Shown one piece after another: positions 1-64,000 of a DNA stretch of 64,000 nucleotides (its first letter is position 1; the number at the start of each line of letters is the position of its first letter). Origin of the DNA: Undaria pinnatifida (taxonomy: Eukaryota > Sar > Phaeophyceae > Laminariales > Alariaceae); assembly GCA_012845835.1 (NCBI GenBank), contig JABAKD010000028.1, positions 8,063,632 through 8,127,631 on the forward strand, given 5' to 3'. The notes below the pieces were generated by a model. The model ran no database searches. It was given only the letters and a program-made list of their open reading frames with translations, and was not told the origin of the DNA. The position numbers and the translations under genes are program-made.

Positions 1-790
1 CTTCCACGGAAGCTTTCTTCGCGAAAGCTTCCATGGAAGTAGCTTCCACGAAAGCTTTCATGGAAGTAGTGGAAGCTCCCACGGAAGTAAATTCCACAGA
101 AGCTTCCACGAAAGCTTCCACGGAAGCTTCCCCGAAAGCTTCAATGGAAGTAACTTCCACGAAAGCTCTCATGGAAGTAACTTTCAGGAAAGCTTCCACG
201 AAAGCTTCCATGAAAGTGACTTCCACGAAAGCTTCCACGAAAGCTTCCACGAAAGCGTCCATGGAAGTAGCTTTCACGGAAGCTTCTATGGAAGCTTCCA
301 CGAAAGCTTCCACGAAATATTCCACGGAAGCTTCCACGAAAGCTTCCATGGAAGAAACTTCCACGAAAGCTTCGACGAAAGCTTCCATGAAAGCTTCCAC
401 GGAAGCTTCCTCGGAAGCTTCTACGAAAGCTTTCATGAAAGTAACTTCACGAAAGCTCCCATGGACGTAACTTCCTCAAAAGCTTCCACGAAAGCTTCCA
501 CGGAAGCGTCCACCGAAGTGCGTCCACGGAAGCTTCCACGGATTCGAAAGCTTCCACGAAAGCACGTCCACGTATATTTAGGTTTTAGTTCCATGGAAGC
601 AAGCGGCAGCTTCCACGGAAGGTCGGAAGCTCAGCGGCTTCCACGAAAGCTTCCAGGAGAGCTTTTCGTGAAAGCTTTCGAAGTAGCTTCCACGAAACGT
701 TGGAAGCTTCATCCACGGAATTTTACGCTTTACTTCCATGGAAGCTTCCGTAGCTTCCACGGATTCTCAGCGGCTTCCACGACAGCTCTC
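1..790. repeat. 12-bp AAGCTT satellite, arm 1
   Basis: Degenerate tandem repeat of a unit like GCTTCCACGAAA with HindIII-type AAGCTT cores throughout. The repeat length is a multiple of three, so plus-strand frames stay open and give Ser-Thr-Lys-Ala repeats; these are treated as by-products and not genes. The array continues beyond the left edge of the window. Confidence 0.9.
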
Positions 791-920
791 ACGGATATAT
801 TTGTATTGTACACTACTGTGCCTCCAGTAAAGCTTACCACTTTTTCGACAACATGGTTGACGCACACTGTGTACGAGACGAAGGGGGTTTCACCGTACAT
901 TGGTTGTTGCGTTTCATTGG

Positions 921-957
921 TTTAGGGTTAGGGCTAGGGTTAGGATTAGGGTTAGAG
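921..957. repeat. Telomere-like TTAGGG tract
   Basis: Five or so TTAGGG-related units (TTTAGGGTTAGGGCTAGGG and variants) between the two satellite arms. Confidence 0.75.
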
Positions 958-996
958 TATATATAATTTAAAGAGTATGTCGATCATATGCCGGAC

Positions 997-1845
997 GCTT
1001 TCACAGAAGCTTTCGTGGCAGTAATTTTGTTTCACGGAAGCTATCGCGGAAACTTCCATGGGATTTGTTTTCGAAAACTTCCGTGGAAGAAAAATATTAT
1101 TTATTCTTTCCAATTTATTGTTTACTTCCGTGAAAGCTTCCGTGAGAGCTTCCGTGGAAGCAAAAATACTTCCACGAAAGCTTCCGTGAAAGCTTCCGTG
1201 AAAGCTTTCGTGAGAGCAAATTTACTTCCACAAAAACTTCTGTGAAAGCTCAAGTTTACTTCCACGAAAGCTTCCGTGAAAGCAAATTTACTTCCACGAA
1301 AGATTCCGTGAAAGCTTTCGTGAAAGCTCCTTGGAAGCAAATTTACTTTCACGAAAGCTTTCGTGAGAGAGCTTTCGTGAAAGCTCCGTGGAAGCAAATT
1401 TACTTCCACGAAAGCTTCCGTGAGGGCTTCCGTGGAAGAAGATTTACTTCCGCGAATGCTTCCGTGAAAGCTTCCTTGAAAGCTTCCGTGAAAGCAAACT
1501 TACTTCCACGAAAGCTTCCGTGAAAGTTCCCGTGAGAGCTTTCGTGAAAGCTTCCGTGGAAGAAATTTACTTCCGCGAAAGCTTCCGTGAAAGCTTCCGT
1601 GGAAGAAAATTTACTTCCACGAAAACTTCCGTAAAATTTTCTGTGGAAGCAACTTCCGTCGAAGCTTTCACGGAAGCTTCCGTGGAAGTGTCTTCCGTCG
1701 AAGCTTCTACGCAAACCTTCCGTGGAAGTTACTTCCACTGAATCTTCCACGAAAGCGTCCATGGAAGCTTCCATGGAAGCTTCCGTGGAAGCCGTGGAAG
1801 CTTCCATGGAAGCGTTGGAAGCTTCCATCGACGCCTTCATGAACT
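997..1845. repeat. 12-bp AAGCTT satellite, arm 2
   Basis: The same kind of array, but the CACG tetramer of arm 1 is replaced by CGTG (GCTTCCGTGAAA), as expected if this arm is inverted relative to arm 1. It contains recurring AAATTTACTTCC spacers. Confidence 0.88.
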
Positions 1846-2410
1846 TTCACCTAAAATGCAGATAGGGCAGGTGGCTCTACGGACACCTTACAGTAGTAGT
1901 AGGCACGCCGTGCTTGGTCGTGACTCTGTGCCGAAAAGAAAAATGAGCACAATAAATTAATGTTTAGATTGCATTTAGATAGACGTCGTGGTGGGTCGTG
2001 GGACGTCTATGATACCGTACCACTACTCTTACAGGAGCAGCAGCAGCAAACACGCCTATTTGTATGTCTAGAAACACTACTGTGGTGCAAGGACTGTTAT
2101 CATGTTCATATTATTATAATGTCAAAACGATCCTTTTATTTCCGAGCATACTTCATTTAATTTTTCTTGCTGGGTGTAAACCTCCCCGTTGAAATTACAG
2201 TACCACTACTGGTAGACGGATTGAGCCTCGAGGGCTTCGCCGAGGGGAACAATCGCCAGCGCAGCAACACACAGCCCGGGGGGGCACAGCTTCATATGGC
2301 AACATAGCAGCAGCAGTTGCAGAACCAGCAATACCCTCGCCCCGTACAACGTTTTGCCACACTCACTCCTTCAATCCGCACGGCCCGGTTTCCAACCTCA
2401 ACGTCCGTAG
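1846..2410. other. No feature recognised
   Basis: Mixed-composition DNA with no convincing exon, repeat or RNA gene. Confidence 0.5.
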
Positions 2411-2749
2411 TCTGGAGACAACGGGCCCGCTCCGTCTTCTGGTGAAACACGCACTTACAGCAGCAACAGCGTCAAACCAGGAAGTGCTTACAGAGGCACA
2501 AAGCGGTGCGAGACTCCGGCTGCAGGAGCGGCAACAGCAGCAGCAGTCCTACTCCACGCACGGACTAGTGCCGCCACCGGGTTTAAGAAGCAGGAGGAGC
2601 CACCGTCATTGTTCGCTGAGAAGAGGTCCGCGCTCGTAGTGGTGTACTTCGTATGCTGGTTGCCACCGCTGGCTCCTGACACGGCGCGGGTGACACTAAT
2701 CGAGAACCTACTATTATACGTGCCTACGGTGTTAGTGGCCTTCTTGTGA
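2411..2749 (+). CDS. Weak candidate terminal exon
   Basis: Open for 112 codons after an acceptor-like tccgtag to a stop at 2747-2749, with no ATG needed if spliced. The second half has two hydrophobic stretches (ALVVVYFVCWLPPLAP and LLLYVPTVLVAFL). The first half is Ala/Ser-rich and overlaps CAG-type triplets. The other frames here are also fairly open, so this may be chance; no family is recognised. Confidence 0.2.
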   Translation, partial: SGDNGPAPSSGETRTYSSNSVKPGSAYRGTKRCETPAAGAATAAAVLLHARTSAATGFKKQEEPPSLFAEKRSALVVVYFVCWLPPLAPDTARVTLIENLLLYVPTVLVAFL

Positions 2750-3282
2750 AAACCTGAAGACCGGCTCTACTTTAGTACACTATTAATAGTATCCTTATTT
2801 CTGGTCGAGGCAGGAAGCACAATTTCATATTTTTTTCAATTTCTTGTTATTCAATTTCTTATTTTTCAATTTCATATTTTCGTCGCCGAGAGTGCCAGCT
2901 TCCTCTGGTGGATGCGGCGTCCTGGGGCCAAGCCACCCAGAGGAAGTGGGTGGTGGTTTTCTTAGATCCTAGCCCACGCGCAGGCCAAACTACACACACT
3001 CGTATTGTTTTGAAATTTCTACGCTAGATTTCCTCAAAGTCTGTCTTCTTTCGAGAGGGCCAATACCTTGGACCGCGGGTGCCGCAATAGGAGATAGGGG
3101 ATACACATCGTTGTTTCGTGAGGCTCCTTACTGAGAGGAGCTCCACACATTTCAGCTAGTACCTACCTCAACCTACAAGAAGTAGAGTTTGAGAAACATC
3201 GGAAAATCTCAATAAATCTGATGTTTCATTCCGTGCGCCATTTGTTGTTCAACCCAATACCTGAAAACCTACCAGGTGTGTA
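2750..3282. other. No feature recognised
   Basis: Contains a short tandem of TTTCAATTTCTTATT-like words near 2825-2880; otherwise nothing assignable before the LTR element. Confidence 0.5.
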
Positions 3283-3840
3283 TGTCTCAGCAGCTAATCG
3301 TACCCCTGTCTTATTCCGTCGTCTCACCTTCGGTGCCGCCTAGGAGTGTACTCACGTAGAGATTTAGCGAGGTCCAGCGACACCTTCCGTGCCTTTCGTT
3401 CTCCGGGACTTTCACCAAGCACAGCGACAGATTTGGCCAAGTTCCAAGACGCCATCAGCGCAATCAAACGTTGAGGACCCGGGATCACAGACGACAGGTG
3501 ATGCGGTTGTGCATGCATACGAGTGAACAGTGTCATGCACATGCATACAGTGGTTTCACGTTTCACGTTTCACCTTTGGATTTTCATTTGTTTTATTTTT
3601 CCATTGGACTGAGTTTGTGGGGGACAGCTTGTAGTAACACCAGATTTGCGGGGGCTGGATATTCAACCGAATACCCTGTCCCCTGGGAAAGGCGTTCTTC
3701 TCACGCGAACTAAACCGTTCGCGTGATGAAACTTCCATCCCGAAAACTCCAATGATACCCTCCACTTCTCTATGCTCGATGCGCGGTTGAGGCCACGACC
3801 CACCGTGCTTTTTTCGATCCTGCGACTGACCGTCATAACA
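3283..3840 (-). repeat. Left (3') terminal repeat of the LTR element
   Basis: Begins TGTCTCAGCAGC and ends CATAACA in plus-strand reading. It matches 10857-11410 over most of its length; the first 110 or so bases shared after the TAGGAGTGTACTC block are about 95 percent identical, with more change further on. Confidence 0.7.
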
Positions 3841-4777
3841 CTCCCCCAAGTCTGGAAAGATTAGCCAGAGAATGATACCCCGGTCAGCGGAACTTCTCAG
3901 TCAGACCCGCCGTTCTGAAACGGTTTGGGGTGAGATCGCCGGCTCCTTCCCCCGTTCATCTGGCTCATCTTGAGCTCCCGATTTAAACTGGAGCTGTCGC
4001 TGAATCCTTCCCGCGCTTGACGTGTTGGCGGCTCAGTTACTCCCAATCACCATCTTGATACCTCACTCGCCAGCACGAATCTTTGAAGTCGTACCCTTCC
4101 ATAGCCGGCTCCGCCGTCTGAGAAAACAGTTTCGGCAGGACAGCAGCTCCTTCTTTTTCCGTTAAGGCCCCTGACAAGTACGACCTCTTTCCGTCTCCAT
4201 AAAAATATCCCATCCGTTAATCTTGATCGTTGAATCATGAACCTCCGCACCCAGTGATAAACCCCCAGCTTCCGTTTTGGTTTTGGTTCCGATTGGGTGC
4301 TTTCTTCTTTCCCCGGCGCCACCGCCGCTGCAACATTTCTCGCCGGCGCCACCGCCACCGCAACACCCGCCCAGCCCGGCGCATGTAAACGTCGAAGCCA
4401 AGCGGACATCCCGGTCGTACTTCTGTAACAGCCCGTGCACCTTTTTTCTCCGACCAACGCCGTCGGTTAGATGTTGCAACGCACCTACTTCCGTAGTTCA
4501 GCGCTCCAAATCTTGGCCGACGGTGAGATGTCCCGATCTTCGCATTTCCCACAAACAGCAGCATTCGATCCGTCAACGGTTTAGACCAAACATAATCCCA
4601 CTCTAGAATCACAATCCCGAGCAGGCACTCTCCTTCATCTACCCGTTGGAGAATATTACGACAAGTGCATACCTTTCACCGTCGAAGTGCTACATAAAAT
4701 CTACTTGTAACGCTCGCGGCAGATTATTACCTCATGTCGCAACCAGCAGCGATTGACAACACGCTCTCCTCACATTT

Positions 4778-4954
4778 TGTTGGTAAACTCGTGGCTTCTG
4801 GGGAAAAGATGTTGTATTATTGAGCAGTTGCCCTTCTGAGACAGGTAGGCAAGGTGGAGTGAGCAGGGTGGGGGCGCTCGTGGGCGGGCACAACCTCACC
4901 CTCAGGATCACGCTATGCAACTACCCGATAGTCAGACCTACAGCAACAATGCCT
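4778..4954 (-). repeat. 177-bp terminal repeat, left copy
   Basis: Direct repeat of 7132-7308 with about six differences. No matching short target-site copies were found at the two outer edges. Confidence 0.75.
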
Positions 4955-7131
4955 CGGCTTCTACATCGTTGTCACTTTGCAAAGAAGATCGAGGGATTCT
5001 CATTCGAACGCATGCGCAGTGATTTGAGTTTCTCCTCCTGCACACGAATCTGACTCTGGCTCAACGGCAGAAAATGATCTTTCAGCACTCGAAAACCCTT
5101 GCTGGAAGAACCAGCGTGGCGAACCATAGTTTTCAGATTATCCTTCTTCAAGCAGTCGAACAGAAACCACCATGCCATCTCAGCCTGACGCAGCACACCC
5201 ACACTTAATCCTTTCTCTACCCAGGGGGTCAAGTCGAAACCAATGTCAGCAATCGGAATCTCAGTCTCGGAAACAAACGCCTCATACAGATTGTTGTGCC
5301 GGGCACTTAGCAGAAAATTCTGCGACCATGAGGGGTAAGACACGTCTGTCCCATCGAAAACAGGAGCCTTGGGAACTTTGAAAGGACCCCCACTCAACTT
5401 CTCTCCTGTATCAGTAATGCCGGCCCCAGGAATCAGATTGTTTCCACTGGCGACACTTTCCCACCACCTGCTCGACGGAGTAGGTTCGGGAGGAACAGAG
5501 GACTGGCTTCCGAGAGCCCTACCTACAGTCCCGGGAACGAAAGACTGGCTACCTACAGCCCCACTTTTAACCACATCGACTGCTTCACCAGGGGGGACCA
5601 CTACCTCGTTCGTTGCTGCACCAGAGGGTACCACTGCCGCGTTATTTCGCAACAGTGTGTGGGCAACTCCCCTCCCTACAAGCGGCCATACCTCGGCTTC
5701 TACATCGTTGTCACTTTCCTCCCCTCCCTCCTCCGCGATCTCTATCGGCAATGGAGGTTGCGGTGGAGGGAGTTGTGACGGCAACGCCTCCCACGTTACA
5801 TCCCTCGTTTCCTGAATAGTCCCAACCCTCGTAAGTACTCTATGACAATCACGCGGGTGGTCTCTCGAAGGACCGACATAAAAGCAAGTCTCACCCTTCG
5901 GAAACAGCTTCGACGGTCGCTGCCACTTGCAGTACGCCGGTTTCAAACATTGATAAGGTTTAGCAGGACGAGCTTCCCCATACCACATTTCATACGGCGA
6001 CTTGGAATCGGGGTTAGCAGAACAAGCCGTGTGATTAAGTGCCTCGCAAGCCCAGTGCATTGCCTCAGCCCAGAGTCTGTCAGTCTTAGGTAACTGTACA
6101 TGCCCAAAAAGAACTTTCGCCTGAACACGAGCCGCCATTGCGGCCTCTTCTATCAATCCCAAGCCACGCTCTGCAACACCGTTGTATTGAGGACTGTAAG
6201 CTGGGGTGAACTCTTGCTTAATCAAGAGCTCATTGCACACAGATGCAAATTCTCCACCGAAAAACTCACCTCCATTGTCAGATCTAACAATCTCAACCAA
6301 TGATGGGATTCCATCAGCACGCACACTAGCAAGAAAACTCCGGGAAGCACTCGCAGCGTCTGATTTACTTCTCAGGAAATAGATCCATGCACGCCTTGTG
6401 AAATCATCCTTCACAATCATGGGGTAATACTTTCCCCCTATGGACACAACGGCCTTCTTCCCTCCCAGGTCAACATAAACTCTCGCTAACTTTTTATCTG
6501 ATCTACATTTAGTTTCACGAGCAATCCCTTTTCTAATTGCCTTCGACATCGAACATCCCGTACAAGCATCTAGGCTACCAGTCAACTTGATACCCAGTCG
6601 CTTTGCAGTAGTACGAAGCAACCCTTCATGTGAGTGAGCATAAATTTTATGAAAGTCATTCACATCCATACTCGTTTCGTGCTTGGGGTTTGAAGGAGTG
6701 AGGGCAGCCAACACGGGTCCAATAAAGTCATCACCCACACGATACGCAGTCGCAACAAGCGTGCCATCGAAATTCTCAAAAGTCGCATGTCCGTGGAAAG
6801 CAGTCATCACATCACGAGGACCACCAAGACCATTCCATGACTCGTCATCAAATTCTGCGCTGGGGGAAAAAAGGTTGTACCCCAATTTGGGACAGTACAG
6901 CACATTCTTCAACTCTACCAAAAACTCGTTGTCAGCAGACACGAACACCAATTCCAGAGTTCCTGAAAGAGCTACCTCACAAGTCACGCCACCAATTCCC
7001 TTTGAACTCGGCCACCCGCAGGTGTCCCCGGTTCAGCCATGATGAGACAGGTTGATCAGGCCTCTCTCGCACAGCAGTCTAGTGTAGTCCAAGGGGACGA
7101 CGGAGCAGTAGACACCTTTGACGCTATAGCG

Positions 7132-7308
7132 TGTTGGTAAACTCGTGGCTTCTGGGGAAAAGATGTTGTATTGTTGAGCGATTGCCCTTCTGAAACAGGT
7201 AGGCAAGGTGGAGTGAGCAGGGTGGAGGCGCTCGTGGGCGCGCACAACCTCACCCTCAGGATCACGCTATGCAACTACCCGATAGTCAGACCTACAGCAA
7301 CAATGCCT
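7132..7308 (-). repeat. 177-bp terminal repeat, right copy
   Basis: Direct repeat of 4778-4954, bounding the copia-type element on its upstream (minus-strand 5') side. Confidence 0.75.
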
Positions 7309-8974
7309 GAACCTTCCTACTGGATAAGTGTCCAATGTATCACATACCAATGTACCGACACACACACCTACGGTCCAGCTCGTACTTGTGTACAACCTAC
7401 CGAAGTACCACAAAGAGTATTCCCAGAATATCCAGCATCAACTTACTACAATTGACAATTCAATATTCAAACTATCCAATCAGATTATCTACAGCAGCTC
7501 GGCCGATACACACTGCCGCTATCACCAACACATTTCAACCGAATACCGCCGGGATTACACGAACAAAGGCGCTCACCTTTGCCAGCATGGATAAAGGTGC
7601 TCACCTTTGCCATCAAATTAATAAAAATGAACCAAAGAAAGGCAGTCTTTAAACACTAAAAACAGAACACAGAAAGTCAGTGTCGGTGCCTCAACGCCAA
7701 ATATGGAAGACTATTCGTGTATACCCGGTAAATCTATGATGTCAAATAAATCATATCAAAATACACCAGCTACACTAATTAACGCAAACCTGCACCATTA
7801 GCTCCTACGCGAGGAAGTGGAGCCGTTAAACCCTAAATTCATAAAATCAGATCGGTGCGTTCTTGCCATTATCAAAAAAAATCTACTCGGTACATAATAC
7901 ACCAATAAAATCACGCCAGGTACTACCAACACCAACAGCTCACCCCACATCTCCTGTTCAGCGGCAGCAAGACTAATGCCCACCTTCACTGCCTGGAATC
8001 TACCACCAAACCTATGGTTGAAACACATAAGAAAGCCGCTTACCTTCAGCGTCCTGCTCAGCAGCGACTACAGCACGTGCTCACTTCACGTCTGAACCCA
8101 ATACTGCTGGTATCTATCCCAAGAACAACCCATAGAAGCGCTCACCTCACTTCCCTATCTATTCAGCGATAGCCTCACATGTGCTTACCTCCCCTGTGTA
8201 GATGCTATCACTGAACCTAAAAAAAAACAATAGCTGCTCACCTCAGCTTCTCGTGCTCAACAGCGGTTAGCACACGTGCTTACCTCCACGGTCCAACCGA
8301 ATGCTGCTGAGATGTACTCGTTAGATAACTTCATCTACATCTTCTACGCAGCCGTCTAGCATGTCGTCGAGTGACCCACGCTGGAACACCGGGATGCACA
8401 GATTGCACCACGAAACAACATGACATGCGCCATAGGGAATGAACGCAACGATGTCCAGCATGGCGATCATTCGTGATAAGCATGATATACATTTCGAACA
8501 TTTCGGGTGGGTATAGCATACATCAGTGGCAGGTATAGTGAGTGTCAGCGGATCTCTTCTCCAGGTAGTTCCAGTATTTGTCACGTCGGTGTCTCTGCTC
8601 ATCAGCATAAGGTGAACATGACACCCGGCATGAGAAACGTCAACGAAAGGAATGATGAGCATTTAAAGCAGGACAACACACATCAGCGACAGGCTCCATA
8701 AGTGTCACCGACACCCCTCTTGGCGTTTCCTGCCTCGGATACCGCATTCAAATGTCGCTCGAGAAGGTTGTGCATGCCCGCCATGGGTCCTTGCCAGAGA
8801 AAAGGAGGTTCCACCGTGCTGTGGTACCTTTATCAATTGCTGACAACCAGTTGAAATCGTTCTGTTTCTGCCACGTTGTGAGTACTCCCTGTCCACCTCA
8901 GGGATGTGACACCCGGCATCATATTTAAGGCCCTTGCTCCGTTCCCACCATTATTCTGACGACTCAGTCTCAGA

Positions 8975-9781
8975 GCATGAGCAGCAACTCAATGAGTCGT
9001 TACCTTGGCGTCGACTGCCCTTCCCCTTCACCTGTTAAACTTGGACAGCATTCCCCCTCCTTGCGTTTCGCCGTATCGAGCGAACGAAAGCGCAGGTTGT
9101 GTCATCATATTTTGGCAGACCTTCGTCGTCGTGATATGTACGCATGCGATAACAATCGCATTGGACGGGCATGTACATGCTGACGACGAGCATGCACCAG
9201 AAACATGCGCCAAGCGCGTTTAGAGTCTCTGCGTTTGAGTCTCTGGGCTAACTCCTCAACTGGACGTAAACATCGCTGGCGCTGGGTCTGGGGCTCCATC
9301 TGGACTTTTCATGAGTGCGTGTTCCGTGCATGTTCTCGTTATACTATCATGGATGCATATTCGTTGTTAATATGTTCAATGCTCTCGATATGCTTTTATG
9401 GGTGCATGATCGTCGTTAGCATATACATGCCCGTCCGATGCGCTCGTTATCGCATGCATGCATATCGCGACCACAAAGGTCTGCCGAAACATGATGGCAC
9501 AACCTACGCCTTCGTTCGCTCGATACAGCGAAACGCAAGGGGGGGAGGATACTGTCCAAGGTAAACAGGTGAAGGGGAAGGGCAGTCGACTCCAAGGTAG
9601 CGACTCATTGGGTTGCTGCTCATGCCCTTCACCTGTTTATCTTGGACAGTATCCTCCCCCCCTTGCGTTTCGCTGTATCGAGCAAACGAAAGCGTAGGTT
9701 GGGCCATCATGTTTCGGCCGACCTTCGTCGTCGCGATACGCATGCTCGCAATAACAAGCGCATTGGACGGGCATGTACATT
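8975..9781. repeat. Three-copy repeat forming a large fold-back
   Basis: A block of about 190-210 bp occurs three times: 8975-9190 forward, 9418-9629 inverted, 9627-9781 forward. The last two form a near head-to-head inverted repeat with arms of about 155 bp (9425-9580 and 9627-9781) and a loop of roughly 46 bp. Shared words include CCCTTCACCTGTTTA, TTGCGTTTCGC and GGACGGGCATGTACAT. It lies within the larger LTR element, so it is probably a later insertion of a fold-back element. Confidence 0.8.
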
Positions 9782-10856
9782 CTGACTGTTGTGCCCGCAC
9801 TGTTATGCCCGCACACACCATGCACGCTGCTCGAATCGGAACGTTCCTTATTGCCCTTTTTCATCCCCCCCCCGACGTACAGCAGTAGGCCTGGTCTGCC
9901 TTATGTCTGATATGGTACCGACGTACGAACTGCGTTTGTACTCATGTACGAGGACATCAAAATGTGTGTGCTCTCCCTTCGGCTTCCTGCAAAGGGTGTC
10001 AAGCGTCAGCAGTTTGACCTCCTCGTCAGAGTAGTACAGTACGCCTGCTAGATACCGGTTACAATGTCTGCTCGCACGTCTGCAAAGAAGAAAAACAGGG
10101 TAAAAGTTGCCCAAAATATATACCAAATGTTTTCTGGATCCTGTGACTGAATGGGAAAAGTGTAGTAAATATAACGACGGTAAACCTTTAATTATATATC
10201 AACAACGATAACTACATTTACGACTTCAGCGCCGGGTCGCTTATATCGTGCTTCTTGCTACTTTCACTGATGATAGCTCGTGTATAACAAACACTCACCA
10301 ACAGCAGGGTTATCACGACACAACACTGATGCATGCCTGTGTATCGTAAGACTCAAGGGCAGGAAGGCTCCAGGGCTGGCCGATGGAGCCCCTATGAAAA
10401 AAGAACTCTAGTTCGATCGGCTGATGCACTGATGCAAAAAATGTTCGGTATTACGCATTAAAACCAGTATATTCAACAGGCAAATACACCGAATGCGCTT
10501 GTTCGGACGAGCGGACAAATAGCTCACATAGTATATTACAAGTACCAACAACGCAGCTTGCAAAGATGAGTATTGAGCTGAAATTCGTCGAACTCACGGC
10601 TGACGTCCTTGAAACATTTTTTATAAAACAGCTCGCTCAAACGTATCGAAATTGTTATCCGGGATAGAGTATGAAAAACCTCGGTTGCATTCGACGAAAA
10701 AAATTCTGCGCCTCAACCAGATTCCGTGGACATGACTTCGACCGCCTACTATACACTCCCGGACTTCCTCTGTTGTGACTTGTACGCCTCTCACCACATC
10801 CCCACGACACCTTCTCCTGGTTCTGCTCGCCAATCTCTATCTCCCTGAATTCACCA

Positions 10857-11410
10857 TGTCTCAGCAGCTAATTGGACCTCCTGCCTTACTCCCTCGTCTA
10901 ACCTCTGGTGCGGCCTAGGAGTGTACTCACGTAGAGATTTAGCGAGGTCCAGCGATACCTTTCGTGCCTTTCGTTCTCCGGGACTTCCACCAGGCACAGC
11001 GACAGATTTGGCCAGGCTCCAAGACGCCAGCAGCGCGATCAAACGTTGGGGACTCGGGATCACAGATGACAGGTGAGGTGGTTGTACATGCATACGAGTG
11101 AACAGTGCCATGCACATGCATTCAGTGGTTTCACGTTTCACGTTTTCACGTTTGGATTCCCATTGTGGTGTTTAAACTGAACTTGTGGGGAACAGCTTGT
11201 GGTAACACCAGTTTTGCGGGGACTGGATATTCAACCGAATACCCTGTCCCCTGGGAAAGGCGTTCTTCTCCCGCGAACTAAACCGTTCGCGTGATGAAAC
11301 GTCCATCCCAAAACCCACAGAGATACGCCCCGCTTCTCTGCACCCGATGCTCGCGGTTGAGGCCACGACCCACCGTACTTTTTTCGTTCCCGTGACTGGC
11401 CGCCATAACA
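10857..11410 (-). repeat. Right (5') terminal repeat of the LTR element
   Basis: Partner of 3283-3840 in the same orientation. The adjoining primer-site-like TGG on its left marks it as the 5' repeat of a minus-strand element. Confidence 0.7.
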
Positions 11411-12310
11411 TGTATTCCTCTCCTCTACTCTCCAACACCCCGACAAATAATTGTTTTATAGGTGTATACAACAAAGTATATTCTTGGTGTTGGTTTGTGA
11501 TTGCATCAATCAAAGCCCGATTTCTGTCTCCCTGAGCCACAGCCTGTACCCCAACACTGGGTTTATCGATCATGCTAGCATGATCGACTATCTAGACGCC
11601 TGGGGCAGAATCTCACCGGGAGATGGCCCTCGATACCCGACGGGCCGCCATCAGGCGGAGAAGAGAAGATAGGCAGAAAAAAATAGCTATTATCGTACTC
11701 CACAGCAAACCCAAAGTAGATTCGCAGATGACTAGAAGACGACTGGAAAACGACTAGAAAACGGCCGAACCAAATGGGGCTCAACACGAACATATCAAGA
11801 TTGGGGCCGCCAATCATATCATTAGTGCTACTCTACCATCTCCGTAGGTGCTTTGCGGCCACACTCATCAGGTGTTGGTACGAGCAAATGGTCAATCCTA
11901 CACGCAGCTCTCAAGCAAGTCGCAAGCTGTACGACATCCGCCACAAAAAATAATATAACACGGTGGGAGGGTCCATTTTGGGGACTCTTTTTGCGGTGGC
12001 TCGGGGTCACTCGCGTGATTGATTCCGATGCTTGCTTGCGGTGTTAAGCTTTCGTGCCTTTTTTTCTCATGTTGCTTTTATGAATCTGCAATGGATTGGT
12101 GAGCTACGATGCGCCAAAAAAAAACGCGCAAAGTGGTGGTGGTGGTTAGAAATAGGGTCCCTCGTTTGAGTGGCTCAAACCACGGTAATAAAAAAGTGGG
12201 TACCTCCCCCTTACCGTAGCACTTGCTACGTTAGAAACTCGCAGCTGGAACCGACTACATCGCATGCCACCGAGGAAGCCAAATAGTGGAAGACACGAGG
12301 AGACGGGGAT
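11411..12310. other. Unassigned stretch with a palindrome and an element-end word
   Basis: Holds a perfect 22-bp palindrome (TCGATCATGCTAGCATGATC core) near 11565-11586 and the word GGTGGCTCGGGGTCACTCGC at 11995-12014. That word recurs at 18399 and, inverted, near 18745. No gene seen. Confidence 0.5.
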
Positions 12311-12610
12311 GAACGTGTGCTACGATAGAGTGGGTATCACTTTCTTTGTTGCCGAAATGTTTTCTGAAAGTGACGGAGCTCGTTAACCTCAAAATCGTCG
12401 GGGTATGCGCGTCATGTTCTTGGTTTTTGCCGTGTAAATGTGGTTTCTTTCTCCTACTACAGTAGGTCGATGGTGGGTTTGGTCTTCGGGCGTTGCACTT
12501 TCGGTTCACCCAGAAATAAGATTCTTCCTCAAAAGGTAATATCATAGAGCTCCTCAAATGGTTATGAGCCTCAGGAAAAACGATGCAAACCTTTACCGTA
12601 GCATGTGTCC
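12311..12610. mobile_element. Family A inverted-repeat element (MITE-like)
   Basis: Starts GTGTGCTACGATAGAG and ends ACCGTAGCATGTGTCC, diverged versions of the family A terminal repeat GACGCGTGCTACGATAGAGG. About 300 bp, no coding capacity. Confidence 0.6.
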
Positions 12611-12769
12611 TCGATTACGTGGAAGTCCATTTCATTGGGAAGGGGTCGGGGGGTGGGGAGGGTAACATAAGGGGCACGGAACTTTACTCTGGGATTTTTT
12701 CATTTTTCCGCGTTCCAACGCTCCAATGCAAAGTATGAGTTACAATAGTATCGAAATGTTTTATCGAAA

Positions 12770-13060
12770 TCACACCTCCTCCTCTTCCTCTTCCTCTTCT
12801 GCCTCCACGCCTTCCTCCTGTTTCTTTTCTCACCCCTTCCCCCCCCGGCCCCTCCCTCCCCCTCCCCCCCCTTCCTCCTCCTTCTGCTGCTGCCGCGGAC
12901 CCCTTCCCCCGCCGCCTCCCCCCGCCCCCTTCTTCCTGCAGCGGCCCCATTTTGCGACACCAACAAACAACGCCTCCCCCCCCCCCCCCCCCCTTCCCCC
13001 TCCCCCTTCCTCCCTCCTCACCTCTCCCCCCGCCCCTCCTCCTCCTCCTCCTCGGCTACG
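12770..13060. repeat. Pyrimidine-strand tract
   Basis: About 290 bases of almost pure C/T on the plus strand (CTCCTCTTCC types, then C-runs). The open frames here are composition artefacts. Confidence 0.85.
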
Positions 13061-13589
13061 ATGTGCGAAAACTGACCAACAATCCCTGCGCCTCCTCTTT
13101 CTGCTGCCACCGGGGATTCTCTTTTGGGAAACCAACCTCAACGAACGACGTCTCGCTAAAACCAACCTCAGGGAGTGCTGTGACAGCTAATACTGCGATG
13201 ACGCTAGCTCCACGTGCCAGCAGAAAGAAAAGGAAGAAGACGAGAAGACGCCACCGACGATGACAAGACTGGCGTGTTTTTTGTGTTTCTTTTTGGTTTA
13301 CGCCGCAAAACAGGTCTAAACCCGGGTCCATTTATTATCTTTCTTTTAACTTCCGCAAAAGTAAAACAAAAAATCCCCCCATGTATACACACAAAGTTCA
13401 AAGCAGTTTGTCGCTAAAAAACGATCCCTGGCTCGATTTAAGAGAGCTACTATATACCCCCTTTATCCGAAACGGGCTGATGAAGAAGGGGTTTTGTTAC
13501 GTGTATAGAACCGAGGCGTTCTACGATGGGGGGTGGCCATTTTAGGGGACCAAGGCTTACGGTAGGGGGTGTACTTACGGTGGGTGGGT

Positions 13590-14160
13590 GGTTAGGGGGG
13601 GGGGGGGGGGGGAGGTGGGGGGCGTACTGATTTGTTGCTTGCCTTAGTTATTTGACCATTGACCATGCATTCCTTTCGAGACGGAGCACCGTTCCTACTC
13701 CTAATAGAGACACCTCCAACGTTTGGGCGCTCATTACGCTGCTTCCATAAACTACATAGAAATTGTTTGCTTATCCTATCCCCGTCCTGTTTCGCCGTCT
13801 GCGGCCACCATCTATCTCCTAGGTTAGCGATCGTTTTCCCGCTGCTCTCTTTAGTAGTCTACCAAACTCTTCCATGTCACATACGTCTAGTTTCCACGTC
13901 TCCTCCTCTAACGCATTCCGTTCCTCCTTGCATATTTTACGTTCTCCCAATATGTGGGTCCTACTCTCTGTTGTTGTGCCACACGGGCTCATATTTGTGG
14001 CCACGTCCTCCTCCTCCCGACTACTGGTATGTATCTTTCTTCTTTCTGGTAGGTCCAGGTGCCCTACACGAAACCGCAGTTTCAGCTTTTTCGCGTAGTC
14101 CATTGGGCCGTGCAATACGTTTTAATTCCAATATCTTCCCTCAACCCCCCGTGTATCTCT
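13590..14160 (-). mobile_element. LINE 3' end fragment, family L1c
   Basis: The minus strand encodes the same C-terminal region as the LINE at 49690-51470: AKKLKLRFRVGHLDLPE, a CGTTTESRTH zinc-knuckle-like block in which the first Cys has become Ser, and [12 protein letters not shown]. It then runs through the shared 3' sequence into a G-run (plus strand), which is a poly(C) tail on the element strand. It is 5'-truncated and has several stops and frame changes. Confidence 0.82.
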
Positions 14161-14187
14161 AAGTGCTTCTCCTCTTTCACCTTATCT

Positions 14188-14450
14188 GACGCGTGCTATG
14201 ATAGATTTGCACCACGTTTCTTTTCGGATGTTTCCTCAATTTGGGAACTTAAGGCCTCTGCCAAAAACTTATTCAGGAGAACAATAAAACTGCAAACCGG
14301 ATTAAAAACCCCATGGCCTTAGGTATACAACGATAATCACGCAAAAACTAAGGGGGCATATTTTCCGATGATTTTGGGTCAAGGAGCTCCGTCATTCAGA
14401 AAACAGTTCGGTCGAAAACTGCTAGCTTTTCCTCTATCGTAGCACGTGAC
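14188..14450. mobile_element. Family A inverted-repeat element
   Basis: Starts GACGCGTGCTATGATAGA and ends CTCTATCGTAGCACGTGAC: clear terminal inverted repeats. The interior shares CCATGGCCT..GGTATACAACG and GTCATTCAGAAAA with other copies. About 263 bp. Confidence 0.78.
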
Positions 14451-14659
14451 ATTTCTTTGCGCTAGCCTTTCCCTCTCTTCTGCTATTTCGTTTACGTCTG
14501 TCTTGTGCGGTGGGGGGTGGGTATCCCCATTCTCACACCTGGATTTGAGCCACTCACTCGCTCGGGAGACTCTCTCTACCCCAACGGACAACAAAAAGTA
14601 CTTTTAGAACCCGATTTTGTTTTTGTGGGGCAGCATTCGTGGCTTTACCATTCATTCCA

Positions 14660-14935
14660 TTGACCGATTCCACGATAGCCCCTCCCCGAAAACCGGTGAT
14701 TTTCTTTAACGAAGGTTTCATCAGGGCTGCTCGACACGAGAGGAAGAATACTATATAAAACAATAGTTTTCCGTATCGTAGTTTCTTGTTTGCAAAGGGC
14801 ATATCGATCAATGACGTCGGGGCGTCCAGGAACACCGTATTTGCAGGAGATACGACCGGGAGCTGGCTTTGAAACCGTCGGTTTCGTCGAAAAAAAAAGT
14901 TGGGGGGGCTTCCGTAGAACGACTCCATACCAGCC
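14660..14935 (-). mobile_element. Family D repeat element, inverted copy
   Basis: About 250 bp containing ATTCCACGATAGCCCCTCCC, TTCTTTAACGAA and ACGACCGGGAGCTGG. It is the reverse complement of the copy at 15108-15358, so the two form a large inverted pair. Confidence 0.7.
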
Positions 14936-15107
14936 ACACATCGAAAAACATCAAACGAACTGAGGGAGGGTAAAAAAAATTGCCCTCGCGTTTTGGAGAC
15001 ACTCGCCGCTAGGATAGAACGTTTTTTCAGGGGTTTTAAAAAGCCAACACCAAAAAAAAATGCGCCCCACGTTTCTTGGGACTTTTCACTTAGTGAGAGT
15101 CGTTCTA

Positions 15108-15358
15108 AGGTGGTAGCCTCCCCGACTTTTCTTTTACCGAGATCGCCGATTTCAAGACCAGCTCCCGGTCGTATCTCCTCAAATACGGTGTTCCTCGGCA
15201 CCCCGGCGTCATCGATCGATAGACCTTTGCAAACAAGAAAATATTATACGGATATTGTGTTTTCAATAGTATCCTTCCTTGTGTCGAGCAGCCCTGAAAC
15301 GTTCGTTAAAAAAAATCGCCGGTTTTGGGGGTGGGCTATCGTGGAATCAGTCGGGATT
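15108..15358 (+). mobile_element. Family D repeat element
   Basis: Carries CCAGCTCCCGGTCGTATCTC and ends GGGCTATCGTGGAATCAGTC. The two ends resemble inverted copies of each other, so a MITE-like element is likely. Confidence 0.7.
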
Positions 15359-15619
15359 AGAAGTGTGGGATGGATATGTTTTACGGTGTTTTATAAAAAG
15401 GTCGAGGGGCGAGTGCCTGTATATGTGTGTGGGTTTTCGCTGACCTCCCCGGGGCATCTTCTTAGTAAAGTTTCGACTTATAGACTATATGTTTCGATGT
15501 TAGGTGGGCGAGGTATTTTCGGTGTCGCGGTTATCGAGGCCACGGTGGGGTGGGTAACCCTTTTTTCACTACAGCTTTTCCAACTCCGAAAAGCATTCTA
15601 GTCTAACTCCAAGTGCTTC

Positions 15620-15780
15620 GTCCGAGTGGTTCTACGGTAACCCCCCCCCAAACTTTTCTTTAACGAAATCGCCGGTTTTAAAACCAGATCCAGGCCGTAT
15701 TTCTCTGAAATACAATGCCCCTTGCCAACCCGACGTGATCGTTCGATAGTGTAGTCGTCCTTTGCGAGCAAGAAACCTTA
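15620..15780 (+). mobile_element. Family D repeat element, partial
   Basis: Starts TTCTACGGTAACCCCC with CTTTAACGAAATCGCCGGTT, and stops after GCGAGCAAGAAACC; the far end is missing. Confidence 0.6.
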
Positions 15781-16305
15781 AGACTGCAGGAGGAGCAGGA
15801 GGGGTCAATCGCACGAATGGCCCTTAGTCATTGCAAAAAAAGAGGGGGGCCCAAACGTGACCCTCGTGGTCTGGGTACTTTGCTTTTCGCTGCGTACGCT
15901 AAGTGCAGGGGTTGTTTGATTTTAGGGTGACTGCTGGACTGGACTGGTATGCTTCAGTGTGTGTGAGAGAGCCGTGCAATACAATGGAGGTAGCACCTTT
16001 TGTCAGCGCAATTTTTTTTTTCTGAATCATTTGACGGGGGCTTTTTTAACCCCCCCCCCCTCTCCCCCCCGCTCCCCCCAAAAAAAATCGTCGGAATATG
16101 TCATTCTCATTTTTTTTTTCTTGTCATGGTTTGTTATTGGTCATCGGGTTGACACTTTCAGCTTTTCTTGGAAAAAAAAAAAATGGAGGGCGAGATATGT
16201 ACGACGTACAGTAGAGTTCCTCAAGTCAAGTGCATTGCAGAGAAAAAAATATGCAACGTTACGAAGGGAACGCAGCATTGATTGCGTCGTGTAGTACTAG
16301 TCATC

Positions 16306-17088
16306 GACGCGTGCTACGATATAGAGGTATTGGGGTAGACCACTATTAGACTGGAGACGTTTTTTTATATATTATAAAAATTAAAATACACTCCAGCTGT
16401 GAGATCGAATATATTGTCGAAACTCATCTTTGCAAGCTGTGTGTGATACTCCGATCGCGCGTATTACGGGTTGTGTGTTCTCATTAAGGATATAGGTCGG
16501 CGACTCCCCTTGCAACTACAGTGTAGCTGTCAGGGTGAATAGGGTGATGTTAGGCAGTCTGTGCGCGGAAACTATAAAAACCGTTTCTGAGGGGGACAAA
16601 ATCTGACAGCTGCGTGTGGAAGGAATATATACATAGAGGTATCAAGGTGTACCACTCTTCAGCTGAAACCTTTTTTATCCAGAAGAATTAAGGTATACCA
16701 TTTTTTGGCTAAAACTTTTTTTTTCTGAATGACGGGGCTCCTTAACCCCTTTAGAGCTCCAAAACCCTTCCCCACACTAAATACAAGTGATTTTGTCCCC
16801 AAAAAACGGGTTTCCAGTTGTAAAGGCGTTAACCCAAATTCGTCGGAAAAAGGGAAGCCACGGTAGAGGTACACCGATTTTGTTTTGATTCTGAGGATCC
16901 TAACCACTTCAAGGAGCCCTAGAACAAAAAAAACACTACCAGATGAACTATTCCATGGCCCAGGTATACAACAAAAAATGCCGCAAAAAACAAGAGCGAC
17001 CTCTTTCAAGGAGAAGTTGTGGCTCAAGAAGCCCAGTGATTCAGAAAACTTTCAGAAAAACAGGGCTACCTCTATAGTAGCACGCGTC
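16306..17088. mobile_element. Composite of family A elements with a family C insertion
   Basis: Begins with the family A terminus (GACGCGTGCTACGATATAG) and ends with its inverted form (CTATAGTAGCACGCGTC). It is much longer than one element: a family C repeat occupies 16376-16545 and a second internal block starts near 16636. More than one insertion is implied. Confidence 0.55.
16376..16545 (+). repeat. Family C dispersed repeat
   Basis: ATACACTCCAGCTGTGAG, CATCTTTGCAAGCTGTGTG and ATATAGGTCGGCGACTCC, shared with 60996-61160 (about 90 percent or better), 56010-56155 and inverted copies at 32612-32745, 38475-38600 and 52690-52790. No coding or terminal repeat seen. Confidence 0.8.
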
Positions 17089-17303
17089 GGAAATTTCCTA
17101 TTTCGTTCTTTCTTTTGCCTCGTGCTTTCGTTTTTGTTTTTTTCCTAGGAGGCCATGACGGGAGTGTTTCATCAGGTCGAGCAACTTTTAAGTCTCTCCA
17201 AATAAGTTTTCGGGTAAAGTTATAGAGAACTCCCTCCTCAAGCCACCAACCCTCAGAAGGCAAAAAAGAGCCAGTGCGACAGTGCATCTCTACCGTAGGT
17301 AGC

Positions 17304-17329
17304 ATGAGTCATCCCTCTATAGTGCGGTA
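17304..17329. mobile_element. Family B 5' end fragment
   Basis: GAGTCATCCCTCTATAGTGC, identical to the start of the family B element at 59401, cut off directly by a family A element. Confidence 0.65.
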
Positions 17330-17693
17330 GACGCGTGCTACGATAGAAGTATTATCAAGGTATACCGTTTTTTGGCTATTTTTTTCTGGATGACGGGGGG
17401 AGCTGGCTCCTTAGCACAAAAATCGTCGTTTTTTTTTTTTTGCGACATGTTTCGCTTTTTTTTTTCCCAGAGGCCATGTGGGAGAGTGCTCATCGGGGAG
17501 CACTTTTTGCCCCTTCAGAGCTCCCCTAAATCCCTCCCTGTAATAACTTCAAGTACATTTGTCAAAACAAAAGGGTTTCCAGTTGCAAAGGCGTTAAGCT
17601 TCTCCAAATTAGTCTTTGGATGAGGTATAGAGCTCCTCAAGCAACCTCCCTCAGAAGGCGAAAAAAGATGCATCTCTAGCGTAGCATACGTCC
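17330..17693. mobile_element. Family A inverted-repeat element
   Basis: GACGCGTGCTACGATAGAAG at the left, CTCTAGCGTAGCATACGTCC at the right. Its left edge sits inside a family B terminus. The interior has the GGTTTCCAGTTGCAAAGGCG word also seen near 16810 and 20930. Confidence 0.72.
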
Positions 17694-17772
17694 TTTTCCG
17701 GGCGCGGGGGTCGGCCTGCCACAGGCAGGGGGGGGGCTGCGGCTTATCTAGAAACGGGGCGGACAGAGGAGT

Positions 17773-18115
17773 CAGTCATCCCACGATAAACAAGAAGTTT
17801 TACTTTTTGGGGCAAACGTTTTTGTTTTTTTCTTCCTTTGACCGCTTTTGAGCTCACTTCAAGCAAGTGTGGCAACTATCGGTTATTAGTTTACTAGTAT
17901 GCTACCTTTACAGGACTAATACTTATACCTGGTACCGGTATTTGTTTTAGGACTAGAGCGCGTAAGAATTGCTGGTCGAGTGTTTCGCGAGAACGAGTGT
18001 CTTCTTCTTAAGTCATGTTTCGGGTGATTATGTCGATATTGAGCTCCTCCTCATACATGTCAGGAGCTCAGAAAATTCTTGGAATATGCTGCACCCCTGT
18101 AGCGTGGGATTCCTC
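17773..18115. mobile_element. Family B inverted-repeat element
   Basis: Starts with AGTCATCCCACG and ends TAGCGTGGGATTCCTC. The interior has the family B words TTTCGGGTGA, GAGCTCCTC, AGGAGCTCAGAAA and TGCTGCACCCCT. Confidence 0.7.
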
Positions 18116-18398
18116 AGGGGGGAAGAGGGGAAGGGGGGGGGGGACGAAGTAGGGGGCGAAACCCGTGTGGTTTGCGGCTCTTGCTCCCCCCTCCCGCAAG
18201 GGGCTGACGGCGGATCACCCTCGCTGAGGAATGGGTCCTCCCTGGACTGCTTGCGCAACGGTTTTGCCGCCAGAAGTGTCACACAACTCGTTGGATTGTC
18301 CCAACCCGTGCTCGAGGAGAGGACTGTTTGGCCGTGGTTCACAAGGAGACCCAGGCCTCGATAGGGGGTTTATGTTGTTTTGAGGCTTTTTGTTTGCG

Positions 18399-18765
18399 GT
18401 GGCTCGGGGTCACTCGCGCGAGTGACCCCCCTGTTCCGTTGCGGTGTATGGCGATTTCGCGCCGCTGTTGAAAGTTTTCGATACTAGCAAGCCTACAGGT
18501 AGGGGGTGCCCGCCTTTTGTTCATCACCTGGTGTTCGTTTACTATCATACCGTATAATATACTGTGCTATCATACTATCATACTCGCACTAGAGACTCTG
18601 TATCTCACGGACCAAAACATGACGGCGTTAGGTGGTTAATTTCGAGCAACGTGGCTAACCAGATCCCATCAAGGATTCATATCGAAAAACTAAAACGGCA
18701 GAGCGAAAGCCGGTGGCGGGCAAGGAACAGGGGGTAGTCGCTCGCCGCGAGTGACACCGAGCCAC
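18399..18765. mobile_element. Possible short inverted-repeat element
   Basis: GGTGGCTCGGGGTCACTCGC at the left and CGAGTGACACCGAGCCAC at the right form an imperfect inverted pair about 370 bp apart; related single ends lie at 11995 and about 22020. The content is not recognised. Confidence 0.4.
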
Positions 18766-19384
18766 TGGAAAAAAAAATGCCCAAAAGGAGGTAATAACAA
18801 CATAACCCCCCTATCGTACCATTGGTCGATGTATGAAATTAAAAAAAAAAAACGCAATGGAACGGTAAGTTACGCCGCACCGCTACAAGGCCGCCTGGAA
18901 TATTTTTGTGTCCGCGAGGGGTACAGCAAGAAGAGATACTCGTGCGAGGGGCGAAAACGGGGGGTATGGTACTGCAACAACACGTGGCCTTCGACTCGAG
19001 AGGCTCTCTGTGCATGATTTGGTGCTGACAGGGAGGGCATGATATTGCTTTTACGCGCGGTGTGCCGTGAGTTCTTTCAAGTGAGTGTCGTATAGGAGTG
19101 TGGATTTTTGGAGTTTTCTGTACCTGGTATGTAGCAGTTTTCAGCAGTTGCTGGGTAAGGAGATCGAACAGGTATTTTGTAGGTTGCAGAAGAACGGTTT
19201 GTAGGCTAAGTGCACCTGCTCGCTTATAGGGCAGTGACTAGTCATCGTACCAATTGTGGGCTGTAATTACGACACATGAAAGTAGCACACGAGGTCTGGG
19301 GTAGTCTTTGTAGGAGGTAGCTGCGTAGCTGCCGGGGATCACAATTACTTGCACGACGAGGCAGGTGGACGAGACTCCCGTAAT
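18766..19384. other. No feature recognised
   Basis: No exon, RNA gene or repeat family assigned. Confidence 0.45.
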
Positions 19385-19610
19385 TGATTGATTGAGCTGA
19401 TTGGTTTATTGAATGATCGGTTGATACATTGGAAATCGATTGATGGACGTGTTGATTGATTGCTAGATTGGTTGACTGATTAATCGATGGATTGATTGGT
19501 TGATCGACGAATTGGCAACACGTTGACCAGTTGATCAATTAATACGTTGATTGACACACTGGTTGATATATTGATAATATATCGACTGATAAATCGATGT
19601 ATTGATATTG
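19385..19610. repeat. Degenerate TTGAT/GATT simple repeat
   Basis: About 225 bp of loosely repeated TTGATTGATTGG words. Confidence 0.8.
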
Positions 19611-20310
19611 TATTAAATTGGTTGCCTTACAATCACTATCTTCAGCGGTGCTGGCAGCTAGCTAGCTCCCTCTCTTCGGGAGCGCCATGAATGATGTAAC
19701 AACAGCATCGTGCCCGGCTTGTCTCGCGGAAAATCGTTCGGCAGCGAGCGGCGCACTAATCAAGCAAGAGTAGTGAGCCAGCCACCAAAATCTGGACCAA
19801 CTAGGTGCTCGTGGTGTGAACTTTTCGACAATGTGTTAAACCAGCGTATACAAGAGAGACCACTGTCGCAACCTCTACCACGATGATCATGTCAGCCAGC
19901 ACACGACCGAATCGCAGCGCGACAAGATTACAAAACAAGGTGCCATTCAATCCACGCTCTCATAAAGTTAAGAAACGACGCACGCGCAACGCGCAAAACG
20001 AGCATATACATAATTTTTCCCGGATGGTAGGGTGGGACCGTAACTGGACCAAGTCCGGCGGAAGGCTGTTCTCTCATGGCCAGGGTTTTCGTTGGTGGGT
20101 GAGCTTGCGCAAGTCCCACACTACCCGGAATGATGCCGTTCCGGGTGGCTATCTCCACCGCATCTGAGCCCAGGGGTTAGGCCGGGTCGACATGCTCACG
20201 CATCCGTGTACTGCTAGAATAGCTTGCGCTGCCGTAGTAGCAACGGGGACCGCCGGTAGAGACAGCTCGCGCTATCGCTATCACGGAAACTGAAGGACAC
20301 GCCAGAAAAC
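19611..20310. other. No gene recognised; short internal duplication
   Basis: The word AAGAAACGACGCAC with CGCAAAACGAGCA near 19970-20000 recurs near 20470-20510. An open frame at 19883-20167 has no recognisable family and is not called a gene. Confidence 0.4.
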
Positions 20311-20440
20311 CAGCTGGATTGCGAATGCAGTTGAGTTAAATCGGCACACGGCGTGTATGAAAATATGTGGAAATGTGGTGAGCTAGCTTAAAGCTTTATT
20401 TTTCCCCATCCGGCCGGAGGATAAGAAGGAAAAAAAAATA
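20311..20440 (+). mobile_element. SINE-1 copy
   Basis: Matches 32975-33141 and, inverted, 28562-28690: GCAGTTGAGTTAAATCGGCA, TATGAAAATATGTGGAA, AAAGCTTTATTTTTCCCCAT, CGGAGGATAAG, followed by an A-rich tail. Confidence 0.7.
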
Positions 20441-20586
20441 TAAAGTCATTCAAGTTCATGTTCTCAAAAGCTTAGAAACGACGCACACCGTAACGCGCAA
20501 AAAACGAGCACGAATGTTATTTAATTAATAATCATATTAGTGTCAAGCACGCTTGTAGTAGCCTCTTTTCTCAAATACCAAAGGTG

Positions 20587-20795
20587 AATGAGGTGAGAAG
20601 CTACGATAGAGAGCGGGGTGCCGCTATTCTGTTTCTGTGCGGTATTCCTCACTCGCGAAAGTGCCATCCGATCAGCCATCCAAAATGTGAATGAGGTGAG
20701 AAGCTACCATAGAGAGCGGGGTGCCGCCATTCTTTTTCTGTGCGGTATTTCTCACTCGCGAAAGTGCCATCCGATCAGCCATCCGATCAGCCATC
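20587..20795. repeat. Tandem duplication, period about 104 bp
   Basis: AATGAGGTGAGAAGCTACGA through CCGATCAGCCATCC occurs twice in a row; the second copy repeats the last 14 bp once more. Confidence 0.85.
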
Positions 20796-20998
20796 CCAGA
20801 AAAAAAACATCCACCTTGCAAGGCAAGAAAAAGAGTAAGACATTCCGACGGTTTTGGGGCTATAACCCCTTTGGAGCCCCCCAAGTCCCTCCCTATGCTA
20901 TCTCCAAGTAAATTTGTCCCTGAACAGGGGTTTCCAGTTGTGAAGGCGTTAAGGAACCTCGTCATTCAGATTTTTTACCTCCATAGTGGCACGCGTCC
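20598..20998. mobile_element. Diverged family A element
   Basis: GCTACGATAGAG at the left and CTCCATAGTGGCACGCGTCC at the right, with the internal word GGGGTTTCCAGTTGTGAAGG shared with other copies. It contains the 104-bp tandem duplication. Confidence 0.5.
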
Positions 20999-22194
20999 AT
21001 CCATTCACCCAGCCATGACAACAAGGGCAAGCACAGCCTTCCCTCTATGTCACAGCACTACACAAAAACAGGGGAATCAGTGGCTTCGACAATATTATCA
21101 GCCCACCCATGCACCAACAAGAGTTACCTACACACAATCCATAGCTCTCACCACCACCCCCACCAGCCAAGCCAAGCCATGCCGGGAAACAAAAAACATT
21201 GATGTGACTTGACTGCTCGTAAAGAAAGTCTTGACCGAAGCAAGGTCACATAAAACATAACAAATATAAGACGCATCGCCGCATGGACGAAGGACGTAGC
21301 TTAGCTAGCTAGTGTAAAACTAAAACGCTTGGGAACGTTAACCCCAAACGCTAAATAAACCAAAACTAAACAAGTGGGGGACTAAATACTCGGTTTTACT
21401 TACTGCTACAGTTTTACTGCTGTAGCGTAAGTTAAGCGAAACGCTCCAAAAAACCCAAAAAAACAAATTAAAACAAGACCAACTGAGAGAAATTCCGTAC
21501 CGGTGTAGCAGGTGTTTAATTTTTAACTAACCTGCTGTGTAGGGACTCGTACAACGTAAAATTCTATCCAGTGTACGCAGATGACAATACAGCACGGTAA
21601 CAACGCGATTGGTGAACGTGCCGGTGCGTGCGCACACGCTACGCGCGCGCGCATACCTACACTACGAGCGAGGGGCCGCTAGTGACCACGGGGCAACTCC
21701 TCCTTTTTTCACTACTACCTGATTTGAGGTGAACCACTCTCGCACGAGTGAGTGACCGACTGATTGTGTACCTCAAACCGACGAGAATGATCCAAGACAT
21801 CTATCTGCTTGGCGCAGCGAAATCTAACCCTTCCGCTGCGGGTTCATATATCGACAACTTTTAAAAACGGCGCAAAGTATTAACCCATGTATTTTCCCAC
21901 TCCTAATATGATCTTAGTCTAACTGCCAAGTGTTTTGGCCTCGATGTCGGGGATTGCGGTGCTAATGTGCTAATAAAAGCTTATTAAGGCCGCAATGGAA
22001 GAAAGAGGCGGGGGGACCCGCGCGAGCGACCTTGAGCCACTGCAACCTCCACCCCCCCTCCCCCCTCCCCCCCGCCAAAAGTGACCCTCCCCCCCCCGCC
22101 TGGTGTAGCCTCGGTGATATATTTATCTTATTATACTAACACGAAATAAAGCAATACACGGACAGCACTACTGGATGGACGGGGGAGGGGCCAC
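20999..22194. other. No gene recognised
   Basis: AT-mixed DNA with a GCGC-rich patch at about 21625-21655, an element-end-like word near 22020 and C-runs at 22050-22100. No exon identified. Confidence 0.45.
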
Positions 22195-22435
22195 CATAAA
22201 CACTAACATAACATGTAAAATATAGTGTACGAAAAGGAAGCGCGAAGAGCTGTTCCAACCGTTACAAAACGAAAAGCTACGATATAAAAGCATTAAAATA
22301 ACATGTAAAAATATTACGAAAAGGAAGAGCTGTTCCAACCGTTACTAAACGCAAAGCTACGACATAAAAACACTAAAATAACATGCAAATATAGTTTACG
22401 AAAAGGAAGAGATGTTCCAACCGTTACACAACACG
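22195..22435. repeat. Tandem repeat, about 81 bp, three copies
   Basis: Units share GTTCCAACCGTTAC at 22252, 22332 and 22414, and ACGAAAAGGAAG. Periods are 80 and 82. Confidence 0.82.
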
Positions 22436-22464
22436 AAAATCTACGTACGGGAGAGATTTATTGC

Positions 22465-22625
22465 AACAGCGAAAAGCTACGTACGGGAGGGAGATCGTTG
22501 CAACATCCACCCACCCTCCTAAGATATTATTGTGTACGGCGGAGGACGTGACGCACGGAGGGAGATTGTCGCAACATCCGCCCTTATTATTGTGTACGGC
22601 CGAGGGCGTGACGCACGCCCCCGAA
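22465..22625. repeat. Imperfect duplication, about 75 bp
   Basis: GGGAGATCGTTGCAACATCC..TTATTGTGTACGGC occurs twice. The 139-codon frame across it is repeat-driven and not called. Confidence 0.65.
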
Positions 22626-23299
22626 AACCTGTTCGTCTACACCGACCAACCAGCCCGAGCTCTGAGCGGTATTTATCTTATCGGCTGTGCACATGACTAC
22701 CCGTTGGCGGCAAGCCAGACTAGACTGCCTCAGGGGTATTGCACTACCAAGATTTTTTCCCGGCGAAGACACCCCGCGAGGGAAAATCTCCTGCCTCACC
22801 AGCGGACAAGGTCTTACTGCAGGCTTGCCCTTACGTCTTGCCAGGTACTGAACCGATATTCGCCAGGTACTGGTACTTGACAAACCCTCTTTATACTTTT
22901 TATGCTTGGATATACACCCTACCCTTCCCTATCCCCCCCGCACGAATTCTAAATACTGACGTTACATTTTTCTTTGAATATACACCAAACCCTTCCCTCA
23001 TCCCGCACGAATTCCAAATCTCCTGGAGAGTTTGTTTCATTTCATCAAAGCGTGGGTAACTGAAGGAATTCAGGGTAGAAACGATACCCTGCCCACCCAC
23101 CCCATCCCATCCCATCCCATCCATCTCCTCTCTCGCCACTGCAACTTATCCAACAAGGTTAGTTTTAAGTTGTTCTCCCCGAGACGCGGTCCCAAAAAAC
23201 AGACCTACTGGGAGGAAGAAACCTTACCTGGTACACACAGTAGGGGTCCAAAGTTGTTCTCCCGCAGGTGCGGTTCTAAATAGACCTACTGGGGGAAAA

Positions 23300-23650
23300 A
23301 AAACGGCCCACCAGTAAGGCGGTGGCGTGCGAGAGCAATGTGACCGACCGCCTTGTAGGGGAAGCCGCCTTGTTCGTTCCAGGTTATGAGCGCAATATGT
23401 CTCATTGTGGCAAGCGATTCCGACCGCCTTATATCGGGATACCGCCTTATTCAGACCCGCCTTATTTATTGGGGGACCCCCTTACTGTGTGTGCCCTGTG
23501 TGTGCCCTACCACTACGTATTGGGGGAAACCCGCCTTTTTTATTCCTGATTATTATTGCTATTTCTCAGTCGCGCCAGGCGATTTCAACCGCCTTATATC
23601 GGGATGCCGCCTTATCCAGACCCGCCTTGTTGAGGGACCCCCTACTGTGT
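23300..23650. repeat. CCGCCTTAT-type repeat block
   Basis: Words such as ACCGCCTTATATCGGGATAC and CAGACCCGCCTT recur, as in the array at 53990-54760. Two clear units and partial ones. Confidence 0.75.
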
Positions 23651-23872
23651 AGTCTATTTCCAAGTAGTTTTGTCTCCACAGACGCGGGTGCGGTCAAAAA
23701 GCAGCCCTATCGGAATAAAAACATCAAACGTAGCTAGTTCCCATATGGTTCAATTCAACATTTTATGTAACAGCTTGTCGCAAAAATTCCGATATATAAG
23801 TAAAAAGGGGGTCTATGTAGGTAAGGCAAGAAAAAGTTAAAAGTTGGACGGGATTTTTTAGTTTTACGCCCA

Positions 23873-24156
23873 TTATCGCCTTCGGTGGTTGAGTTCTGCC
23901 GCGATCTCTGCCCTCTCATCTTCGTCGGGTCCCCATCGCCCTTCGTTCAGCCTCCACATGCGGGAGAGCATTCGCGACGTGTCGATCGTGCCGTCGGGTC
24001 CAACGCCGCGGTTACCCAAAGCTGGAGAGGCGCGGCCACCTGAGATGTCGGCGGATTTGTTTTCGTCCTCCTTATCCTGCCTGTCGTCCCTATCCTTTTT
24101 GTCTGGCTTTGCTCCTTTCCCTGCCGAGCCTGAGCCGATCTTTGCGGGTTTGGTAC
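23873..24156 (-). CDS. Terminal exon of an unrecognised gene
   Basis: Reads leftwards from an acceptor (gcgtcattag, AG complement at 24157-24158) to a stop at 23873-23875; the first two bases complete a codon from an upstream exon. The product starts Lys/Asp-rich (GAKPDKKDRDDRQDKED) and ends with a compact motif (RMWRLNEGRWGPDEDERAEI). The clean acceptor, the charged composition and the open frame suggest a real exon. Its upstream exons should lie to the right on the minus strand; none was identified. It could belong with the membrane protein at 30548-31021, but nothing in the sequence shows this. Confidence 0.42.
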
Positions 24157-24364
24157 CTAATGACGCAAAGAGAGAGAGAAGAGGGAGGAGAAAAAAGAAA
24201 TAGAGATAATAGATAAGTTGCTTTGGTTCAAGCTTAAAAATAGTTTTTACGATTTTGTTGTGTTGTATTTTATGTAAACGACGCGATTGTTCTTATATCA
24301 GCAAAAAAAACAATTTTAAGTAATGTTATATTACTGTAAAAAGAGTTTTTATTACGCTAGTTAG

Positions 24365-24560
24365 GAATCGTTCCACGGCAGCCCCCCCCGCCCAACGTTT
24401 CTTTATCGAAATCGCCGGTTTTGAAACCAGCACATCCCGGTCGTATCTCCTGAAACACGGCGTCCCAACGTCATCGTTCCTTCCTCGTGTCGAGCAGCCA
24501 TGAAACGTTCGTTAAATAAAATTCGCTGGTTTGGAGGGGGGCTATCATAGAATCAGTCAG
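24365..24560 (+). mobile_element. Family D repeat element
   Basis: TTCCACGGCAGCCCCCCC, ATCGAAATCGCCGGTTTTGA, CGGTCGTATCTCCTGAAA and GAAACGTTCGTTAAATAAA, ending GCTATCATAGAATCAGTC. About 195 bp with an internal gap relative to 15108-15358. Confidence 0.68.
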
Positions 24561-24639
24561 TCATGTCCATCTCGACTGAGCGACACATGCCTTGTAAAAA
24601 GGTGTAACAAAGGAGTTTTTACTATGTTATTATGTGATG

Positions 24640-24772
24640 TTATGTGATGTCATGTCATGTCATTGACATGTCATGTCATGTCATGTCATGTCATGTCATG
24701 TCATGTCATGTCATGTCATGTCATGTCATGTCATGTTCATGTCATGCTATATTATGTTATGTTATGTTATAT
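24640..24772. repeat. (TCATG)n microsatellite
   Basis: About 25 pentamers, then TTATG variants. Confidence 0.95.
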
Positions 24773-24776
24773 TAGA

Positions 24777-25024
24777 GACACGTGCTACGATAAAGGTGCA
24801 CCGCTTTTTTTCCGAAGTTCTCTCAATTTTGGGAGCTTAGACCTGGTCTCCCAAAAAACTGATTTGGAGAAAAATTCAAAGCTGCTGCCGGATAAAAAAA
24901 ATGACATGGCCTAGGTACACAACAAGAACCCGCGCCCAAGAAATGTCCCTATTTTTGACGAATTTGGGTTAAGAAACCGATTAATTATCACAACAAAACT
25001 GCTACCTCCGTCGTAGCACGCATC
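24777..25024. mobile_element. Family A inverted-repeat element
   Basis: GACACGTGCTACGATAAAGG at the left, CCTCCGTCGTAGCACGCATC at the right; 248 bp; interior with CATGGCCTAGGTACACAACAA. The left edge directly abuts the TCATG array. Confidence 0.78.
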
Positions 25025-25138
25025 TAACATACTAACTAACTAACTGCTGAGTGACACATGCCTTGTAAAAAAAAACGCTGCGTCAAGGGTTTTCTTTCTA
25101 CCGTAGGTTAGGGGGTGTGTTGTGCACGTGTGCCGAGA

Positions 25139-25460
25139 GAGTCATCCCACGGCAGGGGGCTGCCGTTTTTGGGCCAAAAAAAGGTATACCTTCTTCTGTC
25201 CGATTGAGCTCCTCAAGTGAGGAACCATTTAGTCATTGATCAAGTAATTTGACGAGTACACATTGTTTTAAAAAAATAAGGGCATAAAAGCTTGGTCGGG
25301 TTGTGCATATTTTGTAGGACTAAGGTAAGGCATAGAAGCTTGGTCGGGTTGTGCAAACGAATACCTTCGAAGTGATTTTTCGCGTGAGATATCGAGCTCC
25401 TCATGTTAGAACCTCAGGGACTGATGTGATGTCGCCTGCACCCTACCCGTGGGATGGCTC
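25139..25460. mobile_element. Family B inverted-repeat element
   Basis: GAGTCATCCC at the left and GGGATGGCTC at the right; interior TTGGTCGGGTTGTGCA (partly duplicated), CTTCGAAGTGA and GAGCTCCTCATG. Confidence 0.75.
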
Positions 25461-25590
25461 GAGACGGGGCAGGATAATTTGGTTTTAAAAATAGTTGCGC
25501 CATAACTGTAATCTACAATTCACCGCGTGCTGGTTTTCGAGGGTGTCCTCCTACATTATTCGCGTTTGTTTCACCATGGATAGATAGAAC

Positions 25591-25711
25591 TAACCCTAAC
25601 CCCAACCCCAACCCCAACCCCAACCCCAACCCCAATCCCAACTCCAACCCCAACCCCAACCCCAACCCCAACCCCCACCCTAACCCCAACCCCAACCCTA
25701 ACTCTAACCCA
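25591..25711. repeat. (CCCCAA)n minisatellite
   Basis: About twenty CCCCAA/CCCTAA units. Frames across it give Gly-Leu or Gly-Val repeats and are not genes. Confidence 0.93.
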
Positions 25712-25800
25712 TACGAAACAATACCGGTCGGAGTGCCCCCTAATGGCGTCACTGGGGTGAAATGGTTGAAAAAACACAGCAATGTGTATCCTTGGGTTTC

Positions 25801-26060
25801 GACGCGTGCTACGATATAGCGGTAGCACTGTTCGGCTATTATGCAAGTAACTGTTTCTGGATGACGTTTGAATGACGGTTACTACGTGACTACTCCTTAA
25901 ACCAAAATAGTCGGAATTTCATTTCTTTAAAAATATATTAGTAAGCCAGGATGGGATCGTTGTTGATCGGGTTGTAATACCCCTTTTTCGTTTTTTTCTT
26001 CAATGTCGGTTTTTGGCTGGGGAACTGATAGAGATGCAGGTCATTCAATAGCTCAATAGG
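25801..26060. mobile_element. Probable family A element, right end unclear
   Basis: Starts GACGCGTGCTACGATATAGC and TTTCTGGATGACG; no clear inverted terminus follows. A second start-like word (GGTAGAGGTGCACCAC) lies at about 26115. Confidence 0.45.
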
Positions 26061-27000
26061 TTATGAGCCTCGGAAAATAAACAATAAGTTAGTTAGGAGC
26101 CTCGGAAAAGAAAAACGTAATCGGCGGTAGAGGTGCACCACTTTTTTTTCATAGCCAGCTGGCTGGGAAGGAGGGAGACATTATCTCATTCATGCCAGCG
26201 AAATCATTTGCGTACCCCGAGTTTACCCGTTCCCCGAGGTGTACCTACGCATGAGGGGTTGATATTTACTAAAAGGTAACGGGAGACACCACATCTGTTT
26301 ATGGAGGGATATTCGGTTTATATCGGGACGACATCCATCTACGCTATATTGTCGGAGGGCAATAATTATAGATGTATACTAACCTCTTTGTGATCCAGAC
26401 ACAGCCACAAAAAAAAAAAAAAACATGTTCCATGCCTGAAGTCATTAGACTCTGCGTCTCCTCTATTTATACTTGGATGGTATTTTTATGACTAGAACAA
26501 GCGCCACACAATTGCCAGATGGCTAAAAGGAATAATATAAGAGCCAGTGCATCCTTATTATTTGGACAACCGTCTTAAATGTCCCCCTACACTGAATCTA
26601 GCACGTTATACGCCAGAAGAGGTCTTGCTTGGCCTTTTTGGAGAGCCGTCCTACACGGAACCAAGCACATTTAATGCCAAAAGATGCCATGCTTATCGCA
26701 CCCGCCAAAAAACACAAGCACATTTAACGCCAAAAGAGCTCTTGCTTGGCGCACTCGCCCAATTGAACAAGACCGTTTTCATATTTTGCATATTTGATTA
26801 TTGTCGAATAAGAGGTCAATCAACACAGGGCGAAGCAAGCGCCATGCCGCTTGGTGCCTGCTGTCTGCACACACTGGGTTCCTCAGCGACACCTGTGTAC
26901 AATTGACAAAGGACACATGGCAAGCGACCCATGACTAATAAATTGTTTTCGCTTTGAAAACGACCGGCCTCAAATCGTCCACCTTGCACTTCTTTTTCTG
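26061..27000. other. No gene recognised
   Basis: Contains a degenerate repeat at 26590-26760 (CAAGCACATTTAACGCCAAA, CTCTTGCTTGGC). The 119-codon frame there has no family match known to me. Confidence 0.4.
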
Positions 27001-27002
27001 AG

Positions 27003-27085
27003 TTGGGTTGGGTTGGGTTGGGTTGGGTTGGGTTGGGTTGGGTTGGGTTGGGTAGGGCAGGGTAGTACAGGGTTGGGTTGGGTTC
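27003..27085. repeat. (TTGGG)n microsatellite
   Basis: About eleven pentamers followed by variants. Confidence 0.93.
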
Positions 27086-27120
27086 GGTCGGGTTGGATGG
27101 ATGGATTAGGTTGGGTTTGA

Positions 27121-27455
27121 GACCGTGTTCGGCAGTTCGCATGAAGTCAAAGTTGCAAAAAATATACCTAGGTACCTGATATGTCGATATCTACGAATAC
27201 GCCAGCAGCCGTGGGTTCGACGAAACTGGTTTGCTAATCAGATTAGGAATATGTGGGTCATATTTTTTTAGCACATATTTAGATTGCGTTTGGGACCGTG
27301 TACGGCAGTTCGCACGAAGTCGAAGTTGCAAAAAATATACCTAGGTACCTGATATATCGATAGCTACCAATACGCCGTCAGCTGTGGGTTCGACGAAACT
27401 GGTTTGCTAATCAGATTAGGAATGTGTGGGTCATATTTTTTTAGCACATTGGTCT
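27121..27455. repeat. Tandem duplication, period 173 bp
   Basis: GACCGTGTTCGGCAGTTCGC and the following sequence through TTTTTTTAGCACAT occur at 27121 and 27294 with about 93 percent identity. Confidence 0.88.
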
Positions 27456-28230
27456 CCCCTCCCGCGTGTTGCTACATTCGTTCCACGTGTAGACAGCGAT
27501 GTATTTGTCGCCTTGTCTCATATCTATACATGTGTATATATGTATCACTGGCAGCAGAAAACCTACACACCTTACCTTTGGCATGACGTCCATTGTCGAC
27601 CTCATGCTGAACTGATTTTTCGAGTTTCAGAGCGCGATTTCTCCTGGACTGGAATGGCTGCGAGCAGGTGCATGTTCGGTGTACGGACGACGGGAAGAGA
27701 AATGTCACGGTCACGGTCGCGGTCGTCCATTTTATTTTACCACGTAAATATTGTATCGTTAAAACATGATTTCGAAATCACAAAGTAGCCGTGAATCGCG
27801 CAGAATGGTTATTTAATTTAGTTCACACGGAGTCGCTCCTGCACAATCGTCCTGTTTGTTGACCCTTCAGAAGCACAACAGCGCTTGCACGTAGGATAGC
27901 ACTGCCTAGGCGAACTTATATCTTCAACGAGGAATAACTGCGAAAACAAAACACGCGCGATCGACGTATCACGCAAGTTGAATATCGACCTAATATTATT
28001 TTAATGACGGTATGTATGCATGCAAGGATGATCTCCCTCTCAGTAGTTCCTTCCGGTAGAAAAGTGATAAAATGCTCCGTAGTGCCGGTTAACGCCCTGA
28101 ATAGTGCCGGTATATTGTTGGGCTGGCACATACCGGCACTATTATTGGGAGCCCCCCACTATGCGATTAACTACGACAGTAGCACACGACCATCATATCG
28201 GTGGAACTCAAAACTTGCAGTTGAAGTGTA
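27456..28230. other. No gene recognised
   Basis: Open frames on both strands are short and show no domain; no repeat family was matched. Confidence 0.4.
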
Positions 28231-28561
28231 CCAGGTTATAATGTTCATGTTCAAAACAGTTGACTTAATATATACAATAGTTTTTTCCATGTACTTTTTC
28301 GAACGCACACTGGATCCTTCCAACGCACACTGTGTCGGGCCCCTGCCAACGCACACTGAAGGGCGTCCCGGGGGGGGAGGTTCGGGGGGGGGGCGCCGGG
28401 GGGGGCGCGTCGCCCCCCCCCGACACTGCTACTAGCATCCAAGCACCGTTCGGCTGCCCTGCCAACCCAGCACATACACCAACACCAACACACACTACAC
28501 TGCTAGTACCATCCAAGCACCGTGCGGCTGCCATCATAATGTTCATGTTCAAAACAATTGA

Positions 28562-28690
28562 CTTTTTTTTTCTTTTTTTTATCCTCCGGCGGATGGGGAA
28601 AAATAAAGCTTTAGCTCACCACACTTCCACGTATTTTCATACGCGTCGTGTGTCGACTTAACTCAGCTGCTTCGCAGCCCAACACACTTT
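28562..28690 (-). mobile_element. SINE-1 copy
   Basis: Reverse complement of the SINE-1 core: T-rich tail at the left, ATCCTCCGGCGGATGGGGAA, ATAAAGCTTTAGCTCACCAC, TCAGCTGCTTCGCAGCCCAA. Confidence 0.75.
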
Positions 28691-29180
28691 TGACGTTTTT
28701 CAAATTGATTTCTAAAAACATTTCAACAACCGTTGATAAACAAACACCCGATAGCAGCAGTGGTTCTTCTCACATCAAAAAATCATACATGTACTCAAAT
28801 CATACAATACAGTACAGGAGCAGCAACAGTTCTGCATTCACCCACGGATTCCTAGGATGCACAGCAGCAAAGCTACCTAGTACCAATTATGCGATGCCTT
28901 GAGAAAGTTCACACCCGACGCCCGCAACGTTGCACATGCATGTATTACGCAACGACAGTTGCACGGCGTGTTCCTCCAAGCATGTTATTCATTTAGTAGA
29001 GTCCACAAGGTTCTCTACAGAAGTACTCGTAGTATAGTCTAGATATATCATACTCAATGGAGCAATGGGACATGCGAATCCATCAAGGATGTCCGAAGGT
29101 CCGTTTTGGCGCCATATCCCCCGAAGATCCTAATGGTGTTCTTGCTGTCCAACGATCAATGACATCGATCAACCAGCACA
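28691..29180. other. No feature recognised
   Basis: No exon, RNA gene or repeat assigned. Confidence 0.4.
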
Positions 29181-29960
29181 CTAATTAATGCCCAACCGCC
29201 AAGACTTTGGTGGCTAGTGAACTGCTCACTCTAAGGACCGCGTGGGGTGGTGGTGATGGGTTTTCTTTTTAACCCCGACGCCGAGGAGTCCATCCCCGGG
29301 GCAGGACGGGTACATCACCACAGCAGAGAGCGCAGCGTGGGCAGCTTGGGGAGTGGAGAGGCTGGCCACCGCGTGGGTACGCATGCACGACAGGAAGGAT
29401 GGGAGTGTCGGCGTTGGCTGGGACGGCTGCACCCAGCCAGCGGAAACCAAGGCGCGAACCGGGCTACGAAACGGAGAGCCACAATCATCACATTAATAGA
29501 GAGAAAAAAGAAACAACAGAAACAGAAACGGAGGAGGGGACGAGCCTCTCGTCGGCTGGCTGAGAAAGCAGCACGCGAGACTCGTAAGAGACGGAAGGCG
29601 GCACTTGTGGCGGTAGCGACCTACAACGTGCGTACCCTGGCCGTAAAGGGGAAGAACGGGTATGGGCATGACGAGCGTGTACTGGCGAAAGGCCAGCAAC
29701 TCGGCTGTGACTTCATTGGCCTGCAGGAAACTCGACGGCCCGGCAACACGAGATTCAGTGCAGCTGGATACCAAGTTTTTTGCTCAGGTATTTTGGTTTA
29801 ATGAGAAGAACACAAAGGGGGGAGGGGGGGAAACAGGAGGAGTAGAAGGAAAGCCGTCCAAGGGAATGGGGGCAGGGGGGGCAACAGGAGGAAAAGAAGG
29901 GAGACCGCGGTGGACGAAGGCAGGAAGGAGATGGCAGACAGGGTAGCAAGGTACCAGGCC
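29181..29960 (+). mobile_element. LINE 5' part with endonuclease start
   Basis: A frame at 29247-29801 ends in the beginning of an endonuclease/exonuclease/phosphatase domain of the non-LTR retrotransposon type: VAVATYNVRTL, CDFIGLQETRRPG and AAGYQVFCSG. A basic, Arg/Lys-rich leader precedes it. The frame is lost soon afterwards in purine-rich DNA and no reverse transcriptase follows, so this is a fragment. Whether it belongs to the LINE family at 49690-51470 is unknown. Confidence 0.72.
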
Positions 29961-30059
29961 GACTAGTAGGTACATAGCACTTTTCGTCTTTTTCTGGGGT
30001 ATTTTTTTCCCCTTTGTTCCCTCCTTGCGTGTCCAGGTTTTTGGCTCGTGTTTGGATTA

Positions 30060-30270
30060 TCTTATTTTGGTTTTACTTTACTTTATTTTATTTCATTTTA
30101 TTACCTGGTATGTTTCTTTTCCGAGCTTTGGCTCTCCTTTCCGGTTGGGTTGTTTCTTCGATTTCCCCTTCATTTTGTTTGTTTCATTTTTTGTTTTATT
30201 TTTATCTTTGTTTTTATTTGTTTTCTTATTTTGTTTTTGTTTTTTGTTTATGTTTTTGTTCTTGTTTATT
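30060..30270. repeat. TTTTG/TTTTA-rich simple repeat
   Basis: T-rich strand with TTTTGTTTTTATT words; open frames here encode only Phe/Leu/Cys runs. Confidence 0.85.
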
Positions 30271-30400
30271 TCGTATTTCTCTCTTCCAATGTATTTCTGT
30301 TGCTGACGTATGTATGTTGTGCCTGTCGTACCCAGTACTAGGGCATGACATTGCGTTGTCGAATGCATTACGATGCATTATCTCTGTGTCGTAGCTTGTG

Positions 30401-30515
30401 ACCACAGAGCTGATCTTTCTAGGGTGAAGAATCAGTACGGACACTGGGTGTGCTGGATGTCGACGAGTAGAAGAACGGTTTAATGTGAAGAACACACACA
30501 CACACACAAAGTGCG
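30401..30515. repeat. Dispersed repeat shared with 47585-47815
   Basis: CTAGGGTGAAGAATCAGTAC, TGTGCTGGATGTCGACGAGT and GGTTTAATGTGAAGAACACA here; related words occur twice in intron 8 of the PPR-EngB gene. Confidence 0.6.
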
Positions 30516-30547
30516 CTGTGTCCTTCTACCCAACGGCATCTGCACAC

Positions 30548-31021
30548 CTATGGAGCGTCCGTCCTCCGAGCTGTATTCGTGTTTATCGCATGGTATGACA
30601 CAACAGCAGTGCGTAGTAGACTTGCCTTTTTGTACCGCGGCCCAATAGGAGCTTTCTCCTTCTCGCTGTTGCTGTGCCTGCCATTGTTTGTCTTGGAGGA
30701 GGACTTCTTGCTATCCTTGCTCCCCCCGCGAAGCATCGGTGTTGCTTTGGGCTCGACAACAACAGCATTATTGTAAGAAGTCGATCCTGCGCCTGGGATC
30801 ATAGCGCGGTTCGTAGTCGTAGACCCAACCACCACTCCCGTGACAAAGCACGCGACCCACACAAGTGTTGGCCAGAAAAAACTCCTCCTGCAGCTGTTGC
30901 CGCCGCCGCCGCCGCCGCCGCCGCCTCCGCTGCTGCTTCGTAGCTTTGGTGCGTGATGTGCTCTTGACGGGGACAGCTCCGCTTGGGGACGCATGGCGCT
31001 TGCAAGATTTGACATGGCCAT
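30548..31021 (-). CDS. Probable small type II membrane protein or first exon
   Basis: 157 codons from an ATG at 31021. Residues 1-30 are basic, 31-41 are a Gly run encoded by a CCG/CCT-type triplet tract, about 47-66 are a hydrophobic helix (SFFWPTLVWVACFVTGVVVG), and the rest is Lys/Ser-rich. A short cytoplasmic head plus a single helix is typical of Golgi type II enzymes, so this may be the first exon of a longer gene: a GC-type donor (AAG before GCAAGT) sits at 30620-30625, which would end the exon at 30626. No downstream exon was found. It diverges from the PPR-EngB gene with about 390 bp between start codons. The enzyme family is not recognised. Confidence 0.42.
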   Translation of the reverse strand: MAMSNLASAMRPQAELSPSRAHHAPKLRSSSGGGGGGGGGGNSCRRSFFWPTLVWVACFVTGVVVGSTTTNRAMIPGAGSTSYNNAVVVEPKATPMLRGGSKDSKKSSSKTNNGRHSNSEKEKAPIGPRYKKASLLRTAVVSYHAINTNTARRTDAP

Positions 31022-31415
31022 GTGTGCGAAGGATATAGTCCAGTCTAGAGAAGAACAGTGCCAGTGCTTCGAAGAACGAAGGGGGGGGGAGAACCAGAAC
31101 ACTCACTCAACAGCACGGCAGTGTGTTGTGGTATGCTCTTGGCGTGATCAGCAGGGGCTTTGCCTCGTACTATGAGTTATGAACCGAGATGGCAGAACAA
31201 ACAGCATCTCCTCTCCACGATCCTTCGTTCGTGGGGTCACCAACAAAACAAAAAAATATGCGGCAGAACAACAATAAATATGCGGCGGGACTAATATAGC
31301 GGACCCTCTTACTTCGATCATGAGAATACGCCCCTTTTACAGCATGCCTTCTCAATTCCCACGAACTCCACAGGTTCAAAATAGCGAGCAACGTGCAAGC
31401 GAGGAAAGTCTAAAC
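31022..31415. promoter_or_regulatory. Probable shared divergent promoter region
   Basis: About 390 bp between the ATG of the minus-strand membrane protein and the chosen ATG of the PPR-EngB gene. It holds an A/T-rich stretch with AATAAATATGCGG-type words around 31240-31290. No TATA box was assigned. The claim rests on the head-to-head arrangement only. Confidence 0.3.
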
Positions 31416-31865
31416 ATGTGCTCCCTACGCGGCCCTTTGACGTCCACGTCCAGGCCCTGGCGGCCAGTGTACGCATACGCCTGCTACTGCCTACTCCCCA
31501 TCTCACTAGCCCTGCGCCCGGCCTTCCGCAACACCTTCAACGGACCTCCTCCTGCGAGCGCAACTCGATCGCGAGCTAGCGATGCACGGTGGTCTACCAG
31601 CGGACGGCTGGGCTGGCATCATGGCTCGCCGTCAGCATCGGCCTTGCGGGTAGCCCCAACGAGCTCCTCGTCCGATCCTTCTGCAAGGAGGCTCCGGACC
31701 CGATCGGATTGCACTCGGCTGGCTAGTGGTTTCCTTGGTGGTGCCTCCTTACTGTCGGTGGACTGTGCCCGGTCTTTCTCAAGCAAGAGAGGAGCTAGAA
31801 GAGGGGCAGGAAGAGCTTTGGCGATGGGGAAAGGGCTAGACAGAAAGAAGGCCAAGAAATCGCAG
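31416..31865 (+). CDS. Exon 1: targeting presequence
   Basis: 150 codons ending in CAG before the donor gtgaac, phase 0. After a short basic start there is a hydrophobic stretch ([16 protein letters not shown]) and then RPAF, followed by a long Ser/Arg/Ala-rich segment poor in acids. This resembles the signal-peptide plus transit-peptide presequence of stramenopile plastid proteins, where cleavage leaves Phe at the new N-terminus. An in-frame ATG at 31320 would add 32 residues, but the one at 31416 puts the hydrophobic core nearer the N-terminus. A further ATG lies at about 31827. Its link to exon 2 rests on matching phase and position, not on a shared domain, so this is the least certain exon together with exon 3. 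Confidence 0.6.
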
Positions 31866-33807
31866 GTGAACTATGTGAACATGGATGAGAAGTTCCACGG
31901 GAACTGCAGCAGCATGTCAGCAGTGTGCTGCATCGGGTACCTATGAGCTACGAGAAAGTAGCATGGATAGGCACAGAGTACGAACACGAGTAAGCACAAC
32001 AAGGTCCAAGTTTATGAGTTTTGAACTGCAACAGCCACAGCCGCGTACCTAGGTATGTAGACTATATACAAGGCTCCGCTCCGCGGGCGGCTGACGCCGC
32101 CCGCTACGACAACCGCCCGCTACGCTAGCGCAAGGAAGAATGCAACTAAAACATGTAAAGGGGGCAGAAAGAAGAGGCTCATGGTTTGGGGCGAACAACG
32201 AATTGATAATGCCAAGAGCTGCTTGTGCAGAGCTAATTGCCCTGTGCTGTGCTGAGCTGCTGTGCTGTGCTGCTGTGCTGTGTGCTTGTAACCGGTGTCA
32301 CGTTCTGATCGGCAGTACGGGTGTAATTTGCGTGGGGGAACAAACATGGGGACCGAGATAAAACTGAAGCAAGAGCAAAAATAGTACTTTTATGTACAAA
32401 ATACAGAGATTACAACGCGTAATATTACATCTCACAGCTGGGGTGTATTTTAATTTTTATAATATACATCACGGTACGTGGTACCCGGTACTTCGCCTCA
32501 TACCTGGTACTGCTGTATGTTCAAAATATAGCACAGCGCAGCACGACACAGCACCGCAGCGCAGGGCAAGGCACGGCAACGCACGGCGCTGTGCTGAGCT
32601 GCTGAGCTATATACTTAATGAGGACACACAACTCGTAATGCGCGCGATCGGAGTATCACACACAGCTTGCAAAGATGAGTTTCGACGAAATCTTCGATCT
32701 CACAGCTGGAGTGTATTTTAATTTTTATAATATATAGCTGGGCTGAGCTGAAGCTGAGCTGAGCTGGGCGTGCATTGTGATTCAACAACGTAGTAGCTGG
32801 TGTGTACAAACCTTGTGTAGTACTACCAGTATAATACGTGGTAATGAATTTTGAAAAAATAAGTAAAATAAAATGTGGGAAGCAAAATAATAAAAGATGG
32901 AGTCCGCATAGGACATCGATATTTGTAAGGTCTATAGGGCTATCCACTATCAATAGACCACAGAGTCACTGTGACTTTGTGGCGTAGTAGTTAGACTTCC
33001 CAACTAGCGTTGGGCTGCGAAAGCAACTGAGTCAAATCGACACACGACGCGTACGATCGTATGAAAATACGCGGAAGTGTGATGAGCTACGTAAAGCTTT
33101 ATTTTTCCCCATCCGCCGGAGGATGAAAAAAAAAAAAAAAAGTTAGACTGCCCGCTTCTGGACGTGGTGTGCGTGGGTTCGAATCCGGGCATCACCAGAA
33201 GCAAATGGTATATAGGACTATGAGACCACAGTCATTGCCGTATGACTTGTGACTTTGTGGTCTAGTGGATAGAATGTCCGCTTCTGAGCCTGGTGTTCGT
33301 GGGTTCAATTCAAATCCCGGTATCATCGGGAAAAAAAAATACGATACTCTGGAGTGTTTGCAACAGTCTGTTTCTAGAAATTTACTTCCCCCAACAATCA
33401 CCGAAGGTAGGATTTGAGGTAAATTCTTGGAAACAAAAGGGCAAAAAAGTACTTTGGCGAAGGTAGGAATTTGACGAAATGTACGGTGCATTTTTGCGCT
33501 CCATATCATTGGCTTATGAAGACCGAGCATCTTCCATGCCTCGCACGCACCGCCTGCGCTGCTTGCTGTATACACAACACGACAACCGCTGCGAGCACAG
33601 AGGCTCGAGAGGTGTAGCTGGAGTATGACGCGGACGAGCGGTGCTGGATTGTGCCAGCGGGCCGCCGGCGGACTGCAGGCGTCCCGGTGCTACGGTACGC
33701 CCTCGCACGCTACGTGTCAGGATGGGTAGTTCAAGAATTGACTACTCGTACTCGTTCTCGTGACAGCATGATGACAGTTCGTTCGTGTACTTCCACCACG
33801 CCGCGGT

Positions 33808-33849
<42 letters not shown>

Positions 33850-36800
33850 GAGAAGGATAGTCGGTCCCGAAATATAAAAATGCAAAAATGGAAGCTGGCG
33901 CTGGTGCTGGTGATGGTGGTGCTGATGCTGCTTGTTTTTGTTGCTTAAGCTGGTGCTGCCGCCAGCTGTCGCTGGCTGTGCCGCTAGCTGTGCTGCTGCT
34001 TGAGGTCGTGGGATAGCAGCGGTGGCACTGCGGTACACTGTGCATCGTTGCTGGGCTGCCGTTGCTACTCGTACGTACCTGGTACGCTGTTTTCTTGTCT
34101 TCGCTTCTTTTTTTTTATTTGCCGTTTTGCCGCACATCCCCATGTCCCTCCTCAATTTCGGAGGCGTCGCCTGCAGGGTTAGTTTACCTCTTCGTAGCGC
34201 AAACACACCTAAATCTTGACGGGAAGGCAATTCACTTTTTTTAGCGGAAGGAAAGCAATTTCTTAAAAGTTATTTTCTCAAACACTCCACTCACAAAAAA
34301 AGGATTGCTAGTATACCCATAAAAAAAGAAACGGTGAAAAGCGGTGAGAAGCGCTGTTTCAGGCATCGGAGCCCGCTCAGGCGTCGGGAGAGGAGAAAAT
34401 CCTAATGTTAATGTGGAAAGCGAAAAAAATGGAGGCCTCTCAGGGCCTCTCAGGAAATCGATGTTTGTAAGTAGTTCTATGTAGCAGGACATTTATTAGT
34501 GTTTCGGCGTCTGTTTGCTTGCAACACGCCTGCGGGGCGGCCCCTGGAGGGCCACCGGAGGCGAAAAAATTGCGATATATTGATATATGCGCGAATATAC
34601 GCCTGAACACCAAGTAACGAACTGCGTTTAAACGCCTCCCGAGCCTCGAAACAGCGTGTATCAAGATGCCTTGGGATGTCTTAAAGCAGAAACGAGGTGG
34701 TCGCACTCACACTCCCGGAGTCAGGAGTAGCTCGGGGCCAGCATCGCTGCACCCTGGTCAATCGATATAAACGAGCCAAAATAATGAAAACACCTACCGC
34801 GGCGAATACCGCAAAACGTGCCAAACCAAACATTACGCACGGCGAATACCGAAAAAAAACTTTCAATTGATTTACGGCTACTACTTACGGCGAACAGAAA
34901 AGGTGCCTAAAGAAGAATAAAAGCCTACGGCGAATAGCAAAAGGTGCCTAATGTTTGTTTGCGACTTCGTATGGTTAATAGGAAAAGAGGCCTAAAAACT
35001 GTTCAACTACGGCTTGTTGGACAAAAGGTGCTTTGAAAAAAAAAAACTACGGCGATTTAGAAAAAAAGGCCGCCATTTTTTCCCCCGAAAAATGTTGCGC
35101 GCCCGTAATCGCGTATTGCGCTGCGCGCACCCAGCCTCGCGGCGACTCTTGCGTAAAACGGTTATGTTGACCCAAATGTTGCGCCCGCGCAACAGCGCAA
35201 CAGCAAATTAATGCCCTGGTATGTAGAACGGCGACTTGTGTGCACTGACGGTGACACGCCTGCTTGGTGGTTGATGAACGCCGACCCTCGAGTGTTTGTG
35301 GCGGCATCGCTCCCCTCTCCAAGCCGTGCTGCCCTGTCTCCCACGACCAGCAGTCATGCTTGATGTCGAGTCGAGTAAGCACCTGGTACGCACGCACCTG
35401 CACACGTTTGTGGGCCTTCCCATGGCCGTAAGAAGCTAGCATAAGAGGCTGCCCGGACTTCTTCGCCTTGTTGCGTTCTCCCCCCAGTGCCCTTTATGCA
35501 CTTGATATCCTCGACGTGCCCAATGCCGTGTTTAGTCAGTTCGTAGGATCTGCTATCAATAGATTCTGCAAGGGCTCCGCTTATCTCGCGCAAGGAAGAA
35601 TGCAACTAAGAAATATGTAAAGGGGGCAGAAAGAAGAGACCCATGGTTTGGTGCGACTAGCGAATTTATAGTGCCGAGACCAGCTGCTTGTGCAGAGCTT
35701 GTTGCCCTGTGCTGTGCACTGTGCTCTGTGCTTGTTGGCGATGTCACGTTCTGGTCGGCAGTACGGGTGTAATTTGCGGAGGGAGGGGACATGGGGACCG
35801 ATAGATGACAATCAACTGAAGAAAGCAAATATACGAGTACGCAACACGTACGTACACATACCGCACCTTGTACCTGGTACTTCGCATCATACCTGGTACT
35901 GCTTTATGTTCGAACGAAGGCACAGCGTAGCACGACACAGCACCGCACCGCAGGGCAAGGCGCGGCGCTGCGCTGCTGAGCTATTGATAGCTGGGCTGAG
36001 CTGTACAGGGGGTGCATGTATCATTGCCTAGTACCGATACTATTACAACACCACTGGTGTTGTAGTAGTATCGGTACTAGGCAATGATGATACTGCTGCA
36101 TGGCACGCACGAAATAGTAAGTACAGCAAGCACCCAGCACGGCACAGCACGGCACGGCAGCACGGCCCAACACCCCACAGCATCGCACAGTACCGCACCG
36201 CACGGCAGAGGGCACGGCAGAGGGCACGGCAGGGCACACTGCACGGCGCTGCGCTGCTGAGCTAGCGCTGCGGTACGCTGCTGGGCGGAGCTGAGCTGAT
36301 GATGAGCCAAGCTGAGATCGTCAGCAACTACGACCTGGTATGAAGAATCGTGCAAATTGACAAAGAAATGTGAAGGAAGAAATCAAAGAAAAGTTGGCCG
36401 TTCCGCAAGTATTGAAAGGAGGCGGTGTCCAAAACAGGAGTTTTTAATCTTAGGGGAAGCAAAAATGTTCCGGAAGACGTTCAACTTCCCAAAAAAAAAG
36501 GACTTTTAAGCGTGAATTGTAAAAAATAAATAAATATAAACGAGTTGGGATACCCATGAAAAAAGGAAACGGTGGGGACGGTCCGAAAAGCGCTGAGAGG
36601 CGCTGTTTCAAGCATCCGAGCCCGCTCAGCCGTCCGGAGAGGAGAATGTCTTGAAGTTAGTGTGGGAAGCGAAAAAAAAGTAAGCCACTCAGGAAATCGA
36701 TATTTGCACGCAGTGTTTTTTGCTTCGTTTTACAAATCCCCTCCCAGCTCTGCTCTGCTGAGTGATACGGTGCTGTGCCTACCATGAGGTATTAAAATAG

Positions 36801-39800
36801 GGGAAAAAAACGGTTCATTTAAAACTTGAACCAACAACGTTGGAGTTGCAAGTTGCGAAACGTGCTGCTTTGCGCTTCTGCGCGTTGACCTGCGCAACGC
36901 AGCGGGCGCGCGGTGTGGTATTGTGCCGGCCAATGCCCTACGTGTGGTGCAGTGCCCAGGCTCTGCTAGCCTGAGCCATGCTGTGCTGTGCCTACCATGT
37001 AGGTTTCAATACGTGAAAAAAAGCCGGGTGTCGTGCCCTACCGTATGATGCAGTTGAATGCTGGCGATGCTTAGCCGTGTGCCGTGATGTGGTGCCGTGC
37101 CGTGCTGTGCCGCATTGTGCTGTGCCTTATTATTTTTGTCACCAACAATGGTGCTGTGCTTTGTATTTCGTTTATATCAGGTGGCTGAGTTGACGGTGCT
37201 GAGTGTGATTCGCGGCAGGACGAAACATGATGTGCTGTGCTCAGCTCAGCAGCGCAGTTCACACCAGCAAGTGTTCGAGCGTTGTATTTTTGTGTTGCTG
37301 TTGCGCATCGTTTAGGCTTTAATAGGGGGAAAACAGCCGGATCATTGTAGGCTTGAACCTACAAAGTTCGGGTTTCAAGTTACCAAACGTGTTGCGTTGC
37401 GCTGCTACGCGTTGAGCTGCGCAACACAGCGGCCGTGCGGTGCCGAGATGTGTTATGTTGTGCCGACCAGTGCCCTACCTTGCGGTGCAGTACCATTTAT
37501 CCCCCCCCCGGCTCTGCTCGCCTGAGCTTTGCTATGCTGTGCCTATCATGTAGGTTTTAATACGGATAAAAACCCGGGTGCCGTACCCTACGGTGTTGTG
37601 CAGTTTGCCATGCTTTTTGCCGTGTATGTGCCACGCCCGGCCTTGGGCTGCGCTGCGCTTCTGTGCGTTCAGCTACGCAACGCAGCGGGCGCGCGGTGTG
37701 GTGTTGTGCCGGCCAGTGCCCTACGGTATGTGCAAGCCGGAACTACCGGCCCTTTCTCGTGGCGGCAACCGGCGCTAGTCCGTCCATAATTAGGCTCTTC
37801 CGGTTGTTCCCATCTGTGCCAAGCGATTTCACAGGCACTAAGCGGGCAACCGGCATTATGTCGGGCACCCGGCACTACTCAACCGACGCTATAGAGGGGC
37901 GTCTCCTGTACACACCCTCACACCCGTTGTCTCATCTCCCACGGCAGCGGCAGTCACTTGGTGTCACGTCGAGCACATACAAACGCGCCGTAGACTGCTG
38001 TTGAATCCGTTCACCTGTTCTTGCCCACTGGCTAGTTTTCGTTTTTTCATCACTGGCTATTAATTATCTATCGTTTTTCTCATCGTCATCGCTGGCTACC
38101 CGTAGGTTATCCTTTTTTTTATCGTCGCGTTTACTCTCCAGCTCAATTCGCATATAAGAGGTCTACCCTCAGTGACATTGTGGGCGAGCCGTGGTCACAG
38201 GTGTGTCTCCCCTCCATCCTATAGACGGTTGACAAAATGAATTGTGTAATTGGTTTGGTGACGGTGCTCTGTCTGGGTCCCAAAAGCGTTAAGCGGAGGT
38301 TTCCTCCCCCCTCTAGCTCGCAAACCGAAGTACCGCCAGATGTTGGTACGGCTGTGTGTAGCAAGCACTCCCGTCGTACTCGACTCCCCTGATTCCCCCA
38401 AATTGTTCCGGCCGGGCCTTTGCTTCATACCTGGCACTACCTGTAGCTGGTACAATAATTCCTCGCCGACCTATACCTTTCATGAGGACGCACACACCCC
38501 GTACACGCGCGATCGGAGTATCACATACAGCTTGCAAGTATAAGTTTCGACGAAAGCCTCGATCTCATAGCTGTAGTATATTTTTTAGTTTAATAAAATA
38601 CCCTGAACCTGGCACTCCCTGTACCTGGTATTCCTGCATTCATAGGCTCGCGCGGGAGAAGGCAAGGCCGCGGCGTCTTCGCCTGTGGCGGCGACCGCTT
38701 CCTTGAACAACGCGGGTGCGACTGGGCAGCTTATCTCGTTGCAAGATATAACGAGCAAGGATGGCTTTTTGGAGGCGTTCGAACAGTGCCGCAAGGCCAA
38801 GGCGCCGAGGAAGGTCTTCCAGGTAACTCAACACATAGCCATAGCGGCGGCGGTATACCCAGCACTATCTGTAGAAGGCAGTACGTTACAAAATGGTAAG
38901 TGTGGGTTAGCAATCTTCTCGTACTGTTTATCACGAATACTACTGTGTTCACTCACTGTTGAATGTGAAGAACACACACACCAACTGAACCTCGTATATA
39001 CGAGGTATGTATTGTACAGTCAGCAGCTTTTCGGCGTGGCAACAGGAAGGGTATCTCTAGTTTGTGGGCAATTAGTTTGAGCCTCACCCGTACGAGAGTT
39101 CTTGCTTAGTCTACGCGACCACTATATGGAGATAGCATTGCTGTTGCGCCGCTACTCTGGCTGCATGTGCTCCATGTGTGGAAAAACGCTGCCGAGGTGG
39201 ATGATTTACCCGTGCCCCTTGCCCCCCCGAACCCCTCCCTCCCCTCCCCGCACACGAAAACGGCAAACGATAACCTTTGAACCACGCAAACGATAAACGG
39301 TAAGTCATGGCCACTTTCCGTCATCCTCGATCCCACCCCGACCCATACCCCCATCCCCACGCCCACCCCTAACTCCACCTTCCGGGCCTATATCACGTGC
39401 CGCCGTTGTCGCGCGCCGTAATATTGTCACTTTACGTTTTGCGGCCGGCGAGAAGGCGTTCGAGAGCGCGAAGAAACGAAACACGGAGGGGTTGGTCGAT
39501 TTGGCGTCGGAGGCGGTAAAGGTGGAGCTAAAGCTCAGCAGAGAAGATCTCGCCAGGGGCATAATAAACTCTCTTGGGTGAGCCTCTATGCCCCTCCCTG
39601 GTAACTCTTTTCGGATCCACGTATAACGACCAAAATGACGATAATTGCAAGATTTTCAGGCGTCTATAGTAGGAGAAGCATGCAGCGATAAGACTGTATC
39701 TAAGCATCCAAGCTTCGCCTTTCATGATTCATGATGCGGTTGGCTTGAAACCCCGGGGATGTTTTAAGTTGAAAACGGAGGGAAAATATCGTTCAAAACT

Positions 39801-40881
39801 AAAGAAAAGCGAACAAGCCACACCAAGCCACCAAGCCACCGCGCGCAAATAAAACAAATAGGCCACCGCGCAAGTTCTTGAGAACTAAAGAAGAGAAAAA
39901 AGCCGCCACGCGCAAGTAACCTGGTAAGTTAACACCGACCAGCCCCAACGGTTCTCTAGCTTAGTCGATAACCATGCTGCATGCCTGTCGCGTCACTGAC
40001 AGTATTGTACGCAGAGGCTTTTCTCCGGGTGCGTTCGTAGGCGTTCGTTTGTGCACTTGTTGCCGCCCTCGTGGGCACCGGGTAGGGACAATGCGAGCCA
40101 TGTCGTTGACCGCGCACGCTGCCCTCCCCGAACCTCGACACATTCACGGAATTCGCCGGCTGGTAGAAAAAGTCTATTAGATTGACAGTCGAGGATAATT
40201 TTCGTATAATAGTTGGTCGTCATAAGGAACGCCGAATTGACCTCGAAGCTCAATTACTTGCTTTTGTCCTCGCCATTGATTGAGTGAGCACAGGCTACAA
40301 TTGATTGTTGTGTGGGATTTAATATGGCACCCGACCCTGAGCGTCGTCTCTACCGTCAAAACTATTGGTTATCGTGAGAGGATGATCCTTAATTTCTTAC
40401 GATCGATTCTATTTTAAATAACGGGCGATCGTGAGAAAGGAAGCCTCAAGTTTTAACGACCGAAATTCCTCGAGAGCGTTCCCCCCGTCTTTCCAGACGG
40501 CGAAACAGGACGGGGATAGGATAAGCAAACAGTTTCTATGTAGTATATGGAAGAAGCGTAATGAGCGCCCAAATGTTGGAGGTGTCTCTATTAGGAGTAG
40601 GAACGGTGCTCCGTCTCGAAAGGGATGCGTGGTCAATGGTCAAACGACTAAGGCAAGCAACAAATGAGTACGCCCCCCCCCCTCCTCGTTCATATTCCCG
40701 AAAACGCTTCTCCAAGGGCGGAGCAATGGGATTCTTGGCTCGCCGGCGACCTGGAGGGGGCGCAGACGGTGATCCGGTGCGCGTGCGCCGCGAGCGAGCC
40801 CGTGCTTGCTGAGGAGCTGGTCACCAAGGCGGGTTTTTCGTGCGGTGCTGCGGACGACCTCATGGGGGTGAGCTCAACGGG

Positions 40882-40945
<64 letters not shown>

Positions 40946-43900
40946 GTGTTGTTGTTGTTGTCATTGTTGTCGTGTGTTGTTGTTGTTGTTGTTGTGTGTT
41001 GTTGTTGTTGTCGTGTGTTGTTGTTGTTGTTGTTATTGTTGTTGTCGTGTGTTGTTGTTGATGTTATGCTCGCATTGACCGTATGGACTCATCGCGATAA
41101 TCTAGTACGTGGTCACAAGACAGGCTTCAATAGTCGAACAGGAAAATCAACTACCAGGTATTCATCTTGAGGGAACGTCGCACCCGTTCTCCGCCCTGCC
41201 ATTGCCTGCTCTGTACGTGCTGCACACCCCTTCGAACGACCCTTATTTAGCAGTCGTTGTTAATGGCTGATTCACTACTGGTTTATTATACGCGCGTCCT
41301 ACGTTTGACACGGTAACTTGCAAGCAGGACTATGCGGCGGCAGCCGCGTCGGTGTACCCCAACCTGATAACGGCCTACTCCCGGAAGGGCAAACGGGCTG
41401 ACACAATGCGCCTCATGGAGGAGGCGGCCAAGGCGCGGGTAAGCCAGATGAGCGCGTTTTCCGTTGCCTTGCCTTGCCTTGCCTTGCCTTGCCTTGCCTT
41501 GCCTTGCCTTGCCTTGCCTTGCCTTGCCTTGCCTTGCCTTGCCTTGCCTTGCCTTGCCTTGCCTTGCCTTGCCTTGCCTTGCCTTGCCTTGCCTTGCCTT
41601 GCCTTGCCTTGCCTTGCCTTGCCTTGCCTTGCCTTGCCTTGCCTTGCCTTGCCTTGCCTTGCCTTGCCTTGCCTTGCCTTGCCTTGCCTTGCCTTGCCTT
41701 GTCTTGCCTTGCCTTGCCTTGCCTTGCCTTGCCTTGCCTTGCCTTGCCTTGCCTTGCCTTGCCTTGCCTTGCCTCGCCTTGCCTCCCCTCGCCTCGCCTT
41801 GCCTTGCCTTGCCTTGCCTTGCCTTGCCTTGCCTCGTCATGCCATGCAATGCCAGCCACATGTGTGCAGTGTTGATGGCCGCGTTGAACCGCTTCGCCCA
41901 GGGTTGTGAGTTGACTTGGGTGTTCTTCTTTTTTATTATTACTCTTTCCTTTCTACGTATTTTCTTGGCACTTTTGACGCGCGCTATACGATCGAGGTGC
42001 TGAAACCGCTTTTTTTCTCAATACTACCCCTCAATTTGGGAGCTTAAGACCTTTCTCTCTCCCAAAAACTGGTTTTGAAGGAGAAAAAAACTGCGATATA
42101 CCGGATGAAAAATCCCATGGCCTAGGCTACACGACTAGAATTATGCAAAAAATGGCATATTCCCGACGATTTGGGTTAAGGAGCGCCGTCATTCAGAAAA
42201 AAAAAATACAAGAGAAAAAAAATGCTACCTCTATCGCAGCATGCTTTTTTTTTTTCTTTCTTTTTTTTCGCCTTTTCCCTTCCTAGACGCAACTCAGATC
42301 ATCCGGGGTCGCTAAAATAGGCTCTTTTGCCCCTCCCCACTACGGTACGCGCCTTTATTTTTATCGCGAGAATACTCCAGCCCTTTTTGCCTTCGTCGAC
42401 TCGCACTGGATGGTACTGACAGTGACTAATAGCATACTACTATTGAGACGCCGAGTAGTTTTTTTGTTGGCTGCTGTAGGTGTAACTCGTTGCTGGGGGT
42501 AATTGGCGGATATCTGTTTGTTTGTTTTTTTGTATCTGACTGGCACGTTTTGTGATTAGACAGACGCGTGTTTCTCACTGGTATGCGACCAAGTTAGACT
42601 CAATTTGATAAGGTTGTAGCTAGGCCAGTCTAGTCAAATGCAGGAGACATCCCGCAGTAGGAGCATTGGCCTTTTTTGGGTTAACTAGTGTTTCTGGCCG
42701 GTTAACCTCCTCCAGTGAGTTTTTTTTTTTCTTCTTTTTGTATGCACACTTCCTTTTCCAGCTTCTGGACAAGCCGTGGTCACATGTGCCGTCCCTTCTT
42801 CCTCCCGGTTCTTGTTGCCTTTCAATTTTTATTAGGTTTCAGCAATGCCACTGCTTGTCGATATGTCATCGAGTGTTGCTAACTCACGTTCTCGCGCTTT
42901 CCGCAAGACAATTTGTGCACAAAGAAAAGTCCCCACGAATTTATACGAGTATGCACACGGGGGGGCTCAAACTCACGAAACTGACCTATACCAGGCTCGG
43001 GGATAACCTGATACGCCACCGGGGCGAGGGTGAGAACTACCAGTTGTGCTGATACGTTTACGAGTTTGTTTGTTTTAGGATTATGATAGCGCATATCCAT
43101 ATAGAGGTGTTGGTTGGTCGGATTGCTCGAGCGAATGCCTCCGAAGTTGTGTTTCGGGTGATATCTTTGGGTCCTCGTGTTGGGACCTCAGAAAATTGTT
43201 AGAATCTTCTGCTGCACCCATAATGGTGGGATGACCCCGATTCAACTCGCAAACCCTTCCGTTTGTCCGAATGTGGCCTCTTCCCGCTTGCAGATACCGA
43301 TAAAGACCGCCGCCGCCAACCGGCTGCTTCAGGGTTTCCACAAGAGGCGAGATCTGGAGGCGGTGTTTAAGGTCAGACATGGGGGGAGAACGATAACCGC
43401 CGCCGCGATGCTGTTGTGTTTTGGATTGCAGTGTGTCGTTACCGGGTTATAGCCTCTACAACTGCGCCGTTTTTTTTTTTTTCGGGACAGACAACTTGAG
43501 TTTAGCGTGTTTTTCATTCTTTTTTTGTAGTAGTAGTGTAAGCATTAGTCTAATGCATAACTTCACGCGCGGTATCCCTACCCCCCGTCCCGTCTCTTGT
43601 TCTGTTTTATATTTTATTCGTTATAGGAATGCCCAGTAGTCGGTTATTGAGCACCTTTTGTTCGCATCTGCAAGGAGGACAACTCTCGATTCCGCCCAGC
43701 GATACAACGCCACCCCGAGTACCTGCCTGACCGCTCGACCAATTCTACGTGCCAGGTGTTGGACGTTATGGCTGCGGCAGGGGTTGACGGGGATGACGAG
43801 ACGTACGAGTGGCTGGCAAACGCGGCCGTGAGGGGGGTCGACTTTGTTACGGTGAGTGCGCCGCACTCGCTCCCGCTTCTGTTTTTCTCGTCAAGTGTGT

Positions 43901-46900
43901 GTAGTTTTTCCAATATGGCTGTTGCTGGCTCAGGGGGGGGGGGGTACTCATTGCATGCATAGCCGTAGTTAAGACTATGGACCTACAATGCAGGGACGGA
44001 GCAAGTCGGGATTTCACCGACCACCAAGCCGGCATCGCGTGCACCAAGCGCGAAGCGCCGTGCGGGGTTGAACGTTGGCCACGGTGAGTAAATACGTACT
44101 CGCTCCCACTTCTCGTGTTTTTATCAGCACCTCCTATAGAACTAGCTGCCGCAGCGTTTGGTGGGCAAACCACTTGGAATTAGATTTGGTTGGAAACTGA
44201 GTCATCCCTGTATAGTGCGGTAGAGGTCGCAGTTTTTGAGCCAAAAAAAGGTATATACCCTGGCCGGTTGGGCTCCTCAAGTGTGACACTATCTGTTAGT
44301 TAGGTATGGTCTTTTTCGGAGTTTTTTTTTTTCTTCACTAGCGCATAGAAATTTTGGTCGGGTTGCGCGCGCGAACAAATGTCTCCGAAGCAAAAAATAA
44401 ATGCTTCGGGTGAGATGTTGAGCTTGTTGAGCTCCTCGTGTTGTTAGTATTAATAGGAGCTCAGACACTTCTGCTGCAGCCGTGGTGTGGGATCAATCGG
44501 GTTTGCGGTGGTACAAGGACCCCCGTTTGTGTTTCGCACGGTCTTGTTCGTTGTTTGTCCCAGCGCCCGTGGGATCGTTGAAGCGCGTACCTTTTTTTCA
44601 TGCAAAGCAGGGGTTTTGCGCGAAGTACGGGGCTCTCCGTGACAAGGAATCAACTGTTGAGAGCGCCTACCAGGGTGGGTAGGCGCAATTCGATGCAAGT
44701 CGAAGAGGGGAGAAAGGGCGCTGTTGTCTTTTCGCGATAAAAATCAAGGCGCTTACCGTGGTGGGGAGGGGGGAGAAGAGCCTGCTTGGTGACCCTGAAC
44801 CTGAGTTAGGTCTAGGGACGGAGGAATAGAAAGAAAAAGTGCGAAGATAATGGATGGGATGAGAACTATATATATATATATTTATAAATTTGGAGCATAA
44901 GAAGAAACATCGGTTCGCCTCTTACCGCAGGATGCGTCTGCTTTTATTTTTATGAAAACGCCTCGTTTACGCATCCTCTATGTACGTTTTGGCATTTGGC
45001 ATGCGATGTAAAGTGTATTCTCTGACTCGTGGGGTGTGTGTGACCGCAGAGCTGTGGGTATGTGTCTGCTCGTAGAATGGAAGAATGAGGAGAGATGCTA
45101 CTACTATTACGGAAGGATGTTCGATTTATGTCGGAACTGCATTCACTGGGGCTGGGCACTGGCTGACTCAGTCTGTATCAATTATACCGCGGTAAGAATC
45201 AATCAGTATACTGGACTGCAGCAGTGCACTGGCGGAGCGACGCGAGTAACGCCGAGCGAAGCGAGTAACGCCGAGCGAAGCGAGTAACGCCGAGCGAAGC
45301 GAGTAACGCCGAGCGAAGCGAGTAACGCCGAGCGAAGCGAGTAACGCCGAGCGAAGCGAGTAACGCCGAGCGAAGCGAGTAACGCCGAGCGAAGCGAGTA
45401 ACGCCGAGCGAAGCGAGTAACGCCGAGCGAATCGAGCAACGCCGAGCGAAGCGAGCAACGCCGAGCGAAGCGAGCAACGCCGAGCGAAGCGAGTAACGCC
45501 GAGCGAAGCGAGTAACGCCGAGCATAGCTCGGTCAATAGCCCCCGCCCCCCCGCCTCGTGAGGGGTCCCCGCTGGAGGCTCCGCATTTTCGCTTCATTGC
45601 CTATCACAATTGGAGCTCAAAACTGTGTTGGCCGGGGGTGGTTTCGGTCATCTAGGCAGAAAAAGTCCAGAAAAGTCAAGAAAAGCGCATGCAACGTGTG
45701 GCGATGATGTGACGTTCTTCATCTTGGTGTTGGCGCAAGCGCATTATAAATAATGTCTGACGTGTCGTATATACATATCATATTTAAAATTAAATATTTT
45801 TCGTTACTCCGTTGCTCGTACCCTTGGGGCACAGAGCAGTAGTAGGCTCTCACCAGCAAACAAATAACAGAAAAACACGAAACAAAAATACCAGGTACAA
45901 AGTCAAAGCGAAAAACAAAGCAAAGAAACGAAGGAACGGTAGTCGTACATTTAACCGGTGTCGGGCAGTAGGTACTCAGGTACCCAACGCAGAGAAAGAG
46001 ACCAAACATGAAAAATGTGGAAGGAAGAAACGCGTGAAAAATCTCAACAGCCGGGGGGTGGCCGGGATATTTTAGCGTACAAGCTGGAAACAGGCGAAAG
46101 GAAGGAACGCGTGAAAAGGAGCAACAGCCGGCGGGGTAGCCGAGATCTTTCAACGAACACAAGAAAAAAAATGAGCTGAAAAACAAGAAATCAGGAAAGA
46201 AAACAGAGTTGCCAAAAAGACAACAGAGCAATACAGGCGAGCAGCTAAAGGATACACCGCAACTCCATATCATATACCAGGTATCATATATCTGCAACAG
46301 CAACGAAAATACGAAGTTTATAAAAAAGGCTAGAACAACACCCAGAAAGGGAGGGAGAGAGGGGAGGAAGGAGGGGGGGGTCGGAGAAGTACTGTAGCTT
46401 ATTCGCCAGCATTTGGTGGGTTTCCGTTCTGTAATATGGTGTGTTTAATGGGCATACGTCAGATAAAAGCTACTGGGGAATATACTGGCCAAGTCAATCA
46501 GTAGATTACTGTTGCCAGTACATACTGAGCCAGTACCCAGCCCTAGCGTTTACGCTGTATTGTCGGAGAGCAATAATAACGACAACAACATCACTATGGG
46601 TCGCAGGTACACTTTCCGCCGTTACGTAGGCAGATCTTCTCGTGAAGATTTGTATGAACGGTAGCCATTCTAGAGGTGTTGGATATCGTCTCTTGTTGTA
46701 CTAAAAGTGGTCGTGGAGTCTGCGTAGATTATGATGACAGAGAGGCGGATAATCACGTTTCCCGCTGCCAAATAATCGCTGTCGACTCTCTGTTTGCCTC
46801 TGAAGCACCCCTTGTTGCCTCGGGGCACTTCTATCGATACCGTCGCTTGGTTCGTCGTCGAACCTTGCTCCAACCTGGCGTGCCCTCCACGCTACGCAAG

Positions 46901-49900
46901 ACAAGAAAAGAAGTTGTTGCAAGTCGCGAGTCGAACCTGGGTTACCCCAAACCCTCATTACGAGTGGTAACAATAATAATGATGAGTAATCTCAGCCCTT
47001 TTTTCGTGTCCGCTGCCGATCAGGGTGCGGTAAGCATGGCTACCCTTCCCAAAGAGCCGGTGCTACCGGAAGCCGCATTTATCGGCAGGAGCAACGTCGG
47101 CAAGAGCAGCCTGATCAACATGGTTTGCAACCGGAAGGTGCGGCGGGAAAACACACACAAAAAAAAACACAGCAAAAAACAGCAGTGCTCTACAATATAG
47201 TGCAGTACAGTCAGTAGCAAACAGCGCAAGATAACGCGAGGAAGTGCTAAGCATGTATTACACCCACAAAAAAAAAAAAGCTGCGAAAGACAGTGCTCAG
47301 CAAACATGGTGCGGGTACGGCTAGTACGAAACAGCGCGAGGTAGCGACATGAAATGCTAAGAACGTACTCGTTGACGTACTTGTTCCCTCCCGAGCTGAT
47401 GTTGGTGTTGTTTCGCCCTCCTACCCTTTTCTGCTTACGCCCGTGTTCTGTTACACGCCGCCCACCCTCTAGAACAAAAGTGTCGGCGTATATTTCACAC
47501 GCAGAAGATGTCTTCGCTAGCAAACGTCCGGCGTGCTTTTATTTGTTGTATTGTATGTAGTGTGTGTACTGGACACTTACTACCTGTCATCTCTCTAGGG
47601 TGGAGAATCAGCAGCTGGGTCCTGGGCATGCTGGATGCGGGTGAGTAGAACTACCGCTTTAATGTGATGAACAGCCACCTTCCCACACAGACGCTGGGTG
47701 CTCCGGATGTCCACAGGTTGGAAATAACGCTGTTTCGGTTCAAAACGCATGCACGCACACAAAACACGGACACCGGATGTGCTGGATGTCAATGGGTAGG
47801 GTAAACGGTTTCATGTGAGCAACGCATGCTTGCACGCCGTTGCTCGCTCGCGACTCAGCTTACCCCCCGCTGCGTGCGGCAATCCCAACCAGGCGCTGGC
47901 GTTTACCTCCAAGAGGCCCGGAAAGACCCAGCAGTTCAATTACTTCATGATGAACAACAACACGGAGAACGCGTTTTACCTCGTCGACATGCCGGGCATG
48001 GGCTACGCCAAGGCGAGGAAGGACAAGTGGGCTTGCTCGCGCGGTATTTCCCCCCCCCTTTTTTTTACGTTTAACCTCACTTTTTTTTGCGTTTTTTCGC
48101 ACACATTCGACGGTAGAGGTGTGCCGTTTTTTTTTCCCCCCCGAGACTCCTAACCTGTTGAGGAGGTGGTTATTCTGCATTCTTTACGGTTCTCCACCAC
48201 GACGGGGAAAGAGCGAACTGTCCCCGAGAAGGGCGCACGCCTCCTCACACTCCGATTCTCGAGCTTCGGACAAGAACATTATACTGTAGTTTTCACTTCC
48301 ACCAGGTACATATTTGCCCACAGGCAGTCAGATTTTGGATGCTTACTGGATTTCGTTCTTGCGCCACTCCCGTAGGCACTTCCCGGAGGGGAACCTTGTG
48401 TTCTGCATTATTGTCTTCTGAGGCTAACACTGATTTGGACATTACTGGACTGAAAATTCAAACCAGTTGAACAAGCCACCCATGGCCTGCTGTTGATATA
48501 AAAACCGATATATGTTTGCAAACTCAAGAGTGGCATTTCGTTTCGTTTGGGTTTAGGGAGACTATTTGAAACTACCAGATCAAGATGCCAACATGAAGTA
48601 ATGGAAAACCCGGGGATGTATCCCGGATGTCCCTTGACGACCGCAAGCCCCATCACTCAGAAAATGCTTTAGCCAAAAATTGCTCCGTCTATCGTAGCGC
48701 GTGTGTGTATCGGATACTTTCCTTTTTTTTTCTTCTTTGGTCGAAGTCGGTTGTTGGGCAAGGTGTAGCTCTTTTCGTAGCGCGTGTGTATCGGATACTT
48801 TTCGTTTTTTTTTTTGGTCGAAGTTGGTTGTTGAGCAACGTCTAGAGCTCCTTTCAAGGGCTAGGATCCTCAGAAGATTGCCTCAGGAGATAGAGGCGCT
48901 AGCCACCCCCGCCGCGGCACGAGTCGAATGACCAATATTGCTTGCGTGCCGTCTCACGACGGCGGCTTCCTTCCCCCCCCCCCCGGACACGTGTTACGGT
49001 AAAGATTTTCACCATTTTTTTGTTCTGGAGCTCCTCGTTTGAGGACCTCTACACCCTCCACCACAAAAAGAAAGTGATTTTGAGCTTAGTGAAACGTGCA
49101 ATCTGATGAACAAACGAAACCCGTGGCCCACGTATACGAAAAAACGGTCGTTTTTGCGAAACAACACTCTCGACCACTTGGGCTATTATAACCGTTTTAG
49201 CACTTCAGCACCGCTGTCCCGAAGTGGGGACGAAACACTTGGAGTTAGAGTATTAATGGAATAATTGTTGGAGTTCGAAATGGGTTGAGGAGCCTCGTCA
49301 TTCAGAAAAAAATGCCCAATAATGCTGCCTTGTATCGTAGCACGCGTCCCCGTTCTCCTCCCCTCTCGGGTGTTTGTGGGCTGTACGGAGAGCTGGTTGC
49401 TGCTGTGCGGTGCGCACCCACCGCGCACTTTCGCGGTACAACGCCTATTTATTGCGCTGCTGCGCGACGTATATTTTTGTTGGCCCCAGATCACAACCAA
49501 GGGTGGCAACCGTTGGCATCGCTTCCGCGCCCACCTCTCGTTGAAATCACGGGTGGAAACCGTTGACATCGATTCCGCTTCCAACCCTCGTTGACCCCCC
49601 CCCCTCGCCCGTTACCGAGGGACAACGCTATTAAGCACCATAGGCAAAACAGTCTGAAAGATTTTGAACGATAGAATGGGAACAATGTTGGAGAAGGACG
49701 AAAAAAAAAGCGAAGGGCAAAAGCAGGGTTTAGGCCGAAACCGTAGATGCGTACTGTTTCTTCCTAGATGTACAGAAGGCCTCTGACACAGTACGGAGGA
49801 ATGGGCTGTGGGAAAATATGTGGGAAATTGGGATCAGAGGAAAATGGGGAGAATGATGAAGATATGACGGGCTGCTGTGATGCTGGACGGGGAAATATCC

Positions 49901-52900
49901 AAATATGATGATATTTTACAAGGAGTTGCACAGAGATGTACACCGTCACCCAATATATTCAAGGTACATATTAATGACGTGATAGTAGCAGTCAAAGCAG
50001 CAAAGCAAGGAGTCACGATAGGGGAAGATACGGTGTCGGGGTTTATGTTTGCGGATGATTTCGTGGGAATCTCAGAAACACCCAAAGGATTGCAGGAACA
50101 GATAAGAGAACGCACTAGAGTACACTAGGAAATGGAGAATAACAGCGAACGTGAAAAAATGTGCAGTAGTAGGATATAACGAAGATAAGGTGAATCCTGT
50201 AATTTTCAAATGGAAATGGGAAGAAGATGAACTACCGATCGTAGACCAATATGCGTACCTTAGCGTAGAAATCTCAAAGGACTGCTGTTGGGATGCACAC
50301 ACATAGCGAAAGTAATAGGAAAGGGTAGATCACAGGTAGGCAAGATGGTTGCGATCCTAAGAGACCCGCACCTTGACACTAGGATTAAAATATGTATTCT
50401 GATTAATGTGATTGTACCAAAGTTAGAGTATGAAGGAGAAGTGTGGGAAGGAAACGCGTATTTTGTAAAGCAACTGGAAACAGTTCGGATGACGGCAGCT
50501 AAGAAGATACTAGGATGCTCAAGTACGACGAGTATTACAGTATTAAGAGCAGAACTAGGAATGTACCCACTTGAAACAAATGGAGACGTGAGAAAGTTGA
50601 AATGGCGATACAAAGTAAAGGATATGCCTGAAAAGAGGTTGCCAGCGATAGTTGATGATGCTGTATGGGAGAAAATAACAAGAGGGCGAGCTGGAATAAG
50701 ATGGGATAACGCAGTCGAGAAAATATGGAAGGATGTAGGGGGAGACCAAGAAGAGGAACTGTCTACAGAGACGTTTGGCGGACGGGTACAAGACAGGACT
50801 GAAATAACGAAAAGAAGAAAGGGAAAGGCAAGCGCCAACAAATATGGTGAAAGAAGAGATCACTTAGAGATATACGAAGGGTTGAGGGAAGATATTGGAA
50901 TGGAAACGTATTTGCACGGCGGAAAGGACTACGCGAAAAAGCTGACACTACGATTTCGTGTAGGGAACCTGGAGCTACCAGAAAGATGGATATATACCAG
51001 TGGTCTGGAGGAAGAGGACGTGGCTACAACTATGTGTCCGTGTGGCACAACAATAGAGAGTAGGACTCACATAGTAGTAGAATGTGAAATATGCAAGGAG
51101 GAACGGGATGCGTTAAAGGAAGAGATAAGGAAGTTAGACGTATGTGATATGGAAGAGTTTGGTCGACTAGAGAGTAGCGAGAAAACGATCGCTATCCTAG
51201 GAGATAGATGGTGGCCGCAGACGGCGAAACAGGAAGGGGAAAGGATAAGCAAACAATTTCTATGTAGTATATGGAAGGAGCGTAATGAGCGCCCAAATGT
51301 TGGAGGTGTCTCTATTAGGAGTAGGAACGGTGCTCCGTCTCGAAAGGGATGCATGGTCAATAGTCAATTGACTCAAGGCAAGCAACAAATGAGTACCCCG
51401 TCCCCCCCCCCCTCCCCCGTTGGTACAACTTTCACTTCCACCTCTCGTCGTACCCCCCCCCCCCGTCGTTGAATACGTTAAGAGACGGCAGTTTCGGGCG
51501 GTGTAAGCCACAGCTTTAGGAGCTTCCGCACTAAAACTTAGATGTCACGACTAGATGGCCGTCCGTTACAGATCAAAACGACCGTCTCGTGACACATGTT
51601 CCTATTTGACATCACCTCCCCGCTTCCACCTCCTCCAGAGCTCCCACCCGCGCTTCCAACTCTCGTCGAACCCCTTCCCACCCCTGGTAGTAGAGATGAG
51701 AAAAGAAAACAGACGAATGTGGCATGGAGAATTTTGATTGCGCTATATAGATGGTCGTAAGAAAACGATCGCTACCTTCGGAGATAGATGGTGGCCACGA
51801 AAGGCGAAACAGGAAGGGCAAAAGATAAGCAAAACAATTTTAATGTAATATATGGGGGGAGGGGGGAAGTTTTGAACGTGCTAAATGTTGGAGGTGTCTC
51901 TATTATGAGTGGAAACCGGGCTCCGTTCTCGAAAGGGATGCGTGTTGACTGGTGAAATAACTAAGGAAATCAACCAACAACCCCCCCCCCCCCTCCTTCT
52001 GGTCTACGGTCATACGACTACTGCCATGCACAAATTGAGTCCCCCCCCCCCCCCTGTATCTGCCGTCCCTAGGTGCCCGAGAAGCAGCGAAAGGAATGGG
52101 CGACGCTGTTCCGGAGCTACATCACCCGTCGGTCCTCCCTGCGCGTGCTGTTTCATCTGATCGACGGCCGTCATGGGCCTGTGGGGCAGGACCACACCAT
52201 CATGGAGCTCATGGCCGAGCTACCCGAAACGGCCAGGTCAGCCGCCAGAATGACGCGTGCAGCAATAGAGGTGGCACATTTTGGCCAAATTGTTTTCCGG
52301 ATAACGGGGCTCCTGAACCCTAAACCGTCGGAAACGGCCCATTTTTGTTTTGCAGTATCATTGTGTTTTTCTTTTTTAATATGTGACTACAGTAGGCCAT
52401 GGGTTTCTTGATGGGGTTGGACTTTTTTCAAGTGCTTACTATTAACAAGTGCTTTTTGTGTGACGTATTTGATATGGACTTCCCCAGGTGAGGAGCCTGA
52501 GAAAACTTGAAAAAAAAGTGCGCCTGTACCGCAGACCATGAAGTCACCGACCCATGTATTTCACGAGGAATACATATACTGGCAGAACACGCGCGAACGA
52601 CCTGCCATGAAACTTGTGTGAACTGAGTATCAACAACCATATCGTAGACGTAATTCACGAACACCGCCGTATTGCAAATGGAACATAGCACAAGCACGCC
52701 CAATGAGTGTGTCTGACGTATCACGCAGCTTGCAAACTTGAGTTTCGACCACGCATCGGTCGTACTCACAGGTGACGTTTTTAAATTTTTTTTTCTAAAA
52801 ACATGTCAAATATCCATGTTCGCTCGTATCCTTCCGCTCTGGACGGAAATACGGCGACCGTTAGGGATACATGCTACGACCTGTAGACTAGAGGTGTACC

Positions 52901-55900
52901 TTTTTTCTGGTTATGAGGTTCCTCACCTGAAGAGCTCCATACCTCTTCACCCAAAACCGGTTTGGAGAATGATTAAGGTACACCCAGATGAACAATCCCA
53001 TGGTCTTGAATTTGAAACACACCGAAAAGTCGTGCTGCAAAATTAGAATCACTCGTATCCCGACGATTTTGGGTCAAGACCACGGGGGATCGCACAGGAA
53101 TACTTTCGAGTAGGAAGGAGCTCGTATGGAGGCACTTCGCGTGCATGTAAAGCCACTTGGACATAGACTATGGCATCTGCGAAACAATGGTCCTTATTCC
53201 GAAAGTTTTGCGAAAAAAGCTGCTAAGATCCAATAATGCACAGAGCTTTTCTGGTGTTTTTGGCCCATTTTTTGGCCCCCATAACGTCCTGTCCCTCACG
53301 GGAATAAATTTTTTTGTTTGCCTCTAACTTTTCTCTTACGACAACAACAAAAGTTGTGCCGTCCGCCTGACGAGCAGCAAGCTTCTGGTGAAAACCGTTT
53401 GTTCGTCGGTGATGTATCCATCGTATTAGGCTCCCGCGCGTGAATTGAAGTAAATATTTTCAGCGATTTCGGGAGCTTTGGTGTTGCTGGTTCGCGAGTT
53501 CGAAATCACGAAAACTTCTCGTGAGTCACTTCTGGCTGCCTACGACTGCTGCCTGGCGCGCCCGACGTCGCCATACACCCCACCAGGAGCGCCCCTCAAT
53601 TTCACGGGCCGTGGTTGCTTGTGGGGAGCTGTAGCTGCCCGCTAGTGAAGTGCTCACGTTCAGTTGGGGATCGTTTTTTGTCTCGTTTTGTGTACCCCAA
53701 ATTTCAATCACTGCAGCACTTCAAAGTCGAGGTGTGGACCTCTGCTGAAAACCAGAGGGAAACTGATCTGAAGAGACTCACAGCACATGTGGGTGAAGCA
53801 CTCTTGGCCCTGGTGTTTGCTAACCCTAAGCCACGAACCAGCCGAAGTTCTAAACGCAGCGTGTTAACCTAGCCATGTTTTTCACTGTTCCGATAAAATA
53901 AGTGATTAGAGCCATTGGAAAACCGGGGACCAGGGGACGCTTGGGTCCCCCCGTGGCCTTAAGGAGCCCCCCCTCATTTGTAAGATATTGCCAAAAAGTG
54001 GTACAGCATTAGTACTAGGAGGAGTCCTCCAGAGAGGCGGTGGTGTGCCAGCGCAATGGGACCGCCTTATCGCGGGAAGCCGCCTTATTCATTTCAGGCC
54101 ACCCCAGCCTTGCCAAGCGGTTTTGACCGCCTTATATCGGGACACCGCCTTATTCAGACCCGCCTTAATGGGGGACCCGTGCGAGAGCAATGTGACCGCC
54201 TTATATCGGGACACCGCCTTATTCAGACCCGCCTTGATGGGGGACCCTTGCGAGAGCAATGTGACCGCCTTGTTGGGGGAAGCCGCCTTACTCGTTCCGG
54301 GTTATGAGTGCAATATTTTCGGTCGTGCCAAGCGATTTTGACCGCCTTGTATCGGGACACCGCCTTATATAGGGATACCGCTTTATTTGGACTGCCTTGT
54401 TGGGGGAGGCCGCGTTACTCGTTCCGGGTTATGAGGGCAATATCCTCGGTCGTGCCAAGCGATTTTGACCGCCTTGTATCGGGACACCGCCTTACATAGG
54501 GATGCCGCTTTATTTGGACTGCCTTGTTGGGGGAGGCCGCGTTACTCGTTCCGGGTTATGAGTGTAATGTCCTCCGTCATGCCAAGCGATTTTGACCGCC
54601 TTATATCGGGATACCGCCTTACATAGGGATACCGCTTTATTTTGACCGCCTTGTTGGGGGAAGCCACGTTACTCGTTCCGGGTTATGAGGGCAATATCCT
54701 CGGTCGTGCCAAGCAATTTTGACCTCCTTGTATAGGGATACCGCCTTATCGGGGAACCCCTGCGGTACCCCTGCCGCATCACGCGTCTATTAATAGGGTA
54801 TTGATGGTACGAGTAGCAAACGCTCGTAATATTTCCGGCCGAGTGGTACCAGGAGACCGCGATTTGACCCCTTTTGACTAATTGATCCCCTAGACAACAT
54901 TTATGCTGTATGTGATAGGAGACCGCATCGTGACCCCTTAGCTGACGGGTAGGTCACTTCTGAACGCTATACCTCGCCGGCCTGTGGCACTCGTACGCCC
55001 CCCCCCCCCCCCCCCCCCCCGCGTGCGAGATAAGATAAGCAATAATACTCATGTATCATTTGAAAGGCACATAATAATCGCCCAACTGTTGCAGGTCTCT
55101 ATTAGGAGTGGGAACGGTGCTCCGTCTCGAAATGAATGCGTGGTCCATGGTCAAATGACCAAGGCATGCCACAGCTGAGTGTGCCCCCTACCCCCCCCCC
55201 CCCCCCCCCCCCTCCCAATAGGGTATTGATGGTACGAGTAACAAACGCTCGTAATATTTACGGCCGAGTGGTACCAGGAGACCGCGATTTGACCCTTTTT
55301 GACTAATTGATCCCCTAGACAACATTTATGCTGTATGTGATAGGAGACCGCATCGTGACCCCTTAGCTGACGGGTAGGTCACTTCTGAACGCTATACCTC
55401 GCCGGCCTGTGGCACTCGTACGCCCCCCCCCCCCCCCCCCCCCCCCCCCCGCGTGCGAGATAAGATAAGCAATAATACTCATGTATTATTTGAAAGGCAC
55501 CTAATAATCGCCCAACTGTTGCAGGTCTCTATTAGGAGTGGGAACGGTGCTCCGTCTCGAAATGAATGCGTGGTCCATGGTCAAATGACCAAGGCATGCC
55601 ACAGCTGAGTGTGCCCCCTACCCCCCCCCCCCACCCGCGCTTGGTGGACGCGATGCCTGCTTGGTCAGTGAAAACTTGACCGGTATGGTAGGGATGCCAG
55701 GGTCTACGGTCATACGACTACGGCCGTGCATGACATGAGTACCCCCCCCCCCCCCCTTCTCCATTTCACAACAGCGACGGTGTGGTGTGGTGTGTGTTTT
55801 TTCTTTTCCCTTCTTCGACGTTTTGCCGAATGAAGGTACGTCGTGGTCCTGACCAAGGCGGACAAATCGGACAACTCCGTGTCCAGGGAGGTGCTAGAGA

Positions 55901-56895
55901 GCGTTATTAGTGCGTTACGGGAGGCGGGGGTCTCTCGCACTCCTGTGGTGCTGACGAGCGCCGCTTCGAAGCTAGGGAGAGACGGGATGTGGAGGTACGC
56001 GCTATTTTGTGTTATTTAGAATAAATAAAAATACACTTTCAGTTGTGCGACCGACCAATAATGATTTTTTTTTATCAAGACTCAGCTTTGCAAGCTGCGT
56101 GTGATACTTTGATTGCGCGTGTTACGGGGTGAGCATACCCTCGTGAAGGATACAGGTCTTTGTGTTTTTGTGTTATTTCTGATAAACCGTGTGTCACCCC
56201 CCCCCCCCCCCCCCCGTGTGTCCGGACGGTGTTATCAAGATGCCCCCCCGTGTGTAGCCTGATAAACTACCCCCGGGTGATAATTGTTTCGGGTGTTACT
56301 TTTTGCACCAAGGGCGATTTCCTTCAGTGGGGTAGATGATTTGTAACCAACCCCGGTGATAACGTGCATGTATCGTTTTTTTGTATACCGAAGCTATGGG
56401 TTTGCTCATCGGGTCGCACTTCCGGGTTTCCTCCAAATCTGTGTTTCTGGGTGAGGTATTTGATATAGTTTATCAAGCCACTACCACCCTCAGGAGAGAA
56501 AAAAGAGCCAGTGCACCACCTCCACCGTGTTACCATAGTATTAATAGTAGCATATGTCACAGGAGGTTTTGTCCGTACGTCCCAAATGTTTTTTTCTGTT
56601 CGTTTCTTTATCTCATTCCCTCGCCTCGCCTCTTCTTCGTCGCAGGTACCTTCGCCTGGCCGCCCTGGACAAAGTAATGCGAGAACAAGAAAACGCCAAC
56701 AAAAAGGAGGGCATGGAACTGGGGGGCGGGGAGGGGGCAGCCGGTGGTGGTGACGGTGGGGGGGAGGGTGGAGCAGACGAACGGACTAAATCTGACCGGG
56801 GTCGCGAGTGGCGAAAAGTGGGGGCCAGGAAGGAGAGCTCGGAAGAGCGACAGCCTGCTGGCGTTCCAGTTATCGTAGAGGGCGGTGGGAGATAG
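31416..56895 (+). CDS. PPR-EngB GTPase fusion gene, 12 exons (whole-gene span)
   Basis: Predicted 664-residue protein assembled from exons 31416-31865, 38646-38822, 39453-39577, 40717-40867, 41328-41438, 43294-43371, 43756-43851, 47024-47137, 47893-48012, 52073-52236, 55836-55994 and 56646-56895. Every junction keeps phase and the total is 1995 nt with one terminal stop. Residues 1-150 are a basic Ser-rich targeting region; 151-309 are mostly helical with no clear family; 310-344 and 345-379 are two 35-residue PPR units; about 393-600 is an EngB/YihA GTPase; 601-664 is an acidic Gly/Lys tail. GTPase motifs are G1 GRSNVGKS (417-424), G2 Thr446 in KRPGKTQ, G3 DMPG (466-469), G4 TKAD (535-538) and G5 SAAS (570-573). 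EngB proteins assist large ribosomal subunit assembly; PPR repeats bind RNA. Plastid location is inferred from the N-terminus. The first intron is 6.8 kb, so an extra phase-0 exon there cannot be excluded. Confidence 0.82.
32120..32365 (+). repeat. Family E dispersed repeat, copy 1
   Basis: GCGCAAGGAAGAATGCAACT, GTAAAGGGGGCAGAAAGAAG and CAGTACGGGTGTAATTTGCG, about 245 bp, direct repeat of 35575-35835. Inside intron 1 of the PPR-EngB gene. Confidence 0.82.
32612..32745 (-). repeat. Family C dispersed repeat, inverted
   Basis: Reverse complement of the family C core (ATCGGAGTATCACACACAGC, CTCACAGCTGGAGTGTATTT). A second partial copy of its end lies at 32394-32445. Confidence 0.8.
32970..33200 (+). 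mobile_element. tRNA-like unit interrupted by SINE-1
   Basis: GTGACTTTGTGGCGTAGTAG has an A-box-like word, and TGGGTTCGAATCCGGG after the insertion is a B-box. Between them SINE-1 (about 32998-33141) is inserted and flanked by the 9-bp copy AGTTAGACT. Without it the unit would be about 74 nt. The arms pair poorly, so it is a tRNA pseudogene or the head of a tRNA-derived SINE, not a working tRNA. Confidence 0.65.
32998..33141 (+). mobile_element. SINE-1 copy with target-site duplication and A tail
   Basis: TCCCAACTAGCGTTGGGCTG start, AAAGCTTTATTTTTCCCCAT, CCGCCGGAGGATG and an A-run. AGTTAGACT directly precedes it and follows the tail. This is the best-bounded copy of the family. Confidence 0.78.
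33248..33332 (+). repeat. Second tRNA-like unit
   Basis: GTGACTTTGTGGTCTAGTGG (A-box) and GTGGGTTCAATTCAAATCCC (B-box region with a 5-bp TTCAA duplication), about 110 bp after the first unit and with the same head. The anticodon stem does not pair. tRNA-derived repeat or pseudogene. Confidence 0.6.
33333..34300. other. Intron 1 sequence with a (AGC)n run
   Basis: An AGC microsatellite of about 13 units lies at 33806-33846. No exon was found. Confidence 0.45.
34305..34475 (+). repeat. Family F dispersed repeat, copy 1
   Basis: TATACCCATAAAAAAAGAAA, GCGCTGTTTCAGGCATCGGA and CTCAGGAAATCGATGTTTG; direct repeat of 36535-36705. Confidence 0.75.
35575..35835 (+). repeat. Family E dispersed repeat, copy 2
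   Basis: Direct repeat of 32120-32365, followed like it by a TACCTGGTAC-containing stretch and by GCACAGC-type low-complexity sequence, so the shared block is longer than the core. Confidence 0.82.
36021..36087. repeat. 67-nt near-perfect hairpin
   Basis: TCATTGCCTAGTACCGATAC continues to a 1-nt centre and is mirrored on the right by GTATCGGTACTAGGCAATGA; the 33-bp arms have one mismatch. Very stable fold on either strand. No neighbouring element recognised. Confidence 0.85.
36100..36295. repeat. GCACGGCA-type low-complexity tract
   Basis: GCAGCACGGC, GGCACAGC and AGGGCACGGC words repeated irregularly. Confidence 0.7.
36535..36705 (+). repeat. Family F dispersed repeat, copy 2
   Basis: Partner of 34305-34475. 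Confidence 0.75.
36796..37740. repeat. Tandem duplication of about 0.5 kb plus a third partial copy
   Basis: The block beginning AATAGGGGAAAA near 36796 and containing GCGTTGACCTGCGCAACGCA and CTACCATGTAGGTTT recurs from about 37319. A third part, with CAGCGGGCGCGCGGTGTGGT, is at about 37640-37730. Confidence 0.75.
38475..38600 (-). repeat. Family C dispersed repeat, inverted
   Basis: CGATCGGAGTATCACATACA, GCTTGCAAGTATAAGTTTCG and CTCATAGCTGTAGTATATTT, ending about 45 bp before exon 2 of the PPR-EngB gene. Confidence 0.78.
38646..38822 (+). CDS. Exon 2: helical region, start of the mature protein
   Basis: 59 codons, phase 0 at both ends, between acceptor attcatag and donor gtaact. The frame is closed by a stop just upstream of the acceptor and contains no ATG, so it must be spliced to an upstream exon. 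An Ala-rich linker leads into a segment predicted to be helical ([20 protein letters not shown]), which resembles helical repeat proteins but is too short to name with certainty. Confidence 0.7.
39453..39577 (+). CDS. Exon 3: helical region
   Basis: 125 nt starting in phase 0 and ending with two bases of a Gly codon before the donor gtgagc. The acceptor AG at 39451-39452 is the first AG after a long C-rich tract (about 39310-39375), which is why it was chosen. The frame stays open upstream to about 39303, so an earlier start is possible. The product is charged and helix-forming ([28 protein letters not shown]). Confidence 0.6.
40490..40685 (+). mobile_element. LINE 3' end fragment, family L1c
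   Basis: GACGGCGAAACAGGACGGGG through GTGTCTCTATTAGGAGTAGG, GGTGCTCCGTCTCGAAAGGG and GCAAGCAACAAATGAGTACG to a C-run. It closely matches the 3' end of 49690-51470. The C-run lies about 32 bp before the exon 4 acceptor. Confidence 0.88.
40717..40867 (+). CDS. Exon 4: helical region
   Basis: 151 nt. The first base completes the Gly codon left open by exon 3, and the exon ends in phase 0 before gtgagc. It encodes an acidic helical stretch ([18 protein letters not shown]). The acceptor lies about 32 bp after a C-run (from about 40673) that ends a LINE 3' fragment, and a (TTG)n microsatellite begins 11 bp beyond the donor, so both flanks are made of repeats. Confidence 0.72.
40879..41060. repeat. 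(TTG)n microsatellite in intron 4
   Basis: About 180 bp of TTG triplets with a few TGTG and TCG interruptions, 11 bp from the exon 4 donor. Confidence 0.95.
41328..41438 (+). CDS. Exon 5: first PPR unit
   Basis: 37 codons, phase 0 at both ends, donor gtaagc. From Val at residue 310 the product follows the PPR pattern: [20 protein letters not shown] corresponds to helix A, turn and the start of helix B. The acceptor is a tandem site (aagcag), so splicing could add or omit one Gln. The (CCTTG)n array starts about 28 bp after the donor. Confidence 0.85.
41466..41836. repeat. (CCTTG)n microsatellite in intron 5
   Basis: About 74 pentamers, nearly perfect for 290 bp and then with CTCGC variants. 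All six frames are open across it because the unit has no stop; none is a gene. Confidence 0.97.
41976..42244. mobile_element. Family A inverted-repeat element in intron 5
   Basis: GACGCGCGCTATACGATCGA at the left, TACCTCTATCGCAGCATGC at the right, interior CATGGCCTAGGCTACACGAC and GTCATTCAGAAAA. About 269 bp. Confidence 0.75.
42757..43035 (-). mobile_element. SINE-2 copy, tRNA-related
   Basis: Reverse complement of 63133-63425 over about 280 bp (CAGCTTCTGGACAAGCCGTG, TGCTTGTCGATATGTCATCG, TTTATACGAGTATGCACAC). On the element strand AAACTCACGAAA reads as the complement of a B-box-like GTTTGAGCCCCCC. In intron 5. Confidence 0.7.
43095..43247. mobile_element. Family B element, right part only
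   Basis: GTTGGTCGGATTGCTCGAGC, GAATGCCTCCGAAGT, CTCAGAAAATTGTTAGAATC, TTCTGCTGCACCC, and the end GGGATGACCC. The left terminus is absent. Confidence 0.6.
43294..43371 (+). CDS. Exon 6: end of PPR unit 1 and first half of PPR unit 2
   Basis: 26 codons, phase 0 at both ends, between cgcttgcag and gtcaga. Joined to exon 5 it completes a 35-residue unit exactly and begins the next with [17 protein letters not shown]. The exact 35-residue spacing across three exons is the best evidence that exons 5, 6 and 7 are consecutive. Confidence 0.85.
43756..43851 (+). CDS. Exon 7: end of PPR unit 2 and first strand of the GTPase
   Basis: 32 codons, phase 0 at both ends, acceptor gtgccag and strong donor gtgagt. 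The first half ([15 protein letters not shown]) closes PPR unit 2 and TYEWLANAA starts a partial third unit. The last residues, VDFVT, read into GAVSMATLP of exon 8. This matches the N-terminal strand of EngB proteins, where an F-V segment precedes the [13 protein letters not shown] block. This exon ties the PPR region to the GTPase. Confidence 0.85.
44199..44497. mobile_element. Family B inverted-repeat element in intron 7
   Basis: GAGTCATCCCTGTATAGTGC at the left, TGTGGGATCAATC at the right, with the family interior. About 300 bp. Confidence 0.72.
44498..45230. other. Intron 7 sequence, nothing recognised
   Basis: A short (AT)n run at about 44870; no exon or repeat family. Confidence 0.4.
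45235..45527. repeat. 19-bp minisatellite
   Basis: About fifteen copies of GAGTAACGCCGAGCGAAGC, almost identical. As 19 is not a multiple of 3 every frame on the minus strand cycles through the same 19-residue peptide, which explains long frames without a gene. In intron 7. Confidence 0.96.
45528..47023. other. Intron 7 sequence, nothing recognised
   Basis: Purine-rich on the plus strand at 45840-46400 with no stable family match; no exon. Confidence 0.4.
47024..47137 (+). CDS. Exon 8: GTPase P-loop
   Basis: 38 codons, phase 0 at both ends, acceptor cgatcag and donor gtgcgg. It encodes [19 protein letters not shown], the G1/Walker A block typical of EngB/YihA. In bacterial EngB the residues after G1 (NRK or similar) lead straight into the switch I region, which here starts exon 9. 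Confidence 0.93.
47893..48012 (+). CDS. Exon 9: GTPase switch I and G3; GC donor
   Basis: 40 codons, phase 0 at both ends. [14 protein letters not shown] is the EngB switch I segment carrying the G2 Thr, and [12 protein letters not shown] holds G3 (DxPG). The exon is taken to end at AAG before GCGAGG, a GC donor: this joins GYAK directly to VPEKQRKEW of exon 10, which aligns with the bacterial EngB sequence GYAEVPEEMKRKW without gap. No nearby GT gives the right phase. Confidence 0.85.
48108..48705. mobile_element. Possible composite family A remnant in intron 9
   Basis: CGACGGTAGAGGTGTGCCG at the left and CCGTCTATCGTAGCGCGTG at the right with CATCACTCAGAAAATGC near the end. Too long for one element and poorly matched inside. 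Confidence 0.4.
48985..49349. mobile_element. Family A inverted-repeat element in intron 9
   Basis: GGACACGTGTTACGGTAAAG at the left, TTGTATCGTAGCACGCGTCC at the right; interior CTCGTCATTCAGAAAAAAATG. About 365 bp. Confidence 0.75.
49690..51470 (+). mobile_element. LINE, 5'-truncated, family L1c reference copy
   Basis: Non-LTR retrotransposon. 49760-50128 encodes the reverse transcriptase palm: [30 protein letters not shown] and the catalytic box [12 protein letters not shown]. 50288-51472 encodes the thumb and C-terminal region: [33 protein letters not shown], a zinc-knuckle-like [20 protein letters not shown], and [20 protein letters not shown]. The 3' end runs through CTCTATTAGGAGTAGGAACG into C-runs. 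The frame is broken: a stop after MMKI near 49866 and frame changes near 50115 and 50285; no endonuclease is present. Plus strand inside intron 9. Confidence 0.9.
51775..51985 (+). mobile_element. LINE 3' end fragment, family L1c
   Basis: GGAGATAGATGGTGGCCACG, GGAGGTGTCTCTATTATGAG and TCTCGAAAGGGATGCGTG, ending in a C-run at about 51981. Confidence 0.85.
51995..52055 (+). repeat. Short tail-like repeat ending in poly(C)
   Basis: GGTCTACGGTCATACGACTA, CCATGCACAAATTGAGTC and then about 15 C, matching 55700-55757. It lies just upstream of exon 10. Confidence 0.72.
52073..52236 (+). CDS. Exon 10: GTPase core between G3 and G4
   Basis: 164 nt, phase 0 at the start and two bases over at the end, donor gtcagc. 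It encodes [30 protein letters not shown] and [11 protein letters not shown], matching the EngB block with Y-L-R, the hydrophobic strand, the D-RH signature and the following helix. The acceptor (ccctag) lies about 18 bp after a run of 14 to 15 C that forms the end of a LINE-related tail. Confidence 0.92.
52250..52540. mobile_element. Family A element, left end plus degraded interior
   Basis: ACGCGTGCAGCAATAGAGGT directly after exon 10, then CGGGGCTCCTGAACCCTAAA; no clear right terminus. Confidence 0.45.
52690..52790 (-). repeat. Family C dispersed repeat, partial
   Basis: GACGTATCACGCAGCTTGCA and ACTTGAGTTTCGACC, diverged. Confidence 0.6.
52868..53105. mobile_element. Diverged family A element
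   Basis: ACATGCTACGACCTGTAGAC, TAGAGGTGTACC and CGACGATTTTGGGTCAAG; the right terminus is not recognisable. Confidence 0.45.
53106..53614. other. Intron 10 sequence, nothing recognised
   Basis: No exon or repeat assigned. Confidence 0.4.
53615..53872 (+). CDS. Unassigned open frame inside intron 10
   Basis: 85 codons ending in a stop at 53872. The middle ([20 protein letters not shown]) is protein-like, but no family is recognised and no splice sites were chosen. It lies in the intron between exons 10 and 11 of the fusion gene, beside the 127-bp tandem array, so a decayed transposon gene is as likely as a host exon. Confidence 0.2.
   Translation: MLVGSCSCPLVKCSRSVGDRFLSRFVYPKFQSLQHFKVEVWTSAENQRETDLKRLTAHVGEALLALVFANPKPRTSRSSKRSVLT
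53990..54765. repeat. 127-bp tandem array
   Basis: The word ACCGCCTTGT (or ACCGCC/ACCTCC variants) occurs at 54341, 54468, 54595 and 54722, a period of exactly 127. Units contain GGGTTATGAGGGCAATATCC and GTGCCAAGCGATTTTGACCG. Earlier units (54055-54340) are more variable. Related to 23300-23650. Confidence 0.9.
54792..55631 (+). repeat. 425-bp tandem duplication with LINE-like tail and poly(C)
   Basis: AATAGGGTATTGATGGTACG starts each unit (54792 and 55217). Each unit holds two C-runs and the L1c-like 3' words GGTCTCTATTAGGAGTGGGA and GGTGCTCCGTCTCGAAATGA. The two units are nearly identical apart from C-run length. Confidence 0.92.
55700..55757 (+). repeat. Tail-like repeat ending in poly(C)
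   Basis: GGTCTACGGTCATACGACTA, GCCGTGCATGACATGAGTAC and then about 17 C; matches 51995-52055. Exon 11 starts 78 bp after the C-run. Confidence 0.75.
55836..55994 (+). CDS. Exon 11: GTPase G4 and G5
   Basis: 159 nt. The first base completes Arg529, and two bases are left before donor gtacgc. VVVLTKADK is G4 (TKAD, guanine specificity) and VVLTSAASK is G5. Between them lies the usual EngB helix ([16 protein letters not shown]). A C-run that ends a LINE-like tail lies about 78 bp upstream of the acceptor tgaag. Confidence 0.92.
56010..56155 (+). repeat. Family C dispersed repeat
   Basis: AAATACACTTTCAGTTGTGC, CAGCTTTGCAAGCTGCGTGT and CTCGTGAAGGATACAGG, starting 15 bp after the exon 11 donor. 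Confidence 0.72.
56646..56895 (+). CDS. Exon 12: end of GTPase, acidic Gly-rich tail and stop
   Basis: 250 nt. The first base completes Arg582; the acceptor is cgtcgcag after a pyrimidine-rich stretch; the stop TAG is at 56893-56895. The start ([11 protein letters not shown]) fits the last EngB helix. The final 60 or so residues are low complexity: a Gly/Glu segment followed by a charged Lys/Arg/Glu segment, absent from bacterial EngB. No polyadenylation signal was judged convincing. Confidence 0.88.
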
Positions 56896-56987
56896 TCGGG
56901 GTAGGGGGGGCAGGACCGCGTCGCTGACGACGTGAAAAAGTGGGAAAACAAGAAATAAGAGAAAAGGAGGACGAGAGAGATACGTAA

Positions 56988-57330
56988 GGAGTTGGAACAA
57001 ACCGGGATTTTGAAACAGGCGAAGTGCGACGAGGACGGCTGGTGGTTATTTGCTTGGTCGCATGGACGACGCCAAGCGCCCAACCGAAACATACTAGACG
57101 TTTGTTGTCGTTATTGCTGGTACTCACCTTCATTTTCCAGCTTAACTCGCATGGTTAGGGAGTTGGAACAGACCCAGATTTTGAAACAGGCGAGGTGCAG
57201 CGAGGCCGGCTGGTGGCTATTTGCTTGATCGCATGGACGATGCTACGCGCCCAACCGGAACATACTCGACATTTGGTGTCGTTATTGCTGGTATTCACTT
57301 TCATTTTCCAGCTTAACCCGCATGGTTTCT
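56988..57330 (+). repeat. 171-bp tandem duplication next to the gene end
   Basis: GGAGTTGGAACA at 56988 and 57159. Both units encode a similar peptide (ELEQTGILKQAKCDEDGWWL and ELEQTQILKQARCSEAGWWL) in one frame and end CATTTTCCAGCTTAAC. It begins about 90 bp after the stop of the fusion gene. Confidence 0.85.
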
Positions 57331-58904
57331 TACTCTCAGCGAAGGTTCGGACAAGCCGTAGTTATCCCCCCCCCGTGCACGCCATGGTTGTTTTCGCGCA
57401 ACTATAGATTCAACGAATACCCGAAATTACTTCAGCGGGGTGATACTATATCAGTTAGGCTACCCCACCCCCGCTAGCTCTCTACTCCCAAGCGTGAAAC
57501 AGCGAACGTTCCGTATAGGAATCGAAGGGCTACATCCCCGCTGAGGAAACACCATATATATCGTGACTTGTTGACTTGTGATCGAAGGGCTACTCCCCCC
57601 GTAAAACGCTATACTGGCTTCTTACATAGGGGTCGAAGCACTTCGGTCACGGTGAAGAAAAGCCATGTGATGTCACACAATGGCTTGTTTCACGCTGGTG
57701 TGTTGTTCATGTCACACTAGTTCATTGCCGTATAGCTAGCTCGTGGAATGATGGCGTCTTTCTCAGCTATTGCTTGTTCACTGCGTAGGGTCAAGACAAA
57801 AAAAAAGTTCGCCCTTTCGGCTTGCTCTCGGCCTTTGAGATTATCACACGCAAAAATCTACCCCCCTGTATATACATCCCAACATTCCATGTGAATGCAG
57901 GAGGGCCTCGGCCCTCGGCAATTTGACAACCTCCGCCCTACGGGAGCAGCACTACTCCAGACTTCCTAAAACTATAAAATTGCCAATACTGCCCCCTTTT
58001 CGACCAAGTAATAGCGACCTAAACGACGACAGGTAACAGGTGCCGTCGTGTTGTTAATCTTCAAGGAAGACCGTGCAAACCGCACAGGCATCACCACGCT
58101 ACGCGCGTGTCGTATGTCTCGTTGACGCTGCACTTCGGACTTCGTCACATTTTCCTCTTATGTCCCAGAGGAGTTAAGGATCAAGCCTACCTTACATGAT
58201 CGTCACTTTTCCCTCTCATGTCCCAGACGAGTTAAGGATCAAGCTAACCGTACATTGTAAAGGAGTCACCTCTATTTTTCCTAACGAGGTTGGGCAACCC
58301 CGGCGTGTGGGTCGGCACCTCCGTTACAAGGAGTATGTGCCATGATATTGTAGTTTGCTCCAAGAACAAACGAAGCTACGAAATAGAGGGAGGTGCACAT
58401 CGCGAAACCTACAAGTATAGAGGGAGCCACTTGCGCTAGTGGCTATGAGGCGCTGAAACACCTGGCCCTTAAGGTGCCCCCCCCTACCGAAGCCCGAGTC
58501 TGAGAAGCTCCTCGGAAAAACCTGGTGCAGTTTCTTGCTCTTCATGCTCTATGATACCAGGTATCTAATACTTCCAAGTAGTATAATATCGGCACATCAC
58601 TTGTGGGCAAGACCGCTCCGAAACTCGTAGATACGAGTGCCGGTAGCCACTACCTCCCACCTCCCACCCTCTGTCTATACGATCCCTGCCCCCCGAACAA
58701 GGCGCGTATTCTGTGACCCCTCCCTAGGAGAAACCATCAGGTGTTACAATACAAAGTACCACTGCAACAACTATCAGGTGTTACAAAACGATTTACCAGT
58801 GCAGTCCGTCGTGAGCGATGTCGCGCCTTAGGGTAGGCGTTTTGACTTACAAGCCGCCGTGCCGTATTCTCGTCCGCATTCCACCATCGACCTGCGCGCG
58901 AGCA
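57331..58904. other. No gene recognised; two short duplications
   Basis: ATCGAAGGGCTAC recurs at about 57530 and 57582. TCATGTCCCAGA(G/C)GAGTTAAGGATCAAGC recurs with a period of about 62 near 58157-58245. Confidence 0.5.
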
Positions 58905-59000
58905 AAGTGGTGGCGGGCAGGCAGGCAGTCGGGCAGGCAAGCAGGCGGTCAGGCAGACATGCAGACGGACAGACAGACATACAGACAGGACGACGGCGGA
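58905..59000. repeat. CAGG/CAGA tetranucleotide repeat
   Basis: GGCAGGCAGGCAGTCGGGCA followed by CAGACAGACATACAGACAGG words. Confidence 0.88.
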
Positions 59001-59400
59001 AACAATCCATAATCAAAAAGTGAGCGAGAAGACGCAAACTCTCAGTCAGCAGGGAAAAGGCAGCGCCCGCGTCTCCGGTCCCCGACCGGAAGCTAACGTC
59101 GTTCCCTCCGCGTTAATCCATGCAACGTAAACAGGGTAGCGGGTTACAAACCCCAGGTAGAGGACACGGACAAGACACCTAGTCAGAAACATAAATTACT
59201 GACCCAGACTGGGTTTCTTACTTGGAGAGGGTTCGTTCTACACTAACTTCAGTATAACGGCTTGACGGGTTTCTTACATCCCTGTCTCTATTAGCCTGCC
59301 TTCTCCTTACTAGCCTAGATATTATTAGGTGTCCTGCTCTGCACAGCGACCCAAAGAGCGACGAGTGGCAGCATCCACCTTCTAGAAAAAAAGCGAAAGT

Positions 59401-59713
59401 GAGTCATCCCTCTATAGTGCGGTCGGGGATGCCTGCTCTCGGGCAAAAATCTGTGACCGATGTGACCGCTTGAACCCCTCAAGGGTGGAGCTATAACTAT
59501 CGGTTTTTATTAGTACCATAATTTTACCAAGTATCATATTCTATTTTAGAACCTACCAGGTACCTTTTAATAGCGCACAGATAACCATGTTGGTCGGGTG
59601 GCGCGAATGAATGTCTTCGAAGTCATGCTTCGGGCGAGATGTTGAGCTCATATATGTTCGGAGCTCAGAAACTCCTTAGAAACTTCTGCTGCACCCCTAG
59701 CGCGGGATGACTC
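59401..59713. mobile_element. Family B inverted-repeat element, reference copy
   Basis: GAGTCATCCC at the left and GGGATGACTC at the right form a perfect 10-bp terminal inverted repeat 313 bp apart. The interior has GTGCGGTCGGGG, TGTTGGTCGGGTGGCGCGAA and TTCGGGCGAGATGTTGAGCT. Non-coding. Confidence 0.85.
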
Positions 59714-60995
59714 AAGGTCAGTATTCAGCTTCTATTATTAGTAGGAGGGAGCAGCAGTGCAAATACCATCATGGTGCGTTACGAAAAGGGTGGCACTTTT
59801 TTTCGCAACATTTTTTCCTGAATGACGGAGCTCCTTAACCCCCTTGGGGACTTCAAAGAAAAAAAAAAAAAAAAAAATCCCCGTGACAGCATGGACCACA
59901 CGAAGCAAACCCGGGCTGCTGGCGTAAAACATGTGTTCGACCTGCAACGCAGGAAGCTGCGAGACGAAGCGCGAGGCATGACGATGCCCGGATTGCCTCA
60001 AGCTTTTCCTAGACGCTGGATTGGATCGCGCCCGTCGCTTTTTGGTCTGTAATATTATAAATCAAGTCCCAAAAAGGCAATTAGCCCTATATCGTCGGAG
60101 CGTCGTTGTTGTTAGCGATAGCATTCGTTGTGTATCTAGTGTAGGCCGAGGGATTGCTCCTCGGGCTGCACCTTAATTTTTCCCAAAATCATTTTTTTTT
60201 TTCAAGGTACCCCTCAAGTGAGAGGCCTCATGAAAATTAGGTGCATTCGCCACCGCGGCATGCGCTACATCTCCGTATGTTGCACATGGGACATCGGACA
60301 TATCGATTGGACGTGTAATCGTCACTTTTTGTTTTTCGGATTTTTTCGCGCTGAAACCCTAAAGGGCCGCTCCACGAAGGGCCGAAGACGATCGGCAGAC
60401 CTCTACTTACACATCGTACCCATGTGAGTTGTGACAGTTTTTTCTACTGTCTGCCATACCCCGTGGCGTTGTTTATACAATGTGGTTCTCCTAAAGGTTT
60501 CGGTTGGCTTGCAATCCCGGGGGGGTCACAAGTTGAGAGGGGGGAAAACAGGCGTCCCCACCCCCATGATCAGCTTTAAACAAGGTGTGACATGAAAAAA
60601 ACTCTTGAAAACAAACCAACAAAACAACAATGATAAAAAAGCTACCGCGCAAGTAACTGACCAAATAACCGACCAGCCACCGAGCGCATAGTTTAGTCCA
60701 AAAGGGTCTCCTTTGGGATATGGTTGGCTTGAAATCCCGGGGGCTTCGCAAGTAGAAAACGCGCGGGAGGGAAACAAAATAAAACCAAACTGGGAGAAGG
60801 CACGGCGCAAGCAACCCGGCAAGAAACAGCAACCAGCCCGAACGAGTTTATAGCTCATGATGTGATATAATACCAGGTAGTCTATAAAGGACAACATCAG
60901 TAGTACTAGTCTGGTGGTTTAGTGGTCGAACCGCTCAAATATATCAGAGACGCTGATAGTAAAGAATCAAGAGCCACTCTATCATACATGTATAA
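59714..60995. other. No gene recognised
   Basis: Starts with family A-like words (GTGCGTTACG near 59773, CTGAATGACGGAGCTCC at 59818). GGTTGGCTTG(C/A)AATCCCGGGGG occurs at about 60503 and 60722, related to 39735. No exon. Confidence 0.45.
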
Positions 60996-61160
60996 TATAA
61001 AAAATGAAAATACACTCCAGCTGTGAGATCGAAGATTTCGTCGAAACTCATCTTTGCAAGCTGTGTGTGATACTCCGATCGCGCGTATTGCGAGTTGTGT
61101 GTCCTCATTAAGGATATAGGTCGGCGACTCCCCTTACAACTACAGTGTAGCTATCAGGGT
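60996..61160 (+). repeat. Family C dispersed repeat
   Basis: Best match to 16376-16545: ATACACTCCAGCTGTGAGAT, ACTCATCTTTGCAAGCTGTG and GGATATAGGTCGGCGACTCC. Confidence 0.82.
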
Positions 61161-61439
61161 CAACAGGGGGATGTATAAATATGAAATGTTTTTTTTTTTT
61201 TTAGGGGACAATAATTTGGTCAGGATTTTTTTTTTTTTTTTCGTCTCGGCCTCAGTATGGGGTTCTCGGAACTGGAATTTCTCGGTCAAATCGCTTCGTT
61301 CGAGCGCCGTCTTCGGGGGGGGGCTCCAACGCCCCTCGCCCTGCCTTATCCGTTCTGCACCTCGACGTGAACGCGGGTAGACGCCGAGCGAGACAAGCGA
61401 GAAGTTGCAAAAATGTTGTGATTTGAGGAGGTAATCTCG

Positions 61440-64000
61440 AGCCATCGGTTGTATCTTGACGTCTGGAGAGCGTGATGATTTCCAAAGTTGGCATCATCTC
61501 CAGACGGCAGTTACTAGAGTTTTGGATTTTGCGGTGGTATACTCTTGAGCGTTTGTTTTGCTTGACGTCTGCAGGGCTTGAACGAATAAAACACGGGAAA
61601 GTTGTAAAGAATGCGGTGCAGGAAGAGTAGAGAGGCTGCAAGACGAACAAGGCACGTCCACAAGAACGCGTGTTATACAAGTAGTAGATCGCTCTAATTC
61701 GTCTTTTTGTATTGCGTTTGATGCTGTTGAAGTGTTTCTCATTTTGAAAGTGCTTGGTCTGCACCTCAACCTGATATCGGCTCAAAATCGTTTTTTTGCG
61801 CGACCTATTATGCAAGTAACGTCTGCAGAGCTTCTACGAATAAAACCTTTTGAGCGTGCTTGGTCTGCATGTCAACCTGATATAGGCTCAAAATCGTTTT
61901 TTTGCGCGACCTATTATGCAAATAACATCTGCAGAGCTTGAACGAATAAAACATGGGAAATGTTTTTTCAAATGGCATTTTAAAAGGCATCATTTCCAAA
62001 TTGACATCACTTGCAAACTCCTCTCCCAGGCAACCTGATATAGGCTCAAAATCGTTTTTTTGCCCGACGTATGATGCCAATCTAGCCAGATTGCGACCGC
62101 GTAACTATTTGCGACCTTAGTTAGGCTTTGACCCAACAGGCCAATGCTTTTTGAGCGACCTATTATGCATGTGACTAGCCAAATTGCGTTTGCTTTGCTT
62201 GACGTCCGCAGGGCTCGAACGAATAAAACACGGCAAATTGGTAGTTGTGAAGAGTGCGATGCAAGATTAGAAAGGCTGCAAGACGAACAAGATACGTCCA
62301 CAAGAATGCGTGTTATACCAGTAGTAGATCGATCTAATTCGTCTTTTTGTATTGCGTTTGGTGCTGTTGAAGAAGTGTTTCTCATTTTGAGCGTGCTTGG
62401 TCTGCACGTCAATCTGATATAGGCTCAAAACCGTTTTTTGCGCGACCTATAATGCAAATAACGTCTGCAGAGCTTGAACGAATAAAACAAGGGAAAATGT
62501 TTTTTCAACTGGCATTTTAAATGGTATAATTTCGAAATTGACATCATTTGCATGCGAAAGGTTCCCTACGGCCGGGTATGAACGCGGGGATACAATTTGA
62601 GAAAGTGCAATTCTAGGCGGACACTCTTCACAAACAGATAAAAAATTCCCTACGAGTGGATATTGCCGCGAACGCGTACGCGGGGCAAGAGACATGAGCG
62701 AGAATTGGCGACGATTGGGGATTTGGGATTGCTCCGCAGATGTATATCCGAGAACGGGCCAACGCATGAGCGATGGCGTGCTTTTCATACATGTGTACTA
62801 CATCTACGAAAGGTATCTCCAAGGCTGCCTTCGACAATGTACCCCAGTCCGCGCCCCCCCCCCCTCAAATCACAACCACTCCACCACCCTTCACACCCAC
62901 ATGTGTATCGCTCCCCCACGCCTTCACCCTACCGGTGTCATGTCAGCTCTGTCCCGACACTCTCCTGCTAAACGCCAGAACCCCGACAACCAAGAGTGAC
63001 GCACAGCGGGGGCGTCCAGACGTTCGCACACCGTGGGCAACCCATGTGATAAAATATTACTAGGATTTTAGCTTCTTCGGGGTCACATAAGCGACCAAAA
63101 TATGACTATTTGGAGCGTGCTTGGTCTGCACGTCAACCTGATACAGCCTCGGTCGCCCCGATGGCGTATCAAGTTATCCTCGAGCCTGGTGTAGGTCAGT
63201 TTCGTAAGTTCGAGCCCCCCCGAGTGCATACTCGTATAAATTCGTTGGAACTTTTTCTTGTGCACAAATTGACTTGGGGAAAGCGCGAGAGCTTGACTTA
63301 GCAACACTCGATGAAAAATCGACAAGCAGTGGGATTGCTGAACCCTATGCGCGATAAAAATTCAAGGCAAGAACCGGGGGGGAGAAGGGACGACACCTGT
63401 GACCACGGCTTGTCCAAAAGCTGGAAAGTAGAAGTGTGAGAAAAAAAAAGAAGCTCAAAATCGTTTTTTTGCGCGACCTATTGCGCAAATAACGTCTGCA
63501 GAGCTTGAACGAATAAAACATTTTGAGCTTGCTTGGTCTGCACGTCAACCTGATATCGGCTCAAAATCGTTTTTTTGTGCGACGTATTATGCAAATAACG
63601 TCTGCAGAGCTTGAACGAATAAAACATGGGGAAAAAAAATCTCAAATGGCATTTTAAATGACATCATTTCCAAAGTGACATCATTTGCAAACCCCTCTCC
63701 CAGCAAACCTGATATAGGCTCAAAATCGTTTTTTTGCGCGACGCATGATGCAAATAACTAGCCAAATTGCGGCCGCGCAAATATTTGCTAGCCTGGTTTG
63801 GCTTTGACCTAATAGGCCAATGCTTTTGCGCGACCTAGTATGCAAGTAACTAGCCAAATTGCTTTTGTTTTGCGTGACGTCTGCAGGGCTCGAACGAATA
63901 AAATACGGCAAACTGGGAGTTGTGAAGAATGCCATGCAAGAGATTAGTAAGGCTGAAAGACGAACAAGATAAGTCCACAAGAAAGTGTGTTATACCAGTA
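61440..64000. repeat. Complex satellite-like block
   Basis: Recurring segments: GCTTGGTCTGCACGTCAACC plus GGCTCAAAATCGTTTTTTTG, the word GCGCGACCTATTATGCA, and ACGTCTGCAGAGCTTGAACG with AATAAAACATGGGAAA. Short units (about 100-110 bp) occur near 61745, 61857, 62396, 63450 and 63535. A longer unit (GACGAACAAGATACGTCCAC, TGTTATACCAGTAGTAGATC) occurs near 61540, 62180 and 63870. The block runs off the right edge. Confidence 0.8.
63133..63425 (+). mobile_element. SINE-2 copy, tRNA-related
   Basis: GATGGCGTATCAAGTTATCC at the left and GTAAGTTCGAGCCCCCC as a B-box-like word about 40 bp on, then CGTATAAATTCGTTGGAAC and GACCACGGCTTGTCCAAAAG. Inserted in the satellite-like block; inverted partner at 42757-43035. 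Confidence 0.7.

Follow-up and report, generated by a model that had tools for sequence, protein, structure and literature searches.

The genome of the brown alga Undaria pinnatifida contains a gene that appears to place pentatricopeptide repeat (PPR) units directly before a complete GTPase domain of the EngB/YihA/YsxC family, and a second gene with the same order of domains lies on another contig. The first gene occupies positions 31416-56895 of the forward strand of the window, by which we mean the whole stretch of 64,000 nucleotides that was analyzed (contig JABAKD010000028.1, positions 8,063,632 to 8,127,631). At the level of sequence, what has been established is a single in-phase frame, the presence of both domain families, an intact set of G1 to G5 motifs and a further gene that shares the junction. 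The PPR-EngB fusion looks real and old rather than an error of prediction. Our preferred reading, which we consider probable though some way from secure, is that of one nuclear gene whose product consists of an N-terminal extension, a PPR solenoid and an EngB domain and serves the assembly of an organelle large ribosomal subunit, the fusion having arisen before the gene was duplicated. We infer a single mRNA, import of the product into an organelle, docking on RNA and a role in assembly.

Exon model of the window gene

The spliced reconstruction of the window gene has 12 exons whose phases are all consistent, and it yields 664 codons and a stop. An earlier note on this DNA had likewise claimed 12 in-phase exons and one 664-codon frame, and rebuilding the gene gave identical numbers. 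Exon 1 (31416..31865) supplies the start codon and residues 1-150, a basic N-terminal extension that includes a hydrophobic stretch, and its product is a possible organelle targeting sequence. It is the weakest exon of the model: its third-position GC is 0.63 and its second-position GC 0.71, the coding signature is absent, and the intron that follows is 6,780 bases long. Two further in-frame ATGs (31320 and 31344) lie upstream of the start at 31416. Exon 2 (38646..38822; residues 151-209), exon 3 (39453..39577; residues 210-251; weak acceptor gcgag) and exon 4 (40717..40867; residues 251-301; weak acceptor ccaag) gave no Pfam hit at E <= 1, in a scan by which degenerate repeat units could be missed. 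A DnaJ match across part of exons 2 to 3, which scored 13.6 bits (E = 0.028) where the cut-off is 619, was taken as chance.

The recognizable repeats begin in exon 5 (41328..41438), which holds the start of PPR unit 1 (Y311). The end of unit 1 and the start of unit 2 (A346, with N347 at unit position 5) are encoded by exon 6 (43294..43371), and exon 7 (43756..43851) completes unit 2, with D377 at unit position 35, and goes on through half of unit 3 (Y381) to the N-terminal strand of EngB (DFVT). The linker GAVSMATLP and the P-loop GRSNVGKS (G1) follow in exon 8 (47024..47137), G2 (PGKT) and G3 (DMPG) in exon 9 (47893..48012), the central helix and strand of EngB in exon 10 (52073..52236), and G4 (TKAD) and G5 (SAAS) in exon 11 (55836..55994; weak acceptor tgaag). 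Exon 12 (56646..56895) encodes the end of the GTPase, a Gly/Glu-rich tail and the stop codon.

In each of exons 2 to 11 the third-position GC lay between 0.71 and 0.90, compared to 0.50 across all intron bases (n=23,485). In exon 12 the value was 0.60 and the coding signature was absent. A GC donor is required at the end of exon 9 (AAG/GCGAGG, the slash marking the exon end), and its use led to a gapless match to an EngB structure at that join. A GT donor for the same exon (AA/GTGGGC) was rejected given that, by inspection, it shifts the frame relative to exon 10. A direct join of exon 5 to exon 7 was also dropped once exon 6 was found.

The introns of the window gene range from 384 to 6,780 bases and are rich in repeats. 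A GTT array of 60 copies (40881-41065) begins 14 bases past the end of exon 4, and a TTGCC array of 74 copies (41464-41834) begins 26 bases past the end of exon 5. Intron 7 contains a 19-base unit in 15.2 copies with 98% matches (45235-45523), with several frames open, and intron 10 contains both a 127-base array of 3.8 copies with 91% matches (54263-54748) and a 425-base tandem duplication with 96% matches (54792-55636). In intron 9, frames on the forward strand at 49868-51469 read like a reverse transcriptase remnant (FADDFVGIS, presumably a motif of that enzyme) with a long downstream region, and neither of the two frames scanned there had a Pfam match at 0.01. Elsewhere in the window, a 686-residue frame on the reverse strand (4975-7032) matched the rve integrase core at 42.0 bits (cut-off 32.6) and, below threshold, Pol_BBD at 16.6 bits (cut-off 27); it is probably part of a retrotransposon polyprotein of the Copia-like kind. 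The tRNA search of the window found no tRNA.

The GTPase and PPR parts of the predicted protein

Residues 393-584 match the EngB/YihA/YsxC GTPase model TIGR03598 at 182.3 bits (cut-off 124.45) over positions 2-185 of 186. The G1 to G5 motifs are all intact in the spliced product, and the SAAS motif reported earlier for the GTPase is present among them. Solved EngB chains match the domain with a best E of 4.3e-31, and the top solved relatives are named EngB or YsxC. The EngB model begins inside the PPR-bearing exon 7, with D393 at model position 2, and the presence of DFVT in that exon agrees with the earlier claim that it holds both PPR sequence and the first GTPase strand.

The spacing of the PPR units, as marked by Y311, A346 and Y381, is exactly 35 and 35 residues, which upholds the earlier description of two exact 35-residue units before the GTPase. 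The third unit is cut short and runs straight into the GTPase, and only ~2.5 units are recognizable in the window gene. The Pfam model PPR_2 matched residues 344-387 at 32.1 bits (E = 1.2e-7) when residues 151-392 were scanned, and scored 29.3 bits, just below the Pfam cut-off of 30, on the whole 664-residue protein. Designer PPR structures matched residues 311-392 at E = 1.5e-16, and the mL102/rPPR5 chain matched weakly (E = 0.01). Degenerate PPR units possibly precede the recognizable ones.

The second PPR-EngB gene and the EngB set of the genome

The PPR-EngB segment of the window gene was searched against all 511 Mb of the genome and gave 12 matches, with 7 in the window gene itself, 3 on the reverse strand of another contig (C61:12238122-12239781), 1 on contig C32 and 1 on contig C25. 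The second PPR-EngB gene lies on the reverse strand at C61:12237108-12240920. Five exons run from the PPR part to the stop, in phase and with GT-AG sites, and in each of the five the acceptor is CAG or TAG and comes with a pyrimidine-rich tract. The gene model adds two further upstream exons, and the gene start lies beyond the modeled part. The C61 GTPase matched TIGR03598 at 164.1 bits (positions 2-184), and PPR_2 scored 21.2 bits on the 94-residue junction exon (E = 3.1e-4) and 17.7 bits on 463 residues, where the cut-off is 30. Exon C of this gene (C61:12239574-12239853) carries a PPR unit and VEFETRAVSMKSLP uninterrupted, and thus the junction that is split by intron 7 in the window gene is intact in the other gene.

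The window and C61 proteins are 45% identical (114/252 residues, with 5 gap positions). Their alignment is gapless across the join, the first gap falling ~15 residues beyond it, and the 54-residue PPR part alone scored 97 compared to a maximum of 41 in 2,000 shuffles. The same order of domains, the gapless junction and the joining of the PPR part and the EngB strand within one exon of the C61 gene speak against two neighboring genes run together, and on these grounds the earlier claim of one gene rather than two stands. As read from the alignment, none of the 4 C61 introns coincides with any of the 6 window introns in the aligned stretch, a pattern that points to an ancient duplication or to extensive intron turnover. 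The two exons modeled further upstream in the C61 gene (L021 reverse strand 3581-4318) have a helix-like sequence with a Glu-rich stretch. They had no Pfam repeat at E <= 1, and no significant alignment was found between them and window exons 2 to 5 (16 bits, E = 2.7).

We considered whether the window could instead hold two genes, with a small PPR gene closing behind exon 7 and EngB beginning separately within intron 7, at an in-frame ATG ahead of exon 8. An open frame that contains start codons does lead into exon 8, and the version that starts in intron 7 passes the EngB model at 176.8 bits; however, the spliced junction of exons 7 and 8 scores higher, at 181.5 bits, and aligns without a gap to the C61 gene, where the PPR unit and NAAVKEVEFETRAVSMKSLP share one exon. 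An EngB protein begun in intron 7 would, moreover, be without an N-terminal extension. We regard two genes as highly improbable, and the start inside intron 7 was rejected on the difference in score and the lack of a counterpart in the C61 gene. That both forms are made, with a shorter EngB mRNA arising from an internal promoter in intron 7 alongside the fused mRNA, also strikes us as improbable: its sole support is the same open frame into exon 8, although nothing in the sequence conflicts with it. We retain the single fused gene as the preferred reading of the window.

The EngB model gave 11 matches on the genome, made up of 3 window exons, 2 on C61, one each on C32 and C25, and 4 weaker single exons. 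These last, which lie below the cut-off at 27.5 to 36.9 bits (C27:1648594, C33:5021741, C57:2012837 and C32:8044639), are other GTPases or more EngB genes, and the number of EngB genes given here for the genome is thus a minimum. When assembled, four EngB genes pass the TIGR03598 cut-off, at 182 bits (window), 164 bits (C61), ~160-161 bits (C32:18186450-18187028, one exon) and 142 bits (C25:12853807-12853956, a partial composite). The C32 and C25 genes resemble the PPR-EngB genes in passing the EngB model but differ from them in the frames scanned, given that no PPR match at E <= 1 was found in the 249-residue C32 frame or in the 83 residues of frame before the C25 GTPase. With 150 of 631 candidates scored, the genome has at least 152 PPR_2 matches, and neither PPR-EngB gene is among those listed.

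The relationships of these GTPases were examined in a tree of 84 sequences, 80 of them bacterial. The bacterial sample came from at least 593 pattern matches in genome contigs, of which 590 encode a relative and the best 80 were kept; no cyanobacterium or eukaryote appears among the titles of these 80. Viral contigs gave 1 pattern match and no relative. Since the relatives were chosen by their likeness to the kelp sequences, the tree is no guide to whether the GTPase of PPR-EngB was acquired with the plastid. The window and C61 GTPase domains form one clade with support of 100/95, and this pair tentatively adjoins the alphaproteobacterial group, at only 87/64. The C32 sequence falls inside that group, as a mitochondrial EngB would be expected to, with moderate support (90/72 at the fork, 100/99 for the group) and a long branch. 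The C25 sequence, a partial composite and another long branch, groups with one myxococcal sequence at 97/74, and its placement is unsure.

Predicted function and known systems

EngB is a widespread late assembly factor of the large subunit and needs hardly more than its GTPase domain to locate its site. In human mitochondria GTPBP8 associates with the large subunit, and its depletion causes large subunits to accumulate and monosomes to decrease, while trypanosome mt-EngB sits on a large-subunit assembly intermediate (both in PMC10654211). Both proteins have been placed in late mitochondrial large-subunit assembly (PMC10654211; PMC8998825), and for GTPBP8 and YsxC both an association with the large subunit and a need in its assembly have been reported (PMC10654211). 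Among Arabidopsis EngB-1 to -3, one is chloroplast, one is mitochondrial and one is in both organelles; the passages of that paper on EngB do not mention PPR, and a text search of it gave no occurrence of pentatricopeptide (PMC4263083). The kelp protein shares with these members of the family (YsxC, GTPBP8, mt-EngB and the Arabidopsis proteins) a complete GTPase domain with all G motifs, and it differs from them in having PPR units directly before the GTPase. In 6yxy_EQ, a solved mt-EngB chain of 655 residues, the match covers residues 74-225 and most of the extra length comes after the GTPase, unlike in the kelp protein. By analogy with the role of the EngB family in organelles, the kelp PPR-EngB protein should be an organelle large-subunit assembly factor.

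Typical PPR arrays, both P-type and plant mitoribosomal, are long. The kelp protein has the 35-residue, presumably helical units of such proteins, but only ~2.5 recognizable ones precede the GTPase, seemingly few for sequence-specific RNA binding. Given so few units, we consider structural docking on rRNA likelier than sequence recognition by the PPR part. In the PPR RNA code, the residues at unit positions 5 and 35 are read, and N with D reads U. Both PPR-EngB genes have this N and D pair in unit 2. At the corresponding positions of unit 1, the window gene has P and K, i.e., no code residues.

These features also bear on an alternative that accepts the fusion but takes the PPR-like helices for a helical extension peculiar to EngB, in contact with proteins or with the G domain instead of RNA, so that the protein would be an ordinary EngB with a decorated N-terminus. 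The small number of recognizable units, the weak PPR_2 match in the C61 gene, the third half-unit that leads directly into the GTPase, and the P and K of unit 1 all favor it. However, the N and D of unit 2 are kept in both genes, which counts against it insofar as the code applies, and so does the match to designer PPR structures. We judge this alternative unlikely, although it carries some weight, and we continue to prefer a PPR solenoid that contacts the ribosome.

In the preferred reading, the PPR-EngB protein would enter an organelle, where the short PPR solenoid would dock on the rRNA or on a site of the ribosome close to it. The GTP-switched EngB domain would then bind a late large-subunit assembly intermediate and promote maturation of the large-subunit core. 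The fusion would predate the duplication, leaving at least two PPR-EngB genes in the genome. As to which organelle this may be, import into ochrophyte plastids relies on a signal peptide followed by a transit peptide with a Phe-type cleavage motif. The first acidic residue of the window protein is at 56, a hydrophobic segment spans residues 18-33 and is followed by RPAFRNTF, and LRPAF lies near a possible cleavage site. The N-terminus of this putative exon 1 would suit a plastid signal and transit peptide, with a mitochondrial presequence as a further possibility. The plastid location that the earlier note inferred is thus tentative, the signal being ambiguous, exon 1 the weakest exon and its start codon unsure.

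A close parallel in architecture is offered by the PPR-TGM subfamily, where the PPR units are followed at the C-terminus by an RNA-related domain that came from bacteria (Manna and Barth 2013, PMC4029402); that domain is a tRNA guanine methyltransferase, whereas in the kelp protein it is a GTPase. A text search of the PPR-TGM paper gave no mention of stramenopile, brown alga, GTPase or Ectocarpus (PMC4029402). The earlier note had not known of a description of the PPR-EngB order, and none was found among the open-access literature matches listed, an absence that is weak evidence given that most subscription journals lie outside that literature. Among the best 60 of 61 matches to solved sequences, none is named as both PPR and EngB. 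We regard the PPR-EngB protein as a known type of GTPase joined to a novel partner domain, and it may sit unremarked in the protein databases of other eukaryotes.

It is conceivable, if rather doubtful, that kelps, and perhaps ochrophytes generally, have a two-member PPR-EngB family of ribosome-assembly GTPases, each with its own RNA-addressing module, in which each member serves a different organelle ribosome or a different feature of the rRNA specific to the lineage. A natural fusion of EngB with PPR units, if true, would show how an assembly GTPase might be retargeted to an altered organelle ribosome. It would also extend the pairing of PPR units with a catalytic partner, of which PPR-TGM is one example, to a GTPase, and the presence of two copies in one genome makes the question open to localization and RNA crosslinking.
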